Assembly (NCBI GenBank): GCA_017940415.1 | Contig: JAGAYR010000044.1 | Span: forward strand, 62,001-126,000 | Length of the DNA stretch: 64,000 nucleotides | Direction of reading: 5' to 3' | Source of the DNA: Lachnospiraceae bacterium | GTDB lineage: Bacteria > Bacillota > Clostridia > Lachnospirales > Lachnospiraceae | In this document: in pieces, positions 1 to 64,000 of the stretch | Numbering within the stretch: position 1 is the stretch's first letter | Layout of the letters: each line of letters begins with the position of its first letter | Position numbers and translations under genes: made by a program | The notes under the pieces: model-generated | The model's input: the letters and a program-made list of their open reading frames with translations, nothing else | The model's database searches: none | What the model was told of the DNA's origin: nothing

Positions 1-594
1 TTGGCCGCGGACGAAGCGAAAAGACAGGCTGAGGAGGCTGCTGTAGCCGCAGAATTGGCAAGACAGACCGAAACCGGTGAAGATCAGAAGCCGGAAGGCA
101 CTCTGGATGCCAACGGAAATCCTGTGGAGGTTATAGACAAAACCGGGGATGGTGCCGGATATGTCAGTGATACCATGGAAGATTTCCTCGAACTTCCGAA
201 CGGCGTTCTTCTGACATACAGAGGTTATACCATTCAGTCCTCTTATCCGGAGGATGCTGATGTTTCCGATTATTTCGTTGTTGATGCAACAGCGGGTAAT
301 AAATTCCTGGTTCTTTGGTATTCCATCTATAACGGATCGGGTTCCGATGCGAGCATCAATTTCCTGGCAGACAGCATCACCTTCAAGTGCCGTGTAAATG
401 ACAGTAATACGGCAACGGCTCTTGTGACAATGCTTGATGATGATATGTCCACTCTTCAGACGGTTATGAGAGACAACGATGAGATGGATTGCGTTCTTGT
501 TTTTGAGATCAATTCAGATCTGGCAAATAACGTGGATTCGATAATAGTCAGGATGTCAAAAAACGGCGCCGACTGGGAGAGAAGAGTTCAGTGA
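1..594 (+). CDS. C-terminal part of a DUF4352-like secreted or lipoprotein (5' truncated)
   Basis: The reading frame is open from the first base, so the true start and any signal peptide lie outside the window. The visible 197 residues begin with an Ala/Glu-rich helical linker (about 1-30), then an Asp/Gly-rich stretch, and from about residue 60 a beta-rich domain. That domain resembles the immunoglobulin-like fold of DUF4352-type lipoproteins: a GNKFLVLWYSIYN strand is followed by alternating strands. It stops at a TGA that is followed at once by a shared terminator. Function is unknown. Family assignment is by pattern only; the frame itself is well supported by codon use. Confidence 0.55.
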   Translation: MAADEAKRQAEEAAVAAELARQTETGEDQKPEGTLDANGNPVEVIDKTGDGAGYVSDTMEDFLELPNGVLLTYRGYTIQSSYPEDADVSDYFVVDATAGNKFLVLWYSIYNGSGSDASINFLADSITFKCRVNDSNTATALVTMLDDDMSTLQTVMRDNDEMDCVLVFEINSDLANNVDSIIVRMSKNGADWERRVQ

Positions 595-603
595 TACAAA
601 AAG

Positions 604-628
604 GCCCCTGCTATCTGCAGGGGCTTTA
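604..628. terminator. Bidirectional terminator between the fragment gene and the EamA gene
   Basis: GCCCCTGC at 604-611 pairs with GCAGGGGC at 617-624 over a 5-nt loop, and a T-rich run follows on the plus strand with an A/T-rich flank on the other side. It lies exactly between the convergent stop codons at 594 and 630. Confidence 0.85.
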
Positions 629-629
629 A

Positions 630-1520
630 TTATTTCTTTCTGGCAATGTGCCATTTGATCACCGCGGCTCCGATAATGATTATATATCCAATGATGCTGT
701 ATATATCGGGAAACTCACTGAGGAATATCATTCCTAGGATTGCCGCAAATATCACCTGTGTATAATCAAATACCGAGATGTCTTTTGCCGGCGCATTCTG
801 ATATGCGGCGGTTATATTAAACTGTCCTCCGCTTGCGGCAACTCCGGCTCCTATAAGGCAGCCCCACTGTGCAAGTGTCATGGGATGCCAGTCAAACATC
901 AGGAAAGGACCGGTTACCAGACATGAAAACAGGGAAAAGTAGAAGACTATTGTTTTGCCGGGCTGTCCTGTTTTGCCCATCTTATGTACAAATGCATATG
1001 CGGCACCGGCACCGAAGCCTCCGTAGAGTCCGACCAGTGCGGGAATAACAGCAAGACCGGTGGAAGGTTTTATTATGAAAAGCGAACCCGTAAACGCCAT
1101 TATGACGCATGCCCAGTCGGATTTTGAAGGGATCTCCTTCATGATATAGAAGCTGACTATTATGGCGAAAAAGGGTGAAAGCTTGTTGAGCATATTGGCA
1201 TCGGCTATTCCCAGCCTGTCTATAGCCCAGAAATTTGCTATCATTCCGCTGGTTCCGAAGAGACACCTCATAAGAACGGAAATACCGTTTCCTTTTCTGA
1301 TGGAAAAGCCAACTTTATTCTTCAGTATTGATGCCGTTGCTATTATCAGTGCAAAGAAGTTTCTGAAGAAGGCTTTTTGCATAGTGGGAAGATCACCCGA
1401 AATCCTTACAAAAAAGGTCATCAGCGAAAAAAAGAACGCCGCAAGAAGCAGATGGAGTATGGCTTTATGTATATTTGTTCCCATGGGAGGAACTTTGTTT
1501 TCGATTTTTTCATTTTGCAT
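630..1520 (-). CDS. EamA/DMT-family membrane transporter (RhaT/YdcZ-like drug or metabolite exporter)
   Basis: The 296-residue protein is strongly hydrophobic, with about ten predicted membrane helices in two repeated halves, as expected for EamA (DUF6) transporters of about 300 residues. The first half includes HLLLAAFFFSLMTFFVRIS, and the second contains VFDYTQVIFAAILGMIFLSE, a typical second EamA repeat. The substrate cannot be read from sequence; this superfamily exports amino acids, nucleosides or other metabolites. An alternative start at the inner Met of MGTNIHK, about 13 residues in, is possible. It is a single gene, divergent from the GGDEF gene, and ends at the shared terminator at 604-628. 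Confidence 0.85.
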   Translation of the reverse strand: MQNEKIENKVPPMGTNIHKAILHLLLAAFFFSLMTFFVRISGDLPTMQKAFFRNFFALIIATASILKNKVGFSIRKGNGISVLMRCLFGTSGMIANFWAIDRLGIADANMLNKLSPFFAIIVSFYIMKEIPSKSDWACVIMAFTGSLFIIKPSTGLAVIPALVGLYGGFGAGAAYAFVHKMGKTGQPGKTIVFYFSLFSCLVTGPFLMFDWHPMTLAQWGCLIGAGVAASGGQFNITAAYQNAPAKDISVFDYTQVIFAAILGMIFLSEFPDIYSIIGYIIIIGAAVIKWHIARKK

Positions 1521-1649
1521 AATACGCGATTATACTCTTTTTTGTCAGTGATTGCCATATTGTCTCTTGTGGTAAGTACTCCTTCAAATATTGAATTTGT
1601 GATTATCGGAGAATAAAATAAATGTATTCTTATTTCGAGGGGCCTAAAA
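1521..1649. promoter_or_regulatory. Divergent intergenic region (EamA gene / GGDEF gene)
   Basis: This is 129 bp of A/T-rich DNA between divergent starts, so both promoters should lie here. TTATTTCGAGGGG at 1631-1643 contains the GAGGGG ribosome binding site of the GGDEF gene. The same TTTCGAGGGG block precedes the GH5 gene at 5153-5167 on the other strand. I could not fix -35/-10 boxes with confidence. Confidence 0.4.
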
Positions 1650-2981
1650 TTGAAAAAACTTACGCGTTCAAGCAGATACATGATATCAATCAGCGTATTT
1701 CTGGTAGTTATAAATGCGCTGCTTGGTTTCTTACTGACTAAACAGTCGGATTATGCTCTTCGCGATCTTATTCATCACCGTATGCTGGATATTTCCAATA
1801 CCGCAGCTGCAATGATAAACGGTGATGTTCTTGAGTCTGCGTCCGCTGATAATATGGATAGTCCCGAGTGCAGGGAAATCTATGAAACTCTTACTTATTT
1901 CCAGGATAATATTGAACTTGAATATATTTATTGTATCCGTGAGGTGGCAGAAGGGAGATTTGTCTTTTCAATAGATCCCACTGTAGATGATCCCGGAGAA
2001 TTCGGTGAGCCCATTGTCTGTACAGAAGCACTTATGAAAGCAAGCGACGGCGTTGCAACCGTTGATGAAGAGCCCTATGAGGACAAATGGGGAAGATTTT
2101 ACAGTTCATATTCTCCCGTATTTGATTCAAAAGGTAATGTTGCCGGTATAGTTGCCGTTGATTTCAGTGCTGACTGGTATGATAAACAGATAACGGGTTT
2201 TGTTACCATAACTGCCGTAGTTATCATTATCGCCTTTGCCATAAGTGTCGGCATCATAATGTTTATAGCTACCAAATACAGGAAGAGATATAATACTATT
2301 TCCAAAGATATGAGGAAGCTTTCCGATGATGTCGAAACTCTTGTAAAAGAAGTATCCATAGATTCCTATTGGTATGAAGAAACTCCCAAAACCGGTAAGG
2401 AAAAGACTTCAAATGATGAGATAGAAGTTATTTCTATCAAACTGAGGAATCTCCATGACAGGCTTGAAGAGCAAATTGACTATGTAAGAAGTCTTGCTTT
2501 TGTTGATGCGCTTACCGGTCTTGAAAACAGAAATTCGTATATGGAACAGATCAAGGTTATCGAAGAAAACATCTCTTCCGGCAAAGCTTCATTTACAGTT
2601 GTGGTTTGCGATGTAAATCAGCTTAAGATCATAAATGACGATTATGGTCATGAAGAAGGAGATAAGGTTTTAACTCTTATTTCCAGAACGATACAGGAGC
2701 TGTTCTCATCCGAGAAGATATATCGTATCGGCGGTGATGAATTCGTTATCATCGGTAGGGATCCGGATTATTCGGGCAGGATCTCCGATCTTAAGACTAA
2801 GATCAAATCACTTCGAAGTGAGATAGATGATCTCCCCGCATCTGTATCCGCAGGCTTTTCCGTCTTTGATAAAGAGAAAGACAAAGAATACAGCGATGTA
2901 TTTAACAGAGCCGACAAGCTGATGTATGAGGATAAAAAGAAGTTCTATCAGACCCATGAAGACCGCAGAAAAGCAAGATAA
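1650..2981 (+). CDS. Membrane-bound diguanylate cyclase with extracytoplasmic Cache-like sensor
   Basis: 443 residues. The order is a membrane helix (about 10-28), an extracytoplasmic domain (about 30-180) resembling Cache sensors (ending in SPVFDSKGNVAGIVAVDFSA), a second helix (about 187-211), a linker and a GGDEF domain (about 285-435). The signature GGDEF is intact at residues 361-365, preceded by DALTGLENR, so synthesis of c-di-GMP from two GTP is expected. No RxxD inhibitory site sits at the usual distance before GGDEF, which suggests weak product inhibition. The start is TTG, eight bases after a GAGGGG ribosome binding site. The gene is convergent with the GH5 glycanase and shares its terminator. 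What ligand the sensor binds is unknown. Confidence 0.9.
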   Translation: MKKLTRSSRYMISISVFLVVINALLGFLLTKQSDYALRDLIHHRMLDISNTAAAMINGDVLESASADNMDSPECREIYETLTYFQDNIELEYIYCIREVAEGRFVFSIDPTVDDPGEFGEPIVCTEALMKASDGVATVDEEPYEDKWGRFYSSYSPVFDSKGNVAGIVAVDFSADWYDKQITGFVTITAVVIIIAFAISVGIIMFIATKYRKRYNTISKDMRKLSDDVETLVKEVSIDSYWYEETPKTGKEKTSNDEIEVISIKLRNLHDRLEEQIDYVRSLAFVDALTGLENRNSYMEQIKVIEENISSGKASFTVVVCDVNQLKIINDDYGHEEGDKVLTLISRTIQELFSSEKIYRIGGDEFVIIGRDPDYSGRISDLKTKIKSLRSEIDDLPASVSAGFSVFDKEKDKEYSDVFNRADKLMYEDKKKFYQTHEDRRKAR

Positions 2982-2987
2982 GAAAAA

Positions 2988-3014
2988 GGGTGCAGGTTTT
3001 ACCTGCACCCTTTG
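2988..3014. terminator. Bidirectional terminator between GGDEF and GH5 genes
   Basis: GGGTGCAGGT at 2988-2997 and ACCTGCACCC at 3001-3010 form a perfect 10-bp stem with a TTT loop. It is flanked by AAAAA on the left and TTTGATTT on the right, so it can serve both convergent genes. Confidence 0.9.
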
Positions 3015-3016
3015 AT

Positions 3017-5152
3017 TTATTTAGGGGAGTTATCGTTTCCTCTGGGACCTTTATATTCTGTGTTGATTCTTTTCTCGAATTCATTATCCAGCTGACGGAT
3101 ACGATACTTATTAACGTTCAATATTACTACGATTATAAGCATTACTACCGAGAGCAGGAGAAGAGTAATGAGTATTCCTGAGTTTGCGGATGAGCCGTTA
3201 TTCTGCGTTCCGGGCTGAGCAGCTGCGGGAGTGTTTCCGTTTGCATCTGTACCGGTTCCGGCATTTGCTGCATCTGTCTGGGACACATCACTTGCTGAAC
3301 TGCCTTCGGTTCCTTCGCCCGATCCTGTATTTGTCTCGGAAACAGCTGCGGATGATGAATCATCACTTCCTGTTCCTGCGTTTAATACAGGTTCAGGTGC
3401 ATTTCCCGAATGATCGGAAAGAGATATTCCGTTTGCTCCAAGAGCAACTTTGTGGTCAAGGCCGATAAACTTACCTGCATCGTTTTTCCAAAGAACAGTC
3501 TCTACAAGGGCATATTTCTCATCGTCCCATGTTTTGAAATCGTCTTTGACAAGTCCGCCGGTATCACCGGAGTTTGCGTTATAACACCAGAAAGTGTGAT
3601 TAAGGTTTTCTTTTCCGATAAGGTCTCTCAAGTATTCCATCCACTTGAGATTGTCACCTGACATGAATCCGCCCCATTCGCCGATTAGTATGGGAGCGAT
3701 ATCTTCTTCTGCAATGTAGAGCCAGTAATCGTGCCATACATCGTTGTAGAGTGAATCATAAGTGAAACCGCCGTCAAACCAGGGCTGCTGATAAACGAGA
3801 GGACCGTAGTCATGAGGCGAATAAACTATCTGGCTGTTTCTGGCTTCATCACCGAAATCGATGGGGTAATCTTTGACCGCCATAAGGTTTCCGCCCCACC
3901 AGGTGTTGTAATAATCGCCTTCGTTTGTTGAAGAGAAATTGTTGGATGCGGGATCTATGGGATATATCTGAATTCCCTCAACGACTATAAGCATGTGAGG
4001 GTTGATATCGAGTATCGCATTTCCCGCACGCTCAGCAACTCTTTTCCAGTTATTTGCGTCGTTTGAATCGTTCCAGATCGCATGAGGTGTTTCGTTGGGC
4101 TTGCCATGAGGCTCGTTCTTAAGGTCAATGGCAACTATCGTATCGAAGTTTTTATATCTGTCCGCAATCCATTTAAGTGCTTCGATGTACTGGTCTTCGG
4201 AGATCTTGTCGGTATACCATACGGGATGATTGTGACCCGAAGCATCGGTATTTGCGGAGTGGATGTCTATCATGACCTTGATTCCGTTCTGCTCACAGAG
4301 CGTGAGAACGTAGTCAAAGATCTCCAGTGAATTCAAAGAATTCAGATTTGAGTTATATGCATGATTGTAATTTGCGGTAGGGTAGTTGCCCTTTTTCCAG
4401 TCAAGAAGAAGTTCTGCGGACATGGGGATTCTCATAAGATTGAATCCGTGGTCTGCAATTGACACGATGGATGATTCCAGCTCGGCATTCCATAATCCGT
4501 CGAAAAGATTGGTTCCGGTATTGTATCCGAACCAGTTCAGTCCCGTGAGCCAAACCTGATTGCCGTTCATGTCGACAATCTTTGATCCGTCTGTGGTGAG
4601 CCAGTCATCGCCGGCTGTTCCGTAAGTGGAAACTGCGGGAGATGAGAATTCGGGTCTTGCCTCGGAATTGTTATTCTGATTGTTCTGATTATTCTGGTTA
4701 TTATTGTTGTTGTTATTGGTATTTACGGGAGCGGTGTATGTGCCCGATCCGGTTACGCTTACGACTTTTGCGGAAGAAAGACCTGATCCGTCTACCTGAA
4801 TTCCCACATTTGAGTTAAATCCCCAGGAATTTGCTCCGTCTGCTCTGACAACTGCCGTTACCTGCTTTCCGTTTGCAGTATATGAATCAAAACCCCATCC
4901 CGAAGGTGATTTGACATCTGCATTGAATTCAACGACTACAGTGATGGTAAGATATCCCGAGCATCCTTTAAGATCAAAAGAAATCTGTCCGCCGGAGCCC
5001 CAGATGTTGGTTTTGACATTTTCTGCGGTAGGATTTTCCGCTGCCAGAGCGGTTCCTGATAAGAAATATTGAGATACAGAGATCATCAATATGAAAGAGA
5101 TCAGGACAGCCGATATGGCTTTTGAGAATGATTGTCTAAAGAACCTTTTCAT
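3017..5152 (-). CDS. Cell-surface GH5 endoglucanase-type glycoside hydrolase with N-terminal beta-sandwich module and C-terminal membrane anchor
   Basis: 711 residues. There is a Sec signal peptide (1 to about 38, ending ALAA) and a beta-rich module (about 40-145) with spaced Gly-Trp/Phe pairs that looks like a cellulose-binding domain. An Asn/Gln-rich linker (about 147-165) leads to a GH5 catalytic domain (about 180-560). The acid/base is Glu347 in LKNEPHG and the nucleophile is Glu492 in LIGEWGG. A Ser/Thr/Gly/Ala-rich linker and a C-terminal membrane helix with a basic tail (about 660-711) follow. The enzyme should cut beta-1,4-glucan (or related beta-glycans) outside the cell while tethered to the membrane. 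It lies 93 bp downstream of the helicase gene. The ribosome binding site is GGGGAAAA. Substrate within GH5 and the class of the N-terminal module are uncertain. Confidence 0.9.
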   Translation of the reverse strand: MKRFFRQSFSKAISAVLISFILMISVSQYFLSGTALAAENPTAENVKTNIWGSGGQISFDLKGCSGYLTITVVVEFNADVKSPSGWGFDSYTANGKQVTAVVRADGANSWGFNSNVGIQVDGSGLSSAKVVSVTGSGTYTAPVNTNNNNNNNQNNQNNQNNNSEARPEFSSPAVSTYGTAGDDWLTTDGSKIVDMNGNQVWLTGLNWFGYNTGTNLFDGLWNAELESSIVSIADHGFNLMRIPMSAELLLDWKKGNYPTANYNHAYNSNLNSLNSLEIFDYVLTLCEQNGIKVMIDIHSANTDASGHNHPVWYTDKISEDQYIEALKWIADRYKNFDTIVAIDLKNEPHGKPNETPHAIWNDSNDANNWKRVAERAGNAILDINPHMLIVVEGIQIYPIDPASNNFSSTNEGDYYNTWWGGNLMAVKDYPIDFGDEARNSQIVYSPHDYGPLVYQQPWFDGGFTYDSLYNDVWHDYWLYIAEEDIAPILIGEWGGFMSGDNLKWMEYLRDLIGKENLNHTFWCYNANSGDTGGLVKDDFKTWDDEKYALVETVLWKNDAGKFIGLDHKVALGANGISLSDHSGNAPEPVLNAGTGSDDSSSAAVSETNTGSGEGTEGSSASDVSQTDAANAGTGTDANGNTPAAAQPGTQNNGSSANSGILITLLLLSVVMLIIVVILNVNKYRIRQLDNEFEKRINTEYKGPRGNDNSPK

Positions 5153-5170
5153 AATTTTCCCCTCGAAATT

Positions 5171-5184
5171 ACATAAATTTATGT
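5171..5184. promoter_or_regulatory. 14-bp perfect palindrome upstream of the GH5 gene
   Basis: ACATAAATTTATGT is a perfect palindrome lying 19-32 bases upstream of the GH5 start codon (minus strand), just before the TTTCGAGGGG ribosome binding region. It could be a repressor or activator operator. A possible minus-strand -10 (TATAAT) is at 5227-5232, but no good -35 was found. Confidence 0.4.
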
Positions 5185-5245
5185 CAGCACTACATATTCT
5201 ACTCTTTTAGATCGATATTTTCCAATATTATAGGTTTTAAGGGAT

Positions 5246-7096
5246 TTAAGTTTTATGCATATTGTTCTTAAACAGGGGATTCAGGAAACGGGAAGGCGTG
5301 GATTTTCCGTTTTCTTTTCCCTTTTGATAATACAGATGCAGGTTATTTGCGGCTCTGGTCATTGCTACATAGAATATCCGTCTTTCTTCTTCGACAGAAT
5401 TTTCATCGGGCATTTTTCCGTGAGGGAAATTTCCTTCGTTTATATCCGGGATAATGACTGTGTCGAATTCCAGACCTTTTGAAGCATGTACGGTCATAAG
5501 ATCCGGTAGATTCTTGTCTTGATATTTCCCTTTTCGTTTAAGCTGCTTTTCGTATTTTTCTTTTATCAAGATGATCTCATCAAGTGATTCGGCGCTGCTT
5601 AGTAATTTCGGGCATTCATCAAGGATTTTCCTGTATTCTTCCTTTTTGTTTTCGTCGGATGACAGAGAGAGGACGTATTTTTCATATCCGGTTTTCTTAT
5701 ACACATAAGTTATGGCATTATTTATTGATAAAGTCCTCATGAATTCAATATCCTTTTTAAGTTCCAGAAGCTTTTTTATCACGTTTCCCGGCTTTGATAT
5801 TTTTCCGCAGCTGTATATATTTTTTATTATTCTGTTCAGATCTCCGCCTGAACCATATATGTATTCATGGTCAATATATCCCACTGTTTTACCGATTATG
5901 TTTTTCAGGTGTTCTTCGGATGGCCGGCCGTATATCACGTGCATAAAATCAAGAATATCCCTCATGATGAAATGATCGAATATACTTGTGGTTTTTTCTC
6001 TTATCCTGAACCTGATATTTTTTGCAGTCAGGTATGAAGCGAAAGTCTGCATCTCAATATTTGTCCTGAATAAAACAGCGAGAGAATCGTAGCGCGAAAG
6101 AATGAGTTTAAGAATAGAGTGATATTCGGATATCTGATCTTCAAATCCCATTATTGTAAGGGCAGGTATGGTGTTTTCTCTTTTGCTCACAGGATTCTTC
6201 GGAATTCTTTTTTTATTTTCATTTATGACAACAACGGATGCTTTGACTATGGGAGCTAAGGATCTGTAGTTTGCATCAAGGTGCATTAATACAGCATTTC
6301 GGTCATCGAGAAACTTTTTCAGAATGGATGGATCCGAGCCTCTGAATCCGTATATCGACTGATCATCGTCACCTACGGCAAAGATTTCCGAACCGGTACC
6401 TGCCAGTAATGAGACGGTTTCGTATTGAGCTTTGTTGATATCCTGAAATTCGTCTATCAGAATATGTGAGAAGCGGTTTTTCCATTTTCTTGCAAAGTAG
6501 TTGTCATGAAGCAAGAGACCTCGACAATCGTAGACCATATCATCAAAGTCCATAAGACGGCTTTTCTTTCTGATGTTTTCATAGTACCTGAACATCTCGG
6601 AAAAGCATTCTGGTGAAATTTCGGTGCCTTTACATGAATTTTCCGAATCTAAGGTGTTTTTGTATATGGAAATCGCATGAAGGAAATCTGAGACACCGGA
6701 CTTTATTCCCTTTTCTTTGTCATATGCCGAGAATTTTTTGACTACACTTGATGCGATTTCCGATTTATTTCTGTCATACAGTATCTGAGGGGGAGAGTTT
6801 CTTCTATATTCCCTTATCATGTTATAAAAGACGGAGTGAAATGTTCCGAATGCAACCGGAAGCGGTATATCCGTTCTTGAATTAAAACGGTTTTGCATCC
6901 CCGCGGCGGCTTCTTTGGTGAATGTTATGACAAGTATAGATGCGGGATCTACTTTACTCATATCCGTAAGATAAAGAATCCTGGATGTCATGGTATGGGT
7001 TTTGCCCGATCCGGGTCCTGCAGCAAGAAGTATATCAGAACCTGTGAATGTGGCAGCTTTAAGCTGTTCCTCGTTTAAATCTTCAGAGTTGAACAT
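5246..7096 (-). CDS. UvrD/PcrA-family superfamily 1 DNA helicase (short form)
   Basis: 616 residues, shorter than PcrA/UvrD (about 720-750). SF1A motifs are present in order: Walker A in AAGPGSGKTHT near residue 30, FTKEAA (motif Ia), Walker B ILIDEFQDINKAQ (motif II), GDDDQSIYGFRGS (motif III), YRSL (IV), VHASKGLEFDTVIIP (V) and YVAMTRA (VI). The protein should therefore be an ATP-dependent 3'-5' helicase for repair or recombination. The C-terminal region that binds RNA polymerase in PcrA is missing or very short, so it may be a UvrD-like paralogue rather than the housekeeping PcrA. The start is set by a CCGGAGG ribosome binding site. It is the first gene of a possible two-gene transcript with GH5, with no functional link evident. 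Confidence 0.88.
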   Translation of the reverse strand: MFNSEDLNEEQLKAATFTGSDILLAAGPGSGKTHTMTSRILYLTDMSKVDPASILVITFTKEAAAGMQNRFNSRTDIPLPVAFGTFHSVFYNMIREYRRNSPPQILYDRNKSEIASSVVKKFSAYDKEKGIKSGVSDFLHAISIYKNTLDSENSCKGTEISPECFSEMFRYYENIRKKSRLMDFDDMVYDCRGLLLHDNYFARKWKNRFSHILIDEFQDINKAQYETVSLLAGTGSEIFAVGDDDQSIYGFRGSDPSILKKFLDDRNAVLMHLDANYRSLAPIVKASVVVINENKKRIPKNPVSKRENTIPALTIMGFEDQISEYHSILKLILSRYDSLAVLFRTNIEMQTFASYLTAKNIRFRIREKTTSIFDHFIMRDILDFMHVIYGRPSEEHLKNIIGKTVGYIDHEYIYGSGGDLNRIIKNIYSCGKISKPGNVIKKLLELKKDIEFMRTLSINNAITYVYKKTGYEKYVLSLSSDENKKEEYRKILDECPKLLSSAESLDEIILIKEKYEKQLKRKGKYQDKNLPDLMTVHASKGLEFDTVIIPDINEGNFPHGKMPDENSVEEERRIFYVAMTRAANNLHLYYQKGKENGKSTPSRFLNPLFKNNMHKT

Positions 7097-7121
7097 AAAA
7101 AACCTCCGGATAACACTTCAT

Positions 7122-7148
7122 GAAAAAACAAGCCTTCTCCGGGGGCTT
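7122..7148 (-). terminator. Terminator-like hairpin in the leader of the helicase gene
   Basis: Read on the minus strand, AAGCC/GGCTT arms (7148-7144 and 7134-7130) are followed by G and six T residues. The element ends about 26 bases upstream of the helicase start. No gene ends here on the plus strand, so it may be a leader attenuator. The stem is short (5 bp plus A/T extension), hence moderate confidence. Confidence 0.4.
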
Positions 7149-7209
7149 TTTAATATATTATCACCATTTTTTTACTGCTGTCCATACCCTTCAAAAGCCT
7201 TAAAAAACC

Positions 7210-7238
7210 TTGTAAATAAAGGATTTTCGCGATATAAT
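7210..7238 (+). promoter_or_regulatory. Sigma-A promoter for the GH13-like gene
   Basis: TTGTAA at 7210-7215 and TATAAT at 7233-7238 are separated by 17 bases. The expected start of transcription near 7245 leaves a leader of about 20 bases that contains the GGAG ribosome binding site at 7251-7254. Confidence 0.7.
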
Positions 7239-7264
7239 TTATAGGATTATGGAGACCCTTGCGC

Positions 7265-9112
7265 ATGAATAAGATCGGGACCAATTATATATTCCCACTC
7301 ATCACTCAGGAAACCGAAGACGGCATCAGATTTTGCCTTGAAAATAAGGCTTCCGATTGCGGTGTTATTCTGTATGACAGAGTTTCGGGACGGGAAATCG
7401 TGAAGATTCCCTTTGAGCCATCCGATCGGATCGGAAATCTGTATTGCAAAACCGTTTCCGGTTACAAAGCGTCAAATATTTCCTACATCTATTACGCAGG
7501 CGGAAAACTTATATCGGATCCAAGAGCTACGGGGCTTGTTTCGGGAAGAGAATATGCATCTGCCGTTACAGAGCCTTTGAAAGCTGTAATAAATGATTCG
7601 GATTATGATTGGGGATCGGACGAACATCCCCGTTTGAAATATGAGGACAGTTTCTTTTATCTGCTCCATGTCAGAGGATTTACCAAATCCCCTTCATCGG
7701 GAGTAAAGCATAAAGGAACCTATGCCGGCATCATCGAAAAAATAGATTATTTGTATGATCTTGGAGTTACCTGTGTGGAGCTTCAGCCGGCTTACGAATT
7801 TATCGAAACGGAATGCAAACCCGGAATTGAACCCTCATACGGTTACGGAGTATCAAAGCCTCTCCAGGTCATTCCCGGTAAATTAAATTATTGGGGATAT
7901 AAGCCCGGGTATTATTACTCACCCAAGGAAAGCTATTCGTCATCTGCGGATGCATCGGCTGAATTTAAAGATATGGTAAGAGAACTTCATAAACGTGGTA
8001 TGGAGCTTTGCATGCAGTTTTATTTTGCTCCTGATTTTCCCGAATCCGAAGTTCTTGAGATCCTTCGCTATTGGGTGATCAATTATCATGTTGACGGTTT
8101 TCATCTTATGGGAATGAATATTCCGATGAGACTTCTGTCATCCGATTCACTTCTTGCGGGTACGAAACTGTTAAACGATCATCCGGACAATATTGATTTC
8201 GAATCATTGAACTGTTCCGGTCAGGGAAGATTTATCGGATTATACACCGATGATTTCAGATATCCCTTAAGAAGACTCCTTAAGAGTGATGAAGGACAGG
8301 TTTCGGATTCACTTTCGCTGCTCAGATCTAATCCGGAAAATTTCGGACGCATTAATTTCTTTTCGGATTATCAGGGATTTACTCTTATGGACATGGTCAG
8401 TTATGACCGCAAGCATAATGAGGAAAACGGCGAATCGGGAAGGGACGGGAGTGATTATAACTTCAGCTGGAACTGCGGCGAGGAAGGCCCTACACGTAAG
8501 AAAAAGATCCGGGAGCTGAGACTCAGACAGATCAAGAATGCGTATAGCCTCCTGATGCTTGGAGCCGGAACCCCTTTGATATTCATGGGAGACGAATTCG
8601 GAAATTCTCAGATGGGAAACAATAATCCCTACTGTATAGATTCTCCCGTCACTTGGCTTGACTGGAAGGATCTTAAGAAAAACTCCGAGCTGAGTGATTA
8701 TCTAAAAGATCTCGTAAAGCTTCGCAAAGATCACAAGATTCTTCGAAGCGGAAGAGAACTGTATATGATAGATACGGAAAACTGCGGATATCCGGAGATG
8801 AGTTATCATTCCGATACCGCTTACAGAGTTTCCTGCGAGTACTATTCAAGATCTTTCGGTATCATGTATTGCGAAGACAAGGGTGAATCACTTATGTATG
8901 CCGCGGTCAATATGGGATGGGAGAATAAGAAACTTGCTCTTCCGAGACCCCCGAAAGGCTTTGACTGGCGCATCACATATTCTACGGATCCGGAAAGCTT
9001 GTGCAAACCGGATACCAAGGAATTAGAAAAAACGTTTCCCGGCAGGACCGTAACCATATTCCAAACGGTCAGATTTCCCGCGGGAAATAAAACCGGGAAG
9101 GTGAAAAAATGA
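7265..9112 (+). CDS. GH13 isoamylase/GlgX-like protein with all catalytic residues replaced (probable pseudoenzyme)
   Basis: 615 residues from the ATG that best fits the GGAG site; a TTG two codons earlier is possible. An N-terminal CBM48-like domain precedes a GH13 barrel of the debranching-enzyme type. Family landmarks are well kept (RDGSDYNFSWNCG.EGPT, GNNNPYC.D, SWLDW-type end), so the alignment is safe. The catalytic regions are not kept. Region I has Gln251 where the DVVYNH Asp is expected. Region II reads VDGFHLM, with His280 and Met282 in place of the conserved Arg and nucleophilic Asp. The region III Glu aligns with Asp305 (KLLND). Region IV reads DYQGF, with Tyr369 and Gln370 in place of His-Asp. 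Hydrolysis of alpha-1,6 linkages is therefore unlikely; glucan binding or a regulatory role is inferred. It overlaps the next gene by 4 bases. Confidence 0.85.
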   Translation: MNKIGTNYIFPLITQETEDGIRFCLENKASDCGVILYDRVSGREIVKIPFEPSDRIGNLYCKTVSGYKASNISYIYYAGGKLISDPRATGLVSGREYASAVTEPLKAVINDSDYDWGSDEHPRLKYEDSFFYLLHVRGFTKSPSSGVKHKGTYAGIIEKIDYLYDLGVTCVELQPAYEFIETECKPGIEPSYGYGVSKPLQVIPGKLNYWGYKPGYYYSPKESYSSSADASAEFKDMVRELHKRGMELCMQFYFAPDFPESEVLEILRYWVINYHVDGFHLMGMNIPMRLLSSDSLLAGTKLLNDHPDNIDFESLNCSGQGRFIGLYTDDFRYPLRRLLKSDEGQVSDSLSLLRSNPENFGRINFFSDYQGFTLMDMVSYDRKHNEENGESGRDGSDYNFSWNCGEEGPTRKKKIRELRLRQIKNAYSLLMLGAGTPLIFMGDEFGNSQMGNNNPYCIDSPVTWLDWKDLKKNSELSDYLKDLVKLRKDHKILRSGRELYMIDTENCGYPEMSYHSDTAYRVSCEYYSRSFGIMYCEDKGESLMYAAVNMGWENKKLALPRPPKGFDWRITYSTDPESLCKPDTKELEKTFPGRTVTIFQTVRFPAGNKTGKVKK

Positions 9113-9705
9113 GCACTCCTTATTTAATAAGATTTGTTCAGCATTTTGTTACGATCACAAAACATCGTATTCTCGTGTGCAAAGGATGTTTTAAGATCGG
9201 ATTATATTACCAGGGGCTGACTCACGATCTTTCCAAATACTCGCCCGATGAATTTCTTGTGGGAGTTAAGTATTATCAGGGCACGAGAAGCCCCAATAAT
9301 GCGGAACGTGAAGACATCGGATATTCTTCCGCATGGCTTCATCACAAAGGCAGGAATAAGCACCATTACGAATATTGGATAGACTATAACACCAGAGGAG
9401 AAATGCCCGGTGAAGATGTTCTTATCCCTGTGGAAATGCCGGACAGGTATGTTGCTGAGATGGTTATGGACCGAATCGCCGCATCCAAGGTCTATAAGGG
9501 AAAAGAATACAAGGATTCGGATTCGCTGGATTATTTTCTAGGCGGTATCGAAACCGCTCCGATGCATCCGAATACAAGAAAAAAGCTGTACAGATACCTG
9601 AAGATATTGGCAAAGTACGGCGAAGACAAGACTTGCAGGCTTATCAAATATGAATTGAAACACGGACGCTATATTCCCAAGTCAAAAAGGTCCGAATCAG
9701 ATTAA
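9109..9705 (+). CDS. DUF5662 family protein
   Basis: 198 residues with no signal peptide or membrane helix. A His-rich conserved core (THDLSKYSPDEF, then WLHHKGRNKHHYEYWID) matches the DUF5662 family as I remember it. The spacing of His and Asp residues (H..D, HH, HH) suggests a metal-binding helical fold reminiscent of HD-type phosphohydrolases, but this is inference and no activity is established. The start codon lies within the stop of the GH13-like gene (ATGA), so the two are translationally coupled. Function unknown. Confidence 0.75.
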   Translation: MSTPYLIRFVQHFVTITKHRILVCKGCFKIGLYYQGLTHDLSKYSPDEFLVGVKYYQGTRSPNNAEREDIGYSSAWLHHKGRNKHHYEYWIDYNTRGEMPGEDVLIPVEMPDRYVAEMVMDRIAASKVYKGKEYKDSDSLDYFLGGIETAPMHPNTRKKLYRYLKILAKYGEDKTCRLIKYELKHGRYIPKSKRSESD

Positions 9706-9722
9706 AAGGAAATCAAGAACAA

Positions 9723-10826
9723 ATGGCAGGTTCTTCTTTCGGTAAAATATTCAGAATAACCACATGGGGCGAATCCCACGGACCGGCTCTGGGCTGTGTC
9801 ATAGACGGATGCCCTGCAGGTGTGGAATTGTCCGAAGCCGATATCCAGCCTTTTCTCGACAGGAGAAAACCGGGTAATCCCGCAGTTGCAACAGCGAGAA
9901 AAGAATCCGATACTTGTGAGATATTATCCGGAGTGTTTGAAGGCAAGACAACCGGAACTCCCATATCGGTGATTATCAGAAATTCGGATCAGCATTCCGG
10001 TGATTACGATAATATCAAAGACGTTTACAGACCCGGTCATGCGGATTACACATTTGATGCAAAGTACGGTTTCAGAGATTACAGAGGCGGCGGAAGATCA
10101 TCCGGAAGGGAAACGGCCGCAAGGGTTATCGCCGGTGCTGTAGCAATCAAGGTTCTTGGCAGACTCGGAATAAAGGTTGAAGCTTATACCAGATCCATCG
10201 GACCCGTGGAAGCAGACCTTTCCGAATACTCCAGAAGTGCTGTTCTTGCTAATGCAACCGCTATGCCCGATATAGACGCCAATGCCAGAGCTCTGGAATA
10301 TATCGCCGATATGAAAAATAAATCGGATTCTTGCGGCGGTGTTATGGAATGCATTATAAGCGGAGTTCCCGCGGGTATAGGAGATCCTGTATTCGATAAA
10401 CTCGATGCAACTCTTGCACAGGCGGTTATGAGTATCGGAGCCGTTAAAGCAGTTGAGATAGGAGACGGATGCAAAGTAGCAAAATCCGTGGGAAGTAAGA
10501 ATAACGATCAGTTCAGATCTTCCAAGGACGGAGTCGTTAAGAAGTCCAATCACTCGGGCGGTATTCTCGGAGGAATAAGCGATTCGTCGGATATCATTGT
10601 CAGAGCCTCCGTAAAGCCCACTCCGTCTATAGCAAGAAGTCAGAAGACGGTTGATAACAAGGGTGAAAATATCGACATCGAGATTACGGGAAGACACGAT
10701 CCCGTTATTGTTCCCAGAGCTGTAGTAGTACTCGAGAGCATGTGTGCGGTAACAATTCTTGATGCACTTATGAGCGGAATGACATCCAGGATAGATAATC
10801 TTGTCAGCATATATAAAAATCAGTGA
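9723..10826 (+). CDS. aroC: Chorismate synthase
   Basis: 367 residues, the normal length. It converts 5-enolpyruvylshikimate-3-phosphate to chorismate, the last common step of aromatic amino acid synthesis, with reduced FMN. Signatures seen include GSSFGKIFRITTWGESHGPA at the N-terminus, FLDRRKPG, RPGHADYTFDAKYGFRDYRGGGRSSGRETA and the C-terminal RHDPVIVPRA. AAAGGAAA precedes the ATG. The protein is cytoplasmic and monofunctional (no fused flavin reductase). The downstream propeller gene starts right after it, with a ribosome binding site overlapping the aroC stop, so the two are probably cotranscribed. No other aromatic pathway gene is nearby. Confidence 0.97.
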   Translation: MAGSSFGKIFRITTWGESHGPALGCVIDGCPAGVELSEADIQPFLDRRKPGNPAVATARKESDTCEILSGVFEGKTTGTPISVIIRNSDQHSGDYDNIKDVYRPGHADYTFDAKYGFRDYRGGGRSSGRETAARVIAGAVAIKVLGRLGIKVEAYTRSIGPVEADLSEYSRSAVLANATAMPDIDANARALEYIADMKNKSDSCGGVMECIISGVPAGIGDPVFDKLDATLAQAVMSIGAVKAVEIGDGCKVAKSVGSKNNDQFRSSKDGVVKKSNHSGGILGGISDSSDIIVRASVKPTPSIARSQKTVDNKGENIDIEITGRHDPVIVPRAVVVLESMCAVTILDALMSGMTSRIDNLVSIYKNQ

Positions 10827-10837
10827 GGAAACCGGAA

Positions 10838-11944
10838 ATGGCAGAAGAAAAAAAGAAAACTAAATCTTCAAAGGAAAATCAGGACAAGTATGTCGCTTAT
10901 GTTTCCACCTATACAAGGGGAGATAATCACGGCATAAAGATCTATGATGTTGATATGGAGACAGGTCGTTTCAAGGAGAAGGATGAAGTTGATATTTCCA
11001 ACTCATCATATGTCACTGTTTCCCATAACGGAAAATATCTCTATTCAATAACCGACCTCGGTGTTGAGTCTTATAAGATTGCTCCCGACGGAACCCTTGA
11101 TCTTATTAACTTTGCACCTATCAACGGTATGAGAGGATGCTATCTTGCAACCGACTATACAGACAGATATCTTATGGTAGCAGGTTATCATGACGGTAAG
11201 CTTACCGTTCTTCACATCAAGGATAACGGCGGCGTAGGTAAGATAACCGACGAAGTCTTCCATAAGGGTCTCGGCTCCATGGCTGACAGAAACTTCAGAC
11301 CTCATATCGCAAGCGCCAGAATGACCCATGACAACAGATATATCTTGGTTGCCGATCAGGGAATGGATCACGTTAATGTCTATGAGCTTAACCAGGAGAC
11401 CGGTAAGATCAAACTTGTAGATATCATCAGATGCGAACTTGAATCATCCCCCCGTCAGATCAAACTTTCCAAGGACGGAAGATTCATTTATATCTGCCTT
11501 GAGGCTACTTGTAAGATTGATGTATATGAATATACATTTGACGGCAAAGCTCCTTCTTTTGAGAAGATCCAGACCGTTGATGTTATCAAGTTTGAGGACG
11601 GAGCACCTTCCGCTCTCAGCGCTCTTTCTTTTTCAAGCGATTACAAATATATCCTTACAACCGTTGCCGGAGATAATTCCGTAGCTATATTCGGAGCTGA
11701 TGAGAAGACCGGACTTCTTACCAAGAAACTGATTCTTCCCGTCTCAGGCGATTATCCTAAGGATGCGGAGATTCTTCCCGGCAATAAGTTCCTTGTATCA
11801 CTTAATCATGAGTCCAACGAGATGTCCTTCTTTAAACTGGATATCGAACACGGAACCATGATCATGAACGGAGATTTTGTTAAAGTAAATACCCCTAACT
11901 GTATTCTGATCCACAAGCTCAATACCGAGACCGAAGAAAAATAG
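10838..11944 (+). CDS. Lactonase-family seven-bladed beta-propeller protein (6-phosphogluconolactonase-like)
   Basis: 368 residues from the ATG preceded by GAGGAAA. A GTG five codons earlier overlaps the aroC stop and is less likely. After a Lys/Glu-rich start, about seven beta-propeller repeats can be seen, with phrases such as YVAYVSTYTRG, SHNGKYLYSITD, THDNRYILVADQGMDHVNVYEL, SKDGRFIYICLEA and LPGNKFLVSLNHESNE. This matches the YbhE/Pgl lactonase family. The family includes 6-phosphogluconolactonases, but many members have unproven substrates, and no pentose phosphate gene is close. Cytoplasmic by sequence. Probably cotranscribed with aroC. Confidence 0.8.
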   Translation: MAEEKKKTKSSKENQDKYVAYVSTYTRGDNHGIKIYDVDMETGRFKEKDEVDISNSSYVTVSHNGKYLYSITDLGVESYKIAPDGTLDLINFAPINGMRGCYLATDYTDRYLMVAGYHDGKLTVLHIKDNGGVGKITDEVFHKGLGSMADRNFRPHIASARMTHDNRYILVADQGMDHVNVYELNQETGKIKLVDIIRCELESSPRQIKLSKDGRFIYICLEATCKIDVYEYTFDGKAPSFEKIQTVDVIKFEDGAPSALSALSFSSDYKYILTTVAGDNSVAIFGADEKTGLLTKKLILPVSGDYPKDAEILPGNKFLVSLNHESNEMSFFKLDIEHGTMIMNGDFVKVNTPNCILIHKLNTETEEK

Positions 11945-11968
11945 TGTTTTCCGAAAGGTTCACAGGAG

Positions 11969-13069
11969 ATGCTTAATCTTTCCCGTAAGGAAATGGTCTC
12001 TGAAGAGATCAGAAAACGCGGAAAAAAGAATAAGGCATTTAAGTTTTTCTCTCCGATTATCAAGGGGGGCTTGTTTGCGTGGATCGGTTTATGTGAATTC
12101 TGCAGCGGACACTTGATCAAATTTGTATTGTTATGTACATCCGGATTATGCTTTATTGCTTTCTGCAGTTTTTCGTTTCCTTTGTTTACGGGATCTGTTA
12201 CAAATCTGGGTATCATCGATTTCAACGAACTTGATGAGTCCATATCTCTTGCAGATGAGGATGAGGATTTCCTGACTGCCGATGAAGCCAGAAAGATTTT
12301 CTATAAAGACTTCAGGGGTGAGGACGGATCTCTTTATACAGGTTATGTAAGCGTCAATTCCGAAGGCCAGGAAGTTATCGCAATTAAAACCGATGACATT
12401 CTTGAGGATGTTTATGTGGGAGATTCGATACTTACGGATGAACCGGATGCGACCTGTTCCGATCTTTACGAAGAGTACGATCTGGACAGTCTTGTTTTTG
12501 ACAGAAACGACTGGAGACTGATCCTTGTTAATAAGCAGCATTCCGTACCTGCCGGATATGAATTCCCGTTGGGCGAACTTGCAGCAAACGTACAGTGCGA
12601 TGAACGCGTTATCGATGATCTTGTGATGATGCTTCGGGACGCAAGAAACGCAGGAATGAACATCTGGATCGTATCACCTTACAGATCCGGAGAGAAACAG
12701 GAAAATCTGTTTAATTATGATCTCAGCAAGTATATCGATTCCGGAATGAATTATTTTGATGCGTATCAGCTTGCCGCAGAGGCGGTAACACTTCCCGGAA
12801 CCAGTGAGCATCAGATCGGACTTGCTTTTGATATCGTTAATAATGAGTACGCCCACTTGGGTGAGGGTTTCGGCGAGACACCCGAAGGAATCTGGCTTGC
12901 GGAGAACTGCTATAAATACGGTTTTATCCTCAGATATCCTGCGGATAAGGAATATATTACAACTATTGAATATGAACCCTGGCATTTCAGATATGTGGGC
13001 AGAGAAGCTGCGGCATATATGACGCTCAAGGGATTAACACTTGAAGAATTCTGGGAGACAGTATTTTGA
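11969..13069 (+). CDS. VanY-type D-alanyl-D-alanine carboxypeptidase, membrane anchored
   Basis: 366 residues. A basic N-terminus is followed by a hydrophobic segment (about 47-75), then an acidic extracytoplasmic linker and a C-terminal peptidase M15B domain (about 190-366). Zinc ligands are visible: His281 and Asp288 in SEHQIGLAFD, and His339 with catalytic Glu336 in YEPWHFRYVG. The enzyme should remove the terminal D-Ala from peptidoglycan stem peptides. The region before the domain (about 90-180) is not recognised. It overlaps tgt by 4 bases. With the L,D-transpeptidase at 20440 it forms part of the wall-remodelling set in this window. Nothing suggests a vancomycin resistance cluster. Confidence 0.88.
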   Translation: MLNLSRKEMVSEEIRKRGKKNKAFKFFSPIIKGGLFAWIGLCEFCSGHLIKFVLLCTSGLCFIAFCSFSFPLFTGSVTNLGIIDFNELDESISLADEDEDFLTADEARKIFYKDFRGEDGSLYTGYVSVNSEGQEVIAIKTDDILEDVYVGDSILTDEPDATCSDLYEEYDLDSLVFDRNDWRLILVNKQHSVPAGYEFPLGELAANVQCDERVIDDLVMMLRDARNAGMNIWIVSPYRSGEKQENLFNYDLSKYIDSGMNYFDAYQLAAEAVTLPGTSEHQIGLAFDIVNNEYAHLGEGFGETPEGIWLAENCYKYGFILRYPADKEYITTIEYEPWHFRYVGREAAAYMTLKGLTLEEFWETVF

Positions 13070-14205
13070 GTTCATGTTTTAAACTTATCAAAAAAGACGG
13101 CGAAGCCAGAAGGGGAGAGCTGACAACGGTACATGGTACGGTTCAGACTCCTCTTTTTATGAATGTGGGAACCGTAGCCGCCATAAAGGGCGGAGTTTCA
13201 TCCGAAGATCTTGAGAATATCGGATGTCAGGTTGAGCTGTCCAATACATATCATCTTCATGTAAGAACCGGCGATGATCTTATCAAAAGATTCGGTGGTC
13301 TTCATAAGTTTATGGACTGGCATAAACCGATTCTGACCGATTCCGGAGGGTTTCAGGTTTTCTCGCTGGCATCCATGAGAAAGATTAAAGAAGAAGGTGT
13401 AACCTTCAGAAGCCATATCGACGGGCACAAGATCTTCATGGGGCCGGAAGAGAGCATGCGGATACAGAGCAATCTCGGTTCCACGATCGCCATGGCGTTT
13501 GATGAGTGTCCTCCCGCTAAAGCTGCAAGGGAATATGTGCTTCCTTCGGTTCAGAGAACGGAAAGGTGGCTGGCAAGATGTAAAGCGGAGATGGACAGGC
13601 TGAATTCCCTTGAAGATACCATCAATAAGGATCAGCTTCTTTTCGGTATAAATCAGGGTGCTGTCTACAATGACATCAGAATAGAAAACGCAAAGAAGAT
13701 ATCCGAACTTGATCTTCCGGGATATGCCATAGGCGGACTTGCGGTCGGAGAAACTCATGAGGAGATGTATGACGTTATAGAGCATACCGCGCCTTTCCTT
13801 CCCATAGATAAGCCCAGATACCTGATGGGTGTGGGAACTCCCGCCAATATTCTTGAGGCAGTTGACCGCGGTATAGATATGTTCGACTGTGTATATCCTT
13901 CCAGAAACGGCAGACACGGACATCTGTATACCCACTTCGGTAAGATCAATATCAATAACGCCAAGTATGCCGAAGATGACAGGCCGATTGAAGAAGGCTG
14001 TCAGTGTCCCGCCTGCAGAAGATATTCCAGAGCATATATCCGCCATCTGCACAAATCCGGTGAGATGCTGGGACTCAGACTTTGTGTACTCCATAATCTG
14101 TATTTTTATAATCATCTTATGGAAGAGATTCGTCAGGCGATTGATGAAGACAGATTTGCATCTTTCAAAAGAGAGATGCTGGATAATCTTAAAGCAGAGA
14201 AATAA
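13066..14205 (+). CDS. tgt: Queuine/preQ1 tRNA-guanine transglycosylase
   Basis: 379 residues. It exchanges guanine-34 of Asp, Asn, His and Tyr tRNAs for preQ1. Signatures seen are TPLFMNVGTVAAIKG, the catalytic-Asp region LTDSGGFQVFSL, GINQGAVYNDIR, YAIGGLAVGE, the second Asp in MFDCVYPSRNGRHG, and the zinc site CQCPACRRYSRAYIRHLHKSGE plus a His in CVLHN. The start is a TTG sharing bases with the VanY stop, which fixes translational coupling. Unlike the common arrangement, no queA or ruvB is adjacent; the neighbours are wall genes and yajC, the latter a usual partner of tgt. Confidence 0.97.
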   Translation: MSSCFKLIKKDGEARRGELTTVHGTVQTPLFMNVGTVAAIKGGVSSEDLENIGCQVELSNTYHLHVRTGDDLIKRFGGLHKFMDWHKPILTDSGGFQVFSLASMRKIKEEGVTFRSHIDGHKIFMGPEESMRIQSNLGSTIAMAFDECPPAKAAREYVLPSVQRTERWLARCKAEMDRLNSLEDTINKDQLLFGINQGAVYNDIRIENAKKISELDLPGYAIGGLAVGETHEEMYDVIEHTAPFLPIDKPRYLMGVGTPANILEAVDRGIDMFDCVYPSRNGRHGHLYTHFGKININNAKYAEDDRPIEEGCQCPACRRYSRAYIRHLHKSGEMLGLRLCVLHNLYFYNHLMEEIRQAIDEDRFASFKREMLDNLKAEK

Positions 14206-14221
14206 AAGGGGGTTATATAAT

Positions 14222-15061
14222 ATGAAAAAATCGTTTATTAAATTATCTGCGATACTTACAGCGGTTTTCTGCATTGTCGGTGTGAAATTTTCCGTAAATG
14301 CCGCACCTGTAAAGATGGCGGACGGTCAGCTTTTCGATGCAACTTATTATGCTCAGAAAAATCCTGATGTTGTTGCCGTGTTCGGCACCGATCAGAACAT
14401 GCTTTATCTTCATTACTCGCTTTGCGGTAAAACAGAAGGAAGACTTCCCTATGATCCTTCATACGGAAGCGGAAGTTCTTCATCTGCAGGTGATTTTGAT
14501 GCCGCTTATTACGCAGCTAGATATCCCGATGTAGCAGCTGTATTCGGTTATGACCCTACTCTCCTTAAGATGCACTATGATCTTTGTGGAAAGACTGAGG
14601 GAAGATTTGCAAATGCGGCTCAGGAAGCTGCAGCAGCCGCTGTACCCGCACCCGCACCTGCTCCTGTGCCCACAGCTACAGTCAGTGATTCCTCATTTGA
14701 AATGCAGGTTTTAAACCTTTGCAATGCTCAGCGTGCAGCATACGGACTTGCTCCTCTTTCCTGGGATGCTTCCAACCTTGCTCCCGGCGCCGCTGTAAGA
14801 GCACAGGAAATTACCGTAGTATTTTCACATACAAGACCTGACGGAAGCAGTTGCTTTACAGCAGTCAGAAATCCCGGAAGACTGGGCGAAAATATAGCAG
14901 CAGGACAGCGTACACCCGAAGCTGTAGTTAATGCATGGATGAACAGCTCCGGACACAGAGCAAACATCCTTAACGCTAATTTCACCAAGCTTGGCGTAGG
15001 TTATGTATATGTTCCCGGCGATATGTACGGACATTATTGGGTTCAGATGTTCTCATCATAA
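14222..15061 (+). CDS. Secreted CAP/SCP-domain protein with two tandem 37-residue repeats
   Basis: 279 residues. A signal peptide (1 to about 27, ending VNAA) is followed by two near-identical repeats (FDATYYAQKNPDVVAVFG... and FDAAYYAARYPDVAAVFG..., each closing with CGKTEGR), an Ala/Pro linker, and a C-terminal CAP domain (about 160-279). CAP hallmarks are present: LNLCNAQRAAYGL, FSHTRPDG, LGENIAAG, AWMNSSGHRANILNANFTKLGVGY. Bacterial CAP proteins act outside the cell with mostly unknown roles. The paired repeats resemble the NPDV...HY...GR surface repeats of other bacterial exoproteins and may bind wall or carbohydrate. A GGGGG-containing ribosome binding site just before ATG 14222 rules out the much longer upstream extension of the frame, which overlaps tgt. 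Confidence 0.88.
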   Translation: MKKSFIKLSAILTAVFCIVGVKFSVNAAPVKMADGQLFDATYYAQKNPDVVAVFGTDQNMLYLHYSLCGKTEGRLPYDPSYGSGSSSSAGDFDAAYYAARYPDVAAVFGYDPTLLKMHYDLCGKTEGRFANAAQEAAAAAVPAPAPAPVPTATVSDSSFEMQVLNLCNAQRAAYGLAPLSWDASNLAPGAAVRAQEITVVFSHTRPDGSSCFTAVRNPGRLGENIAAGQRTPEAVVNAWMNSSGHRANILNANFTKLGVGYVYVPGDMYGHYWVQMFSS

Positions 15062-15155
15062 ATTTTTTATTTGATACTTTTCCTGATATCGTGTATCATC
15101 AGAAAAGTGTGCAGAACACATTTGAATTCAGAATTTTGATCGGAGGACTATTAAT

Positions 15156-15518
15156 ATGAAATTATTGCTTCTCACCGCTGAAGAAGCTGCTGCTGCAGAG
15201 GCAGGACTCGGAAGCTTACTTCCCGTTGTTATCATGTACGGTATCATCATCTTCGCACTTTGGTTCTTCTTCATGAGACCTCAGAGCAAAGAGAGAAAGA
15301 AGACCCAGGAGATGCTCGCTACCCTCGAAGTTGGCGATGTAGTAGTTACCACCTCAGGCTTCTACGGAGTTCTCATCGATGTAACCGACGACGACGTAAT
15401 CGTAGAGTTCGGCAACAACCGTAACTGCCGTATCCCCATGGAGAAATCCGCCATCGCCCGTGTTGAAAAGCCCGGCCAGGAAGCTCCCGCTGAGTCTGAC
15501 AAGAAGAAAGACAAGTAA
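15156..15518 (+). CDS. yajC: Preprotein translocase subunit YajC
   Basis: 120 residues: one membrane helix (about 22-42, PVVIMYGIIIFALWFFFMRP), the family motif RPQSKERKK, then a small soluble domain with the typical VGDVVVTTSGFYGVLIDV and a Lys-rich tail. YajC joins SecDF at the translocon. Preceded by GATCGGAGGA. It is usually found next to tgt, as here (one gene away). A terminator follows directly, so it closes the transcript. Confidence 0.95.
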   Translation: MKLLLLTAEEAAAAEAGLGSLLPVVIMYGIIIFALWFFFMRPQSKERKKTQEMLATLEVGDVVVTTSGFYGVLIDVTDDDVIVEFGNNRNCRIPMEKSAIARVEKPGQEAPAESDKKKDK

Positions 15519-15540
15519 TTCCTAATATAGTGTGAACTAT

Positions 15541-15574
15541 AAGCCACTCGAATCTTTCGGGTGGCTTTTTTATG
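15541..15574 (+). terminator. Terminator after yajC
   Basis: AAGCCAC at 15541-15547 pairs with GTGGCTT at 15561-15567, with an inner CG/CG pair and an A/T loop, followed by six T residues. Confidence 0.85.
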
Positions 15575-15610
15575 TATTTATTTGTAATACTTTTATGTAA
15601 CTAAGGCGAT

Positions 15611-15717
15611 CTTTGTACATCCCGTTATTATTATCTGAACTTTTGAATGAGCTTAGCTGTTCTTAGAACAGCTTAGCGAATTCAGCAGAGAGGATGATAA
15701 TAACGGGATGTATAAAG
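15611..15717. repeat. 107-nt nested inverted repeat upstream of the leuB-ilvD-ilvB genes
   Basis: The outer arms 15611-15635 and 15693-15717 pair over 25 positions with only two G-U type pairs and no bulge (CTTTGTACATCCCGTTATTA with its complement). Inside, GCTTAGCTGTTC (15651-15662) and GAACAGCTTAGC (15666-15677) form a second stem with one mismatch around a TTA loop. The element could be a folded leader RNA, a cruciform, or a small MITE-like repeat. It is about 185 bases upstream of the leuB start and has no coding content. No T-box consensus was seen. Confidence 0.7.
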
Positions 15718-15756
15718 AATCAACGTATTATGCATATTTATTCATAAATTGCAATA

Positions 15757-15902
15757 AATGAATGAAATTGGATACCTCAGCACCTTGAAAAATCCAATTC
15801 ATTCGCATATAGTAGAAATGTCGCACTTTAATTCGTTAAATCGCGACTAAATTCATAACCGCAATATATCTGCCTCAAGCGGTTAATAAAGGGAGATTTA
15901 CC
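15757..15902 (+). promoter_or_regulatory. Structured leader of leuB with three successive stem-loops
   Basis: Three hairpins follow one another. The first is 15760-15773 with 15792-15804 (GAATGAAATTGGAT against ATCCAATTCATTC, one bulged A). The second is 15820-15824 with 15843-15847 (GTCGC/GCGAC), enclosing TTAA-TTCG-TTAA with a UUCG tetraloop. The third is 15857-15862 with 15879-15884 (AACCGC/GCGGTT) just before the GGGAG ribosome binding site at 15891-15895. This suggests control of the branched-chain genes at the leader RNA level. I cannot name a known riboswitch or attenuator class. Confidence 0.5.
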
Positions 15903-16988
15903 ATGAAGCTTAATATTGTATGCATTCCCGGTGACGGAATCGGCCCCGAGATCGTCTCACAGGCCAAAAAGGTTCTTGAGAAAGTAGCATCCGTGTACGG
16001 CCATGAGATGGTTTTTACCGACATTCTTATGGGCGGCGCATCCATCGATGCCTGCGGTGAGCCCCTTACACAGGAAGCCATCGATACCGCAAAAGCTGCA
16101 GACGCAGTTCTTATGGGATCCATCGGCGGAAACACTACAACCAGCCCCTGGTATAAACTTCCTCCCGAAAAGAGACCCGAAGCAGGACTCCTTAAGATCA
16201 GAAAAGAGCTCGGCCTCTTTGCCAACTTAAGACCGGCTTATCTGTTCCCCGAACTTGCAGATGCTTGTCCTCTTGCAAGCGAGACCTCGGATAAGGGATT
16301 TGATCTTCTTATTATGAGAGAACTCACCGGCGGACTCTATTTCGGAGAAAGACATACCGAAGTTGTTAACGGACTCAGAACTGCAGTTGATACACTTACA
16401 TATAATGAAGAAGAGATCAGAAGAATTGCCATTAAGGCTTTTGAAGCTGCAAGAATCCGCAGAGGTAAAGTAACCTCAGTCGATAAGGCAAATGTTCTTG
16501 ATTCATCCAGACTCTGGAGAGCGGTTACCGCAGAAGTGGCTAAGGATTATCCCGATGTAGAGCTTGAGAACATGCTCGTTGATAACTGTGCAATGCAGCT
16601 TGTCAAAGATCCCGGACAGTTTGATGTAGTCCTTACCGAGAACATGTTCGGAGATATCCTTTCCGATGAAGCAAGCATGATCACAGGTTCTATCGGAATG
16701 CTTTCATCCGCATCCCTTAATGAAACCAAGTTCGGACTCTATGAGCCCAGCCACGGATCCGCTCCCGATATCTCGGGAATGGATATCGCAAATCCCATCG
16801 CAACCGTTCTTTCAGCCGCAATGATGCTTAAGTTTTCTTTTGACCTTAATAAGGAAGGCGAAGCCATTGAAGCCGCTGTAAAGCAGGTTCTTAAAGACGG
16901 TTTCAGAACAGGAGACATTTACTCCGACGGATGCACCAAGGTCGGATGCACTCAGATGGGTGACCTGATCTGCGAGAGAATAAAATAA
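15903..16988 (+). CDS. leuB: 3-isopropylmalate dehydrogenase
   Basis: 361 residues. It oxidises and decarboxylates 3-isopropylmalate with NAD+ to give 2-oxoisocaproate precursor in leucine synthesis. Family signatures: [11 protein letters not shown] at the N-terminus, [38 protein letters not shown], the metal-binding region [12 protein letters not shown] and [22 protein letters not shown], and the NAD site [13 protein letters not shown]. Cytoplasmic dimer in the family. It leads leuB-ilvD-ilvB, with 41 bp to ilvD. leuA, leuC and leuD are not adjacent, which departs from the common leuABCD order. A long hairpin-rich leader precedes it. Confidence 0.97.
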
Positions 16989-17029
16989 TACAGTAATACT
17001 GATTAAATAGTGTAGGAGAGGTATTTAAT

Positions 17030-18703
17030 ATGAGAAGTGATTCCGTAAAAGTCGGTGACGCACAGGCGCCCCACAGAAGTCTTTTCAACGCACTCGGATT
17101 TACCGAAGAGGAGAGAAAACGCCCTCTGATCGGTATCGTTACATCATATAACGAGATCGTTCCCGGACATATGAACCTTGATAAGATTGCCGAAGCAGTT
17201 AAGCTCGGTGTTGCAATGGCAGGCGGTACTCCCGTTCTTTTCCCTGCAATCGCTGTCTGCGATGGTATCGCAATGGGACATATCGGAATGAAGTACAGCC
17301 TTGTAACCAGAGATCTTATTGCCGATTCTACCGAATGTATGGCAATGGCTCACGGTTTTGACGGACTTGTATGTATCCCCAACTGTGATAAGAACGTTCC
17401 CGGACTTCTCATGGCAGCAGCAAGAGTAAATATTCCTACCGTGTTCGTATCCGGCGGCCCCATGCTTGCAGGTCATGTTCACGGATGTAAGAGAAGCCTT
17501 TCATCCATGTTCGAGGCTGTAGGAAGCTATGCTGCAGGAACCATTACCAAAGAAGAACTTACCGAGTTTGAAGAGAAGGTTTGTCCTACCTGCGGATCAT
17601 GCTCAGGTATGTATACCGCTAACTCAATGAACTGCCTTACCGAAGCAATCGGTATGGGGCTTAAAGGAAACGGAACCATTCCCGCTGTTTACTCCGAGCG
17701 TATCAGACTTGCTAAGCATGCCGGAATGAAGATCATGGAACTTGTTGAGAAGAATATCCGTCCCAGAGATATCATGACCGATAAGGCGTTCAAGAATGCG
17801 CTTACCGTTGACATGGCACTCGGATGTTCCACCAATACCATGCTCCATATCCCCGCTATCGCAAAAGAAGCCGGTGTAGAGCTTAACATGGAAATGGTAA
17901 ATGACCTTTCAGCTAAGACTCCCAACCTTTGCCACCTTGCACCCGCAGGTCCTACTTACATGGAAGACCTCAATGAGGCAGGCGGTGTTTATGCCGTAAT
18001 GAACGAACTCTCCAAGAAAGGACTTATCGAAGAGGATTGCATGACTGCTAATGCAACCACTATCGGAGAGAACATTAAGAATTGTATCAACAAAGATCCC
18101 GAGGTCATCAGACCTATTGATAATCCTTATCAGGCAACCGGAGGTATCGCGGTACTTAAGGGTAACCTTGCTCCCGATACCGGTGTTGTTAAGCAGTCTG
18201 CAGTTGCTCCCGAGATGCTCGTACACGAAGGACCCGCAAGAGTATTTGACTGTGAAGAGGATGCCATCGCAGCAATCAAGGGTGGAAAAATCGTTGCAGG
18301 TGATGTTGTTGTCATCAGATATGAAGGACCTAAAGGCGGCCCCGGAATGAGAGAGATGCTTAATCCTACATCCGCTATTGCAGGTATGGGACTCGGATCT
18401 ACCGTTGCTCTTATCACTGACGGAAGATTCTCAGGTGCATCCCGCGGTGCTTCCATCGGACATGTATCACCCGAAGCTGCAGTAGGCGGACCTATTGCAC
18501 TTGTTCAGGAAGGAGATATCATCTCCATCGATATTCCTAACAGAAAGCTTGATGTTAAGGTATCCGATGAAGAAATGGCTAAGAGAAGAGAAGCCTGGGT
18601 TCCCAGAGAGCCCAAGATCACTACAGGATATCTTGCACGTTACAGAGAACTTGTTACCAGTGGAAACAGAGGTGCGGTTCTCGAAATTCCCGGCAAGAAG
18701 TGA
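17030..18703 (+). CDS. ilvD: Dihydroxy-acid dehydratase
   Basis: 557 residues, the usual size. It dehydrates 2,3-dihydroxy-isovalerate and -methylvalerate to the keto acids of valine and isoleucine. The three iron-sulfur cluster cysteine regions are visible: CDGIAMGH..., [11 protein letters not shown] and [20 protein letters not shown]. The C-terminal active region [27 protein letters not shown] is present. GGAGAGG precedes the ATG. Second gene of the leuB-ilvD-ilvB group. Confidence 0.98.
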
Positions 18704-18760
18704 TTTGATATTTGATCAGAATATATATCCCAAAGATTTACATTAGGAGAATTACGGACT

Positions 18761-20437
18761 ATGGAAATGAACGGTTCTGAAATAGTAATAGCATGTCTCA
18801 AAGAACAGGGAGTCGATACCGTATTCGGATATCCCGGCGGCACCATCCTTAACATCTATGATGCGCTTTACAAGCATCAGGATGAGATCAGACATGTGCT
18901 TACCAGCCATGAACAGGGCGCAGCTCATGCTGCTGACGGTTATGCAAGGGCTACCGGTAAAGTCGGTGTCTGCATGGCTACTTCAGGCCCCGGTGCCACC
19001 AATCTTGTTACCGGTATTGCAACAGCATATATGGATTCTGTCCCTCTTGTTGCCATTACCGCAAATGTTAATCTTCCCGCTCTCGGAAAAGATTCGTTCC
19101 AGGAGATCGATATCGTAGGCGTTACCATGCCTATTACTAAGCATGGTTTCATAGTAAAGAATATCAATGATCTGGCACCCACCATCCGTAAGGCCTTTAA
19201 GATAGCAAAGACCGGTCGTCCCGGTCCTGTTCTCGTAGATATTACCAAGGATGTAACCGCAGCCGTATGTGATTACGAGCCTGTTAATCCTGCAGAACCC
19301 GATAAGGTAATTAAGTTTGACGACAAGGATCTTACCGTTGTTGCCGAGATGCTTTGCAAAGCTAAAAAGCCTTTTATCTATGTCGGAGGCGGTGCCATTA
19401 TTTCAGATGCTTCTGCAGAAGTGGCAGAGCTTGCTGAGCTTCTTGATGCACCCGTTTGCGATACGCTTATGGGTAAAGGCGCCTTTGACGGACATTCCAA
19501 GCGTTATACCGGTATGATCGGTATGCACGGAACCAAGGCTTCAAATCTTGGAGTAACAGAGTGCGATCTTCTTGTTGCGCTTGGAGCAAGATTCTCCGAC
19601 AGAGTTATCGGTAATCCCAAGAAGTTTGCCGAAGGAGCAAAGATCGTTCATATAGATGTCGATGCTGCAGAGATCAGTAAAAACATTTGTGTTGATGCAT
19701 CACTTGTTGGAGATCTTAAGACTACGCTTCAGAAACTTAATCCTCTTATCACGAAGCAGAATCATGATGAGTGGATGAATCATATCGAAGAACTTAAGGC
19801 TAAGTATCCTCTCGGATATGATGACAGCAAGCTTACCTGTCCTTATATCATTTCAGAGATCGACCGTATAACCGAAGGTAAAGCTGTTATCACCACCGAT
19901 GTAGGACAGCATCAGATGTGGGCTGCACAGCATTATCTTTATTCCAAGCCCAGAACCTTTCTTTCATCAGGTGGTCTCGGCACTATGGGATACGGACTCG
20001 GTGCCTGCATCGGAGCACAGGTAGGACGTCCTGACGATATCTGTATAAATATCGCAGGTGACGGATGTTTCAGAATGAACATGAACGAGCTGGCTACCGC
20101 TTCAAGATATAACATTCCCATTATTCAGGTTGTCATCAACAACCATGTTCTCGGAATGGTTCGTCAGTGGCAGACTCTTTTCTACGGAAAGAGATATTCC
20201 CAGACCGTATTAAATGATGCGGTTGATTTCTGCAAAGTTGCAGAAGGTCTCGGCTGCAAGGCAATCAAGATCACTAAGAAAGAAGAGGTTGAGCCTGCAT
20301 TCAAAGAAGCTATCGCTGCTAAGGCTCCTGTTCTCATCGAGTGTATCATTGAAGAAGATGATAAGGTATTCCCCATGGTTCCCGCAGGAAAACCTTTAAG
20401 CGAAGTATTTGATGAAAAGGATATGAAAGAAGATTAA
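18761..20437 (+). CDS. ilvB: Acetolactate synthase, large (catalytic) subunit
   Basis: 558 residues. It makes acetolactate or acetohydroxybutyrate from pyruvate with thiamine diphosphate. The N-terminal YR/PP part has FGYPGGTILNIYDAL and the cofactor-activating Glu in HEQGAAHAADGYARATG. The central domain follows (FIYVGGG). The C-terminal ThDP motif is GDGCFRMNMNEL, ending in NNHVLGMVRQWQ. AGGAGAATT precedes the start. No small regulatory subunit (ilvN/ilvH) follows: the next gene, two bases after the stop, is an L,D-transpeptidase. The regulatory subunit must therefore be elsewhere or absent. Confidence 0.96.
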   Translation: MEMNGSEIVIACLKEQGVDTVFGYPGGTILNIYDALYKHQDEIRHVLTSHEQGAAHAADGYARATGKVGVCMATSGPGATNLVTGIATAYMDSVPLVAITANVNLPALGKDSFQEIDIVGVTMPITKHGFIVKNINDLAPTIRKAFKIAKTGRPGPVLVDITKDVTAAVCDYEPVNPAEPDKVIKFDDKDLTVVAEMLCKAKKPFIYVGGGAIISDASAEVAELAELLDAPVCDTLMGKGAFDGHSKRYTGMIGMHGTKASNLGVTECDLLVALGARFSDRVIGNPKKFAEGAKIVHIDVDAAEISKNICVDASLVGDLKTTLQKLNPLITKQNHDEWMNHIEELKAKYPLGYDDSKLTCPYIISEIDRITEGKAVITTDVGQHQMWAAQHYLYSKPRTFLSSGGLGTMGYGLGACIGAQVGRPDDICINIAGDGCFRMNMNELATASRYNIPIIQVVINNHVLGMVRQWQTLFYGKRYSQTVLNDAVDFCKVAEGLGCKAIKITKKEEVEPAFKEAIAAKAPVLIECIIEEDDKVFPMVPAGKPLSEVFDEKDMKED

Positions 20438-20439
20438 TT

Positions 20440-21882
20440 ATGTCCTCCGATCAAGAAAAGCTTTCCAAGAAAAATAAAAAGATCATTTGTATAGGAGCGG
20501 TTATCGCTACGCTTCTGATCATATATCTGGGAACTGCATTTTATTTCAGAAACAGATTCCTTCCTAATACGTGGATCGGAGATGTTTACTGTACCGGAAG
20601 AAGTACCCGTGCCGTTGCTTATGACCTTAAAGAAAAAATAGTTATACCCGATATCAGGATAAGCTGGGCTGATGATGGTTTTGAAGATTCCTATATCAGA
20701 CCTGAAGATATAGCATACAGCTATAACCTGACTTCATCTGTTGTTAAAGCTGTTGAGTCACAGAATATTTTTTCATGGCCTGCATGTCTGTTTACCAAGC
20801 AGAATCTTCAGCTTGACCCTGTTATAAATTTTAATACGGATCTGTTAAGAAGCAGATTTTTCCAGCTCGAAAGAGTCAGAACCGAAACTGCGGAGACTCC
20901 CGAGTACTCCATCAGGTTTGATCATGAAACCGGATACTATGTCTATGACAATCATTCAGGAAGGCTTGATGCGGAAAAAGCTCTTCAGGCACTTTCCGAT
21001 GCACTTGCGGGAGGTAAACTTTCCCTTACATTGGATTCCTCGTTTTATTACGATGCTCCATATACCGCAGAAGAGAATGCTTCCATCAAGGAATGGAATG
21101 AACTTTCATCTTTTCTTACCACCGATCTTGTCTATGACATGGGTGCCGAGAAGATTGCCTTCGATTCAACGGTAATGAGTTTTCTTATAGTATCCGAAAG
21201 AAACGGTGATCCCGTTAAAGACGAGGACGGATCATACATCATCGATGATGACGCGGTTGCAGCGTGGATTGATGACCTGTGTGAAGCATATAATACGTAC
21301 GGTTTGGACAGGGAATTCGTTTCATCCACCGGTAAGACTGTTATTATACCAGCAACATACAGTGATTACGGAACCGAACTTAACCATGATGCGGAACTCA
21401 GATACCTCACTAATTATCTTCATTCCGAAGAAGCGTGGGATAAAGTTCCGGACGATCACATTCCACAGTACAATGTGGAAGCTACCGTCAGAGGCCTTAA
21501 CGATATAGGCGATACCTTTGTTGAAGTCGATCTTTCCGATCAGTACCTGTATTATTACAAGAACGGTGAGCTTATAGTGGAGACCGATATCGTATCGGGT
21601 GACATTCCCAAAGGATGGACAACCCCCAGAGGAGTCTTCTCCATTAACGGCAAATATACGGATCAGTATCTCTACGGAAAAGATTACATAGATTTCGTTT
21701 CTTACTGGATGCCATATTTCAGAGGATACGGACTCCATGATTCCGACTGGAGAGATGAGTGGGGCGGTGATATTTATACCTATGACGGATCTCACGGATG
21801 TATAAATATGGATAAGGATCCTGCCCGTAATATTTTTGAAAATATAGAAATTGGAACTCCCGTTGTTGTTTACGATTATTAA
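20440..21882 (+). CDS. L,D-transpeptidase (YkuD family), membrane anchored
   Basis: 480 residues. An N-terminal membrane helix (about 17-37) is followed by an extracytoplasmic region with a PG-binding-4-like domain (about 50-330). The C-terminal YkuD catalytic domain (about 360-480) has the catalytic Cys454 in GSHGCINMDKD, with His452. The enzyme should make 3-3 cross-links in peptidoglycan or attach proteins to stem peptides. It begins 2 bases after ilvB, so it is probably carried on the same transcript despite an unrelated role. It is followed by the serC promoter. Of the wall enzymes here (with VanY at 11969), it is the likely cross-linker. Confidence 0.92.
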   Translation: MSSDQEKLSKKNKKIICIGAVIATLLIIYLGTAFYFRNRFLPNTWIGDVYCTGRSTRAVAYDLKEKIVIPDIRISWADDGFEDSYIRPEDIAYSYNLTSSVVKAVESQNIFSWPACLFTKQNLQLDPVINFNTDLLRSRFFQLERVRTETAETPEYSIRFDHETGYYVYDNHSGRLDAEKALQALSDALAGGKLSLTLDSSFYYDAPYTAEENASIKEWNELSSFLTTDLVYDMGAEKIAFDSTVMSFLIVSERNGDPVKDEDGSYIIDDDAVAAWIDDLCEAYNTYGLDREFVSSTGKTVIIPATYSDYGTELNHDAELRYLTNYLHSEEAWDKVPDDHIPQYNVEATVRGLNDIGDTFVEVDLSDQYLYYYKNGELIVETDIVSGDIPKGWTTPRGVFSINGKYTDQYLYGKDYIDFVSYWMPYFRGYGLHDSDWRDEWGGDIYTYDGSHGCINMDKDPARNIFENIEIGTPVVVYDY

Positions 21883-21883
21883 G

Positions 21884-21912
21884 TTGACTAAAGGGTTTCA
21901 AAAGTATATTTT
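21884..21912 (+). promoter_or_regulatory. Probable promoter for serC-serA
   Basis: TTGACT at 21884-21889 and TATTTT at 21907-21912 are 17 bases apart; an overlapping TATATT at 21905-21910 gives 15. It lies immediately after the L,D-transpeptidase stop and would give a leader of about 210 bases containing the tandem repeats. Confidence 0.55.
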
Positions 21913-21955
21913 ATAAAAAGTGAATTTTTATTCAGAATGCTGAGCGAGACCATCG

Positions 21956-22126
21956 CTTACATATAACTAATGCCGCTGTCGCGGCGAATTTAAGGAGGCT
22001 AGGTGCTAGCTTCGCTAGCACTTACATAAATTAATGCCGCTATCGCGGCGAATTTAAGGAGGCTAGGTGCTAGCTTCGCTAGCACTTACATAAATTAATG
22101 CCGCTATCGCGGCGAATTTAAGGAGG
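21956..22126 (+). repeat. Three tandem copies of a hairpin plus Shine-Dalgarno leader module
   Basis: Units lie at 21956-22020 (65 nt, slightly diverged), 22021-22084 (64 nt) and 22085-22126 (partial). Each carries a GCCGC-TATC-GCGGC hairpin, the sequence GAATTTAAGGAGG (a perfect ribosome binding site), and, in the first two, a GTGCTAGC-TTC-GCTAGCAC hairpin. The third AAGGAGG serves serC at 22133; the first two have no start codon in reach. A degenerate relative (GCTGAGCGAGACCATCGCTTAC) precedes unit 1. The high identity suggests recent duplication of the leader. Confidence 0.9.
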
Positions 22127-22132
22127 AAAGCA

Positions 22133-23215
22133 ATGTCAAGAGTTTACAATTTTTCGGCAGGACCTGCTGTTTTGCCCGAAGAAGTACTGAAGGAAGCTGC
22201 AGAGGAGATGCTTGATTATAAGGGATCAGGCCAGTCCGTAATGGAGATGAGCCACAGATCTAAGGTGTATGACACCATTATCAAGGAAGCTGAAGCCGAT
22301 CTTCGCGAACTCATGAATATTCCCGATAATTATAAGGTACTGTTCCTTCAGGGTGGTGCATCCCAGTTCTTCGCAGAAGTTCCCATGAACATGATGAAGA
22401 ATAAGAAAGCCGGATACATCATCACCGGACAGTGGGCTAAGAAGGCTTTCCAGGAAGCTAAGATCTATGGTGAGGCAGTTGAGCTTGCTTCATCTGCTGA
22501 TAAGACCTTCAGCTACATCCCCGATTGTTCCGATCTTCCCATCACCGATGATATGGACTATGTATACATCTGTGAGAACAATACCATTTACGGAACCAAG
22601 TATAAGACTCTTCCCAATACCAAGGGTAAGATCCTTGTTTCCGACGTTTCCTCCTGTTTCCTTTCAGAGCCTGTTGATGTTACCAAGTACGGTGTAATCT
22701 ACGGCGGCGTTCAGAAGAATGTAGGACCTGCAGGCTGTGTTATCGCAATCATCAGAGAAGACCTTATCACCGACGAGTGCCTTCCCGGAACTCCCACCAT
22801 GCTTAAGTGGAAGACTCAGGCTGATAATGATTCTCTTTACAATACTCCTCCCTGCTACACCATCTACATCTGCGGCAAGGTATTCAAGTGGCTCAAGAAG
22901 ATGGGCGGCCTTGAGGAGATGAAGAAGAGAAATGAAGAGAAGGCTAAGATCCTTTATGATTTCCTTGATTCTTCCAAGCTTTTCAAGGGAACTGTCGTAA
23001 AAGAAGACAGATCTCTCATGAATGTTCCTTTTGTAACCGGTAATGAAGAACTTGACGCTAAGTTCGTAAAAGAAGCTACCGAGGCAGGATTTGTTAACCT
23101 CAAGGGTCACAGAACCGTTGGCGGTATGAGAGCATCCATCTACAATGCTATGCCCAAGGAAGGTGTAGAGAAGCTCGTTGAGTTTATGAAGAAATTCGAG
23201 GCTGAGAACGCGTAA
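22133..23215 (+). CDS. serC: Phosphoserine aminotransferase
   Basis: 360 residues. It transfers an amino group from glutamate to 3-phosphohydroxypyruvate (serine synthesis; also used in B6 synthesis). Seen: YNFSAGPAVLPEEVL at the N-terminus, LFLQGGASQFFAEVPMN, SDVSSCFLSEP and the PLP-binding Lys195 in GGVQKNVGPAG, with RASIYNAMP near the end. The start is fixed by AAGGAGG seven bases upstream, the third copy of the leader repeat. serA follows after 26 bp. Confidence 0.97.
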   Translation: MSRVYNFSAGPAVLPEEVLKEAAEEMLDYKGSGQSVMEMSHRSKVYDTIIKEAEADLRELMNIPDNYKVLFLQGGASQFFAEVPMNMMKNKKAGYIITGQWAKKAFQEAKIYGEAVELASSADKTFSYIPDCSDLPITDDMDYVYICENNTIYGTKYKTLPNTKGKILVSDVSSCFLSEPVDVTKYGVIYGGVQKNVGPAGCVIAIIREDLITDECLPGTPTMLKWKTQADNDSLYNTPPCYTIYICGKVFKWLKKMGGLEEMKKRNEEKAKILYDFLDSSKLFKGTVVKEDRSLMNVPFVTGNEELDAKFVKEATEAGFVNLKGHRTVGGMRASIYNAMPKEGVEKLVEFMKKFEAENA

Positions 23216-23241
23216 TCCGCCTCTTTGAAAGGAGTTTTCAG

Positions 23242-24408
23242 ATGTTTAAGATCAATTGCCTTAATCCCATATCTCAGGTAGGTCTCGCTGACCTTACCGA
23301 TGATTTCCAGATAACCGATAAGACCGAAGAGGCAGAAGGTATCCTTGTAAGAAGCGCTGCTATGCATGATATGGATCTTCCCGATTCTCTTCTTGCAGTT
23401 GCAAGAGCAGGTGCCGGTGTAAATAATATTCCTCTTGATAAGTGTGCCGAGAAAGGTATTGTTGTATTCAATACTCCCGGCGCTAACGCAAACGGCGTTA
23501 AGGAGCTTGTTATCGCAGGTATGCTTCTTGCTGCAAGAGATGTTGTCGGTGGTATTCAGTGGTGCAAAGACAATGCATCGGATGCTGATATTGCTAAGAC
23601 CGCTGAGAAGCAGAAGAAGTATTTTGCAGGTACCGAGATTGCAGGCAAGAAGCTTGGCGTTATCGGACTCGGCGCTATCGGCGTTAAGGTTGCCAACGCA
23701 GCACAGAACCTCGGAATGCAGGTTTACGGTTACGATCCTTACCTCTCCGTTAATGCTGCTTGGAATCTTTCAAGAAGCGTTATCCATGTAGAGAAGGTAG
23801 AAGAAATCTACAAAGAGTGTGATTACATCACCATTCACGTACCTCTTCTTGATTCCACAAAGGGTACCATCAATCGTGAAGCTATCTCCATGATGAAAGA
23901 CGGTGTTGTTGTTATCAACTATGCAAGAGATCTTCTTGTTTCCGAGACCGATATGCTTGAGGCTCTCAAGAACGGCAAGGTAGCAAGATACGTAACCGAT
24001 TTCCCCAACTCCACAACTGCAGGACAGCCCGGAGTTATCCTTACCCCTCACCTTGGAGCAAGTACCGAAGAGTCCGAAGACAATTGTGCTAAGATGGCAG
24101 TTGCCGAGATCATGGATTACCTCAATAACGGAAACATCAGAAATTCCGTTAACTATCCCGCACTTGATATGGGCGTTTGCGACAAGAAGGGAAGAGTTGA
24201 AGTATTCCACAAGAATCAGGCTAACATGATCACTCAGTTCACCGCAGTTATCGGTGCTGAGAAGATCAATATCTCCGACATGATGAACAAGTCCAGGGGA
24301 GATTATGCAGTAACTATGCTTGATCTTGATGACGTTCCCACTCCTCACCTTGTTGAGAAGCTTTCCGCTGCCGAAGGCGTTCTCCGCGTAAGAGTAGTAA
24401 AGGGATGA
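23242..24408 (+). CDS. serA: D-3-phosphoglycerate dehydrogenase with C-terminal ACT domain
   Basis: 388 residues. It oxidises 3-phosphoglycerate to 3-phosphohydroxypyruvate with NAD+, the step before SerC. Seen are RAGAGVNNIPLDKC, the Rossmann motif LGVIGLGAIGVKVANAAQNLGM, YITIHVPLLDSTKGTIN, NYARDLLV, and the catalytic His in TPHLGASTEES. A short ACT domain occupies the last 70 or so residues (NMITQFTAVIGAEKINISDMMN), where serine feedback would act. Preceded by AAAGGAG. A strong terminator closes the serC-serA unit. Confidence 0.96.
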   Translation: MFKINCLNPISQVGLADLTDDFQITDKTEEAEGILVRSAAMHDMDLPDSLLAVARAGAGVNNIPLDKCAEKGIVVFNTPGANANGVKELVIAGMLLAARDVVGGIQWCKDNASDADIAKTAEKQKKYFAGTEIAGKKLGVIGLGAIGVKVANAAQNLGMQVYGYDPYLSVNAAWNLSRSVIHVEKVEEIYKECDYITIHVPLLDSTKGTINREAISMMKDGVVVINYARDLLVSETDMLEALKNGKVARYVTDFPNSTTAGQPGVILTPHLGASTEESEDNCAKMAVAEIMDYLNNGNIRNSVNYPALDMGVCDKKGRVEVFHKNQANMITQFTAVIGAEKINISDMMNKSRGDYAVTMLDLDDVPTPHLVEKLSAAEGVLRVRVVKG

Positions 24409-24420
24409 TGTGAGTAATAT

Positions 24421-24458
24421 AAAACGGGTGTACATCTGAGATGTACACCCGTTTTTTT
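24421..24458. terminator. Terminator after serA, also facing the small minus-strand gene
   Basis: AAACGGGTGTACAT pairs with ATGTACACCCGTTT (about 14 bp) around a CTGAG loop, with seven T residues after it on the plus strand and A residues on the other side. Confidence 0.92.
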
Positions 24459-24468
24459 AAATAATTAT

Positions 24469-24732
24469 TTACTTTTTCTCGCCGTCTTCAATATCCTTGA
24501 GAGAGTCCTGAAGTTTCTTTTCCATCTCGGTAGCGGCTTCACTTGCAAGATCCATATACTCGATGAATATGTCACTGAGTGATTTGTCCTGCTCTTCACC
24601 GATCTGCTTCATGATGGGTGTCAGCTTCTCAAGCTGATATGAAATCGGAGTGTGCTGAGGATCAATATCGGGCATTACTTCTTCCGCATAATCATTGATC
24701 CTTTTTAACATTGCTCTTTGTTCTTCTGTCAT
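24469..24732 (-). CDS. Small conserved-looking helical protein of unknown function
   Basis: 87 residues, highly charged, predicted almost wholly alpha-helical, with no signal peptide, membrane segment or Cys pair. It starts with MTEEQRAMLKRINDYAEE and ends in an acidic/basic DIEDGEKK tail. A GGGGAAG ribosome binding site 6 bases before the ATG and codon use like the neighbours support it as real. It lies alone on the minus strand, convergent with serA through the terminator at 24421-24458. I do not recognise the family. Confidence 0.65.
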   Translation of the reverse strand: MTEEQRAMLKRINDYAEEVMPDIDPQHTPISYQLEKLTPIMKQIGEEQDKSLSDIFIEYMDLASEAATEMEKKLQDSLKDIEDGEKK

Positions 24733-24882
24733 AACTTCCCCTATTTATTACCTTAATAATCCTCTTTGATAATCTGCATTATAGCATGTAGAAACTTGTT
24801 TGTATAACCGTATAATGCTAAAATAATCATTGATTTTTACATAATAATATTATAACGATTTCTATAAAACGGAGACTTAAAA
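24733..24882. promoter_or_regulatory. Divergent intergenic region before DUF1015
   Basis: 150 bp of very A/T-rich DNA between divergent starts. TATAAT at 24811-24816 is a candidate -10 for the DUF1015 gene, without a convincing -35. AAAACGGAGAC before 24883 is its ribosome binding site. Confidence 0.4.
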
Positions 24883-26124
24883 ATGGCTGACGTAAGACCT
24901 TTTAATGCATACAGACCCAAAAGAGGAATGGAGTCTGTTATCGCAGCTCTTCCCTATGATGTTTACAACAGAGCAGAGAGTTTGGAAGTTGTCAAAAACA
25001 ACCCCGAAAGCTTTCTTGCCATAGACAGAGCAGAAACTCAGTTTTCCGATGATGTGGATACCTATGATCCCAGAGTATATGACAAAGCCAGGGACATGAT
25101 CCGGGAAAGGATTGACGACGGCCGTTTTGTACAGGATGATGGTGAGCCCGGATATTATCTGTATGAACTTACAATGGACGGAAGAGTTCAGAACGGCATT
25201 GTAGCCTGTGCATCCATAGACGATTATATGAACGGTGTGATCAAGAAGCATGAAAACACACGTGCCGATAAGGAAGTGGACCGCATAAATCACGTTGATA
25301 AGACGGGGTTCCAGACAGGTCCCATTTTCCTGGCATACAGACACAACGACGTTCTTGCTTCGATCATCGAATCTGTTAAAAAAGGTGTGGCTGACTGCGA
25401 TTTTACCTCTGATGACGGTATCAGACACAGAGTCTTTTCCATCAATGATGCGGATAAAGTTAAGACCATCAGAGATGAGTTTTCCGGAACCGATGCTCTT
25501 TATATCGCGGACGGTCATCACAGATGTGCATCGGCTGTTAAAGTCGGATTGAAAAGAAGAGAAGAAAATCCGGGATATACCGGTGATGAAGAATTTAACT
25601 ATTTCCTCAGTGTTATATTCCCCGGGGATGAACTTAAAATCCTTGATTATAACAGAGTAATTAAAGATCTTAACGGCCTCACCGAAGTTCAGTTCTTCAA
25701 TGAGGTTATCGACAGATTCGAAGTATGTGATGCAAAGAAGCTGTATTCTCCCGAAGATAAAGGCCTTTTCGGTATGTATATCAGCGGTAAGTGGTATAAG
25801 CTTCGTGCTCATCATGATCTTAAGTCAGACGATCCTGTAAAAGGATTGGATGTTTCGGTTCTTCAGGATGGACTGCTCGGTCCCGTTCTCGGAATCGGTG
25901 ATCCGAGAACCGACAAGAGAATTGATTTTGTCGGCGGTATAAGAGGACTCGGCGAACTTGAGAGAAGATGCAAAGATGATATGCAGGTTGCATTTTCCAT
26001 GTTCCCCACATCCATCGAAGAACTCTTTAAGGTAGCGGACGAAGGCCTCCTGATGCCTCCCAAATCTACCTGGTTTGAACCCAAGCTTCGCAGCGGACTT
26101 TTCTTACATAAGATCGATCAATAA
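24883..26124 (+). CDS. DUF1015 family protein, neighbour of serC-serA
   Basis: 413 residues, typical of DUF1015. It begins MADVRPFNAYRP and has LPYDVYN, KKHENTRADKEVDRINHV and IADGHHRCASA (Asp210, His212-213, Arg214). The DGHHR motif recalls the nucleotide-binding motif of ParB/sulfiredoxin-fold enzymes, a group that includes the archaeal free serine kinase SerK. Together with its place next to serC-serA, this suggests a role in serine or phosphoserine metabolism. This is inference; the family has no function that I can name with certainty. No serB is present in the window. The GlgB-like gene follows after 20 bp. Confidence 0.88.
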   Translation: MADVRPFNAYRPKRGMESVIAALPYDVYNRAESLEVVKNNPESFLAIDRAETQFSDDVDTYDPRVYDKARDMIRERIDDGRFVQDDGEPGYYLYELTMDGRVQNGIVACASIDDYMNGVIKKHENTRADKEVDRINHVDKTGFQTGPIFLAYRHNDVLASIIESVKKGVADCDFTSDDGIRHRVFSINDADKVKTIRDEFSGTDALYIADGHHRCASAVKVGLKRREENPGYTGDEEFNYFLSVIFPGDELKILDYNRVIKDLNGLTEVQFFNEVIDRFEVCDAKKLYSPEDKGLFGMYISGKWYKLRAHHDLKSDDPVKGLDVSVLQDGLLGPVLGIGDPRTDKRIDFVGGIRGLGELERRCKDDMQVAFSMFPTSIEELFKVADEGLLMPPKSTWFEPKLRSGLFLHKIDQ

Positions 26125-26144
26125 AATATTTAGGGGTTGATGAT

Positions 26145-28352
26145 ATGAATAAGAGACTTTATAAGCTAATGGATTGGGCATTTATCGAGGAGGTTATCTA
26201 TTCCGAGTGTTCGCATCCTCAGGATATTCTCGGACCTCACCTGAAAGGACAGACCGTACTTCTGCAGGCATATTTTCCCGGTGCGGAGTCTGTGGTTGTT
26301 AAATGGAAAGACAGAGGAGAACCCGGCAAACCTTCCGAGACACAGATGGAAGTTGCTGATGACGACGGATTCTTTGCTCAGCTTCTTCCCACTAAGGATC
26401 CCGGAGCTTACACATATGTTGTCACTTATGAGGAGAGACAGGAAGGCGGAAAGACTCTTAAGAAAAAAGTACTCAGATGCGGTGACCCCTACAGACATAC
26501 AGGTCTGTTAAACGATAAGGACATTGCAAGATTTATCGAAGGCAAATGCCTTAATGCTTCTGAAATTCTCGGATCTCATTTTATGGAGCATGACGGAGAA
26601 GAAGGTACTCTTTTTGCCGTATATGCACCTAATGCAATGAGAATCAGCGTTGTAGGTGATTTCAATTCATGGGACGGAAGACTCGATCAGATGTGTAAGA
26701 GAGAGGAATCCGGAATCTTTGAACTCTTTATTCCCGGCGTGAAGCCCGGAGAAAAATACCAATACGAGATCAAATTTAAGAATTACGATATATGCAGAAA
26801 AGCCGATCCTTACGCTTCCGAACTTCTCATGGAAAACGGCTTTGTTTCTGTTGTTGCGGATAAACAAACCGAAAAGTGCAAATCTCTTTATTCCGGAAAG
26901 CACGTTGATAAGAACTCCGCTCTTTGCATATATCAGGTTAATCCCTTTGAATACGTAAATGAAGAAACATCCGCATTTACAAAGATGCTTAAAGTTATTC
27001 CTGCGTTATGTAAGGATTCGGGTTTTACTCACGTAAACATCGGTAACGTACTTACTTCGTCCGGAAGCAGAAGAGAAAAGTCCATTTCTTTTTATGCCAT
27101 TGATAAGAGACTTGGCTCTGCCGATGAACTTAAGGCATTTGTAAATGCACTTCATGATGCACGTATCGGAGTAATCTTTGACTGGGTTCCTTCTTTCTTT
27201 GCACATGAAGAAGGCGGTTTATCTCTTTTTGACGGAACCGGACTTTATGAACACATTGATCCCAGACAGGGTTATGCTGCGGATATCGATGCATGTCTGT
27301 TTAATTATTCTTCAAACACTGTTTCAAACTTCCTTCTTTCATCGGGATTTAAGTATGCCGATGAATTCGGAGCTGACGGAATCAGGGTTTGCGGTATTGC
27401 CAGAATGCTTTATCTGGATTACAGCAAGACCGAATGGGTTCCCAATATTTATGGCGGTAATGAGAATCTGGATGCTATCTCTTTCCTGAAGGACTTCAAT
27501 TCTCAGATCAAGTCTAAGTATCCCGGTATGCTTCTCATAGCAGAGGATTCTTCTCTTCATCAGGGAATTACCGATCCTGTGAGTGATAACGGGTTAGGTT
27601 TTGATTATAAGTGGAATGAAGTTTTCTTTGACGACTTCAGGAATTTCATGTGCATGGATCCGCTCTACAGAGGTCAGAACCTTCACCTTCTTCCCGATGA
27701 ACTGACCTATGCTTTTGTTGAAGATTTCGTTCTTCCTTTTGCGGGAAGAGAGAAGACTTCCGAGATCGGTAAGCTTTATGATCTGCTTCCCGGTGATGGA
27801 GCTATGAAGAAGGCTCAGATGAAACTTGCTGCAGGATACCTGTTTGCTCATCCCGGCAAAAAGGCCATTGGTGATGCGCCTGAGATAACCGGCAGATTAC
27901 TCAAAGATCTTAATGATCTGTATGAAAAGGAACCTGCGCTTAATCGTAGTGAAAACGATCCTGAAAACTTTGAGTGGCTTAGCAATATGAATGCGGATCA
28001 GGCCTGTGTTTCTTTTGTCAGAAAGACGGACGATCCGGAGGATATGCTTGTGTTTGTGGTCAACTTCTCGGGAATCGAACAGTCATTTTCAACCGGTGTT
28101 CCTTACGAAGGAAAATACAAAGAGATCTTTACCACGGATGATAAAGCGTACGGAGGATCATCTTCCGTATCCAAAACCGTAAGAAAAGCAACCGACAAGA
28201 GAATGGACGGAAGGACTCAATCCATATCCGTTAAAATAAGACCTTTGAGTATGATCATCATGAAGTTCATACCTTACACGGAAGCAGAACTTGAGAAGGT
28301 TATCGAGCAGAGGATCAGGAACTATACTCCCATCAAAAAGAGTAAGAAGTGA
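26145..28352 (+). CDS. GlgB-like GH13 protein lacking the catalytic nucleophile (probable pseudoenzyme)
   Basis: 735 residues with branching-enzyme architecture: two N-terminal beta-sandwich (CBM48-like) modules (about 35-110 and 150-235), a GH13 barrel and a C-terminal beta domain. Branching-enzyme landmarks survive: VVGDFNSWDGR, GVIFDWVPSFF, FDGTGLYEHIDPRQG, MLYLDYSKTEWVPNIYGGNENLDAI, GLGFDYKWN and HPGKK. Catalytic regions are altered: GIRVCGIA has Cys416 in place of the nucleophilic Asp, and LPFAGREK has Gly534 and Arg535 where SHDE is expected, so the transition-state Asp is lost. The acid/base Glu467 (IAEDSS) is kept. Glucan branching is therefore unlikely. Likely cotranscribed with DUF1015. 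The ribosome binding site before ATG (TAGGGGTTG) is reasonable. Confidence 0.85.
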   Translation: MNKRLYKLMDWAFIEEVIYSECSHPQDILGPHLKGQTVLLQAYFPGAESVVVKWKDRGEPGKPSETQMEVADDDGFFAQLLPTKDPGAYTYVVTYEERQEGGKTLKKKVLRCGDPYRHTGLLNDKDIARFIEGKCLNASEILGSHFMEHDGEEGTLFAVYAPNAMRISVVGDFNSWDGRLDQMCKREESGIFELFIPGVKPGEKYQYEIKFKNYDICRKADPYASELLMENGFVSVVADKQTEKCKSLYSGKHVDKNSALCIYQVNPFEYVNEETSAFTKMLKVIPALCKDSGFTHVNIGNVLTSSGSRREKSISFYAIDKRLGSADELKAFVNALHDARIGVIFDWVPSFFAHEEGGLSLFDGTGLYEHIDPRQGYAADIDACLFNYSSNTVSNFLLSSGFKYADEFGADGIRVCGIARMLYLDYSKTEWVPNIYGGNENLDAISFLKDFNSQIKSKYPGMLLIAEDSSLHQGITDPVSDNGLGFDYKWNEVFFDDFRNFMCMDPLYRGQNLHLLPDELTYAFVEDFVLPFAGREKTSEIGKLYDLLPGDGAMKKAQMKLAAGYLFAHPGKKAIGDAPEITGRLLKDLNDLYEKEPALNRSENDPENFEWLSNMNADQACVSFVRKTDDPEDMLVFVVNFSGIEQSFSTGVPYEGKYKEIFTTDDKAYGGSSSVSKTVRKATDKRMDGRTQSISVKIRPLSMIIMKFIPYTEAELEKVIEQRIRNYTPIKKSKK

Positions 28353-28365
28353 TCTTAAATGCGAC

Positions 28366-28394
28366 TTGATTTTTGAAGGTCTAATCTATATAAT
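28366..28394 (+). promoter_or_regulatory. tRNA-Thr promoter
   Basis: TTGATT at 28366-28371 and TATAAT at 28389-28394 with a 17-base spacer, 42 bases upstream of the tRNA. Confidence 0.8.
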
Positions 28395-28435
28395 CAGACA
28401 AGTGAGCCAAGGGGAAAACCTTTCGGCTCACATAT

Positions 28436-28508
<73 letters not shown>

Positions 28509-28510
28509 TG

Positions 28511-28551
28511 TAGATCCCGATATGTTTTAATGTATCGGGATCTATTTTTTT
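28511..28551 (+). terminator. Terminator after tRNA-Thr
   Basis: TAGATCCCGATA (28511-28522) and TATCGGGATCTA (28533-28544) form a perfect 12-bp stem, followed by seven T residues. Confidence 0.92.
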
Positions 28552-28604
28552 ACCATTAAAAGCATTTTGCGCAATTAAGTAAAAATATAACGTTTTCCTA
28601 AGGG

Positions 28605-28651
28605 TTTTCGGCAAATTTTTGTGTTGACAATGAGTGTCAAATTGCCGAAAA
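28605..28651. promoter_or_regulatory. Nested dyad in the argH leader
   Basis: Outer arms TTTTCGGCAA (28605-28614) and TTGCCGAAAA (28642-28651) are perfect complements. Inside them, TTGACA (28624-28629) and TGTCAA (28635-28640) form a second perfect dyad spaced by 5 bases. The element ends 36 bases before the argH start. It may be a repressor site or a leader hairpin; it does not match the ArgR box consensus that I know. Confidence 0.55.
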
Positions 28652-28686
28652 TATATAGGATTATATTTAAAGGAAAAGGTGGCTTT

Positions 28687-30102
28687 ATGGCACAATTATG
28701 GGGCGGCAGATTTACAAAGCCCACCGACGAAAAAGTATATGCTTTCAACGCATCCGTAAACTTTGATAAAAGGATGCTTAAGCAGGATGTCTGCGGAAGT
28801 ATCGCACATTCAGCAATGCTTGCAAAGCAGGGCATTATATCCGAAGAAGACGGCAAAGCCATAGAAGAGGGGCTTAAAGGCATCTACGCAGATGTTGTCT
28901 CCGGAAAGCTTGTTATAACCAATCAGTATGAAGATATTCATTCTTTTTGCGAAGCGGTTCTGACCGAAAGAATCGGAGATGCGGGAAAGAGACTTCATAC
29001 CGGAAGAAGCCGTAACGATCAGGTTGCTCTTGATATGAGGATGTATGTCAGAGGTGAGGTCTGTATCGCAGATGCTCTTCTGGATAAGCTACTCGTTACA
29101 ATTCTCGATATCATGAAGGCCAACACCAAAACCTTTATGCCCGGTTTCACACATCTCCAGAAAGCACAGCCCGTTACACTGGCTCATCATATGGGCGCGT
29201 ACTTTGAGATGTTTAAGAGAGACAGAAAGAGACTTCATGACATCTACACCAGAATGAATGAATGTCCTCTCGGTTCCGGCGCTCTGGCAGGAACCACATA
29301 TCCTCTCGACAGAGAATTTACCGCCAAGAAGCTTGGCTTTGATAAAGCGACGGATAACTCCATGGATTCTGTTTCCGACAGAGATTATCTTATAGAATTT
29401 CTTGATGCACTTTCCATCATCATGATGCATATGTCCAGGTCATGTGAAGAGATAATAACCTGGAATACCAATGAGTACAGATTCGTTGAGATTGATGATG
29501 CATATTCAACCGGATCGAGCATAATGCCTCAGAAGAAGAATCCCGATATCGCGGAGCTTATCAGAGGTAAGACGGGAAGAGTGTACGGAAGTCTCATGGG
29601 GCTTCTTACGACAATGAAGGGCCTTCCTCTTGCGTATAACAAAGATATGCAGGAAGACAAAGAGGGTGCTTTCGATGCAATGGATACAGCCTGCTCCTGC
29701 CTTGATCTGTATGAAGGAATGCTTCGAAGCATGAAGTTCAATAACGAGATCATGGAGAAGAGCGCTGCGGGCGGATTTACAAATGCTACCGATGCAGCGG
29801 ATTATCTCGTCGGAAAAGGAATACCTTTCAGAGATGCACATTCCGTAGTCGGAAGAATGGTTCTAGAATGTATCGATAAAGGAATCACCATCGATGAGAT
29901 GAGTCTTGATGATCTTAAGAAACTTTCATCTGTCATCGGGGAAGATTTTTATGAAGCCGTCAGCATTGAGACCTGTGTTCTCAAGCGCTCAACAAAGGGA
30001 GCTCCCGGACCGGATGCCATGGCGGATGAGATTGCCGGATGTGAGAAGTTTATTTCGGAAACCAAAGCACTGGCCGATCCCCTTGATGATTTTTTGAATT
30101 AA
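28687..30102 (+). CDS. argH: Argininosuccinate lyase
   Basis: 471 residues from the ATG that follows AAGGTGG; an upstream in-frame extension of 22 codons has no ribosome binding site and does not resemble the family. It splits argininosuccinate to arginine and fumarate. Seen: MAQLWGGRFTKPTDE, LHTGRSRNDQVALDMRMY, GFTHLQKAQPVTLAHH and the flexible signature loop SSIMPQKKNPDIAELIRGK with the catalytic Ser. argG is not adjacent. It has its own leader with a large dyad, and asd follows after 41 bp. Confidence 0.97.
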   Translation: MAQLWGGRFTKPTDEKVYAFNASVNFDKRMLKQDVCGSIAHSAMLAKQGIISEEDGKAIEEGLKGIYADVVSGKLVITNQYEDIHSFCEAVLTERIGDAGKRLHTGRSRNDQVALDMRMYVRGEVCIADALLDKLLVTILDIMKANTKTFMPGFTHLQKAQPVTLAHHMGAYFEMFKRDRKRLHDIYTRMNECPLGSGALAGTTYPLDREFTAKKLGFDKATDNSMDSVSDRDYLIEFLDALSIIMMHMSRSCEEIITWNTNEYRFVEIDDAYSTGSSIMPQKKNPDIAELIRGKTGRVYGSLMGLLTTMKGLPLAYNKDMQEDKEGAFDAMDTACSCLDLYEGMLRSMKFNNEIMEKSAAGGFTNATDAADYLVGKGIPFRDAHSVVGRMVLECIDKGITIDEMSLDDLKKLSSVIGEDFYEAVSIETCVLKRSTKGAPGPDAMADEIAGCEKFISETKALADPLDDFLN

Positions 30103-30143
30103 TATTTTCCGGTTTTACTATGACCGGCGTAGGAGGAGATATT

Positions 30144-31229
30144 ATGAGTGATAAGTTAAAAGTAGGTATTCTTGGAGGAACCGGAATGGTTGGACAGAGA
30201 TTTATTTCTCTTCTTGAGAACCATCCCTGGTTTGAGGTTGTTACCATCGCTGCTTCACCCCGCAGTGCAGGTAAGACCTACGAAGAAGCTATCGGAGACA
30301 GATGGAAGATGCAGACTCCCATGCCCGAAGCTGTTAAGAAGATCGTAGTCAAAGATGTATCAAATGTTGAAGATGTTATCGCTGATGTTGATTTCGTATT
30401 CAGCGCAGTTGATATGTCCAAAGATGAGATCAAAGCCATTGAAGAGAAATATGCTAAGGCTGAGATTCCCGTTGTATCCAATAACAGCGCTCATCGTTGG
30501 ACTCCCGATGTTCCCATGATCGTACCCGAGATCAATGCGGCACATGCAGATGTTATCGAGTATCAGAGAAAGAGACTCGGAACCAAGAGAGGATTTATCG
30601 CAGTTAAGCCTAACTGCTCCATTCAGTCTTATGCTCCCGTTCTTACCGCATGGAAGGAATTTGAGCCTACTCAGGTTGTTGTATCAACCTATCAGGCTAT
30701 CTCCGGCGCAGGCAAGACCTTCAAGGATTGGCCTGAGATGGTAGAGAACGTAATTCCTTATATCGGCGGTGAGGAAGAAAAGAGTGAGAAAGAGCCCCTG
30801 AGACTTTGGGGAAAGATCGAGAACGGCGTTATCGTTCCCGAGACCACTCCTCTTATCACTTCCCAGTGCATCAGAGTACCTGTTCTCAACGGACATACAG
30901 CTTCAGTTTTTGTTAACCTTGGAAAGAAAGCTACCAAGGAGCAGCTCATCGAGAAGATGGTTACCTTCTCCGGCGAGCCTCAGAAGCTTGGACTTCCCAG
31001 TGCTCCCAAGCAGTTTATCCAGTATCTTGAGGAGGATAACAGACCTCAGGTTAAGCTTGATGTAGATTTCGAAAACGGAATGGGCATCAGCATCGGAAGA
31101 CTTCGTGAGGATACTCTCTTTGACTGGAAGTTTGTAGGTCTTTCTCATAACACCGTAAGAGGTGCTGCAGGAGGTGCGGTACTTTGTGCCGAGCTTCTTA
31201 AGGCAAAGGGATATATTGATAAGAAATAA
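30144..31229 (+). CDS. asd: Aspartate-semialdehyde dehydrogenase (fungal/archaeal type)
   Basis: 361 residues from the ATG preceded by AGGAGGAG. It reduces aspartyl phosphate to aspartate semialdehyde, the branch point to lysine, threonine, methionine and diaminopimelate. The NADP site is VGILGGTGMVGQRF, the active Cys sits in VKPNCSIQSY, and ISGAGKT and the late His region LNGHTASVFV are present. The length and these motifs fit the subclass first described from fungi and archaea, which is also common in Clostridia. Probably cotranscribed with argH. Confidence 0.95.
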   Translation: MSDKLKVGILGGTGMVGQRFISLLENHPWFEVVTIAASPRSAGKTYEEAIGDRWKMQTPMPEAVKKIVVKDVSNVEDVIADVDFVFSAVDMSKDEIKAIEEKYAKAEIPVVSNNSAHRWTPDVPMIVPEINAAHADVIEYQRKRLGTKRGFIAVKPNCSIQSYAPVLTAWKEFEPTQVVVSTYQAISGAGKTFKDWPEMVENVIPYIGGEEEKSEKEPLRLWGKIENGVIVPETTPLITSQCIRVPVLNGHTASVFVNLGKKATKEQLIEKMVTFSGEPQKLGLPSAPKQFIQYLEEDNRPQVKLDVDFENGMGISIGRLREDTLFDWKFVGLSHNTVRGAAGGAVLCAELLKAKGYIDKK

Positions 31230-31263
31230 TCATAGTTTTGCTTTTTAGCCTGTCGAGGACGTA

Positions 31264-32988
31264 ATGGAAGAGAAGAATTACCGTATTGATCTGCTTGAAG
31301 CACAAAACGCGAAATTAGCCAAGAGTGAACGCATATATCGAATGATATGTGAATCGTCGGAATTCGGGTATATCTATCAGAATCTGACAAGTGATGAAAT
31401 AGAGACTTTCGGCGCTTTCGAAAACCTTTTCGCAGTCAAGCTTCAGCGGCCTCGGGATTTCGATCTTCTCTTTGATAAGTTTTTTGATGAAGACAGACAC
31501 ATAGTTGTCGATACTTTCTTTCCCGAAAAAGAAGACAATAATTTTGCCACCTGCGAGTGCAGATCGATTAACGAACACGTCTGGTACAGGATCATTACCC
31601 GTATTGAAAAAGAAGAAGATACGGGATCTGTCGATAAGATCATCACCATCATGAATATAACCAAAGAGAAGGCCCGTCACTCGGACCTTCTCTATATGGC
31701 TTATTATGATATCAATACGGGTATCTATAACCGTAACTATTTTGTCTCACTTCTGACAGAATTCATTTCAAGAGCGGAAAGAGAAAAGTGCAGAGTATCA
31801 CTTATGATGATAGACATCGATGATTTTAAGAAGATCAATGATGTCCAGGGTATTATTGTGGGCGATGAGCTGCTTCAGCAGGTCGGTTCATATCTGAAGA
31901 GCCACATGGTAAAGGATAAGATAATCTGCTCCCATGTAAATAATGATATTTTCTGTGTTGCCATATACGATCCCGTCGGCAAATATTCCGTTGAGAATTT
32001 CTATCAGACTCTCAAGAAGAGATTTGCTGATTCTTTTACCATGAGTACAGGTCAGCAGATAAGCATTACCGCATCCGTTGGCGTGGCTGAATTTCCCGAA
32101 GCGGGTGGATCCGCACTCGATCTGTTAAACTGCGCAGATATTGTTGTGTATAATTGTAAGAAGATGGGTAAGAATATACTTCAGTATTTCGAAGCGCCCA
32201 TTCTGGATGATTTCCTTAAGAATGTAGATATTGAAAACAAACTCAAAGAGGCTACATTCAATAATAATTTTGAGATGTATTACCAGCCCCAGTATTATGC
32301 TTCAAGCAGAAAACTCAGGGGTGTCGAAGCACTGATCCGCTGGAAAGATGATTCCGGCAGGATGATACTTCCTTCCGTATTTATCCCTATTGCGGAAAAA
32401 AACGGACTTATCGATCATATCGGTCAGTTTGTTGTGGAAGAATCTATTAAACAGTATAAAAAGTGGTGCGATTTTTATGGAGTTCATTTTAAGGTCTCCA
32501 TTAATATATCCTCCCTTCAATATAAAAAAGACGACTTTGTTGACAGTATCATGACTATCATCGACAGAAATTGTGTCGATCCTTCCGAGGTTGAACTTGA
32601 GATTACCGAAAGTATTCTCATTGATGACTTTGAAGCTGTAACAGCTAAGCTGACAAGAATCAGGAATTTCGGAGTAAGTATCTCTCTCGATGATTTCGGA
32701 ACCGGATATTCATCTCTTTCATACCTTAAGAAGTTCCCCATCGATACCTTGAAAGTTGATAAGTCTTTTATAGATACTGTACTTGATGATGCATCAACAA
32801 GGATCATTACCGAATCTATTCTCAATATGTCACATGCAATGGGCTTTGAAACAGTTGCCGAGGGCGTTGAGAATGAGAGACAGTTCAATTATCTTACCGA
32901 GGCCGGCTGTGATGTCATTCAGGGCTTTTATCTGGGGAAACCTTTGCCTGCACAGAAGATTGATGAACTTCTTTCATACATGAAATAA
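31264..32988 (+). CDS. PAS-GGDEF-EAL protein, probable c-di-GMP phosphodiesterase with degenerate cyclase domain
   Basis: 574 residues, soluble. An N-terminal PAS-like domain (about 15-135) is followed by a GGDEF-fold domain (about 140-305), in which the signature is replaced by NNDIF (within CSHVNNDIFCVAI), so cyclase activity is not expected. A C-terminal EAL domain (about 325-570) has all the usual residues: EALIRW, NISSLQ, ELEITES, LDDFGTGYSSL, KVDKSFI, EGVE and QGFYLGKPL. The degenerate domain may bind GTP as an activator, as shown for some family members; that is inference here. It opposes the cyclase at 1650. Spacing of 34 bp to asd suggests cotranscription. CGAGGACGT before the ATG is a modest ribosome binding site. 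Confidence 0.92.
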   Translation: MEEKNYRIDLLEAQNAKLAKSERIYRMICESSEFGYIYQNLTSDEIETFGAFENLFAVKLQRPRDFDLLFDKFFDEDRHIVVDTFFPEKEDNNFATCECRSINEHVWYRIITRIEKEEDTGSVDKIITIMNITKEKARHSDLLYMAYYDINTGIYNRNYFVSLLTEFISRAEREKCRVSLMMIDIDDFKKINDVQGIIVGDELLQQVGSYLKSHMVKDKIICSHVNNDIFCVAIYDPVGKYSVENFYQTLKKRFADSFTMSTGQQISITASVGVAEFPEAGGSALDLLNCADIVVYNCKKMGKNILQYFEAPILDDFLKNVDIENKLKEATFNNNFEMYYQPQYYASSRKLRGVEALIRWKDDSGRMILPSVFIPIAEKNGLIDHIGQFVVEESIKQYKKWCDFYGVHFKVSINISSLQYKKDDFVDSIMTIIDRNCVDPSEVELEITESILIDDFEAVTAKLTRIRNFGVSISLDDFGTGYSSLSYLKKFPIDTLKVDKSFIDTVLDDASTRIITESILNMSHAMGFETVAEGVENERQFNYLTEAGCDVIQGFYLGKPLPAQKIDELLSYMK

Positions 32989-33002
32989 TAAAGGACTTTG
33001 TA

Positions 33003-35057
33003 TTGTCTAAAAATCTATATATAACCGAAAAACCATCTGTGGCGAGTCAGTTCTCACAGGCTCTTCATGAGAACATGAAGAGAGGAGACGGATTCTTTGA
33101 AGGCGATAACAGCGTGATCACATGGTGCGTAGGTCATCTTGTATCAATGAGTTATCCCGAAGAGTATGATCCTGCTCTTAAAATGTGGAGATTTGACACC
33201 ATCCCTTTTATACCGGATACCTATAAATATCAGGTTATTGCTGATGTAAAAAAACAGTTTGAGATTGTCAAAAGACTTCTTTCAAGGGAAGATATTTCCT
33301 GCATATATATTTGTACCGACTCGGGAAGAGAAGGAGAATATATATACAGGCTTGTTGACATGCAGGCTCAGGTTCCTGCTGACCGTCCCCGTAAAAGAGT
33401 CTGGATCGATTCACAGACCGAAGAAGAGATTGCAAGGGGTCTAAGAGAGGCAAAAGACTGGTCTGCTTATGATAATCTGTCCGATGCCGCTTATTTGAGA
33501 GCGCAGGAAGATTATCTTATGGGCATCAATTTTACCAGAGCTTTGACACTTAAATACTCCAAAAAATGTGCGGAACTCTTGGGTATGGATCGTCTTACCG
33601 TAACCGTGGGACGTGTTATGACCTGTGTTCTCGGTATAGTAGTCAGAAGAGAACAGGAGATCAGAAATTTTGTTAAGACTCCTTTCTACAAAGTTCTTAT
33701 GAATACTTCCGTAGGAGATGCGAGTGCCCAGCTGCTTTGGAAGGTGAATGATCTTTCAGCTTATGCCGGCTCTCCCAAGTTATACAAAGATAACGGATTC
33801 AAAGAAAAAGAGATCGCGGAAAAACTGATCTGCGATCTTGAGAGCACCGGTGATAAAAAAGCAGTAATAAGCGAGATTTCCCGAAAGACGGAAAAGAAAA
33901 ATCCGCCCCTTCTCTTTAACCTTGCGGAACTTCAGAATGTCTGCTCCAAACTCTTTAAGATAAGTCCTGCCGAGACTCTGAATATCGCTCAGGAATTATA
34001 TGAGAAAAAACTGACTACGTATCCCAGAACCGATGCCAGAGTTTTATCGACAGCAGTTTGCAAAGAGATCAATAAGAACATTAACGGTCTGAAGGGCTAC
34101 GGCGTTGTATCTGCCGAAGCTGCGCAGGTTCTTGCAGGTGATTCCTGGAAAACCATTGCTAAGACCAAATACTGTAACGACAAGGCCATAACTGATCACT
34201 ATGCTATAATTCCTACGGGACAGGGACTTGGAAATCTCTCGTCTTTAAACAAACTCTCCGCGGATGTTTATGAGCTTATATGCAGAAGATTTCTCTCAAT
34301 CTTTTATCCTGCTGCGGTTTATAAGAAAACACTTATTTCCGCTATGGAAGGTAAAGAATTATTTACCGCATCCTATAAAGTGCTTCAGGATGAGGGCTAC
34401 ATGAAAGTCTTCAATTGTTCGTTTCAGAATAAGAAGGATGAAGCGGATAATCAGGAATCCAAACCTGAAGGAGAAGGCGAAGGAGACGAGGATCAGGCAG
34501 CCGATGACTCTTTGGGAAAAGCTCTTGAATCTCTGAAAAAAGGAGATGTGCTTGATGTCTTATCTCATGAGATAAAAGAAGGCGAAACCGCTCCGCCCAA
34601 GAGATATACTTCGGGAAGCATTATCCTTACCATGGAAAATGCCGGACAGTTTATCGAGGACGAAGAATTACGTGCTCAGATAAAGGGAAGCGGTATAGGA
34701 ACCAGTGCAACAAGAGCAGAGATCCTTACTAAACTTCAAAATATAAATTATCTGAACCTGAATAAGAAAACACAGATAATCACTCCGACTATTCTGGGTG
34801 AAATGATCTATTATATCGTCAACGGATCCATTCCCGCACTGCTTGATGCAAAGCTCACCGCAAGCTGGGAGAAAGGACTGTCCGGAGTAGCGGACGGATC
34901 AATTACAAGCGATGATTATAAGCAGAAATTAAATAAATTCGTAACGGTTAAAACCAACGAAGTAAAAAGTAAATACAATGTCTCGGGGCTTGATGCCGTG
35001 TATAAAGCGGTTAGTCCTTTTTATAAAAAATCCGAGACTTCGAAAGGAAAAAAATGA
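33003..35057 (+). CDS. topB: DNA topoisomerase III (type IA)
   Basis: 684 residues. It relaxes and decatenates DNA through a 5'-phosphotyrosine. The N-terminal Toprim domain has EKPSVASQF and CTDSGREGEYIYR (the DxG form usual in Firmicute TopB). The active Tyr lies in LTTYPRTDARVLS, and later motifs include SGIGTSATRAEIL. An acidic, low-complexity insertion (about 480-505, Glu/Asp/Gly-rich) interrupts the C-terminal part. No zinc-finger tail. Start TTG with AAAGGAC upstream. Its TGA overlaps the next ATG. Confidence 0.93.
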   Translation: MSKNLYITEKPSVASQFSQALHENMKRGDGFFEGDNSVITWCVGHLVSMSYPEEYDPALKMWRFDTIPFIPDTYKYQVIADVKKQFEIVKRLLSREDISCIYICTDSGREGEYIYRLVDMQAQVPADRPRKRVWIDSQTEEEIARGLREAKDWSAYDNLSDAAYLRAQEDYLMGINFTRALTLKYSKKCAELLGMDRLTVTVGRVMTCVLGIVVRREQEIRNFVKTPFYKVLMNTSVGDASAQLLWKVNDLSAYAGSPKLYKDNGFKEKEIAEKLICDLESTGDKKAVISEISRKTEKKNPPLLFNLAELQNVCSKLFKISPAETLNIAQELYEKKLTTYPRTDARVLSTAVCKEINKNINGLKGYGVVSAEAAQVLAGDSWKTIAKTKYCNDKAITDHYAIIPTGQGLGNLSSLNKLSADVYELICRRFLSIFYPAAVYKKTLISAMEGKELFTASYKVLQDEGYMKVFNCSFQNKKDEADNQESKPEGEGEGDEDQAADDSLGKALESLKKGDVLDVLSHEIKEGETAPPKRYTSGSIILTMENAGQFIEDEELRAQIKGSGIGTSATRAEILTKLQNINYLNLNKKTQIITPTILGEMIYYIVNGSIPALLDAKLTASWEKGLSGVADGSITSDDYKQKLNKFVTVKTNEVKSKYNVSGLDAVYKAVSPFYKKSETSKGKK

Positions 35058-35722
35058 GCGATAAGATAAAGATTACCGAACTTTATGATCTTAATGAGAC
35101 TATAGCGGCTGACTATCTTAAAGGTTTTGAATATCCCTGGGAAGCACTTGCAGGGATAAAAGAATATATCCTTAAACTGGGAGAAACACTTCCTGCGGAC
35201 AAGTTTGATAAGATCGGAGAGGATATATGGGTCGCAAAGTCTGCAAAGGTTGCACCCACCGCCTGCCTTAACGGGCCGCTGATCGTTGACGAAAATGCGG
35301 AAGTACGTCATTGCGCTTTCGTCAGAGGTTCTGCGATTGTCGGTAAAAACTGTGTCGTAGGCAATTCAACCGAACTTAAGAATGTTATCCTGTTCAATAA
35401 TGTACAGGTTCCTCACTATAACTATGTGGGTGATTCCATTTTGGGATTTAAATCTCACATGGGTGCGGGTTCCATTACCTCCAATGTTAAGTCGGATAAA
35501 AAGCTTGTTGTGGTAAAAGGCGAAGAAAACTACGAGACCGGACTCAAGAAATTCGGAGCTATGCTGGGAGACCGTGTTGAAGTCGGATGCAATTCCGTTC
35601 TTAATCCCGGAAGCGTTATAGGAAGAGATTGCATCGTATATCCCACCAGCTGTTTCAGAGGAGTTCTTCCCGAGAATCACATCTTCAAAAAATCCGGTGA
35701 AAAAGTTCCCAGAAAAGACTGA
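35054..35722 (+). CDS. Left-handed beta-helix protein, GlmU C-terminal-like
   Basis: 222 residues. After a helical start (about 1-60) come hexapeptide repeats (about 65-205). The stretch GNSTELKNVILF, YVGDSILG and MGAGSITSNV follows the acetyltransferase half of GlmU closely, and a later coil has NPGSVIGRDCIVYP. There is no pyrophosphorylase domain. It may be an acyltransferase for a nucleotide sugar or other amine, or a carbonic-anhydrase-like relative; the substrate is unknown. Start and topB stop overlap (ATGA), so the two are coupled, with no obvious functional link. Confidence 0.75.
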   Translation: MSDKIKITELYDLNETIAADYLKGFEYPWEALAGIKEYILKLGETLPADKFDKIGEDIWVAKSAKVAPTACLNGPLIVDENAEVRHCAFVRGSAIVGKNCVVGNSTELKNVILFNNVQVPHYNYVGDSILGFKSHMGAGSITSNVKSDKKLVVVKGEENYETGLKKFGAMLGDRVEVGCNSVLNPGSVIGRDCIVYPTSCFRGVLPENHIFKKSGEKVPRKD

Positions 35723-35752
35723 TATAAAATTGAATCCATATGCTTAAAAGAT

Positions 35753-35792
35753 AGGGCAAGTTTTCCGTTGACAGGGAACTTGCCCTTATTGT
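35753..35792 (+). terminator. Terminator after the GlmU-like gene
   Basis: AGGGCAAGTT (35753-35762) pairs with AACTTGCCCT (35777-35786), extended inward by TCC/GGA-type pairs, and is followed by TATTGTATT. The T tract is modest. Confidence 0.7.
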
Positions 35793-35812
35793 ATTATTGT
35801 ATACGATTTAAT

Positions 35813-35830
35813 ACTTTAACCGTTTAAAGT
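35813..35830. promoter_or_regulatory. Inverted repeat upstream of the ABC transporter genes
   Basis: ACTTTAA (35813-35819) and TTAAAGT (35824-35830) are perfect complements separated by CCGT, 35 bases upstream of the lipoprotein start. They sit where a -10 region or an operator would be. TTGTAT at 35789-35794 with TACTTT at 35812-35817 (17-base spacer) is a possible promoter overlapping the repeat. Confidence 0.45.
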
Positions 35831-35864
35831 GTTAAATCAGTCATGCTTTACAGGAGGAAAAATT

Positions 35865-36833
35865 ATGAAAAAGAAGATCGTAAGTTTAATGCTCGCTGCT
35901 GTAATGTCAATCGGCCTTACAGGATGCGGGGAAGCAACTGCTGATGATACCTACAAAATAGGTGTTTGTCAGATAGTAGAGCATCCTGCTCTTGATGCGG
36001 CTACTCAGGGTTTTGAGGATGCTCTCAAAGAGAAACTCGGAGAAGATAAAGTTACTTTTGATGTACAGAATGCACAGGGCGAGCAGCCCACAGCTGCTAC
36101 CATCTGTAACGGATTTGTTTCCGCAAATGTGGATCTTATCCTTGCAAATGCAACAACACCTCTTCAGTGTGCTGCTGCGGCTACCACAACTATTCCTGTA
36201 CTCGGTACCTCAGTTACCGATTATGCTACCGCACTTGAGGTTCCTGTTGAGGAGTGGACCGGAGCTTCAGGAAGAAACGTTTCAGGAACCAGTGACCTTG
36301 CTCCTATTGATGAGCAGGAGAACATGATCCTTGAGCTTTTCCCTGATGTAAACACTGTAGGTCTTATGTATTGCAGTGCAGAGGCTAACTCAAAATATCA
36401 GATCCAGCTTATCGAGGCTGAGCTTGATGCAGACGGTATCGCATATAAAGAGTATGCCGTTGCGGATTCCAATGAGATTCAGTCCGTATTCTCAACTGCC
36501 GTTACCGAGTGCGAAGTTCTTTATATCCCTACCGACAACACTCTTGCCAACTCAACCGAGACCATCAGAAACATTGTTGTTCCTGCGGGTATTCCTGTGG
36601 TAGCCGGTGAAGAGGGCATTTGCTCTGTATGCGGAGTCGCAACTCTTTCCATCAGCTACTATGACCTCGGATATGCTACCGGTCTTATGGCAGCAGAGAT
36701 CCTTCTTGATGGCAAGGATATCAGCACTATGGAGATTCAGTACGCACCCTCTGTTACCAAGGAATATAACGCTGAACTTTGCGAAACTCTGGGCGTTACT
36801 GTTCCTTCTGATTACATTGCCATTGGCGAATAA
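35865..36833 (+). CDS. ABC transporter substrate-binding lipoprotein (TrpX/PF04392 type)
   Basis: 322 residues from the ATG preceded by CAGGAGGAAA. A lipoprotein signal (about 1-23, lipobox LTGC) leads to a two-lobe periplasmic-binding-protein fold typical of PF04392: YKIGVCQIVEHPALDAATQGF, then NATTPLQCAAAATTTIPVLGTSVTDY and SISYYDLGYATGLMAAEILL. The family includes proposed tryptophan or tyrosine importers (TrpXYZ), but the ligand cannot be read here and no T-box leader was found. First gene of the three-gene transporter. Confidence 0.9.
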   Translation: MKKKIVSLMLAAVMSIGLTGCGEATADDTYKIGVCQIVEHPALDAATQGFEDALKEKLGEDKVTFDVQNAQGEQPTAATICNGFVSANVDLILANATTPLQCAAAATTTIPVLGTSVTDYATALEVPVEEWTGASGRNVSGTSDLAPIDEQENMILELFPDVNTVGLMYCSAEANSKYQIQLIEAELDADGIAYKEYAVADSNEIQSVFSTAVTECEVLYIPTDNTLANSTETIRNIVVPAGIPVVAGEEGICSVCGVATLSISYYDLGYATGLMAAEILLDGKDISTMEIQYAPSVTKEYNAELCETLGVTVPSDYIAIGE

Positions 36834-36867
36834 TCTGTAGACCGTATTGTTAAAAAGTGTTACTATT

Positions 36868-36895
36868 TAGGCTGTGTTTTTTTAAGCACAGCCTA
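36868..36895 (+). promoter_or_regulatory. Intercistronic hairpin between lipoprotein and permease genes
   Basis: TAGGCTGTG (36868-36876) pairs with CACAGCCTA (36887-36895). It resembles a terminator but lacks a clear T tract after the stem (TTATT). It may stabilise the upstream message or lower permease expression relative to the binding protein, which is common in ABC operons. Confidence 0.6.
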
Positions 36896-36924
36896 TTATT
36901 AAATTAGGTTACGGAGTGATTTTT

Positions 36925-37878
36925 ATGTTACAGTATTTTTCATCTTTGGATCCTACAACACTCATAAAGGCATTTCCCGGCTCTATTGCACAGGGCATGG
37001 TTTGGGGCGTTTTGGCTCTCGGAGTATATATTACGTTCAGGATACTCGATTTTGCCGATCTTACGGTTGACGGTTCCATAGCTTTCGGAGCTGCTGTCTG
37101 TGTCATGCTGATAAGAGCAGGTATTGCTCCTGTAGTGGCAACACTTATCGCCTTTCTTGCGGGAATGGTTGCCGGTATCATTACGGGACTTCTCACAACT
37201 CTTTTGGGAATTCCGGGTATACTTGCATCTATACTCACGCAGATATCGCTGTATTCCATAAATCTTCACGTAATGGGTCAGTCCAACAGACCTGTTTCCG
37301 TAGATAATTACCCTTTGGTGATTTCACTCAGATATATAACCGGATCTGCGTCATCCTCTGTTTTATTTTTTGCGGGAATGATCGTGTTCCTGATTCTTCT
37401 TATAGGAATCCTGTATAATTTCTTCGGAACGGAAATCGGTGCTGCCATAAGAGCAACAGGATGCAATCCCAATATGGCAAGGGCTCAGGGTATTAATACC
37501 GGATATATTAAAGTCCTCACTCTTGGTATAGCAAACGGTCTTGTAGGACTTTCCGGTGCACTTTACGCACAGTTCTCCGGAGCTGCCGATGTTAATATGG
37601 GTCGTGGTGCGATCGTTATCGGACTTGCTGCCGTTATTATCGGTGAAGTTATTTTCGGCAAATTTGCATCAAAGAGGAAAGCGGCTTTCGCATGGACAAT
37701 GGCTGCCGTTGTATGCGGCTCCGTTATCTATTACATGGTTTACCAGCTGGTTCTTTGGCTTAAATTCCCTTCAGAGGATATGAAACTTCTCACAGCTGTT
37801 GTTGTAGCCGCATTCCTGGCAATTCCTTATCTTAAGGAAAAAAGTTCCGTTAAGAAGGGGGTAGCAAAGAATGAATAA
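36925..37878 (+). CDS. ABC transporter permease (BPD_transp_2 family)
   Basis: 317 residues from the ATG best placed after GGAGTGAT; a GTG three codons earlier is possible. About eight to nine membrane helices. Family signatures: MVWGVLALGVYITFRILDFADLTVDGSIAFGAA near the N-terminus and the coupling-loop region EIGAAIRATGCNPNMARAQGIN. It should form the membrane channel with the lipoprotein at 35865 and the ATPase that overlaps its 3' end by 8 bases. Confidence 0.92.
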   Translation: MLQYFSSLDPTTLIKAFPGSIAQGMVWGVLALGVYITFRILDFADLTVDGSIAFGAAVCVMLIRAGIAPVVATLIAFLAGMVAGIITGLLTTLLGIPGILASILTQISLYSINLHVMGQSNRPVSVDNYPLVISLRYITGSASSSVLFFAGMIVFLILLIGILYNFFGTEIGAAIRATGCNPNMARAQGINTGYIKVLTLGIANGLVGLSGALYAQFSGAADVNMGRGAIVIGLAAVIIGEVIFGKFASKRKAAFAWTMAAVVCGSVIYYMVYQLVLWLKFPSEDMKLLTAVVVAAFLAIPYLKEKSSVKKGVAKNE

Positions 37879-38674
37879 GGCACTTGTACTTAAAGATATT
37901 CATAAGGTATTCAATAAGGGCACCGTCAATGAAAAAGTAGCACTTAACGGTCTGTCCATTGAGCTTGATCCAGGTGATTTTGTAACCATCATCGGTGGAA
38001 ACGGAGCCGGTAAATCAACCATGCTTAATGCAATCGCCGGAGTATGGCCTGTGGATTCGGGACAGATAATCGTTAACGGCGAGGATATAACCTCACTTCC
38101 CGAACATAAAAGAGCCATGTATCTGGGCAGGGTGTTTCAGGATCCCATGACCGGAACCGCAGCTACCATGGATATAGAAGAAAATATGGCACTCGCTTAC
38201 AGAAGAGGCAGAAAACGCACATTAAAAAGAGGCCTTACCAAGGAAGAGCGTGATCTGTTTAAAGAAAAACTGGCTACTCTCGATCTGGGACTTGAAGAGA
38301 GAATGACTACCAAGGTGGGACTTTTATCCGGTGGTCAGAGACAGGCAGTTACACTGCTTATGGCTTCTCTTAAAAAGCCTGAACTTCTGCTTCTGGATGA
38401 ACACACAGCGGCACTCGATCCCAAGACGGCTGCCAAAGTACTTGAGATATCCGATCAGATAATAAACGAATATCATCTTACGGCTATGATGGTTACTCAT
38501 AATATGAAAGATGCCATAGTGCATGGAAACAGACTTATTATGATGAATGAAGGCCGTATCATATATGATGTTCGCGGAGAAGAGAAGAAGAATCTTCATG
38601 TAAAAGATCTTCTTACCAAGTTTGAAGAAGTCAGCGGCACGGAATTTGCCAACGACAGAATGATGTTATCTTAA
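37871..38674 (+). CDS. ABC transporter ATP-binding protein
   Basis: 267 residues. Walker A GGNGAGKSTML, Q-loop region GRVFQDPMTGT, signature LLSGGQRQAVTLLMA, Walker B LLLLDEHTAALD and the switch His in VTHNMKDA are all intact. It powers import by the permease it overlaps. The gene starts inside the permease frame, with AAGAAGGGGGTAG as ribosome binding site. Confidence 0.95.
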   Translation: MNKALVLKDIHKVFNKGTVNEKVALNGLSIELDPGDFVTIIGGNGAGKSTMLNAIAGVWPVDSGQIIVNGEDITSLPEHKRAMYLGRVFQDPMTGTAATMDIEENMALAYRRGRKRTLKRGLTKEERDLFKEKLATLDLGLEERMTTKVGLLSGGQRQAVTLLMASLKKPELLLLDEHTAALDPKTAAKVLEISDQIINEYHLTAMMVTHNMKDAIVHGNRLIMMNEGRIIYDVRGEEKKNLHVKDLLTKFEEVSGTEFANDRMMLS

Positions 38675-38690
38675 AAGTAAGGAGTAAAGT

Positions 38691-39305
38691 ATGGATTACA
38701 ACAATCAGAATTCAAATCAGCAGCCTGCGGATGGTCAGTACAGCAATACTTATTCACAGCAGGGAGCGGGCCAGTACTCTCAGCAGAATGCGGGACAGTA
38801 TTCTCAGCAGTTTACCCAGCAGAATGCAGGACAGTACAGCGGGCAGTATTCCCAGCAGGAACAGGGTCAGGCAGGAAATGCACAGTTCGGACCTCAGCAG
38901 CCCCATTACTCCTCACAGCAGGGTAACTTCTCGGATCCTTATGCATATGCTCCTCAGGGTCAGTATAACAGTCCTTACAATGCACCTGTTCAGGCTCCCG
39001 GTCCCAATGGATTTCATATTGCTTCACTTATTTTAGGTATTTTGTCTATCATTTGCTGTGTTTGCGTCGCTTTTTGGGGTGTCCCCAATCTTATCCTCGG
39101 TGTAACCGGACTTATTCTCGGCATTGTGGGTAATAAGAAAAGCAAGCATGGCCTCGGTACCGCAGGAATTGTCTGCTCAATAATCGGTATCGGACTTGCG
39201 ATTATCGTATTTGCATTAACAGCATTGCTTAAGAGTGCATTCAGCGTCCTGCCTTCCAACATGTATGATTTATATGACTGGCTTGAGGAATATGAATACA
39301 GATGA
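38691..39305 (+). CDS. DUF4190 membrane protein with Gln/Tyr-rich repetitive N-terminus
   Basis: 204 residues. The first about 100 residues are low complexity, with repeats of the type QNAGQYSQQ and GQYSGQYSQQ and Pro/Tyr/Gln-rich sequence, and no signal peptide. The rest has two or three hydrophobic segments with the DUF4190 pattern (HIASLILGILSIICC, then GVTGLILGIVGNKK and GTAGIVCSIIGIGLAIIV). Such proteins are thought to sit in the membrane with a cytoplasmic disordered tail; the role is unknown. Preceded by AAGGAG, 16 bp after the ABC ATPase, so it may be on that transcript. Its message probably ends at the terminator at 39310. Confidence 0.8.
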   Translation: MDYNNQNSNQQPADGQYSNTYSQQGAGQYSQQNAGQYSQQFTQQNAGQYSGQYSQQEQGQAGNAQFGPQQPHYSSQQGNFSDPYAYAPQGQYNSPYNAPVQAPGPNGFHIASLILGILSIICCVCVAFWGVPNLILGVTGLILGIVGNKKSKHGLGTAGIVCSIIGIGLAIIVFALTALLKSAFSVLPSNMYDLYDWLEEYEYR

Positions 39306-39741
39306 TGCAAAAAAGCCATTCTCTTTAAGAGAATGGCTTTTTAGGTTTAATTTGGACAGAAGAGTGTTTATATACGGGCTTGTTTTCGGCTTGCCCGTGA
39401 TGCTGGCTGTTTTTTTATATACTTATGTTTCTCCGTATATCGGTCCGCCTCAGTGCAGGTTTTTGACCGTCACGGGTTTTTACTGTCCCGGCTGCGGATG
39501 CACAAGGGCTGTCCGTGCTTTTTTACACGGACACTTTATTAAGTCATTTTTGTACAACCCTGTGGTCATGTACTGTATGGTGCTGTATGTACTTTATGAG
39601 GGGTCTCATTTACTGGAGATACTGCATGTGCCGCATATTAAGGGAATGAAATTCAGATACGGCTACATATATACGGGAATCGGAATTTTGCTTGCGAACT
39701 GGATCATCAAGGATATCCTGATGTTTATCCTCAATCACTGA
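39292..39741 (+). CDS. DUF2752 family membrane protein
   Basis: 149 residues from the ATG preceded by GAGGAA, overlapping the DUF4190 gene by 14 bases. The family core is TGFYCPGCGCTRAVRAFLHGHF with the CPxCGxTR-type Cys motif, between three membrane helices. Function unknown. The start is awkward: codons 7-17 coincide with a perfect terminator hairpin. A TTG near 39353 (DRRVFIYG), after AGGTTTAA, is an alternative start that would free the hairpin. The 3' end overlaps the convergent lipoprotein gene by 7 bases. Confidence 0.75.
   Translation: MNTDDAKKPFSLREWLFRFNLDRRVFIYGLVFGLPVMLAVFLYTYVSPYIGPPQCRFLTVTGFYCPGCGCTRAVRAFLHGHFIKSFLYNPVVMYCMVLYVLYEGSHLLEILHVPHIKGMKFRYGYIYTGIGILLANWIIKDILMFILNH
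39310..39342. terminator. Perfect terminator hairpin inside the 5' end of the DUF2752 frame
   Basis: AAAAAGCCATTCTCT (39310-39324) pairs base for base with AGAGAATGGCTTTTT (39328-39342) around a 3-base loop, with A5 on one side and T5 on the other. It starts 5 bases after the DUF4190 stop codon. Confidence 0.85.
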
Positions 39742-40265
39742 CCGTCCGGCTCGGGTGAGGTGAGAGTTCCTGTAGATTCGGTTTGAACACTTGCATCTTC
39801 ACTTGTCTCGCCGTTTAAGAAAGTCATTATTACTTTGATTCTCTTGAAAGCATTGTTGTAAAGCTCGGTGGCATTATCAAATTCCGACTGTATTGTTTCT
39901 TCGGACAGAGAATCGTCGGTATATACTTTGGTAAAACCGGCAACTGCCTGTGACATATAATCCGAAGCTTCATCGGCAAGGTGCTCCAGATAGTCATATT
40001 GCTCCGGGAAATCTACGGCCGCAAAATCCGTGAAAGAAGAATTCAGGGCGTTCAGATCGGCTATTATCTCTGCATTGAAGTTTTCGGATGCGGTATCGAC
40101 AGAATTGATTTTGGCGTCCGCTTCGGTTATGCTTGCACAAAATGTATCAACGGTGGCTCTGAAACTGGTGAGTTCTTCGCTTGCAGCAAGCTCTGCGTTT
40201 GAATTACATGCCGTAAGAAGAACTGTCATCAATACGGCAGTCAGTATTTGGGTTCGGATCTTCAT
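39735..40265 (-). CDS. Small helical lipoprotein of unknown function
   Basis: 176 residues. A lipoprotein signal (1-20, lipobox LLTAC) is followed by an acidic, nearly all-helical region (about 25-150) and a Thr/Ser/Glu/Pro-rich tail. No catalytic motif is visible. AGGAG precedes the start on the minus strand. It is monocistronic and convergent with DUF2752 (7-base overlap, no separate terminator seen on this strand apart from the run-in of the other gene). I do not recognise the family. Confidence 0.75.
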   Translation of the reverse strand: MKIRTQILTAVLMTVLLTACNSNAELAASEELTSFRATVDTFCASITEADAKINSVDTASENFNAEIIADLNALNSSFTDFAAVDFPEQYDYLEHLADEASDYMSQAVAGFTKVYTDDSLSEETIQSEFDNATELYNNAFKRIKVIMTFLNGETSEDASVQTESTGTLTSPEPDGQ

Positions 40266-40413
40266 AATATATACTCCTGTGAAGTGATCCTAAACATCCT
40301 AACAATATAATCATACAGAGTCAAGGCAAGCCCGTGGCGCGGTTATGCCCGGAAGCTTACCATAGCCCGATAGAAATCGGCTATGACGAACTAAAAAAAT
40401 TCTTTCAGATTAC
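40266..40413. other. Divergent intergenic region with a bulged hairpin
   Basis: It contains CATAGCCCGAT paired with ATCGGCTATG (40361-40385, one bulged C, AGAA loop), followed on the plus strand by a run of seven A residues. Promoter signals for the minus-strand lipoprotein gene must lie here but are not clear. The G/C-rich patch CCCGTGGCGCGG stands out from the A/T-rich surroundings. Confidence 0.4.
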
Positions 40414-40442
40414 TTGACATAATCATTTTGTATATATATAAT
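40414..40442 (+). promoter_or_regulatory. Consensus sigma-A promoter for rpmF
   Basis: TTGACA at 40414-40419 and TATAAT at 40437-40442 with a 17-base spacer: a perfect match to consensus and the strongest promoter in the window. Confidence 0.92.
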
Positions 40443-40450
40443 CTCTAATT

Positions 40451-40479
40451 GTGTGTCGCATAGTGTGTAGACGACACAC
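40451..40479 (+). promoter_or_regulatory. Leader hairpin upstream of rpmF
   Basis: GTGTGTCG (40451-40458) pairs with CGACACAC (40472-40479), right at the expected 5' end of the rpmF message. It may stabilise the transcript or serve as a ribosomal protein feedback site. No named leader class is recognised. Confidence 0.6.
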
Positions 40480-40520
40480 CATGAATTATAGAAAATTTAA
40501 TGGATAAGGAGGTGTTTCGA

Positions 40521-40700
40521 ATGTCCATTTGTCCTAAGAATAAATCATCCAAGGGTCACAGAGATCAGAGAAGAGCTAACTGGAAGATGTCTGCTCCTAC
40601 TCTCGTAAAGTGCAGCAAGTGCGGAGCTCTTATGGTTCCTCACAGAGTTTGCAAGAACTGTGGTTCTTACAACAAGAAGCAGATCGTAGAAGCTGACTGA
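40521..40700 (+). CDS. rpmF: Ribosomal protein bL32
   Basis: 59 residues from the ATG after ATAAGGAGGTG; an in-frame ATG seven codons earlier lies before that ribosome binding site and is not used. It begins MSICPKNKSSKGHRDQRRA, and the four-Cys zinc site CSKCG...CKNCG is intact. It is a large-subunit ribosomal protein. The usual upstream partner yceD (DUF177) is missing; a divergent lipoprotein gene takes its place. Confidence 0.97.
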   Translation: MSICPKNKSSKGHRDQRRANWKMSAPTLVKCSKCGALMVPHRVCKNCGSYNKKQIVEAD

Positions 40701-40722
40701 TAGTTTTATTATGTGTTATGAG

Positions 40723-40751
40723 TAGAGCATGTGCATGCATGCTCTATTTTT
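40723..40751 (+). terminator. Terminator after rpmF
   Basis: TAGAGCATG (40723-40731) pairs with CATGCTCTA (40738-40746), followed by five T residues. Confidence 0.8.
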
Positions 40752-40812
40752 GTTATGTAAATATCTGTTTCCCAAAATGGCAAAATACAGATGTTTTCTT
40801 ATATTAAATAAG

Positions 40813-40841
40813 TTGATTTTTGAATCTTTGCCTTGTATATT
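40813..40841 (+). promoter_or_regulatory. Probable promoter for plsX
   Basis: TTGATT at 40813-40818 and TATATT at 40836-40841, spacer 17, 30 bases before the plsX start region. Confidence 0.65.
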
Positions 40842-40870
40842 TATCTATGTTGTTAGTATAAGGAGTTTAT

Positions 40871-41887
40871 ATGGCTGATCAGGTAAATATAGCGGTTGAT
40901 GCTATGGGTGGCGACAATGCCCCCGCTGAGATCGTAAAGGGTGCCGTATTATCTCTCGAAAAGGCTAAGAATCTTAAGGTTACATTAGTCGGAAGAGAAG
41001 ATGATGTACGTGCTGAACTTTCCAAATATACATACGATCCCGATCGTATCGAAGTGATACATGCTTCCGAAGTCATAGAGATGGCTGAGCCTCCCGTGAT
41101 GGCTGTAAGGAACAAGAAGGATTCTTCCCTTGTTAAATGTATGTATCTTGTTAAGGAAGGAAAATGCGACGCTCTTGTTACCGCAGGGTCCACCGGTGCT
41201 TTTCTGGTAGGCGGTCAGATTATTGTGGGAAGGATCAAAGGAGTGGAGAGACCTCCTCTCGCTCCGTTTATCCCCACCGTTAACGGAAGATGCCTTCTTC
41301 TTGACTGCGGTGCCAATGTTGATGCCAGACCCTCGCAGCTTGTTCAGTTTGCAAAGATAGGTTCCGCATATGCAAAAAAAGCGTGCGGAATTGATAATCC
41401 CAGGGTCGGAATTGTCAATATCGGAGCAGAGGAAGAAAAGGGTAATGCACTTGTTAAGGAAGCTTTTCCTCTTCTTAAAGCAACTCCCGAGATCAACTTC
41501 ATCGGAAGCGTTGAGGCCAGGGATATCCCCTACGGCGCGGCGGATGTTGTTGTCTGTGAAGCTTTTGTAGGCAATGTCATTCTTAAGATGTACGAAGGTG
41601 TGGGAACAGCTCTTCTTAAATCAATGAAGGAAGCATTCATGTCCACCACCAGGAGTAAGATCGGTGCTGCACTGGCAAAGCCTGCACTTAAGAAAACACT
41701 TAAGGCTTATGATGTTAATCAGTATGGCGGAGCGCCTCTTCTCGGATGTAACGGACTTCTTGTCAAGACACACGGATCAAGCAAAGCAGTATCGATCACA
41801 AACTCGATACTTCAGTGTAAAACCTTTGCCGATCAGAATATAAATGATGATATAAGGGAAATGTTCAGCATTTCCACTGATATTTAA
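40871..41887 (+). CDS. plsX: Phosphate acyltransferase PlsX
   Basis: 338 residues. It makes acyl-phosphate from acyl-ACP for phosphatidic acid synthesis. Seen: [57 protein letters not shown] and [20 protein letters not shown]. Peripheral membrane enzyme. AAGGAG precedes it. acpP follows after 11 bp; fabD and fabG, which lie between plsX and acpP in Bacillus, are absent here. Confidence 0.97.
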
Positions 41888-41898
41888 GGAGGCCTTTA

Positions 41899-42138
41899 AT
41901 GGAATTCGAAAAATTAAAAACAATCATTGCCGAGGTTCTTAATGTTGATCCCGAGGAGATCACTCCTCAGTCTACTTTTACCGATGACCTCGGAGCAGAT
42001 TCTCTTGATGTTTATCAGATCATCATGGGACTTGAGGATGCTTTTGATATCAAGATTCCCGAAGAGAGCGCTGAGAAGATCTCTACCGTCGGTGAGGCAG
42101 TTGAGATGATCAAAGCAGCACTTTCAGGCAACGATTGA
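41899..42138 (+). CDS. acpP: Acyl carrier protein
   Basis: 79 residues, acidic. The phosphopantetheine attachment site is Ser35 in [29 protein letters not shown] and [11 protein letters not shown] are typical. It carries acyl chains for fatty acid synthesis and is the donor for PlsX just upstream. AAGGAGG precedes the ATG. A structured spacer separates it from rnc. Confidence 0.97.
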
Positions 42139-42155
42139 TCCTGAAATATATTATT

Positions 42156-42259
42156 CCCGAAGGGTACGTTGATACGGGTATTTCGAGCATTCCGGCAGGA
42201 TTTGCCTAAGCCGGGATGCCTTGATTTTGTTAAAACCGGTAACCTTCGGGTCTTTTTTT
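42156..42259 (+). promoter_or_regulatory. Structured, terminator-ended spacer between acpP and rnc
   Basis: A closing stem pairs CCCGAAGG (42156-42163) with CCTTCGGG (42243-42250) and is followed by TCTTTTTTT (42251-42259). It encloses a 10-bp stem, GCATTCCGGC (42187-42196) with GCCGGGATGC (42210-42219, one G-U), capped by a small AGG/CCT hairpin. The whole spacer therefore folds as a multi-branched RNA ending in a U tract, with the rnc ribosome binding site (GGAG) right after it. It could be a partial terminator or an RNase III target. Confidence 0.65.
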
Positions 42260-42269
42260 GGAGAAAGCT

Positions 42270-42968
42270 ATGAACGGTACCGATATAAGTGAATTGCAGG
42301 AGCTCATAGGGTACAGTTTCGAAAACGGCGATCTTTTGATCAGGGCACTTACGCATTCTTCCTATTGTAATGAGCAGCTCATCAATAAGACGGGTGATTA
42401 TGAAAGGCTTGAGTTTTTGGGAGATGCCGTTCTCGAAACCGTAAGCAGCGAGTTTTTGTATCAGACTTATCCCGATAAAAAAGAAGGCGAATTATCCAAG
42501 ATAAGAGCATCGATGGTATGCGAACCTTCTCTTGCTTTCTGTGCAAGAGATCTTAAACTGGGATCCTTTATCAGACTCGGAAAGGGTGAGGATAGAACCG
42601 GCGGAAGAGAAAGAGACAGTATTATTTCCGATGTTATGGAAGCTATTGTCGGAGCTATATTTTTGGACGGCGGTTTTGAAAAAGCCAGAGAATTCATTCA
42701 CAGATTTATTTTATCGGATCTTGAGAACAAACAACTCTTTTTTGATTCCAAGAGCAATCTTCAGGAATATGTAGCAAGGAATATCAAAAAAGAACTTGAA
42801 TATATCACCGAAGAAGAGCACGGCGAAGGCAACGAGAAGATATTCCGCTCCAAAGTATTGATCGGAGGGAAGCTTACTGCCGAGGGAAGCGGACGAAGCA
42901 AGAAGGCATCACAGCAGGAAGCCGCTTATAATGCTTTGCTCAAGATCAGGAGTACAGATGTTTCTTAA
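42270..42968 (+). CDS. rnc: Ribonuclease III
   Basis: 232 residues from the ATG after GGAGAAAGC; a TTG four codons earlier overlaps the U tract. It cuts double-stranded RNA in rRNA processing and regulation. The catalytic signature YERLEFLGDAVLETVSSEFLY and the second acidic site DVMEAIVGAIFLDGGF are intact. A dsRNA-binding domain occupies the last about 70 residues (SNLQEYVARN...GSGRSKKASQQEAAYNAL). It overlaps smc by 11 bases. Confidence 0.97.
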   Translation: MNGTDISELQELIGYSFENGDLLIRALTHSSYCNEQLINKTGDYERLEFLGDAVLETVSSEFLYQTYPDKKEGELSKIRASMVCEPSLAFCARDLKLGSFIRLGKGEDRTGGRERDSIISDVMEAIVGAIFLDGGFEKAREFIHRFILSDLENKQLFFDSKSNLQEYVARNIKKELEYITEEEHGEGNEKIFRSKVLIGGKLTAEGSGRSKKASQQEAAYNALLKIRSTDVS

Positions 42969-45900
42969 AAGTATAGAAATCCAGGGTTTTAAATCATTTG
43001 CGGTTAAGACCGTTCTGCTTTTCCATGAAGGGGTTACAGGTATTGTTGGTCCCAACGGTTCCGGTAAGAGTAATATAGCCGATGCAGTCAGATGGGTTCT
43101 CGGTGAGCAGAGTGTAAAACAGCTCCGTGGCGGTTCCATGCAGGACGTCATCTTTTCGGGTACCCAGACCAGAAAGCCCCTTTCATATGCATACGTTGCT
43201 ATAACTCTCGATAATTCGGATCATGCTCTTAATATTTCATATGAAGAGGTAACCGTAGCCAGAAGACTTTACAGATCCGGTGAAAGTGAATACCTCTTAA
43301 ACGGTTCGCCTTGCAGACTTAAGGATGTAAACGAACTCTTTTTTGATACCGGTATCGGTAAAGAAGGCTACTCCATAATCGGACAGGGACAGATCGATAA
43401 GATCCTTTCCGGTAAACCGGAGGAGAGAAGAGAACTTTTTGACGAAGCTGCCGGCATCGTTAAATTCAAGTACCGTAAATCAGCAGCTCTCAAAAAGCTG
43501 GATAACGAGCAGAATAACCTTGTCAGAGTCAATGATATCTTAGCAGAACTTGAGCGCCAGATCGGACCTTTGGAGAGACAGTCTGCCAAGGCAAAAGAGT
43601 GGCTTAAGTATAAAGAAGAATTAAAAACAATAGACGTCAAGTCCTTCCTTCTTGAAAATGAAACACTCAAGAAGGCTGTTTCCGATCTTCAGGGAAGACT
43701 TGATGTTGCTACCGCAGATCTGGATACCGCATCCGGCGAGTACAACAAGGTCAAGGAAGACTACAACTCCGTACAGATGGAAATGGAAGATCTGGAAGAA
43801 GCCATTGAGAAAGCCAGAGAACTGGTTTCCGGTGCGGATTCCACCAGACAGAAGCTGGAAAGCTCCATAGATCTTCTCAAAGAGCAGATCAAGTCAAGTA
43901 AAGACAATATCACTCATTTCAGCGAGAGAAAAGAAGCCCTTCTCGGTGAGATTGAGAAATATAATACCGAAAAAGATTCTATCCTTCAGGATTCCGAATC
44001 CGAAGAAGAGCAGGCGCAGAAGGTTGAAACCGAAGCTGCTGCCAGAAGGGAAGCTCTCGATAAGGCCCAGGAAGAGATCCAGAATCTTAATACCAGAATT
44101 GAAGAAACTGCAACCGGCATAATGGATGAACTCAAGAAGCGTTCCGAGATTCAGGGACGTATCAGCCACTATACCGCAGTCATCCAGCAGATCGAACTCA
44201 GAAAAGCAGAACTCCAGAGCAAACTCCTCAGGGCACGTTCGGATGAGGAAGCAAGAGAAGACTCCATCAAGCAGTATGAAGAAGCTTTCGAGAAAGTCAG
44301 TGCAGAGATCGCTGAGATGAACAAGAATGCTTCCGAACTGGAAGCTAAGGTTACCGAACTCCGATCTTCACTGTCTTCCAAGGATGAGCAGTTAAGAGCT
44401 CTTCAGGAAGAATATCATAAAGAGAATTCCAGATATCAGGCTCTTGAAGATATTGCCGAAGCATATGAAGGCTACGGTAATTCCGTCAAGAAGATAATGG
44501 AGCAGAAGAAATCCGTTCCCGGAATTATCGGTGTCGTTGCGGATATCATCAAAGTAGATAAAAAGTACGAGACCGCAATTGAAATGGCTCTAGGCGGAAA
44601 CATCCAGAATATCGTTACCAAAGATGAAGAGACCGCCAAGAAGATGATCACTTTCCTTAAAGAGGGTAGACTTGGAAGAGCTACTTTCCTTCCCCTCGAC
44701 AGTGTTAAGGATCCTCAGGAACTCAAAGCCAAGGATGCTCTTAACGAAAAGGGAATGATCGGACTTGCAAGCGATCTTGTTGAGACCGACGACGAATACA
44801 GAAATGTTATTAAGAGCCTTCTCGGAAGATTCATTGTTGCGGACACTATGGACAACGCAACAAGAGCAGCGAGAAAGTTCAATTATACACTTCGCGTAGT
44901 CACCCTTGAAGGCGAACTCTTAATGCCCGGCGGATCCATCACCGGCGGTGCTTTCAAGAATAATAATAACTTTCTCGGAAAGAGCCGTGAGATCGGTGAC
45001 CTTAAGAAGAAGGTTGCAAAGCTTTCCGCGGATATAGAAAAGCTCAAAGCTGAGATCGATGAGACCAGGGAAAACAGAAATGCTTCCCGTTCAAAGCTCG
45101 ATCAGATGAAGCTGGACATTCAGAACAAAGTTATTGAGCAGAATACTGCAAGACTTACTCTTCAGGCTGAAAGAGACAGATTTGATGAAGAGAGCGAAAA
45201 TGCGGTTAACCTCAAGCAGGAACAGCAGGACATCGAGAAGGAAATGGTAGATGCCGCAAATGCCCGCGATGAGGCCTCAGATGTTCTTAAGAGCAGCGAG
45301 TCCAATGAGAAGCGTCTTCGTGAGGAAGAGGCAGATCTCAATGAGATGCTCAAAGAAAAGCAGGCTGTTGAATCTGAAGCAGCCGCACGCGTTAACGAAT
45401 GGGAAGTAGAAGTCCAGAAGATGAAACAGGCCAAGGACTTCAAGCAGGCCAACCTTAACAGAGTTGAGGAATCACTTGCCGGAGCAAATAACGAGCTGGA
45501 GAGCCTGAATAATTCCATCGAGACCAATAATAACGCGATCTCCGAGAAGGAAGTACAGATCGAAGAGATCAGAAAGACTATAGACGCTTCTTATGAGGAG
45601 CAGGAGAAATCCGCAGATCTTCTTAAGAATTCACTGTCCAGAAAAGAAGCGCTTACCGAGAAGCAGAAAGGATTCTTCGAGAATACCGAAAAGCTTCAGG
45701 AAAGAATGTCATCTCTCGACAAAGAGGTCAACCGTCTTACCACACAGCGTGATAAGGCTAACGAGACCATGGAAATCCGTATCAACTACATGTGGCAGGA
45801 ATATGAGATCACACTCAGTCAGGCTGCCGAGATGAGAGATGAATCTCTTAACGATCTCACTGTTCTTAAGCGTGATGCCGCCGAGGTCAGAGATAAGATC

Positions 45901-46518
45901 AAGAAACTCGGTGATGTAAACGTCGGTGCCATCGAAGAGTACAAGAATGTATCGGAGCGTTACGAGTCCATGAAGACTCAGCATGACGATCTGATCGAAG
46001 CTGCCGATACTCTTAAGAAGATAATCGAAGAACTTGATGAGAACATGAGAGCTCAGTTCTCTGAGAAATTTAAACTCATCAATGAAGAATATGACAAGGT
46101 ATTCAAGGAACTGTTTGGAGGCGGATCCGGTTCGCTTTCGCTTCAGGATGATGAAGACATTCTTGAATGCGGAATCAATATTTCGGCACAGCCCCCCGGA
46201 AAGAAACTCCAGAACATGATGCAGCTCTCCGGTGGTGAGAAGGCACTTTCCGCAATAGCTCTTCTTTTTGCAATACAGAACCTCAAGCCTTCACCTTTCT
46301 GTCTCCTGGACGAGATAGAAGCTGCGCTTGATGATAACAACGTCGGAAGATTCGCAAAATATCTTCACAAGCTTACCAAGAATACCCAGTTCATTTGTAT
46401 CACTCACAGAAGAGGAACAATGGAACAGGTTGACAGACTCTACGGTATAACCATGCAGGAGAAGGGTGTATCCTCTCAGGTAGCGGTTAACATGATCGAG
46501 TCGGAATTGGATGATTAA
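42958..46518 (+). CDS. smc: Chromosome segregation SMC ATPase
   Basis: 1186 residues, the standard length, from the ATG after CAGGAGT within the end of rnc. Order: N-terminal ATPase half with Walker A GPNGSGKSNIADAVRWVLGE, a long coiled coil (about 170-500), a hinge (about 510-680: VPGIIGVVADII...MPGGSITGGAF), a second coiled coil (about 690-1000), and the C-terminal half with the signature LSGGEKALSAIALLFA, Walker B FCLLDEIEAALDDNN and ITHRRGTME. It compacts chromosomes together with ScpA and ScpB, which are not in the window. ftsY starts on its last base. Confidence 0.98.
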   Translation: MFLKSIEIQGFKSFAVKTVLLFHEGVTGIVGPNGSGKSNIADAVRWVLGEQSVKQLRGGSMQDVIFSGTQTRKPLSYAYVAITLDNSDHALNISYEEVTVARRLYRSGESEYLLNGSPCRLKDVNELFFDTGIGKEGYSIIGQGQIDKILSGKPEERRELFDEAAGIVKFKYRKSAALKKLDNEQNNLVRVNDILAELERQIGPLERQSAKAKEWLKYKEELKTIDVKSFLLENETLKKAVSDLQGRLDVATADLDTASGEYNKVKEDYNSVQMEMEDLEEAIEKARELVSGADSTRQKLESSIDLLKEQIKSSKDNITHFSERKEALLGEIEKYNTEKDSILQDSESEEEQAQKVETEAAARREALDKAQEEIQNLNTRIEETATGIMDELKKRSEIQGRISHYTAVIQQIELRKAELQSKLLRARSDEEAREDSIKQYEEAFEKVSAEIAEMNKNASELEAKVTELRSSLSSKDEQLRALQEEYHKENSRYQALEDIAEAYEGYGNSVKKIMEQKKSVPGIIGVVADIIKVDKKYETAIEMALGGNIQNIVTKDEETAKKMITFLKEGRLGRATFLPLDSVKDPQELKAKDALNEKGMIGLASDLVETDDEYRNVIKSLLGRFIVADTMDNATRAARKFNYTLRVVTLEGELLMPGGSITGGAFKNNNNFLGKSREIGDLKKKVAKLSADIEKLKAEIDETRENRNASRSKLDQMKLDIQNKVIEQNTARLTLQAERDRFDEESENAVNLKQEQQDIEKEMVDAANARDEASDVLKSSESNEKRLREEEADLNEMLKEKQAVESEAAARVNEWEVEVQKMKQAKDFKQANLNRVEESLAGANNELESLNNSIETNNNAISEKEVQIEEIRKTIDASYEEQEKSADLLKNSLSRKEALTEKQKGFFENTEKLQERMSSLDKEVNRLTTQRDKANETMEIRINYMWQEYEITLSQAAEMRDESLNDLTVLKRDAAEVRDKIKKLGDVNVGAIEEYKNVSERYESMKTQHDDLIEAADTLKKIIEELDENMRAQFSEKFKLINEEYDKVFKELFGGGSGSLSLQDDEDILECGINISAQPPGKKLQNMMQLSGGEKALSAIALLFAIQNLKPSPFCLLDEIEAALDDNNVGRFAKYLHKLTKNTQFICITHRRGTMEQVDRLYGITMQEKGVSSQVAVNMIESELDD

Positions 46519-47594
46519 TGGGCCTTTTCGGTAAAAAAAAGAACGAAAATACGGATAATGATTTCAGCGAAGCACTGGCCAAACTCAGCAAGATCGCTGA
46601 CGAGGCGGAAAAAGATCCCATCGCCCGTGAACTTCACGAGGAGATTCCCGTAGACGGAAGAGCTTATCAGGAAGATAAAGAAGCTCTTTTTGAAAGGCTT
46701 AAAACGGGAATGACAAGGACCAGGGAAAACTTCTCCGCAGGTCTTGCTTCCATCTTTACCGCTTCCGAGATCGATGACGATTTCTACGATGAACTGGAAG
46801 AATTCCTGATCGCTGCGGATGTCGGTGCTGTCATTACCGAAGATATCCTTGATGAACTCAGGGATAAAGTTAAAGAACAGCATCTCAAGTCAAGATCGGA
46901 ATGCAGATCTCTTTTGATAGAGTCCATAAGAAGCCGTATGGAAACAGAAGAGAACGCATACGATTTCGAACATAAGACATCCGTTGTATTTGTCATAGGC
47001 GTAAACGGAGTGGGTAAGACCACTACCATCGGAAAACTATCCGCCAAGCTCAATGCCATGGGCAGAAAAGTCCTTGTTGCCGGTGCGGATACATTCAGAG
47101 CCGCAGCCGAAGACCAGCTTAAAGTCTGGGCCGAGAGAAGCGGTGTTCAGATAGTAACCGGCAAAGACGGGCAGGATCCCGCCTCTGTTGTATATGATGC
47201 ATGTTCCGCAGCCAGGGCTCGTAATACGGATGTGCTTATCATTGATACTGCCGGACGACTTCACAACAAGAAGAATCTTATGGATGAGCTGGCTAAGATG
47301 AACCGTGTCATTGACAAGGAATTCGAAGCGGCTCACAGAGAAAATCTTCTTGTACTTGATGCCACTACAGGACAGAATGCCTTAAATCAGGCTAGAGAAT
47401 TTAATGAAGCCGCTAAGCTTTCAGGTATTATCCTGACCAAGATGGACGGAACCGCCAAGGGTGGAATTGCAATCGCAATCCAGGCACAGATGGGTATTCC
47501 CGTTAAATACATCGGTGTCGGTGAGAAAATAGAAGATTTACAGAAGTTTGATGCAGATTCGTTCGTAAGAGCGATATTTGACGCGGAGGAGTAA
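46518..47594 (+). CDS. ftsY: Signal recognition particle receptor FtsY
   Basis: 358 residues. A charged N-terminal region (about 1-60) replaces the long acidic domain of E. coli. An NG GTPase domain follows: G1 GVNGVGKTTTIGKL, DTFRAAAEDQL, G3 DTAGRLHNKKNLMDEL, G4 TKMDGTAKGG and the end motif GVGEKIEDLQKFDADSFV. It docks ribosome-SRP complexes at the membrane with Ffh (49760). Start shares one base with the smc stop. Confidence 0.97.
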   Translation: MGLFGKKKNENTDNDFSEALAKLSKIADEAEKDPIARELHEEIPVDGRAYQEDKEALFERLKTGMTRTRENFSAGLASIFTASEIDDDFYDELEEFLIAADVGAVITEDILDELRDKVKEQHLKSRSECRSLLIESIRSRMETEENAYDFEHKTSVVFVIGVNGVGKTTTIGKLSAKLNAMGRKVLVAGADTFRAAAEDQLKVWAERSGVQIVTGKDGQDPASVVYDACSAARARNTDVLIIDTAGRLHNKKNLMDELAKMNRVIDKEFEAAHRENLLVLDATTGQNALNQAREFNEAAKLSGIILTKMDGTAKGGIAIAIQAQMGIPVKYIGVGEKIEDLQKFDADSFVRAIFDAEE

Positions 47595-47595
47595 T

Positions 47596-48819
47596 ATGGC
47601 CAAGGAAATGCTTACTCTTGATGCATTCGAGGAAGCTTCCGAAATAGTTTCGAAAGTCACAAGAGATACAAAGCTCATCTATTCAGAGTATTTTTCAAAT
47701 CAGACCGGTAATAAGGTTTATCTTAAGCCTGAGAATATGCAGGTTACCGGTGCTTATAAGATAAGAGGATCGTATTATACGATCAGCACACTTACGGATG
47801 AGGAAAGATCAAAAGGTCTTATTACCGCATCGGCAGGAAACCATGCCCAGGGTGTGGCATACGCTGCCAAGGCATACGGCGCGAAAGCGGTTATTGTAAT
47901 GCCTACCACCACACCCCTTATTAAGGTTAACAGAACCAAGAGTTATGGTGCCGAGGTTATCCTCTACGGTGACGTTTATGACGAAGCTTGCACCAAGGCT
48001 CTCGAACTTGCCGAGGAGAAGGGATATACCTTTATCCATCCTTTTGATGATCTTAGAGTTGCAACCGGTCAGGGCTCCATTGCCATGGAGATCGTAAGGG
48101 AACTTCCTCTTGTTGACTATATCCTGGTTCCCATCGGAGGAGGCGGACTTGCTACAGGAGTCTCAACTCTTGCCAAGCTCCTTAATCCCAAGATCAAGGT
48201 TATAGGTGTTGAACCCGCAGGCGCTGCCTGCCTCAAGGCTTCCTTTGAAGCGGATAAAGTTGTTACCCTTGACGGAGTTAATACCATCGCGGACGGCACC
48301 GCTGTAAAGACTCCCGGAAGTAATCTTTTCCCTTATCTGAAAGCTAACCTTGATGACATCATCACTGTTGAGGATTCGGAGCTTGTCGTATGTTTCCTTG
48401 ATATGGTTGAGAATCATAAGATGATCGTTGAGAATTCCGGTCTTCTTACGGTTGCTGCACTTAAGCACATGAAGGCCGAGGGAAAGAAGGTCGTATCCAT
48501 TCTTTCAGGCGGTAATATGGATGTCATTACCATGAGTTCCGTTGTTCAGAACGGTCTTATCGCAAGAGACAGAATCTTTACCGTATCCGTACTTCTTCCC
48601 GATAAGCCCGGTATGCTTGCCAAGGTTTCGGGAATACTTGCGGAGCAGGGAGGTAATGTAATCAAACTCGAACATAATCAGTTTGTATCCATTAACAGAA
48701 ATGCTGCGGTTGAACTCAGAATCACCCTTGAAGCATTCGGAACGGAGCATAAAGCGGAGATCATCGCAGCTCTTGAAAAAGAAGGATACAGACCTAAAGT
48801 GGTCAAGACCAATATCTGA
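47596..48819 (+). CDS. ilvA: Threonine ammonia-lyase with C-terminal ACT domain
   Basis: 407 residues from the ATG after GGAGGAG. It deaminates threonine to 2-oxobutyrate, the entry to isoleucine. The PLP Lys55 lies in VTGAYKIRGSYYT. SAGNHAQGVAYAAKAYG and the glycine loop PIGGGGLATGVS are present. A single ACT domain (about 330-407, SVLLPDKPGMLAKVSGIL) suggests allosteric control. This medium form is shorter than E. coli IlvA (two ACT-like repeats). It may act as the biosynthetic enzyme with leuB-ilvD-ilvB elsewhere in the window, or as a catabolic one. It interrupts the usual ftsY-ylxM-ffh order. Confidence 0.93.
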   Translation: MAKEMLTLDAFEEASEIVSKVTRDTKLIYSEYFSNQTGNKVYLKPENMQVTGAYKIRGSYYTISTLTDEERSKGLITASAGNHAQGVAYAAKAYGAKAVIVMPTTTPLIKVNRTKSYGAEVILYGDVYDEACTKALELAEEKGYTFIHPFDDLRVATGQGSIAMEIVRELPLVDYILVPIGGGGLATGVSTLAKLLNPKIKVIGVEPAGAACLKASFEADKVVTLDGVNTIADGTAVKTPGSNLFPYLKANLDDIITVEDSELVVCFLDMVENHKMIVENSGLLTVAALKHMKAEGKKVVSILSGGNMDVITMSSVVQNGLIARDRIFTVSVLLPDKPGMLAKVSGILAEQGGNVIKLEHNQFVSINRNAAVELRITLEAFGTEHKAEIIAALEKEGYRPKVVKTNI

Positions 48820-48841
48820 TTATCGCTGAATGGTACATTAA

Positions 48842-49339
48842 ATGGATAAACGTGTTAAATTTTTGGGATTGGATGTTTTGTTTTCCTTAGTTACCGTGAT
48901 GGCCGCTGCAGTGTGTTCGCTTATTCAGTGTTTCGGGTCGGCTAAGTTTGAAAACAGCGATAATTACGATATCTTCCTGGTTGATATGAAGTTCAACTGG
49001 TTTGCATACATACTCGGAACCGCTTTATTCATTCTTTTCCTGTATTATTCACATAAGAAATATCTGAAAAGGTATTATGAAGAGTATCCGGTGGAACATC
49101 CCGCCGTGGTGATAATGCATTTTATCATTTCCGTGGTTTTTGCTTTTGCGATGTTTATGACAGTTATTTTCGCCCCGCTTATACTTCTCGGGTTTGATAA
49201 GAATTTTGTTCCCGAGCTTCTTGCGTTCATAACGATTTTTGTATGGCCTGTGGTATTTCTGCTGTATATGAATGCTACATTGTCGTTTTATCTGATCGTG
49301 AAAAAGAAAACGGGAAAGTCAAAAAAGAAGAAAAAATAA
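48842..49339 (+). CDS. Uncharacterised four-helix membrane protein
   Basis: 165 residues with four hydrophobic segments (about 9-29, 50-70, 87-112 and 125-150) and a strongly basic Lys-rich tail (GKSKKKKK). No known motif. Codon use is like the neighbours. It begins 23 bp after ilvA with only a weak ribosome binding site, so translation may be low or coupled. It ends before the terminator at 49346. I do not recognise the family. Confidence 0.7.
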   Translation: MDKRVKFLGLDVLFSLVTVMAAAVCSLIQCFGSAKFENSDNYDIFLVDMKFNWFAYILGTALFILFLYYSHKKYLKRYYEEYPVEHPAVVIMHFIISVVFAFAMFMTVIFAPLILLGFDKNFVPELLAFITIFVWPVVFLLYMNATLSFYLIVKKKTGKSKKKKK

Positions 49340-49345
49340 AAGTTT

Positions 49346-49384
49346 ACAAGTGTCAAGTAAAATTGCTTGACACTTGTTTTCTTT
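49346..49384 (+). terminator. Terminator overlapping the ylxM-ffh promoter
   Basis: ACAAGTGTCAAG (49346-49357) and CTTGACACTTGT (49366-49377) form a perfect 12-bp stem around an 8-base loop, followed by TTTCTTTT. It ends the ftsY-ilvA-side transcript. Confidence 0.88.
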
Positions 49385-49395
49385 TGTACTATGAT
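49367..49395 (+). promoter_or_regulatory. Promoter for ylxM-ffh, with its -35 inside the terminator stem
   Basis: TTGACA at 49367-49372 (in the right arm of the terminator) and TATGAT at 49390-49395 are 17 bases apart. The leader to the ylxM start is about 20 bases and holds AAAGGAG at 49411-49417. Confidence 0.8.
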
Positions 49396-49421
49396 ACATT
49401 TTGCGTGTCAAAAGGAGCATT

Positions 49422-49760
49422 ATGGATAAAATCCTTGAACAATCACTTCTGTATGATTTTTACGGCGAGCTTTTGAGCGAGCACAGAAGAAAAATCTATG
49501 AAGCTTCTCTTTTCGAAGATCTTTCCCTGGGGGAGATTGCAGAGAGCGAAGGTATTTCAAGGCAGGCCGTGCATGATGCGCTCAGACATTGCGATAAAGC
49601 TCTTAACGAGTACGAATCGAAGCTTCATCTTGTAGAGAGATTCCTGAAGATGAAGGGTGAGATCGAAGAAATAAAAAAGCTTTCCGTATCGGAAGGCGAT
49701 GATGAAACCAAATTAAGACAGATAAGCCGCATTGCGGATACTATAATCGGTGAACTTTAA
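49422..49760 (+). CDS. ylxM: YlxM/p13-like helix-turn-helix SRP-associated protein
   Basis: 112 residues from the ATG after AAAGGAGC. A sigma-70 region 4-like helix-turn-helix (about 20-65: LSEHRRKIYEASLFEDLSLGEIAESEGISRQAVHDALRHCDKAL in pieces) is followed by a charged helical tail. The family is nearly always encoded with ffh, as here (1-base overlap), and is reported to modulate SRP in streptococci. DNA binding is possible from the fold but unproven. Confidence 0.92.
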   Translation: MDKILEQSLLYDFYGELLSEHRRKIYEASLFEDLSLGEIAESEGISRQAVHDALRHCDKALNEYESKLHLVERFLKMKGEIEEIKKLSVSEGDDETKLRQISRIADTIIGEL

Positions 49761-51148
49761 TGGCTTTTGAAGGACTCAGTGAAAAACTGCAGAATGCTTT
49801 TAAGAATCTGCGCAGTAAGGGAAAGCTTACCGAAGCCGATGTTAAAGAAGCTCTCAAGGAAGTCAAGATGGCTCTGCTTGAAGCCGACGTTAACTTCAAG
49901 GTTGTTAAAAGCTTTGTAAAGACTGTTGAGGAAAAGTGCATCGGAAGCGATGTTCTTAACGGACTCAATCCTTCCCAGACAGTTATCAAGATAGTTGATG
50001 ATGAACTTACCTCCCTTATGGGAAGTGAGACCACGGAAGTTGCTTTCCGTCCCGGTAAAGAGATCACTGTCATTATGATGGTGGGTCTTCAGGGTGCAGG
50101 TAAGACCACCGCATCCGCCAAGATGGCAGGACAGTTCATCAAGAAGGGTAAAAAGCCCATGCTCGTTGCCTGCGACGTTTACAGACCTGCGGCAGTTGAG
50201 CAGTTAAAGGTTAACGGACAGAAAGTCGGTGTCGACGTTTTCGATATGGGAACCGATACTCCTCCCGCAGAGATTGCAACCAAAGCTTATGAAAAAGCTC
50301 AGAAGGAAAACTACAATGTGGTGATCCTCGATACTGCAGGACGACTTCATATAGATGAAGAGCTCATGAACGAGCTCAAAGAGATCAAAGAAAAGGTTAA
50401 TGTATTCCAGACAATACTTGTTGTCGATGCAATGACCGGTCAGAGTGCGGTAACCGTATCTCAGACATTTGATGAACAGATTGGTATTGACGGCGTCATC
50501 CTTTCAAAGCTTGACGGCGATACAAGAGGCGGTGCGGCACTTTCCATCAAAGCCGTTACCGGAAAGCCCATCCTCTATGTAGGAATGGGTGAGAAGCTCA
50601 CCGATCTTGAGCAGTTCTATCCGGATCGTATGGCTTCAAGAATACTCGGTATGGGTGATGTTCTCACTCTTATTGAGAAGGCCCAGGCCTCGGTTACAAC
50701 TACCGAAGAAGAAGGCCGTGGTATGATGAACCGCATGCAGAAAGGTAAGTTTGATTTTAATGACTACCTTGAGAGCATGAAGCAGATGAAAAACATGGGA
50801 GGCCTTGCTTCAATCCTTTCCATGATGCCCGGTCTTGGTATAAATTCGGCGGATCTCGATGCTGCAATCGACGAGAGTAAGCTTAAGAGAACCGAAGCCA
50901 TCATCTATTCGATGACACCCGAAGAAAGATCCAATCCCAAGATCCTTAATCCCAGAAGAAAATTCAGGATTGCTAAGGGTGCGGGACTTGATATCGCTGA
51001 AGTAAACAGATTCATCAAACAGTTCGAACAGAGCCAGAAGATGATGAAACAGATGTCCGGCATGGGCAAGCGCGGCAGAGGAATGTTCCCCGGAATGGGA
51101 GGCGGTTTCCCCGGCGGCGGACGAAAGGGCGGTTTTCCTTTCAGATAA
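49760..51148 (+). CDS. ffh: Signal recognition particle protein Ffh
   Basis: 462 residues. N domain, G domain (G1 GLQGAGKTTASAKMAG, CDVYRPAAVEQL, G3 DTAGRLHIDEELMNEL, G4 SKLDGDTRGGAALS) and a methionine-rich M domain (about 300-435) that binds SRP RNA and signal peptides. The C-terminus is unusually Gly/Met/Arg/Phe-rich (MGKRGRGMFPGMGGGFPGG). It pairs with FtsY at 46518. Translationally coupled to ylxM; rpsP follows after 73 bp. Confidence 0.97.
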   Translation: MAFEGLSEKLQNAFKNLRSKGKLTEADVKEALKEVKMALLEADVNFKVVKSFVKTVEEKCIGSDVLNGLNPSQTVIKIVDDELTSLMGSETTEVAFRPGKEITVIMMVGLQGAGKTTASAKMAGQFIKKGKKPMLVACDVYRPAAVEQLKVNGQKVGVDVFDMGTDTPPAEIATKAYEKAQKENYNVVILDTAGRLHIDEELMNELKEIKEKVNVFQTILVVDAMTGQSAVTVSQTFDEQIGIDGVILSKLDGDTRGGAALSIKAVTGKPILYVGMGEKLTDLEQFYPDRMASRILGMGDVLTLIEKAQASVTTTEEEGRGMMNRMQKGKFDFNDYLESMKQMKNMGGLASILSMMPGLGINSADLDAAIDESKLKRTEAIIYSMTPEERSNPKILNPRRKFRIAKGAGLDIAEVNRFIKQFEQSQKMMKQMSGMGKRGRGMFPGMGGGFPGGGRKGGFPFR

Positions 51149-51221
51149 TCAGTTTGAATCCGGAATAAGATCCGTTTTCATATAGAAAAACACGTTAATA
51201 ATTTTTTGGAGGAATATTAAA

Positions 51222-51467
51222 ATGGCAGTTAAGATCAGACTTAGAAGAATCGGAGAGAAGAAGGCTCCTTTTTATCGCATCATCGTTGCAGATTCAAGAA
51301 GCCCCAGAAACGGCAGATTTATCGATGAGATCGGAACTTATGATCCTTCCAAGGATCCCAGCGAGTTTCATATCGATGAGGAAGCAGCTAAGAAGTGGAT
51401 TGCAAACGGCGCTCAGCCTACCGAGGTTGTCGGCAAGCTTTTCAAGGTAGCAGGCATCATTAAATAA
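51222..51467 (+). CDS. rpsP: Ribosomal protein bS16
   Basis: 81 residues, the usual length: [20 protein letters not shown] at the start, [20 protein letters not shown], then [17 protein letters not shown]. Small-subunit assembly protein. TTGGAGGAAT precedes it. khpA follows after 27 bp. Confidence 0.98.
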
Positions 51468-51494
51468 TCTTGCATTCAGATCTTAGGAGGCCTT

Positions 51495-51725
51495 ATGAAA
51501 GAACTCGTTGAAGTTATTGCAAAGGCTCTCGTAGAACATCCCGAAGAGGTTGTCGTAACCGAAACTAAGGAAGGCAATGATTATGTTGTCAAACTTTGTG
51601 TAGCTTCTTCCGATATGGGAAAAGTTATAGGTAAGCAGGGAAGGATCGCAAAATCGATCCGTTCCGTCGTAAAAGCAGCGGCATCAAGGGAAAATGCAAG
51701 AGCCGATGTTGAAATAACCGACTAA
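51495..51725 (+). CDS. khpA: KH-domain RNA-binding protein KhpA (YlqC)
   Basis: 76 residues forming a single KH domain with the GxxG loop in VIGKQGRIAKSIRSVVKAAA. In streptococci KhpA pairs with KhpB and binds RNAs linked to cell division. TTAGGAGG precedes it. The place between rpsP and rimM is conserved in Firmicutes (ylqD is absent). A terminator follows directly. Confidence 0.95.
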   Translation: MKELVEVIAKALVEHPEEVVVTETKEGNDYVVKLCVASSDMGKVIGKQGRIAKSIRSVVKAAASRENARADVEITD

Positions 51726-51733
51726 AAATCGAG

Positions 51734-51763
51734 CGGACCACCCCTAAGGTGGTCCGTATTTTT
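51734..51763 (+). terminator. Terminator between khpA and rimM
   Basis: CGGACCACC (51734-51742) pairs with GGTGGTCCG (51748-51756) around CCTAA, then TATTTTT. Only 17 bases separate it from the rimM start. Confidence 0.85.
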
Positions 51764-51780
51764 AAACTTGTTCAGATACT

Positions 51781-52290
51781 ATGAAAAATTATCTTAAAGC
51801 CGGGACAATCACACAGCCTTTTGGTATTAAAGGCGATACTAAGGTATATCCCCATACTGACGATCCTGCAATCTTCAAGAAGATCAAAAAAGTCTTTATG
51901 GAGAAAAACGGATCCTATGAAGAATATGAAGTTGAAAGTGCACGCATGGCACTTCCCCTTGTGATACTTAAGTTTAAGGGGATAGATACGCCCGAAGAAA
52001 TACGTGCTTTCAGACAGAGGGACATCTATATCCTTAGAGAGGATGCATCACCTCTTGAAGAAGGTGAGTATTATTTTGCGGACATTATCGGAATGGATGT
52101 AACGGATGATACAGGGGTATACAGAGGCAGGATCACAGATATCCTTCAGACCGGAGCAAATGATGTTTATGAGATTACCGCAGAAGACGGAAACTCATTT
52201 TTGCTTCCTGTGATAAAGGATTGTATCCTTAATGTGGACGTGGCCGAAAATAAAATGCTGATTCATATCCTGGAGGGATTACTGGATTGA
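51781..52290 (+). CDS. rimM: 16S rRNA processing protein RimM
   Basis: 169 residues. The N-terminal RimM barrel (LKAGTITQPFGIKGDTKVYP) is followed by a PRC-barrel domain (about 95-169: GEYYFADIIGMDV, LLPVIKDCILNVDV). It helps mature the head of the 30S subunit. The start fits the family, but no Shine-Dalgarno is visible in the 17 bases after the preceding terminator. It overlaps trmD by 4 bases. Confidence 0.94.
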   Translation: MKNYLKAGTITQPFGIKGDTKVYPHTDDPAIFKKIKKVFMEKNGSYEEYEVESARMALPLVILKFKGIDTPEEIRAFRQRDIYILREDASPLEEGEYYFADIIGMDVTDDTGVYRGRITDILQTGANDVYEITAEDGNSFLLPVIKDCILNVDVAENKMLIHILEGLLD

Positions 52291-53492
52291 TCTTTAAAGT
52301 GCTGACGCTTTTTCCCGAGATGATAAATTCCGTAATGGAAACCGGAATCATCGGAAGAGCTATTAAAAATGAAAAAATCAGTCTTCAGACCGTAAATATA
52401 AGAGATTTTGCCGATAATAACAGAGCCCAGGTTGACGATTACCCTTATGGCGGCGGTGCGGGTCAGGTTATACAGGCTCAGCCTGTTTTTGATGCATTCA
52501 AATCCGTTGTTCCCGATTCCGAGGATGAAGTCAGGAGAAGGGTTATATATCTGTCCCCTCAGGGAAGAAAATTCGATCAGAGATTGGCCAAAGAATTTGC
52601 AGCCGACGAGGAACTGGTTTTTCTATGCGGTCATTACGAGGGTGTCGATGAGAGAGTCCTTGATGAGATAGTTACGGATTTTGTCTCTGCGGGAGATTAT
52701 ATTCTTACCGGCGGAGAATTACCCGCTCTTATGGTCATGGATGCGGTGGCAAGATTGCTTCCCGGAGTTCTCGGTAATGATTCATCACCCGATATTGAAA
52801 CCTTTTACCGTGATCTTTTGGAATATCCTCAATATACCAGACCTGAAGTATGGCACGAAAAAGAAGTTCCTCCCGTCCTGCTTACCGGTAATCATAAGGA
52901 TATAGAAGACTGGAGACTTGAAAAGTCAATTGAAAGAACCATGAAGAACAGATCGGATCTGTTCAGGATCTATACCGAAAAGACTGCCCTGGTCAATAAG
53001 ATGAAGAAGGCAAAGATCCAGAATATCCCTGCCTCCGAGGCTCTTTCTTTTGACGATACGGATATTATTTTTTCGGGTAATTCCTATTATCTCTTATACG
53101 ATAATGATGTTAAGTCGTTTTTTGCAGGCTGCTTTGAAAAAAAGAACATGCTTATTGACGGCTATGAATCAAGGGTTATCAATAATGAGATCAAAAAGCA
53201 TGCCAAACCCGGAGATAAGGTAGTTCAGCTTAACCTTCCCGATATAATAACGGATAAGGATTATAAGGATGGATATCTTCTTGTTTTCACCGAAAGAAAT
53301 CCCTTATCTACCCAAAGGGTTAAGGAATATGGTGAATTCGGAGAGTATCTGAGGGAAAATGTAACGAAAGCCCTTCTTTTGGGCAAGACCTATTATGTGT
53401 TTGTGGAGGCCAAAGACAAGGAACATGTCAAAATGGCCAAAGCAATGGGATTTTACATGTCCTATATCAAAATAAAAGTATTCAGGAAATAG
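52287..53492 (+). CDS. trmD: tRNA (guanine-37-N1) methyltransferase TrmD with extra C-terminal domain
   Basis: 401 residues against about 240 for normal TrmD. Residues 1 to about 235 are canonical: LTLFPEMINSVMETGIIGRA, DDYPYGGGAGQV, CGHYEGVDERVL, the knot motif SAGDYILTGGELPALMVMDAVARLLPGVLGN, and YTRPEVWHEKEVPPVLLTGNH. Residues about 236-401 form an added domain that I do not recognise (LSFDDTDIIFSGNSYYLLYD ... YYVFVEAKDKEHVKMAKAMG). The end, with AMGF, faintly recalls GNAT acetyltransferases. It methylates G37 of tRNAs and prevents frameshifting. Start overlaps rimM. Confidence 0.95.
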   Translation: MIFKVLTLFPEMINSVMETGIIGRAIKNEKISLQTVNIRDFADNNRAQVDDYPYGGGAGQVIQAQPVFDAFKSVVPDSEDEVRRRVIYLSPQGRKFDQRLAKEFAADEELVFLCGHYEGVDERVLDEIVTDFVSAGDYILTGGELPALMVMDAVARLLPGVLGNDSSPDIETFYRDLLEYPQYTRPEVWHEKEVPPVLLTGNHKDIEDWRLEKSIERTMKNRSDLFRIYTEKTALVNKMKKAKIQNIPASEALSFDDTDIIFSGNSYYLLYDNDVKSFFAGCFEKKNMLIDGYESRVINNEIKKHAKPGDKVVQLNLPDIITDKDYKDGYLLVFTERNPLSTQRVKEYGEFGEYLRENVTKALLLGKTYYVFVEAKDKEHVKMAKAMGFYMSYIKIKVFRK

Positions 53493-53517
53493 AATACATT
53501 TATTTGAAGAAAAAACT

Positions 53518-53546
53518 TGCATTTTACATTGCATTATGTTAAATTA
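53518..53546 (+). promoter_or_regulatory. Probable promoter for rplS
   Basis: TTGCAT at 53518-53523 and TAAATT at 53541-53546, spacer 17, just upstream of the leader hairpins. Confidence 0.45.
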
Positions 53547-53566
53547 CCAATGTTGCGTTAAAAAGG

Positions 53567-53616
53567 TGGTCCTCTGTTACCCGTTAGAGGTATTAAGAAC
53601 ATCCTTTCGAAAAGGA
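53567..53616 (+). promoter_or_regulatory. Ribosomal protein L19 leader (candidate)
   Basis: CCTCT (53572-53576) and AGAGG (53587-53591) form a hairpin with loop GTTACCCGTT. A second hairpin, CCTTT-CGA-AAAGG (53604-53616), takes up the AAAGGAG ribosome binding site of rplS. This layout, with AAGGTGGTCCTCTGTTA upstream, fits the L19 leader found before rplS in Firmicutes. Feedback by L19 is the likely logic. Confidence 0.6.
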
Positions 53617-53623
53617 GTAGAAT

Positions 53624-53971
53624 ATGTCAGACATTATTAAGGAAATTGAAAAAGAGCAGCTTAAGAGCGAAGTTCCCGAGTTCAACGTTGGTGATACCGT
53701 TAAGGTTCACAACCGTATCGTAGAGGGCGAGAAGTCCAGAATTCAGATCTTTGAGGGAACCGTTATCAAGAGACAAAATGGTTCTAATCGTGAGACCTTT
53801 ACCGTTCGTAAGATTTCTAACGGTGTAGGCGTTGAGAAGACCTGGCCCCTTCATTCTCCCAATGTTGAGAAGATCGAGATCGTCAGAAAAGGTAAAGTCA
53901 GAAGAGCTAAGCTCAACTACCTTAGAGACAGAATCGGTAAGGCTGCCAAGGTTAAGGAAGCTGTTAAATAA
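53624..53971 (+). CDS. rplS: Ribosomal protein bL19
   Basis: 115 residues: [31 protein letters not shown] in pieces, [32 protein letters not shown], and the basic end [13 protein letters not shown]. 50S protein at the 30S interface. AAAAGGAG precedes it. It has its own leader and terminator, so it is probably a single-gene unit between trmD and lepB. Confidence 0.98.
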
Positions 53972-53988
53972 TTTTCCTGTATTAACTG

Positions 53989-54020
53989 ATAACCGGTGCT
54001 TATGCACCGGTTATTTTTTG
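53989..54020 (+). terminator. Terminator after rplS
   Basis: ATAACCGGTGC (53989-53999) pairs with GCACCGGTTAT (54004-54014), followed by TTTTTTG. Confidence 0.92.
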
Positions 54021-54111
54021 TGGTCTAAAAGCCCTATAAATGCTATAATATCTAAGGCTATGCGTACAAAAACGAGGCGGGTATAAAAGGCCTGCAAAAT
54101 CGGTATTTAAA

Positions 54112-54687
54112 GTGAAACAGGACGGGTATTACTTTTATAAAAAAAGAAAAAGATATTCCGATGATCTGATCCATGAAATCGTCCATTGGATGCTTGGGAT
54201 TTTTATCAGTCTTATTTTGGCCGTGGTGCTTGTATACTTCCTTGGGATCAGTTTCATCGTTTCGGGAGATTCCATGTCCCCCGGTTTGAATGACGGACAG
54301 AAGGTTCTGGTAAACAGCCTGGTATATAAGTTTTCTCAGCCCAAGCCGGGAGATGTGATTGTTTTTCTTCCCAATGGCAATACCAATCTGAATTATTATG
54401 TCAAAAGGGTTGTGGCCGTTCCCGGAGACCGTGTATATGTGGCAGACGGTAATTTGTATGTTAATGACGTTATTTCGGATGTTGTAAGCGGCAAAATAGT
54501 TGATCCCGGTATATTGTCGAACGAGATAACAATTGCTCAGGGTACTTATTTTGTTATGAGTGATGATCCTCTGGATGCGGATGATTCGCGAAACGCCAAT
54601 ATCGGACCCGTAGAAAACAGATATATAGAAGGAAAAGTATGGTTTGCATTTTCTAAGGACGATTCGAAAATGCATCTGGTAGATTAA
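54112..54687 (+). CDS. Type I signal peptidase, divergent copy
   Basis: 191 residues from a GTG start (no strong ribosome binding site). One membrane helix (about 28-50) precedes the catalytic Ser54 in SGDSMSPGLNDGQ, and the base Lys98 lies in NYYVKRVVAVPGD. The usual GDNRxxSxDSR box is altered to SDDPLDADDSRN. It should still cleave signal peptides outside the membrane, perhaps with a changed substrate range. A second, more typical signal peptidase lies at 55542; the pair flanks rbgA. Confidence 0.88.
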   Translation: MKQDGYYFYKKRKRYSDDLIHEIVHWMLGIFISLILAVVLVYFLGISFIVSGDSMSPGLNDGQKVLVNSLVYKFSQPKPGDVIVFLPNGNTNLNYYVKRVVAVPGDRVYVADGNLYVNDVISDVVSGKIVDPGILSNEITIAQGTYFVMSDDPLDADDSRNANIGPVENRYIEGKVWFAFSKDDSKMHLVD

Positions 54688-55542
54688 ATGGCAGGAAATG
54701 ATTACGGCTGGTACCCCGGCCATATGACAAAATCAATAAGAGCGATCAGAGGGGAACTGGGACTTGTTGACCTCTGTATTGAAGTAATAGATGCAAGGAT
54801 TCCTCTGTCCAGCAGAAATCCCGATATCGATGAACTGGCAAAGGATAAGTTCAGGCTTATCATTCTCAATAAGTCGGACCTTGCCGATGAAAAGAAAAGC
54901 CTTGCATGGGCTGAATATTTTAAATCCAAGGGAATCGAAACCCTTCAGCTATGTGCCAAAGAAAGAAAAGCGTCCGATCTTGTTAAAAAAGCTGCATTGA
55001 ATGTATGCCGTGAAAAGATCGAAAGAGATAAAAAGAGAGGGATTTTAAACAGACCAATAAGAGCAATGGTTTGCGGTATCCCCAATGTGGGTAAATCCAC
55101 GCTTATAAATACCATTATCGGAAAATCCAAGACTCAGACCGGCAACAAACCCGGTGTCACCAGAAGCAATCAATGGGTTAAGACCAATGCGGGAATTGAT
55201 CTTCTCGATACTCCCGGATTGCTTTGGCCTAAATTTGAGGATAAAACCGTTGGATTTAAACTTGCAGCCATCGGATCGGTAAATGATCAGGTTATCAATA
55301 CCATGCAGCTTGCCGGTGAGGTTATTGAGCTGATGAACGATCTTTATCCCGACAGGGTTAAGGAAAAGTACGATATCTTAGACCTGACAAAACCCGAAGA
55401 AGTGTTCAAAGCCGCTGCTTTGAAAAGCGGAATATTGCTTAAAGGCGGGGAACCTGATATTCAGAGAGCCGCAGATCTTATACTTACCGACCTCAGGAGC
55501 GGAAAGCTCGGGAGGATTACATTAGAGGAGCCTTTTTTGTAA
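54688..55542 (+). CDS. rbgA: Ribosome biogenesis GTPase RbgA (YlqF)
   Basis: 284 residues with circularly permuted GTPase motifs: G4 ILNKSDLAD comes first, followed by G1 GIPNVGKSTLIN and G3 DTPGLLWPK. It begins NDYGWYPGHMTKSIRAI, as usual. A C-terminal ANTAR-like RNA-binding region is present (about 200-284). It acts late in 50S assembly. The start follows the lepB stop without a gap, and the end overlaps the next lepB by one base. Confidence 0.96.
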   Translation: MAGNDYGWYPGHMTKSIRAIRGELGLVDLCIEVIDARIPLSSRNPDIDELAKDKFRLIILNKSDLADEKKSLAWAEYFKSKGIETLQLCAKERKASDLVKKAALNVCREKIERDKKRGILNRPIRAMVCGIPNVGKSTLINTIIGKSKTQTGNKPGVTRSNQWVKTNAGIDLLDTPGLLWPKFEDKTVGFKLAAIGSVNDQVINTMQLAGEVIELMNDLYPDRVKEKYDILDLTKPEEVFKAAALKSGILLKGGEPDIQRAADLILTDLRSGKLGRITLEEPFL

Positions 55543-56096
55543 TGGAAAAGAAAACCAAGAATAAAGTTCTTAAGGAATCATTCAACACCGCCCTGTATTT
55601 TCTCTTTGTTTTTGCCGTAACGGCATTGGTTCTTAAGTATGTCGGACAGAGATCCGTAGTTGAAGGTGATTCCATGTTCGGAACCCTATATGACGGCGAA
55701 AGCGTCTGGGTCAATAAGTTCACATACAGGATATCCGATCCCGAGAGATTTGACATTATTGTTTTCCCCTATGAGTATCAGGAGGATACATATTTTATCA
55801 AAAGAATTATCGGACTTCCCGGAGAGACCGTATACATTGACGAAGCCGGCAATATATACATAAACGGAGAACTTCTTGAAGAGAATTACGGATACGAAGT
55901 TATTAAGCCGGATTGCAGAGGGCTGGCCGCAACAGAGGTAGTTGTGGGAGAAGACGAGTACTTTGTTATGGGTGACAACAGGAATAACTCCATGGATTCC
56001 AGATATAACAATGTGGGCAATATACCCCGTGAGAAGATCATTGGTAAAGCTGTATTCAGGCTCTTCCCTTTAAAATCCTTCGGAGGCATTTACTGA
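55542..56096 (+). CDS. lepB: Type I signal peptidase
   Basis: 184 residues. Membrane helix (about 16-34), then Ser44 in VEGDSMFGTLYDGE, Lys87 in TYFIKRIIGLPGE and the intact box MGDNRNNSMDSRYNNVG. It removes Sec and Tat signal peptides. It starts on the last base of rbgA and ends on the first base of rnhB, so the cluster is tightly coupled. Confidence 0.95.
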   Translation: MEKKTKNKVLKESFNTALYFLFVFAVTALVLKYVGQRSVVEGDSMFGTLYDGESVWVNKFTYRISDPERFDIIVFPYEYQEDTYFIKRIIGLPGETVYIDEAGNIYINGELLEENYGYEVIKPDCRGLAATEVVVGEDEYFVMGDNRNNSMDSRYNNVGNIPREKIIGKAVFRLFPLKSFGGIY

Positions 56097-56851
56097 TGGA
56101 AAGCATCGGAGATATTAAAATTAAGATTGCAAACACGCCCGATGAAGATCTTCCTGGGATCATTGAACTTTACTCGGAGGACGAGAGGGGCGGAGTCATA
56201 AAACTGGTTGAGGGTGCCAGAAAGAGATACGATAAGCTCCTCGCCGAGAAGAAAAGAATTTATGAACTCAGATCTTTTGAAAGACAGTTCCCGGATCTTC
56301 AGTTTATCTGCGGAATAGATGAAGTCGGAAGAGGACCTTTTGCCGGACCCGTTGTTGCAGGTGCGGTTATACTTCCCAAAGACTGTGAGATTTTATACAT
56401 AAACGATTCTAAGAAACTGTCCGAAAAAGTAAGAGACAGACTTTATGACGAAATAAGTGAGAAGGCAGTATCTGCGGCTGTGGGTATAGTTGATGCCGCA
56501 AGGATTGATGAGATAAACATCCTTCAGGCTACATATGAAGCCATGAGACAGGCTATCGGAAAGCTTTCACCTCAGCCCGAGCTTTTGCTTAACGACGCTG
56601 TAACCATACCGGGAGTCGATATCAAACAGGTTCCCATCATTAAGGGCGATGCCAAGAGTATCTCCATCGGTGCGGCAAGCATTTATGCCAAGGTTACAAG
56701 AGACAGAATGATGAAAGAATATGATGCCGTATATCCCGAGTACGGTTTTGCGGCCAATGTTGGATACGGAACCGCGGCTCATATAGAAGCTCTCAAGAAA
56801 TACGGACCTTGTCCGATCCACAGAAGAAGCTTTATCCACAGTTATATTTGA
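56096..56851 (+). CDS. rnhB: Ribonuclease HII
   Basis: 251 residues. A helical N-terminal extension (about 1-70), common in Firmicute RnhB, precedes the catalytic domain: GIDEVGRGPFAGPVVAGAVI, INDSKKLSEK, LLNDAVTIPG and the SIGAASIYAKVTRD / YGFAANVGYGTAAHIEAL region with HRRSF. It removes ribonucleotides from DNA. Order rbgA-(lepB)-rnhB is conserved in Firmicutes. Confidence 0.96.
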   Translation: MESIGDIKIKIANTPDEDLPGIIELYSEDERGGVIKLVEGARKRYDKLLAEKKRIYELRSFERQFPDLQFICGIDEVGRGPFAGPVVAGAVILPKDCEILYINDSKKLSEKVRDRLYDEISEKAVSAAVGIVDAARIDEINILQATYEAMRQAIGKLSPQPELLLNDAVTIPGVDIKQVPIIKGDAKSISIGAASIYAKVTRDRMMKEYDAVYPEYGFAANVGYGTAAHIEALKKYGPCPIHRRSFIHSYI

Positions 56852-56869
56852 TATAGATCCGGAAAAAAC

Positions 56870-58750
56870 ATGACGGGAATAAGTGACGTATTCTTAAACG
56901 GAATAAGACCTGTTACGGATGTTCCATCTTCCAATGTTTCGGGAGAGGGTTCTGCTTACCTGTCATCTCTTAAAAACGGGGACACATTTACCGCCAAGGT
57001 GGTTGATGTTTCGGGTTCCGATGTTACGTTAAAACTTCCCACAGGCGGAACCGTTAATGCAAAACTGTCTTCCGAGATGAATATAACGGAAGGACAGACG
57101 ATATCTTTTGAAGTTAAAAACGGGGGATCGACAGTTTCAATTACCCCTTTATTGACCAATACCTCTGCCGATGTCAGTGTTTTAAAAGCTCTGAATCAGG
57201 CATCTTTGCCTGTTAACGATTCGTCCGTTTCCATGACGACGGAGATGATGAAAGCAGGGCTTTCCATAGACAGATCCTCACTCCTCGGAATGTATGAGAA
57301 GGTTATGAATAACCCTTCCGCAAATGTATCCGACATAGTTGATCTTACCAAGCTGGGACTTCCCGTAAATGAAGAGACTCTCGGTAATATAGAAAATTAC
57401 AAGAATCTTTCTTATCAGATAGATTCCGGACTTCAGGAACTTGCCGAAAAGACCGATCAGGCCCTTATGGACATGGTTAAGGGTGGAGATGTCACGAATG
57501 CAGCCAAACTGATGAGCAGCATAATCGATGCATCGGTTTCTTATTTGGAAGAGGGCGTTTCTGCCAGGGAATTCATTATGGCTCCCGAGAATCCTCTTCA
57601 GGAAGAAAATCCCGAAATCATAAATGACCTGTCCGAAGCTGTTGCAGATACGGAAGTTCCGGATAAGGTACCTGCTGATGGAAAAGCTCAGGTTTCTGCC
57701 GAGGCTGCTAAGCTTGTATCTGAAGACAAGGGAGCGGAAGATACATCGGATGTCAGGTCGGATGCGGCATCAAGAGCACTGGAACTTTTGAAAAATCTTA
57801 ATGCCGGAGATAATGTAAATAAACCTTCGGAGCAGCAAAACTTATCTGCACCCAAACAGGAAGTAACGGATAATCCGTTTAATCCGGAATCGGTTACCGC
57901 ACCTTCAGGCGGTGATGCCGAATTTGTAGAAAGCTTTGATAAAGCTTTGGAGCTTTACAGAGAAGTCAGCGGAGACAAAGAATATGTTCCCTCGGACATG
58001 AAAGATCTCTTTTCAAAAATATCTTTTACCCTTCAAAAGGCTGTCGCTGAGGGAGATGCGGAAACGCTTAAAAAGCTGGTTTCTTCAGATCCGCTTAAGA
58101 AACTTGCTCTGGGTACCCTTAAGGACATGTGGAGTATATCTCCTACGGAAGTTGCGGATAAGGATAAAGTCGAATCTTTATATAGAAGACTTTCATCACA
58201 GCTTAATATGCTTAAGGACGGTCTGACTAATGCGGGTGCTCAGAACACTCCGGCCATGAATGCCGCAGGCAATATGGGTTCCAACATAGATTTTCTTCAG
58301 CAGATCAATCAGATGTATGCTTATATCCAGCTTCCTCTGAAATTATCCGGAGGTGATTCTGCTCACGGTGATCTGTATGTGTTTTCAAACAGGAAGAACA
58401 TGAGCTCCGATGATTCCGTGGTGACCGCTTTTATGCATCTTGATATGGATAATCTCGGCCCTGTTGATGTGTATGTTTCCATGGATGTGAATGCGGGCGG
58501 CAAAGTATCAACCAACTTTACCGTTGCGGATGATGATACCTTGGATCTGCTTGATAAGAATATGCATCTTCTCACGGAACGTCTTCAGAAAAGAGGATAT
58601 GACCTTCAGGCATCCATGAAAGTAAAAGACGAGGATGAAGGCGCGGAAGAGGATGCTCTGGATAAAGGCGGGGTTAATCTGCTCCTGGTTCATGCAGGCG
58701 GAAACTCTTCTTACCGAGGATCAATGAGATCCTTTGATGTGAGGGCTTAA
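56870..58750 (+). CDS. FliK-like protein with C-terminal hook-length control domain (YlqG position)
   Basis: 626 residues, soluble and acidic, with no signal peptide. An N-terminal OB-like segment (about 25-90: LKNGDTFTAKVVDVSGSDVTLKLPTGG in parts) is followed by long helical and Ser/Glu/Pro-rich parts (about 100-450). The C-terminal region (about 480-600) has the Flg_hook pattern LPLKLSGGDSAHGDLYVF ... HLDMDNLGPVDVYVSMD ... LTERLQKRGYDL. It sits between rnhB and an FlhB-tail gene, matching ylqG-ylqH after rnhB in Bacillus. A role in flagellar or related export control is inferred; no other flagellar gene is present. Confidence 0.75.
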   Translation: MTGISDVFLNGIRPVTDVPSSNVSGEGSAYLSSLKNGDTFTAKVVDVSGSDVTLKLPTGGTVNAKLSSEMNITEGQTISFEVKNGGSTVSITPLLTNTSADVSVLKALNQASLPVNDSSVSMTTEMMKAGLSIDRSSLLGMYEKVMNNPSANVSDIVDLTKLGLPVNEETLGNIENYKNLSYQIDSGLQELAEKTDQALMDMVKGGDVTNAAKLMSSIIDASVSYLEEGVSAREFIMAPENPLQEENPEIINDLSEAVADTEVPDKVPADGKAQVSAEAAKLVSEDKGAEDTSDVRSDAASRALELLKNLNAGDNVNKPSEQQNLSAPKQEVTDNPFNPESVTAPSGGDAEFVESFDKALELYREVSGDKEYVPSDMKDLFSKISFTLQKAVAEGDAETLKKLVSSDPLKKLALGTLKDMWSISPTEVADKDKVESLYRRLSSQLNMLKDGLTNAGAQNTPAMNAAGNMGSNIDFLQQINQMYAYIQLPLKLSGGDSAHGDLYVFSNRKNMSSDDSVVTAFMHLDMDNLGPVDVYVSMDVNAGGKVSTNFTVADDDTLDLLDKNMHLLTERLQKRGYDLQASMKVKDEDEGAEEDALDKGGVNLLLVHAGGNSSYRGSMRSFDVRA

Positions 58751-59038
58751 ATGGCGGAAGATAAAAACAAAAAAGTCAAAACAGCCGTTGCTCTCGAGTA
58801 CGATCCTTCTGATGATGCCCCCAGGGTTATAGCATCCGGTACCGGAGTTCTTGCGGATAAGATAATAGAAAAGGCAAAAGAGAGTAACGTACCGATACAT
58901 CAGGATGATAAACTTGCTCAGACACTCTCTAAGCTTGAGATCGGCGAGATGATACCGCCCGAGCTGTATGAAGTTGTTGCAGAGATCCTTATTTTTGTAG
59001 ATTCCATGGATAAGATCAAGAATAAACTTAAAGGATGA
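58751..59038 (+). CDS. FlhB C-terminal-domain-like protein (YlqH type)
   Basis: 95 residues, equal to the cytoplasmic tail of FlhB/YscU export switches. TAVALEYDPSDDAPRVIASG, VLADKIIEKAKESNVPIHQDDKLAQ and LEIGEMIPPELYEVVAEILIFV follow FlhB closely. The membrane domain and the self-cleaving NPTH motif are missing; the protein starts just where the cleaved fragment of FlhB would. It begins on the base after the FliK-like stop codon and overlaps yraN by 4 bases. The role is unproven; a partner of the FliK-like protein is the natural guess. Confidence 0.88.
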   Translation: MAEDKNKKVKTAVALEYDPSDDAPRVIASGTGVLADKIIEKAKESNVPIHQDDKLAQTLSKLEIGEMIPPELYEVVAEILIFVDSMDKIKNKLKG

Positions 59039-59394
59039 ATAACAGAGAGAGCGGTTCATATCACGAAAGCATGGCAATTGAATATCTCACCGGTAAGGGT
59101 TATAAGATAATTGACAGAAATGTTTTAAATAAATGCGGTGAGATAGATATAATATGTATATCGGAAAAGAATGAGATAGTCTTCGTGGAAGTTAAATTCC
59201 GAAGCTCATCCAAAGCCGGGGATCCGCTCGAGGCTGTGGATCGGCGCAAGATACGAAAAATATGTAAAGCTTCTGCCGCATATTTAAGGTATCACAGTGA
59301 ATACTCGAATATGCAGGTCAGACTTGATGTTATAGGCATATATGATGACGGAAAGCTGAACCATATAGAAAACGCGTTTTATTATGAGGTTTGA
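59035..59394 (+). CDS. yraN: YraN (UPF0102) predicted nuclease-fold protein
   Basis: 119 residues. HESMAIEYLTGKGYKIIDRN, CGEIDIICISEKNEIVFVEVKFRSS gives the E..D...ExK nuclease-like core of the restriction-endonuclease fold. Length and motifs are typical. Cellular role unresolved. Usually near rnhB, as here. Overlaps the upstream gene by 4 bases. Confidence 0.93.
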   Translation: MNNRESGSYHESMAIEYLTGKGYKIIDRNVLNKCGEIDIICISEKNEIVFVEVKFRSSSKAGDPLEAVDRRKIRKICKASAAYLRYHSEYSNMQVRLDVIGIYDDGKLNHIENAFYYEV

Positions 59395-59396
59395 TC

Positions 59397-60092
59397 ATGG
59401 CAAATATTCTCGTATGTGATGATGACAAAGATATTGTTTCCGCTATAGAGATATATCTTCTCGAAGACGGTCACAATATATTTAAGGCCTATGACGGATT
59501 TCAGGCTCTCGAGATCCTCGGAAAAGAGGACATCCAGCTGGTTATCCTAGATATTATGATGCCCGAAATGAGCGGTATCGAAGTCGCAGAGAAGATAAGG
59601 GAAAGCAGCGAAGTCCCCATCATTTTCCTGTCTGCCAAATCCGAGGAATCCGATAAGGTTGACGGTTTGAATGCCGGCGGAGACGATTATGTTACCAAAC
59701 CGTTTTCACCTGCGGAGCTTACTGCAAGAGTAAGATCCAACTTAAGACGCTATACTCAGTTCGGTAATAACAATGAGAGCGCAAACAGCCATATTTACTC
59801 CGCAGGTGCGCTTTGTATCAATGATGAAAGCAAAAGTGTTACCGTGGACGGTGAGCCTGTTAAGCTTACCCCCATCGAATATAATATTCTGCTGCTTCTT
59901 CTTAAGAATAAGGGTACTGTTTTTTCAACGGATAAGATATTCCAGTCCATTTGGAATGAGACTCCTATTGCTACCGATAATACCGTTGCGGTTCATATAA
60001 GACATATCAGAGAAAAGATTGAGATCAATCCCGGTCAGCCCAAGTTCCTTAAAGTTGTCTGGGGTGTAGGTTATAAGATAGAAGATATCTAA
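59397..60092 (+). CDS. OmpR/PhoB-family response regulator
   Basis: 231 residues from the ATG; an in-frame TTG two codons upstream overlaps the yraN stop. The receiver domain has acidic Asp8-10 pocket residues, phospho-acceptor Asp52 in VILDIMMPEM, Ser79 and Lys101 in VTKPFSP. A C-terminal winged helix follows (about 135-230: LTPIEYNILLLLLKNKG, VAVHIRHIREKI, VWGVGYKIE). It should bind DNA when phosphorylated by the kinase that overlaps it by one base. Target genes unknown. Confidence 0.95.
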   Translation: MANILVCDDDKDIVSAIEIYLLEDGHNIFKAYDGFQALEILGKEDIQLVILDIMMPEMSGIEVAEKIRESSEVPIIFLSAKSEESDKVDGLNAGGDDYVTKPFSPAELTARVRSNLRRYTQFGNNNESANSHIYSAGALCINDESKSVTVDGEPVKLTPIEYNILLLLLKNKGTVFSTDKIFQSIWNETPIATDNTVAVHIRHIREKIEINPGQPKFLKVVWGVGYKIEDI

Positions 60093-62788
60093 TGAACAGA
60101 GTACTTGTCAGAAAAATCTTATTACATATAAGCGTTCATCTGTGTGCGTTTATGGCCTTTATACTGGCTGCCGATATCCTGTTCGGCAGTTATGTTTCGG
60201 TTAACTATATCGGGGATTCGGAGAAATACATCCTCGATCCTTTTCCCATGAACGAAGATGAGCTGGACAAGATTGTCACCGACATCTTTGCACATCAGGC
60301 CGGAGATATCATGAGATATACCGCTGCTTGCAGGATACTCAGAGTATCAAACGGTATCGAAGTTGACAGGCTTGTTGATATTTCCGATTATTACACCGGA
60401 CCTTCCAAGATAAAGATCAGATATTCCGTATCCGACCTTATCAATTTCGGAAGACGCGGTGTTTCCTATGTAGAGAAAAATTACTCTCTTACGGATTTCG
60501 TATATCAATACGGCGATCCGATGTATGTTCAGAATTTCGATCTTGATGAATACGGAAACCTGTATTTTAAGGGATTTGATACCGTAAACAGAAATCGAAA
60601 TTCCGAATCATTCAATACCGAAGATGACGATATTATTCTGGGAGATGGCGACAAGAAGATCATGAATGCCATGTCCGAGATGGAACCTGCGGATCTGATG
60701 CATCTTGTGGCTGAATACTGCATAAGACATTATCCCGATGATGTCAGTATGACTGTCTGGGATGACGGCATGGTATATGTAACGGTGCGTGAGCCCAATC
60801 TTGAAGGAGAGTCCAAATCGGATCTATCCGATGAGGAGGTCATCAGAAACTGGGATTCGTATTTTATTGTTATCGAAGAACTGAAATCCGCTGCTTCTTT
60901 GTTTTCATCCTGCTACGACATTTATCGTGAAGGTCAGACTATTTACGATTCGGACAAGATGAATCTCTCTTACCATATCAAAACTACCGATTCTCTCGGT
61001 ATTTCACATGTTTATACCAATGACCAGGAATCCAAGAAATACGATGATACAGAACTGACGGATATCTATTCCGGACATAAACATTTCCTGATCTGTTATT
61101 ACGACGATCTGGAATATTCAACTTTTTCGGATATAAATGAATCTGTCATCACCGATGTTATTAAGGCATTCCCTACAGTCTATCCCGATGAGACCTGTGT
61201 CTGGATGTGCCTGGATGATAATTTCAGTAAGGCAGAAGACATCTATTACAGTGTCAGCTACAAATATAATGATGTTAAGCAACTTTCCAGACTCTATGCT
61301 CTTCTTATAACCGTGTTTGCACTTCTTTGGCTTCTTTCTTTTTCTTATCTGGTATTCGTTACCGGAGTTGTGGAAAGAGAAGGAAGGGAAGAATACATAC
61401 TTCTCCCTCAGGACAGAGTATGGATAGAACTTTTGATCCTGCTGACTTATGCATTTTTTGTTATTTTCAGATACTACACTAAATATCTCGGGGATCTTCT
61501 GAATGATAATTTTTCGGAGTTTTCATCCCTGAGCGACAAATTACTGAAGGATTCCGGAATATCATCTTATGTGGTATTCGGACTTTTCGGTTTGTCGGTA
61601 AGCATGGCTTTGTCATTCGTTATCTTCTCAATAGTAAGAAGGATCAGAGCCGGCGTTATGTACGAGTATTCTTTTACCAGGAAGGTAAGACAGCTCTTTG
61701 AGTGGTTTGCACTTTCACTTTCGGGCGGAACCGGTGCTGCCGCTACGGTTCTTCTTCCCTATGTATTGTTCCTCGGAGCTAATTTCGGTGGAATGTTCCT
61801 TATTATTCACCTGGTTAATTCCAAGATTTATGTTTCAGCAATTCTTGTGGGCGGCCTTCTTCTTTTCCTGGATGTATCCGTCGGAATTACCATGTTCCTG
61901 GTCACCGCTGAGAAAAAGCAGCTTCTTGACGGTATTGCAAGGATCAGGGGCGGTGAGACTGATTATAAGATCAATGTTAAGAACCTGAGAGCAGAGAACA
62001 GGAATCTGGCAGAAAGTATCAATAATATCGGTGAAGGAATAAAACAGGCAGTTGAAGATTCCATCGTTGAGGAGCATCTGAGAACCGAGCTTATCACTAA
62101 CGTTTCTCATGACCTTAAGACGCCTCTTACTTCCATAATCAACTATTCGGATCTTCTTAAGAGAGAAAATCTGACCGAAAAGCAGAAAAAAGAATATCTC
62201 AAGGTTATTACCGATAAGTCCATAAAGCTCAAGAAGCTTCTTGAAGACCTTCTTGAAGCCTCAAAGCTGTCTTCAGGTAAGATTGAGATCATCAAAGCAC
62301 GTACCAACCTTACGGAGCTCATAAATCAGGCTCTCGGCGAATATGAAGGAAGATTCAAAGAAAAGAATCTGGATGTTGTTACCAATGTATTTCCCAGGGT
62401 TCTGGTTTTTGCGGATGCCGCATGTATGTGGAGAGTCCTTGATAATCTGTTTGAGAATATCTGTAAATATGCCATGAGCGGAACCAGAGTTTACTTCGAA
62501 CTCATAGCATTCAACGGTGAAGTCGAGATCAAGGTTAAGAACGTTTCCAGAGCAAAGCCCGAATTCCAGGGTTATGAGCTTACGGAAAGATTCATAAGAG
62601 GCGACCAGAGCAGGTCCGGTGAAGGTTCCGGTTTGGGACTTTTCATCGCAAAGAGCCTTATTGAGGCCCATAACGGTAAATTTGAGGTAGTTGTGGACGG
62701 CGAACAGTTTACGACCATAATCACCATGAAGGAACTGGGTTATGATACTACCGATTGGGATTATATTTACGGGGATGATTTGTCGTAA
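60092..62788 (+). CDS. Large sensor histidine kinase with multi-helix membrane region
   Basis: 898 residues. Helix (about 8-32), an unusually large extracytoplasmic region (about 33-405) that I do not recognise, then about five membrane helices (about 405-620: YALLITVFALLWLLSF; LLILLTYAFFVIF; VVFGLFGLSVSMALSF; and two more), a short HAMP-like linker (about 620-660), HisKA with the phospho-acceptor His673 in NVSHDLKTPLTSI, and HATPase with N-box LDNLFENICKYA and GEGSGLGLFIAKSL. The arrangement, with a helix cluster after the sensor, resembles kinases that watch envelope or antibiotic stress. Partner of the regulator just upstream. Confidence 0.93.
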   Translation: MNRVLVRKILLHISVHLCAFMAFILAADILFGSYVSVNYIGDSEKYILDPFPMNEDELDKIVTDIFAHQAGDIMRYTAACRILRVSNGIEVDRLVDISDYYTGPSKIKIRYSVSDLINFGRRGVSYVEKNYSLTDFVYQYGDPMYVQNFDLDEYGNLYFKGFDTVNRNRNSESFNTEDDDIILGDGDKKIMNAMSEMEPADLMHLVAEYCIRHYPDDVSMTVWDDGMVYVTVREPNLEGESKSDLSDEEVIRNWDSYFIVIEELKSAASLFSSCYDIYREGQTIYDSDKMNLSYHIKTTDSLGISHVYTNDQESKKYDDTELTDIYSGHKHFLICYYDDLEYSTFSDINESVITDVIKAFPTVYPDETCVWMCLDDNFSKAEDIYYSVSYKYNDVKQLSRLYALLITVFALLWLLSFSYLVFVTGVVEREGREEYILLPQDRVWIELLILLTYAFFVIFRYYTKYLGDLLNDNFSEFSSLSDKLLKDSGISSYVVFGLFGLSVSMALSFVIFSIVRRIRAGVMYEYSFTRKVRQLFEWFALSLSGGTGAAATVLLPYVLFLGANFGGMFLIIHLVNSKIYVSAILVGGLLLFLDVSVGITMFLVTAEKKQLLDGIARIRGGETDYKINVKNLRAENRNLAESINNIGEGIKQAVEDSIVEEHLRTELITNVSHDLKTPLTSIINYSDLLKRENLTEKQKKEYLKVITDKSIKLKKLLEDLLEASKLSSGKIEIIKARTNLTELINQALGEYEGRFKEKNLDVVTNVFPRVLVFADAACMWRVLDNLFENICKYAMSGTRVYFELIAFNGEVEIKVKNVSRAKPEFQGYELTERFIRGDQSRSGEGSGLGLFIAKSLIEAHNGKFEVVVDGEQFTTIITMKELGYDTTDWDYIYGDDLS

Positions 62789-62808
62789 TCGAAAAGCGGT
62801 GTTATAAT
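62780..62808 (+). promoter_or_regulatory. Probable promoter for prs
   Basis: TTGTCG at 62780-62785 and TATAAT at 62803-62808, spacer 17. AAAGCG (62793-62798) and CGCTTT (62813-62818) form a dyad around the -10, a possible operator. Confidence 0.55.
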
Positions 62809-62846
62809 AAATCGCTTTAAAAATTTTACAGGACAGGAATATATTT

Positions 62847-64000
62847 ATGCCTAATATCGTAGAACTTGAAAATTCAATGCCTGTTGGCAAACTTAAACTT
62901 ATAGTTCATCCTTCTTTCGGAACAAAGGGAGATAAGATCAATTCTTACCTCGCTCTTTTCCGTAAGGATATTCATAATGATCTGGTAAAGAACGATCCTG
63001 CCTTCCAGGGATATCAGATGGATGATTACAGGCTTTCTTTTGAGATTCCCAGATTCGGAAGCGGAGAAGCAAAGTGTAAGCTTAATGAATCCACCAGAGG
63101 TATGGATATATATATTCTCGTAGACGTATGTAATCACTCCATTACATACAATATGAACGGATATGAGAACCATATGTCCCCCGATGACATCTATCAGGAT
63201 CTTAAGAGAATCATCGCATCCATTGACGGAAAAGCATCCAGGATCAACGTAATCATGCCCTTCATGTATGAAGGAAGACAGCACAGAAGAACCGGAAGAG
63301 AATCCATGGACTGTGCGTATATGCTTAAAGAGCTTCATGACATGGGCATGTATAATTTCATTACTTTTGACGCTCACGATCCCAGAGTATCAAACTCTAT
63401 TCCTCTTAACGGATTTGATAACTTTATGCCCCCTTACCAGTTCATAAAGGCACTCCTTACCAATGAGGATGATCTTATTGTTGACGAGGACCATATGGTG
63501 GTTATCTCTCCGGATGAAGGTGCGCTCGACAGAGCTATCTATTTTGCCAACGTTCTCGGACTTAATACAGGTACTTTCTATAAGAGAAGAGATTATACCA
63601 AGATCGTAAACGGTAAGAATCCCATTGTTGCCCACGAATTCCTCGGTGACAATATCGACAGCAAGGATGTTGTTATCATTGATGATATGATCTCATCCGG
63701 CGGAAGTATGGTCGATACAGCAAGACAGCTCAAAGAGATGAATGCAAGAAGAGTATTCATCTGCACCACCTTCGGTCTTTTCACCGAGGGCCTTAAGATC
63801 TTCGATGAGGCTTATGAAAAGGGTTATTTTGACAGAGTAATAACCACCAATCTTACATATCTGCCTCCCGAAATTTATGACAAGCCTTACTTTATCGAGG
63901 CTGATATGTGTAAATTCATTGCTTCGATCATCGATTTCATGAACCATGATTCATCCATGACCAACGTAATGGATAATACCAGCAAGATGCATGCGGTTCT
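62847..64000 (+). CDS. prs: Ribose-phosphate pyrophosphokinase, divergent long form (3' truncated)
   Basis: 384 codons are visible and the frame is open at the window edge. It should make PRPP from ribose-5-phosphate and ATP. The PRPP loop VVIIDDMISSGGSMVDTA and a DAHDPRVSNSIP region identify the family. The usual YARQDRK loop reads MYEGRQHRRTGRESMD, and VVISPDEGALDRA stands for the usual DVGG. There is also a longer N-terminal part than the 315-residue classical enzyme. Preceded by AGGACAGGA. Such long Prs forms occur in Clostridia as I recall. It has its own promoter after the kinase gene. Confidence 0.85.
   Translation, partial: MPNIVELENSMPVGKLKLIVHPSFGTKGDKINSYLALFRKDIHNDLVKNDPAFQGYQMDDYRLSFEIPRFGSGEAKCKLNESTRGMDIYILVDVCNHSITYNMNGYENHMSPDDIYQDLKRIIASIDGKASRINVIMPFMYEGRQHRRTGRESMDCAYMLKELHDMGMYNFITFDAHDPRVSNSIPLNGFDNFMPPYQFIKALLTNEDDLIVDEDHMVVISPDEGALDRAIYFANVLGLNTGTFYKRRDYTKIVNGKNPIVAHEFLGDNIDSKDVVIIDDMISSGGSMVDTARQLKEMNARRVFICTTFGLFTEGLKIFDEAYEKGYFDRVITTNLTYLPPEIYDKPYFIEADMCKFIASIIDFMNHDSSMTNVMDNTSKMHAV

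What the first reader, a model, noticed from the sequence alone, without database searches (positions are those of the whole stretch)
7265..28352. Two independent GH13 pseudoenzymes in one 21-kb stretch: a possible non-catalytic glucan-handling pair
The two proteins come from different GH13 subfamilies (debranching and branching types), both with intact frames and CBM48-like modules, and both catalytically dead by residue inspection. Parallel loss in the two opposing enzyme types suggests a shared new role, such as binding glycogen or exopolysaccharide, or regulating the active enzymes.
Basis: inference. Interest (0 to 1): 0.72.

Follow-up and report, generated by a model that had tools for sequence, protein, structure and literature searches.

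The report
Two dead glycogen enzymes, separate origins
A Lachnospiraceae bacterium carries two intact but, by sequence, catalytically dead relatives of glycogen-debranching and glycogen-branching enzymes; one belongs to an old dead-enzyme family widespread among its relatives, the other died later in one genus-level group, so both may bind glycogen rather than cut it.

Summary
Both proteins are real, intact and, by sequence, dead. X (window 7265-9112) is a GlgX/isoamylase relative; B (26145-28352) is a GlgB relative. The same genome encodes GlgX and GlgB with intact active sites elsewhere.

They are not a matched pair. X belongs to one dead clade spread through Lachnospiraceae: clear similarity matches in 269 of 397 sampled genomes; all 61 sequences inspected lack the nucleophile and share a deletion of about 45 residues. 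B is the orthologue of a glgB that is intact in other Lachnospiraceae at the same serA-DUF1015 locus; it died once, in the clade that holds this genus. The X-B linkage also occurs where B is intact.

Both are under purifying selection (dN/dS 0.04-0.09). X keeps residues of a glucan-binding 'border lobe' known from plant ISA1. B's constraint moved from the barrel to its N- and C-terminal parts. Best reading: non-catalytic glycogen-binding accessory proteins, like plant ISA2 in principle. X is not simply a GlgX subunit: 164 of 269 X genomes show no canonical GlgX. Binding and function are inferred.

Ten searches of an open-licence paper library found no description of either.

The parts
7265..9112 (+). 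X: catalytically dead GlgX/isoamylase-type (GH13_11-like) protein, 615 aa from ATG 7265 (frame open from TTG 7259)
   Evidence: catalytic columns; dead clade; dN/dS
7664..8017 (+). X: first half of the barrel, residues about 136-253 (the Pfam Alpha-amylase match is 141-253), with NYWGY at 210-214; a segment that follows in intact GlgX (residues about 342-385 of the paralogue L005) is missing
   Evidence: PF00128 match; gap in 61 of 61 X sequences
8093..8116 (+). X: former region II, DGFHLMGM; the nucleophile Asp and following residues of intact GlgX (DGFRFDLA...) are deleted
   Evidence: gap at the nucleophile column in 61 of 61
8411..8641 (+). X: conserved KHNxxNGE...SWNCGxEG...GDEFxxxxxGNNNxYCxD region; N387, W404 and N454 align with maize ISA1 N561, W578 and N628 (border lobe / SBS2)
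   Evidence: maize positions from PMC12510319
9109..9705 (+). DUF5662 protein overlapping the X stop (ATGA); next to X in at least 19 of 41 loci (crude gene calling), but its presence in a genome is independent of X
22133..24408 (+). serC- and serA-like genes (Pfam class-V aminotransferase and 2-hydroxyacid dehydrogenase; gene names are my reading), part of the shared glgB locus
24883..26124 (+). DUF1015 gene immediately upstream of B; a homologue is found near 51 of 54 intact long-type glgB loci
26145..28352 (+). B: catalytically dead long-type GlgB, 735 aa (GlgB_N, CBM48, barrel, C-terminal domain, conserved helical tail)
26145..26240 (+). B: N-terminal 32 residues (MNKRLYKLMDWAFIEEVIYSEC...GPH), mean pairwise identity 84-97% inside the dead clade, depending on divergence class
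28269..28352 (+). B: C-terminal tail (from residue 709) with a predicted helix; mean identity 77-97% in dead B, 30% in intact orthologues

Best explanation
X and B are two separately evolved non-catalytic glycogen-handling proteins, not a co-evolved pair. X descends from an isoamylase/GlgX that lost a segment of about 45 residues between regions I and II, and the stretch that carries the nucleophile (shown by alignment), probably at or before the spread of Lachnospiraceae (inferred). It was then kept by purifying selection (shown in four close genomes) in most of the family. It retained the GH13_11 border-lobe residues that belong to a glucan site in plant ISA1 (residue identity shown, binding inferred). 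Most likely it sits on outer chains of glycogen and helps or limits another enzyme of glycogen turnover (inferred). Because most X-bearing genomes show no canonical GlgX, that enzyme is more likely a branching enzyme or phosphorylase than GlgX. B is the serA-DUF1015-linked glgB of Lachnospiraceae. In this genus, where 22 of 24 genomes have a second, short GlgB, it lost its active site (one origin in the tree) and is now conserved for its N-terminal part and C-terminal tail (shown), probably as a glycogen-bound scaffold or adaptor (inferred).
For: X: nucleophile and a shared segment missing in 61 of 61 near-full-length sequences (22 of this genus, 39 of others); one clade against 25 intact GlgX in a tree of 32 of the 61 (SH-aLRT 100); clear matches in 269 of 397 family genomes. 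N387, W404 and N454 are 61 of 61 and align with maize border-lobe positions (PMC12510319, sections and passages read). Genomes with glgC: 267 with X, 90 without; genomes without glgC: 2 with X, 7 without (Fisher p 0.0017). GlgB found in 40 of 40 chosen X genomes and 34 of 40 chosen non-X genomes. B: 27 dead sequences form one clade inside intact orthologues (SH-aLRT 100); DUF1015 neighbour in 51 of 54 intact and 17 of 26 dead loci; in pairs of 60-75% overall identity barrel identity is 0.66 in dead against 0.81 in intact, tail 0.97 against 0.30. dN/dS 0.05-0.09 (X) and 0.04-0.07 (B), against 0.02-0.04 for the intact paralogues.
Against: No binding or interaction was measured. The border-lobe residues are also conserved in intact GlgX (N387 24 of 25, W404 23 of 25, N454 25 of 25), so they may be structural; maize R504 did not land on an Arg. 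X has no detectable CBM48. X sits among housekeeping genes, with no glycogen gene recognised near it in the window. Some X keep single catalytic letters: Glu at the acid column in 10 of 61, His and Asp of region IV in 11 and 9 of 61. Two genomes (G072, G207) have X without a glgC match. The association tests ignore phylogeny.
Confidence: 0.55

Rival explanations
1. ISA2-like subunit: X forms a heteromer with the active GlgX of the cell and tunes where it debranches, as plant ISA2 does with ISA1.
For: Same subfamily and same kind of loss; X-bearing genomes have canonical GlgX more often (105 of 269) than X-lacking ones (12 of 97; p 5e-7). Precedent in maize and rice (PMC12510319, sections read).
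Against: 164 of 269 clear-X genomes show no canonical GlgX at E<=1e-130; 7 of 24 genomes of this genus have X but no GlgX-like match, although these drafts are 79-92% complete; 9 of 10 genomes with an intact B orthologue have an X match but no GlgX-like match. ISA2 keeps SBS1 and lacks the SBS2 sequence (paper), the reverse of what X appears to keep; SBS1 was not tested in X.
Confidence: 0.13
2. One reading: X and B act together in one non-catalytic complex, and B was recruited by X when it died.
For: Both are present in 22 of 24 genomes of the genus (a fragment of X in G023, no B in G017); they lie 13.5-17.0 kb apart in nine genomes with both on one contig.
Against: X exists without a dead B in other genera. 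The linkage also exists where B is intact (about 15.6-17.4 kb in the genomes of L099, L101 and L103; contigs matched by number or length). They sit in different gene neighbourhoods.
Confidence: 0.12
3. Slow decay: one or both are on the way to becoming pseudogenes.
For: dN/dS is about two to three times that of the intact paralogues; B's nucleophile position is now occupied by nine different residues including D; one X match (G436) is partial with a TGA inside.
Against: No internal stop in the X and dead-B matches listed (lists capped); dN/dS well below 1; 99 columns at 90% or more identity in 61 X sequences; highly conserved N-terminal part and tail in B.
Confidence: 0.05
4. New chemistry: one of them catalyses another reaction with a rebuilt site. 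B keeps its general-acid Glu in every dead sequence inspected while the nucleophile varies freely.
For: Glu kept in 23 of 23 genus sequences and 26 of 26 dead loci (overlapping sets); AEDSS invariant in the 22 sequences.
Against: The nucleophile position is variable, the region IV His is lost in all and the barrel is the least conserved part. In X the acid position is also variable.
Confidence: 0.1

Closest known systems
Plant isoamylase 2 (ISA2, GH13_11), PMC12510319 (abstract, sections 6 and 15 and passages read)
   Same: GH13_11 relative, ancient, nucleophile and other catalytic residues lost, conserved across a whole lineage; faster sequence change than active paralogues.
   Different: ISA2 has an extra N-terminal beta-sandwich and a loop filling the channel, works with ISA1, keeps SBS1 and lacks SBS2. 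X is shorter than GlgX, has deletions instead, keeps the border-lobe residues, and often occurs without canonical GlgX.
GlgX / bacterial isoamylase (TIGR02100)
   Same: Best family match of X (E 2.4e-79); SWNCG and GNNNxYC regions shared.
   Different: Scores 267.2 bits against a cut-off of 640.9; no nucleophile, a segment between regions I and II missing, no detectable CBM48.
GlgB (TIGR01515; CAZy GH13_9 by recall)
   Same: B scores 465.0 against a cut-off of 463.95, so automatic annotation would probably call it a branching enzyme; same domains and fold.
   Different: No nucleophile, no region I or IV His; a segment near residue 576 (LLFMGQDFGQ... of the intact paralogue) is lost.
Chlamydiae GlgA-GlgB fusion with an inactive branching domain (PMC11046441, passages seen)
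   Same: A bacterial branching-enzyme domain that became inactive.
   Different: It arose by fusion and rearrangement; B is a free-standing gene at its shared locus.

Membership tests
Active GlgX / isoamylase (GH13_11) | Asp nucleophile in region II | tested here: not met
   Deleted in 61 of 61 X sequences, D in 25 of 25 intact GlgX
Active GlgX / isoamylase (GH13_11) | Score above TIGR02100 equivalog cut-off | tested here: not met
   267.2 bits against 640.9
Active GlgX / isoamylase (GH13_11) | Sequence descent from isoamylases | tested here: met
   Best PDB relatives are isoamylases, E 2.1e-63
Active GlgB (GH13_9) | Score above TIGR01515 cut-off | tested here: met
   465.0 against 463.95 bits
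Active GlgB (GH13_9) | Catalytic Asp nucleophile and region I/IV His | tested here: not met
   Window B has C, F and G; 53 of 54 other orthologues have D, and all 54 have both His
Plant-type ISA2 | Loss of nucleophile in a conserved GH13_11 paralogue | tested here: met
Plant-type ISA2 | Active isoamylase partner always present | tested here: not met
   No canonical GlgX match in 164 of 269 clear-X genomes
Plant-type ISA2 | Extra N-terminal beta-sandwich domain | tested here: inconclusive
   X is shorter than GlgX (median open frame 632 against 719 aa), which leaves little room for it; the single-sequence structure model of X failed (pLDDT 31.9)
Plant-type ISA2 | Physical complex with ISA1 and glucan binding at SBS1 | not testable with these tools
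   Needs protein

The most novel reading that the evidence does not exclude
Lachnospiraceae carry their own ancient non-catalytic isoamylase family, a bacterial counterpart of plant ISA2 that evolved by a different structural route (loss of a segment between regions I and II and of the nucleophile, retention of the border-lobe glucan site). It acts as a GlgX-independent glycogen-binding organiser of branching or phosphorolysis; in one genus a second such protein was made from the branching enzyme of the shared locus.
Probability: 0.4. Interest if true: 0.75.

Novelty: new variant of a known kind. Interest (0 to 1): 0.6.

Why it matters
If X binds glycogen without cutting it, a large gut and rumen bacterial family has a conserved structural or regulatory glycogen protein whose closest annotated family is a debranching enzyme. 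It would give a bacterial test of the question raised by plant ISA2: what a catalytically dead isoamylase does. B shows the same transition caught more recently, with intact orthologues at the same locus for comparison and one early-branching intermediate (G022) that keeps the nucleophile. B passes the NCBI cut-off for a branching enzyme by about one bit, so it is likely to be mis-annotated.

Tried and rejected
DUF5662 as a functional partner of X was considered because it overlaps X's stop and lies next to X in at least 19 of 41 loci (my crude gene calling missed it beside X in G042 and G061, where one search shows it); rejected because its presence is the same with X (34 of 40 genomes) and without (33 of 40). 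Regulation by c-di-GMP (known for Streptomyces GlgX, PMC9530166, passages read) was considered because GGDEF genes lie in the window; the binding residues were not tested. glgC was a weak marker because 388 of 397 genomes have it. Ten paper searches listed no description of dead GlgX or GlgB in Lachnospiraceae; the library holds open-licence papers only.

Rows dropped or chosen before counts: the two partial X rows (L018, L021) were left out of the 61. The X tree used 32 of the 61 X sequences; the B tree used 27 of 54 intact orthologues. Only the best 80 of 177 B relatives were seen, and membership of the genus was matched by coordinates or contig length for some of the 26 dead loci, not for all. 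The 40 X loci were chosen by me among the better-scoring matches (37 genera), so of the 269 clear-X genomes only these 40 and the window's own were checked residue by residue; X in the 10 genomes was checked in one (the genome of L099, as L151). 'Clear X' means E<1e-90; 31 genomes between 1e-90 and 1e-70 were set aside as ambiguous, 18 of which have canonical GlgX. The 80 genomes were hand-picked at 97% completeness or more. In the 10 genomes I could place X and B on one contig in three; in the others they lay further apart, on other contigs, or could not be placed.
Full report
1. Observation. The window lies in a 2.69-Mb draft genome (84% complete). Members of its genus include Lachnospiraceae bacterium P6A3 and AC2028, matched by identical coordinates or contig length; close relatives include rumen metagenome assemblies. 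Two intact frames were checked. X (7265-9112) matches GlgX/isoamylases. B (26145-28352) matches GlgB, and its AlphaFold2 model (pLDDT 84.6) matches branching-enzyme structures best. Against the GlgX and GlgB with intact motifs in the same genome (contigs C7 and C5), X lacks every canonical catalytic residue; B lacks the nucleophile, the region I and IV histidines and the region IV Asp, and keeps the acid Glu, the region I Asp and the region II Arg.

2. Genus. X is found in 23 of 24 genomes of the genus plus a 70-residue fragment in the last, B in 23 of 24. All 23 X sequences (two partial) lack the nucleophile. All 23 B sequences have lost the region I and IV histidines; 22 of 23 have lost the nucleophile, and the early-branching G022 keeps it. 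The general-acid Glu of B is kept in 23 of 23. Where both lie on one contig (nine genomes compared), 13.5-17.0 kb separate them. A GlgX-like second match is found in 17 of 24 genomes and a short-GlgB match in 22 of 24; residues of these second copies were checked only in part. Many of these genomes are incomplete.

3. X beyond the genus. Of 397 Lachnospiraceae genomes, 269 have a clear X match, 31 an ambiguous one and 97 none. I fetched 40 X loci from 37 genera, chosen among the better-scoring matches: all 40 lack the nucleophile. In 61 near-full-length X sequences the nucleophile column is a gap in 61, and a stretch of about 45 residues of intact GlgX upstream of it is absent in all; the other catalytic columns vary, with Glu at the acid column in 10, His and Asp of region IV in 11 and 9, and Arg of region II in 6 of 61. 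32 X sequences form one clade apart from 25 intact GlgX (SH-aLRT 100; the root is not known). In 16 genomes, one from each of 16 other families of the order, no X was recognised: the three best matches were intact GlgX when inspected, the rest scored E 1.9e-11 or worse or nothing. So X looks like an old family-specific dead enzyme.

4. B beyond the genus. Of the best 80 loci sharing its unusual N-terminus (177 relatives found), 26 are dead and 54 have intact motifs, apart from one D-to-N nucleophile change in L117. In a tree with 27 of the 54, the 26 dead loci and G022's B form one clade nested among them (SH-aLRT 100). The other orthologues sit at the same locus: DUF1015 neighbour in 51 of 54, and in 17 of 26 dead loci, several of which have short flanks. 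All 10 tested genomes with intact B have an X match, one of them partial, and in three X and B are about 15.6-17.4 kb apart (contigs matched by number or length). The linkage therefore appears older than B's death.

5. Constraint. Nei-Gojobori dN/dS among four close genomes: X 0.05-0.09, B 0.04-0.07, intact GlgX 0.02-0.04, intact GlgB 0.02-0.03; dS exceeds 1 in the X and B pairs, so these are approximate. In pairs of 60-75% overall identity, dead B has barrel identity 0.66, first 32 residues 0.95 and tail 0.97; intact orthologues have 0.81, 0.77 and 0.30. Selection has shifted from the barrel to the ends.

6. Mechanism for X. Maize ISA1 has a border lobe with a glucan site (SBS2) apart from the catalytic centre; W578 contacts the glucan in the model, and R504, N561 and N628 lie in the lobe (PMC12510319, sections read). 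By the isoamylase alignments, W578, N561 and N628 correspond to X W404, N387 and N454, each 61 of 61 in X; R504 landed one residue off an Arg and is not counted. Intact GlgX also keeps them mostly, so this shows retention, not gain. Four other positions are nearly fixed in X and rare in intact GlgX: K223, E392, Q424 and D505. The paper reports that ISA2 lacks the SBS2 sequence and keeps SBS1, so X would be a differently built non-catalytic isoamylase.

7. Which partner. X genomes have canonical GlgX more often than X-less ones (105 of 269 against 12 of 97, p 5e-7), but 164 of 269 show none. X is depleted in genomes without glgC (2 of 9) against those with it (267 of 357 after setting aside 31 ambiguous; p 0.0017). 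GlgB was found in all 40 chosen X genomes and 34 of 40 chosen non-X genomes. These tests ignore shared ancestry. DUF5662, the frequent neighbour, is independent of X. I favour a glycogen-bound accessory role with GlgB or phosphorylase over a GlgX subunit; this is inference, and phosphorylase was not searched.

8. Novelty. Non-catalytic GH13_11 proteins are known from plants, and an inactive GlgB domain from Chlamydiae (PMC11046441, passages seen). I found no report of these Lachnospiraceae proteins in ten searches of an open-licence library. I class it as a new variant of a known kind.

Noticed in passing
window 9109-9705: DUF5662 protein overlapping the X stop codon by ATGA; its sequence has HDLSK and HH motifs that recall an HD-type metal protein (resemblance by eye, from recall).
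   Followed up: partly
L117 (uncultured Acetatifactor sp., Lapin-032 bin19): An otherwise intact long-type GlgB with the nucleophile Asp changed to Asn: a possible second, very recent loss or an assembly error.
   Followed up: no
L061 (G022 B) against the other dead B: The earliest branch of the dead B clade keeps the nucleophile and acid but has lost both histidines, which suggests that the loss went by steps.
   Followed up: partly
second or third matches in G061, G070, G053, G056, G198, G216, G224, G227, G241, G358: A further, divergent class of GlgB-like proteins of about 590-650 aa (E 1e-158 to 1e-184) in several Lachnospiraceae; catalytic state not checked.
   Followed up: no
window B, IAEDSS motif (residues 465-470): The general-acid Glu stays in every dead B inspected although the nucleophile position is free to vary.
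   Followed up: partly
G436 (genome of L093), C103:2242-3612: The X match in the genome of the closest intact B relative covers only residues 134-579 and has one TGA inside: a possible decaying or fragmentary X.
   Followed up: no
window 1650-2981 and 31264-32988: GGDEF and GGDEF-EAL proteins near X and B; Streptomyces GlgX is known to bind c-di-GMP, not tested here.
   Followed up: no
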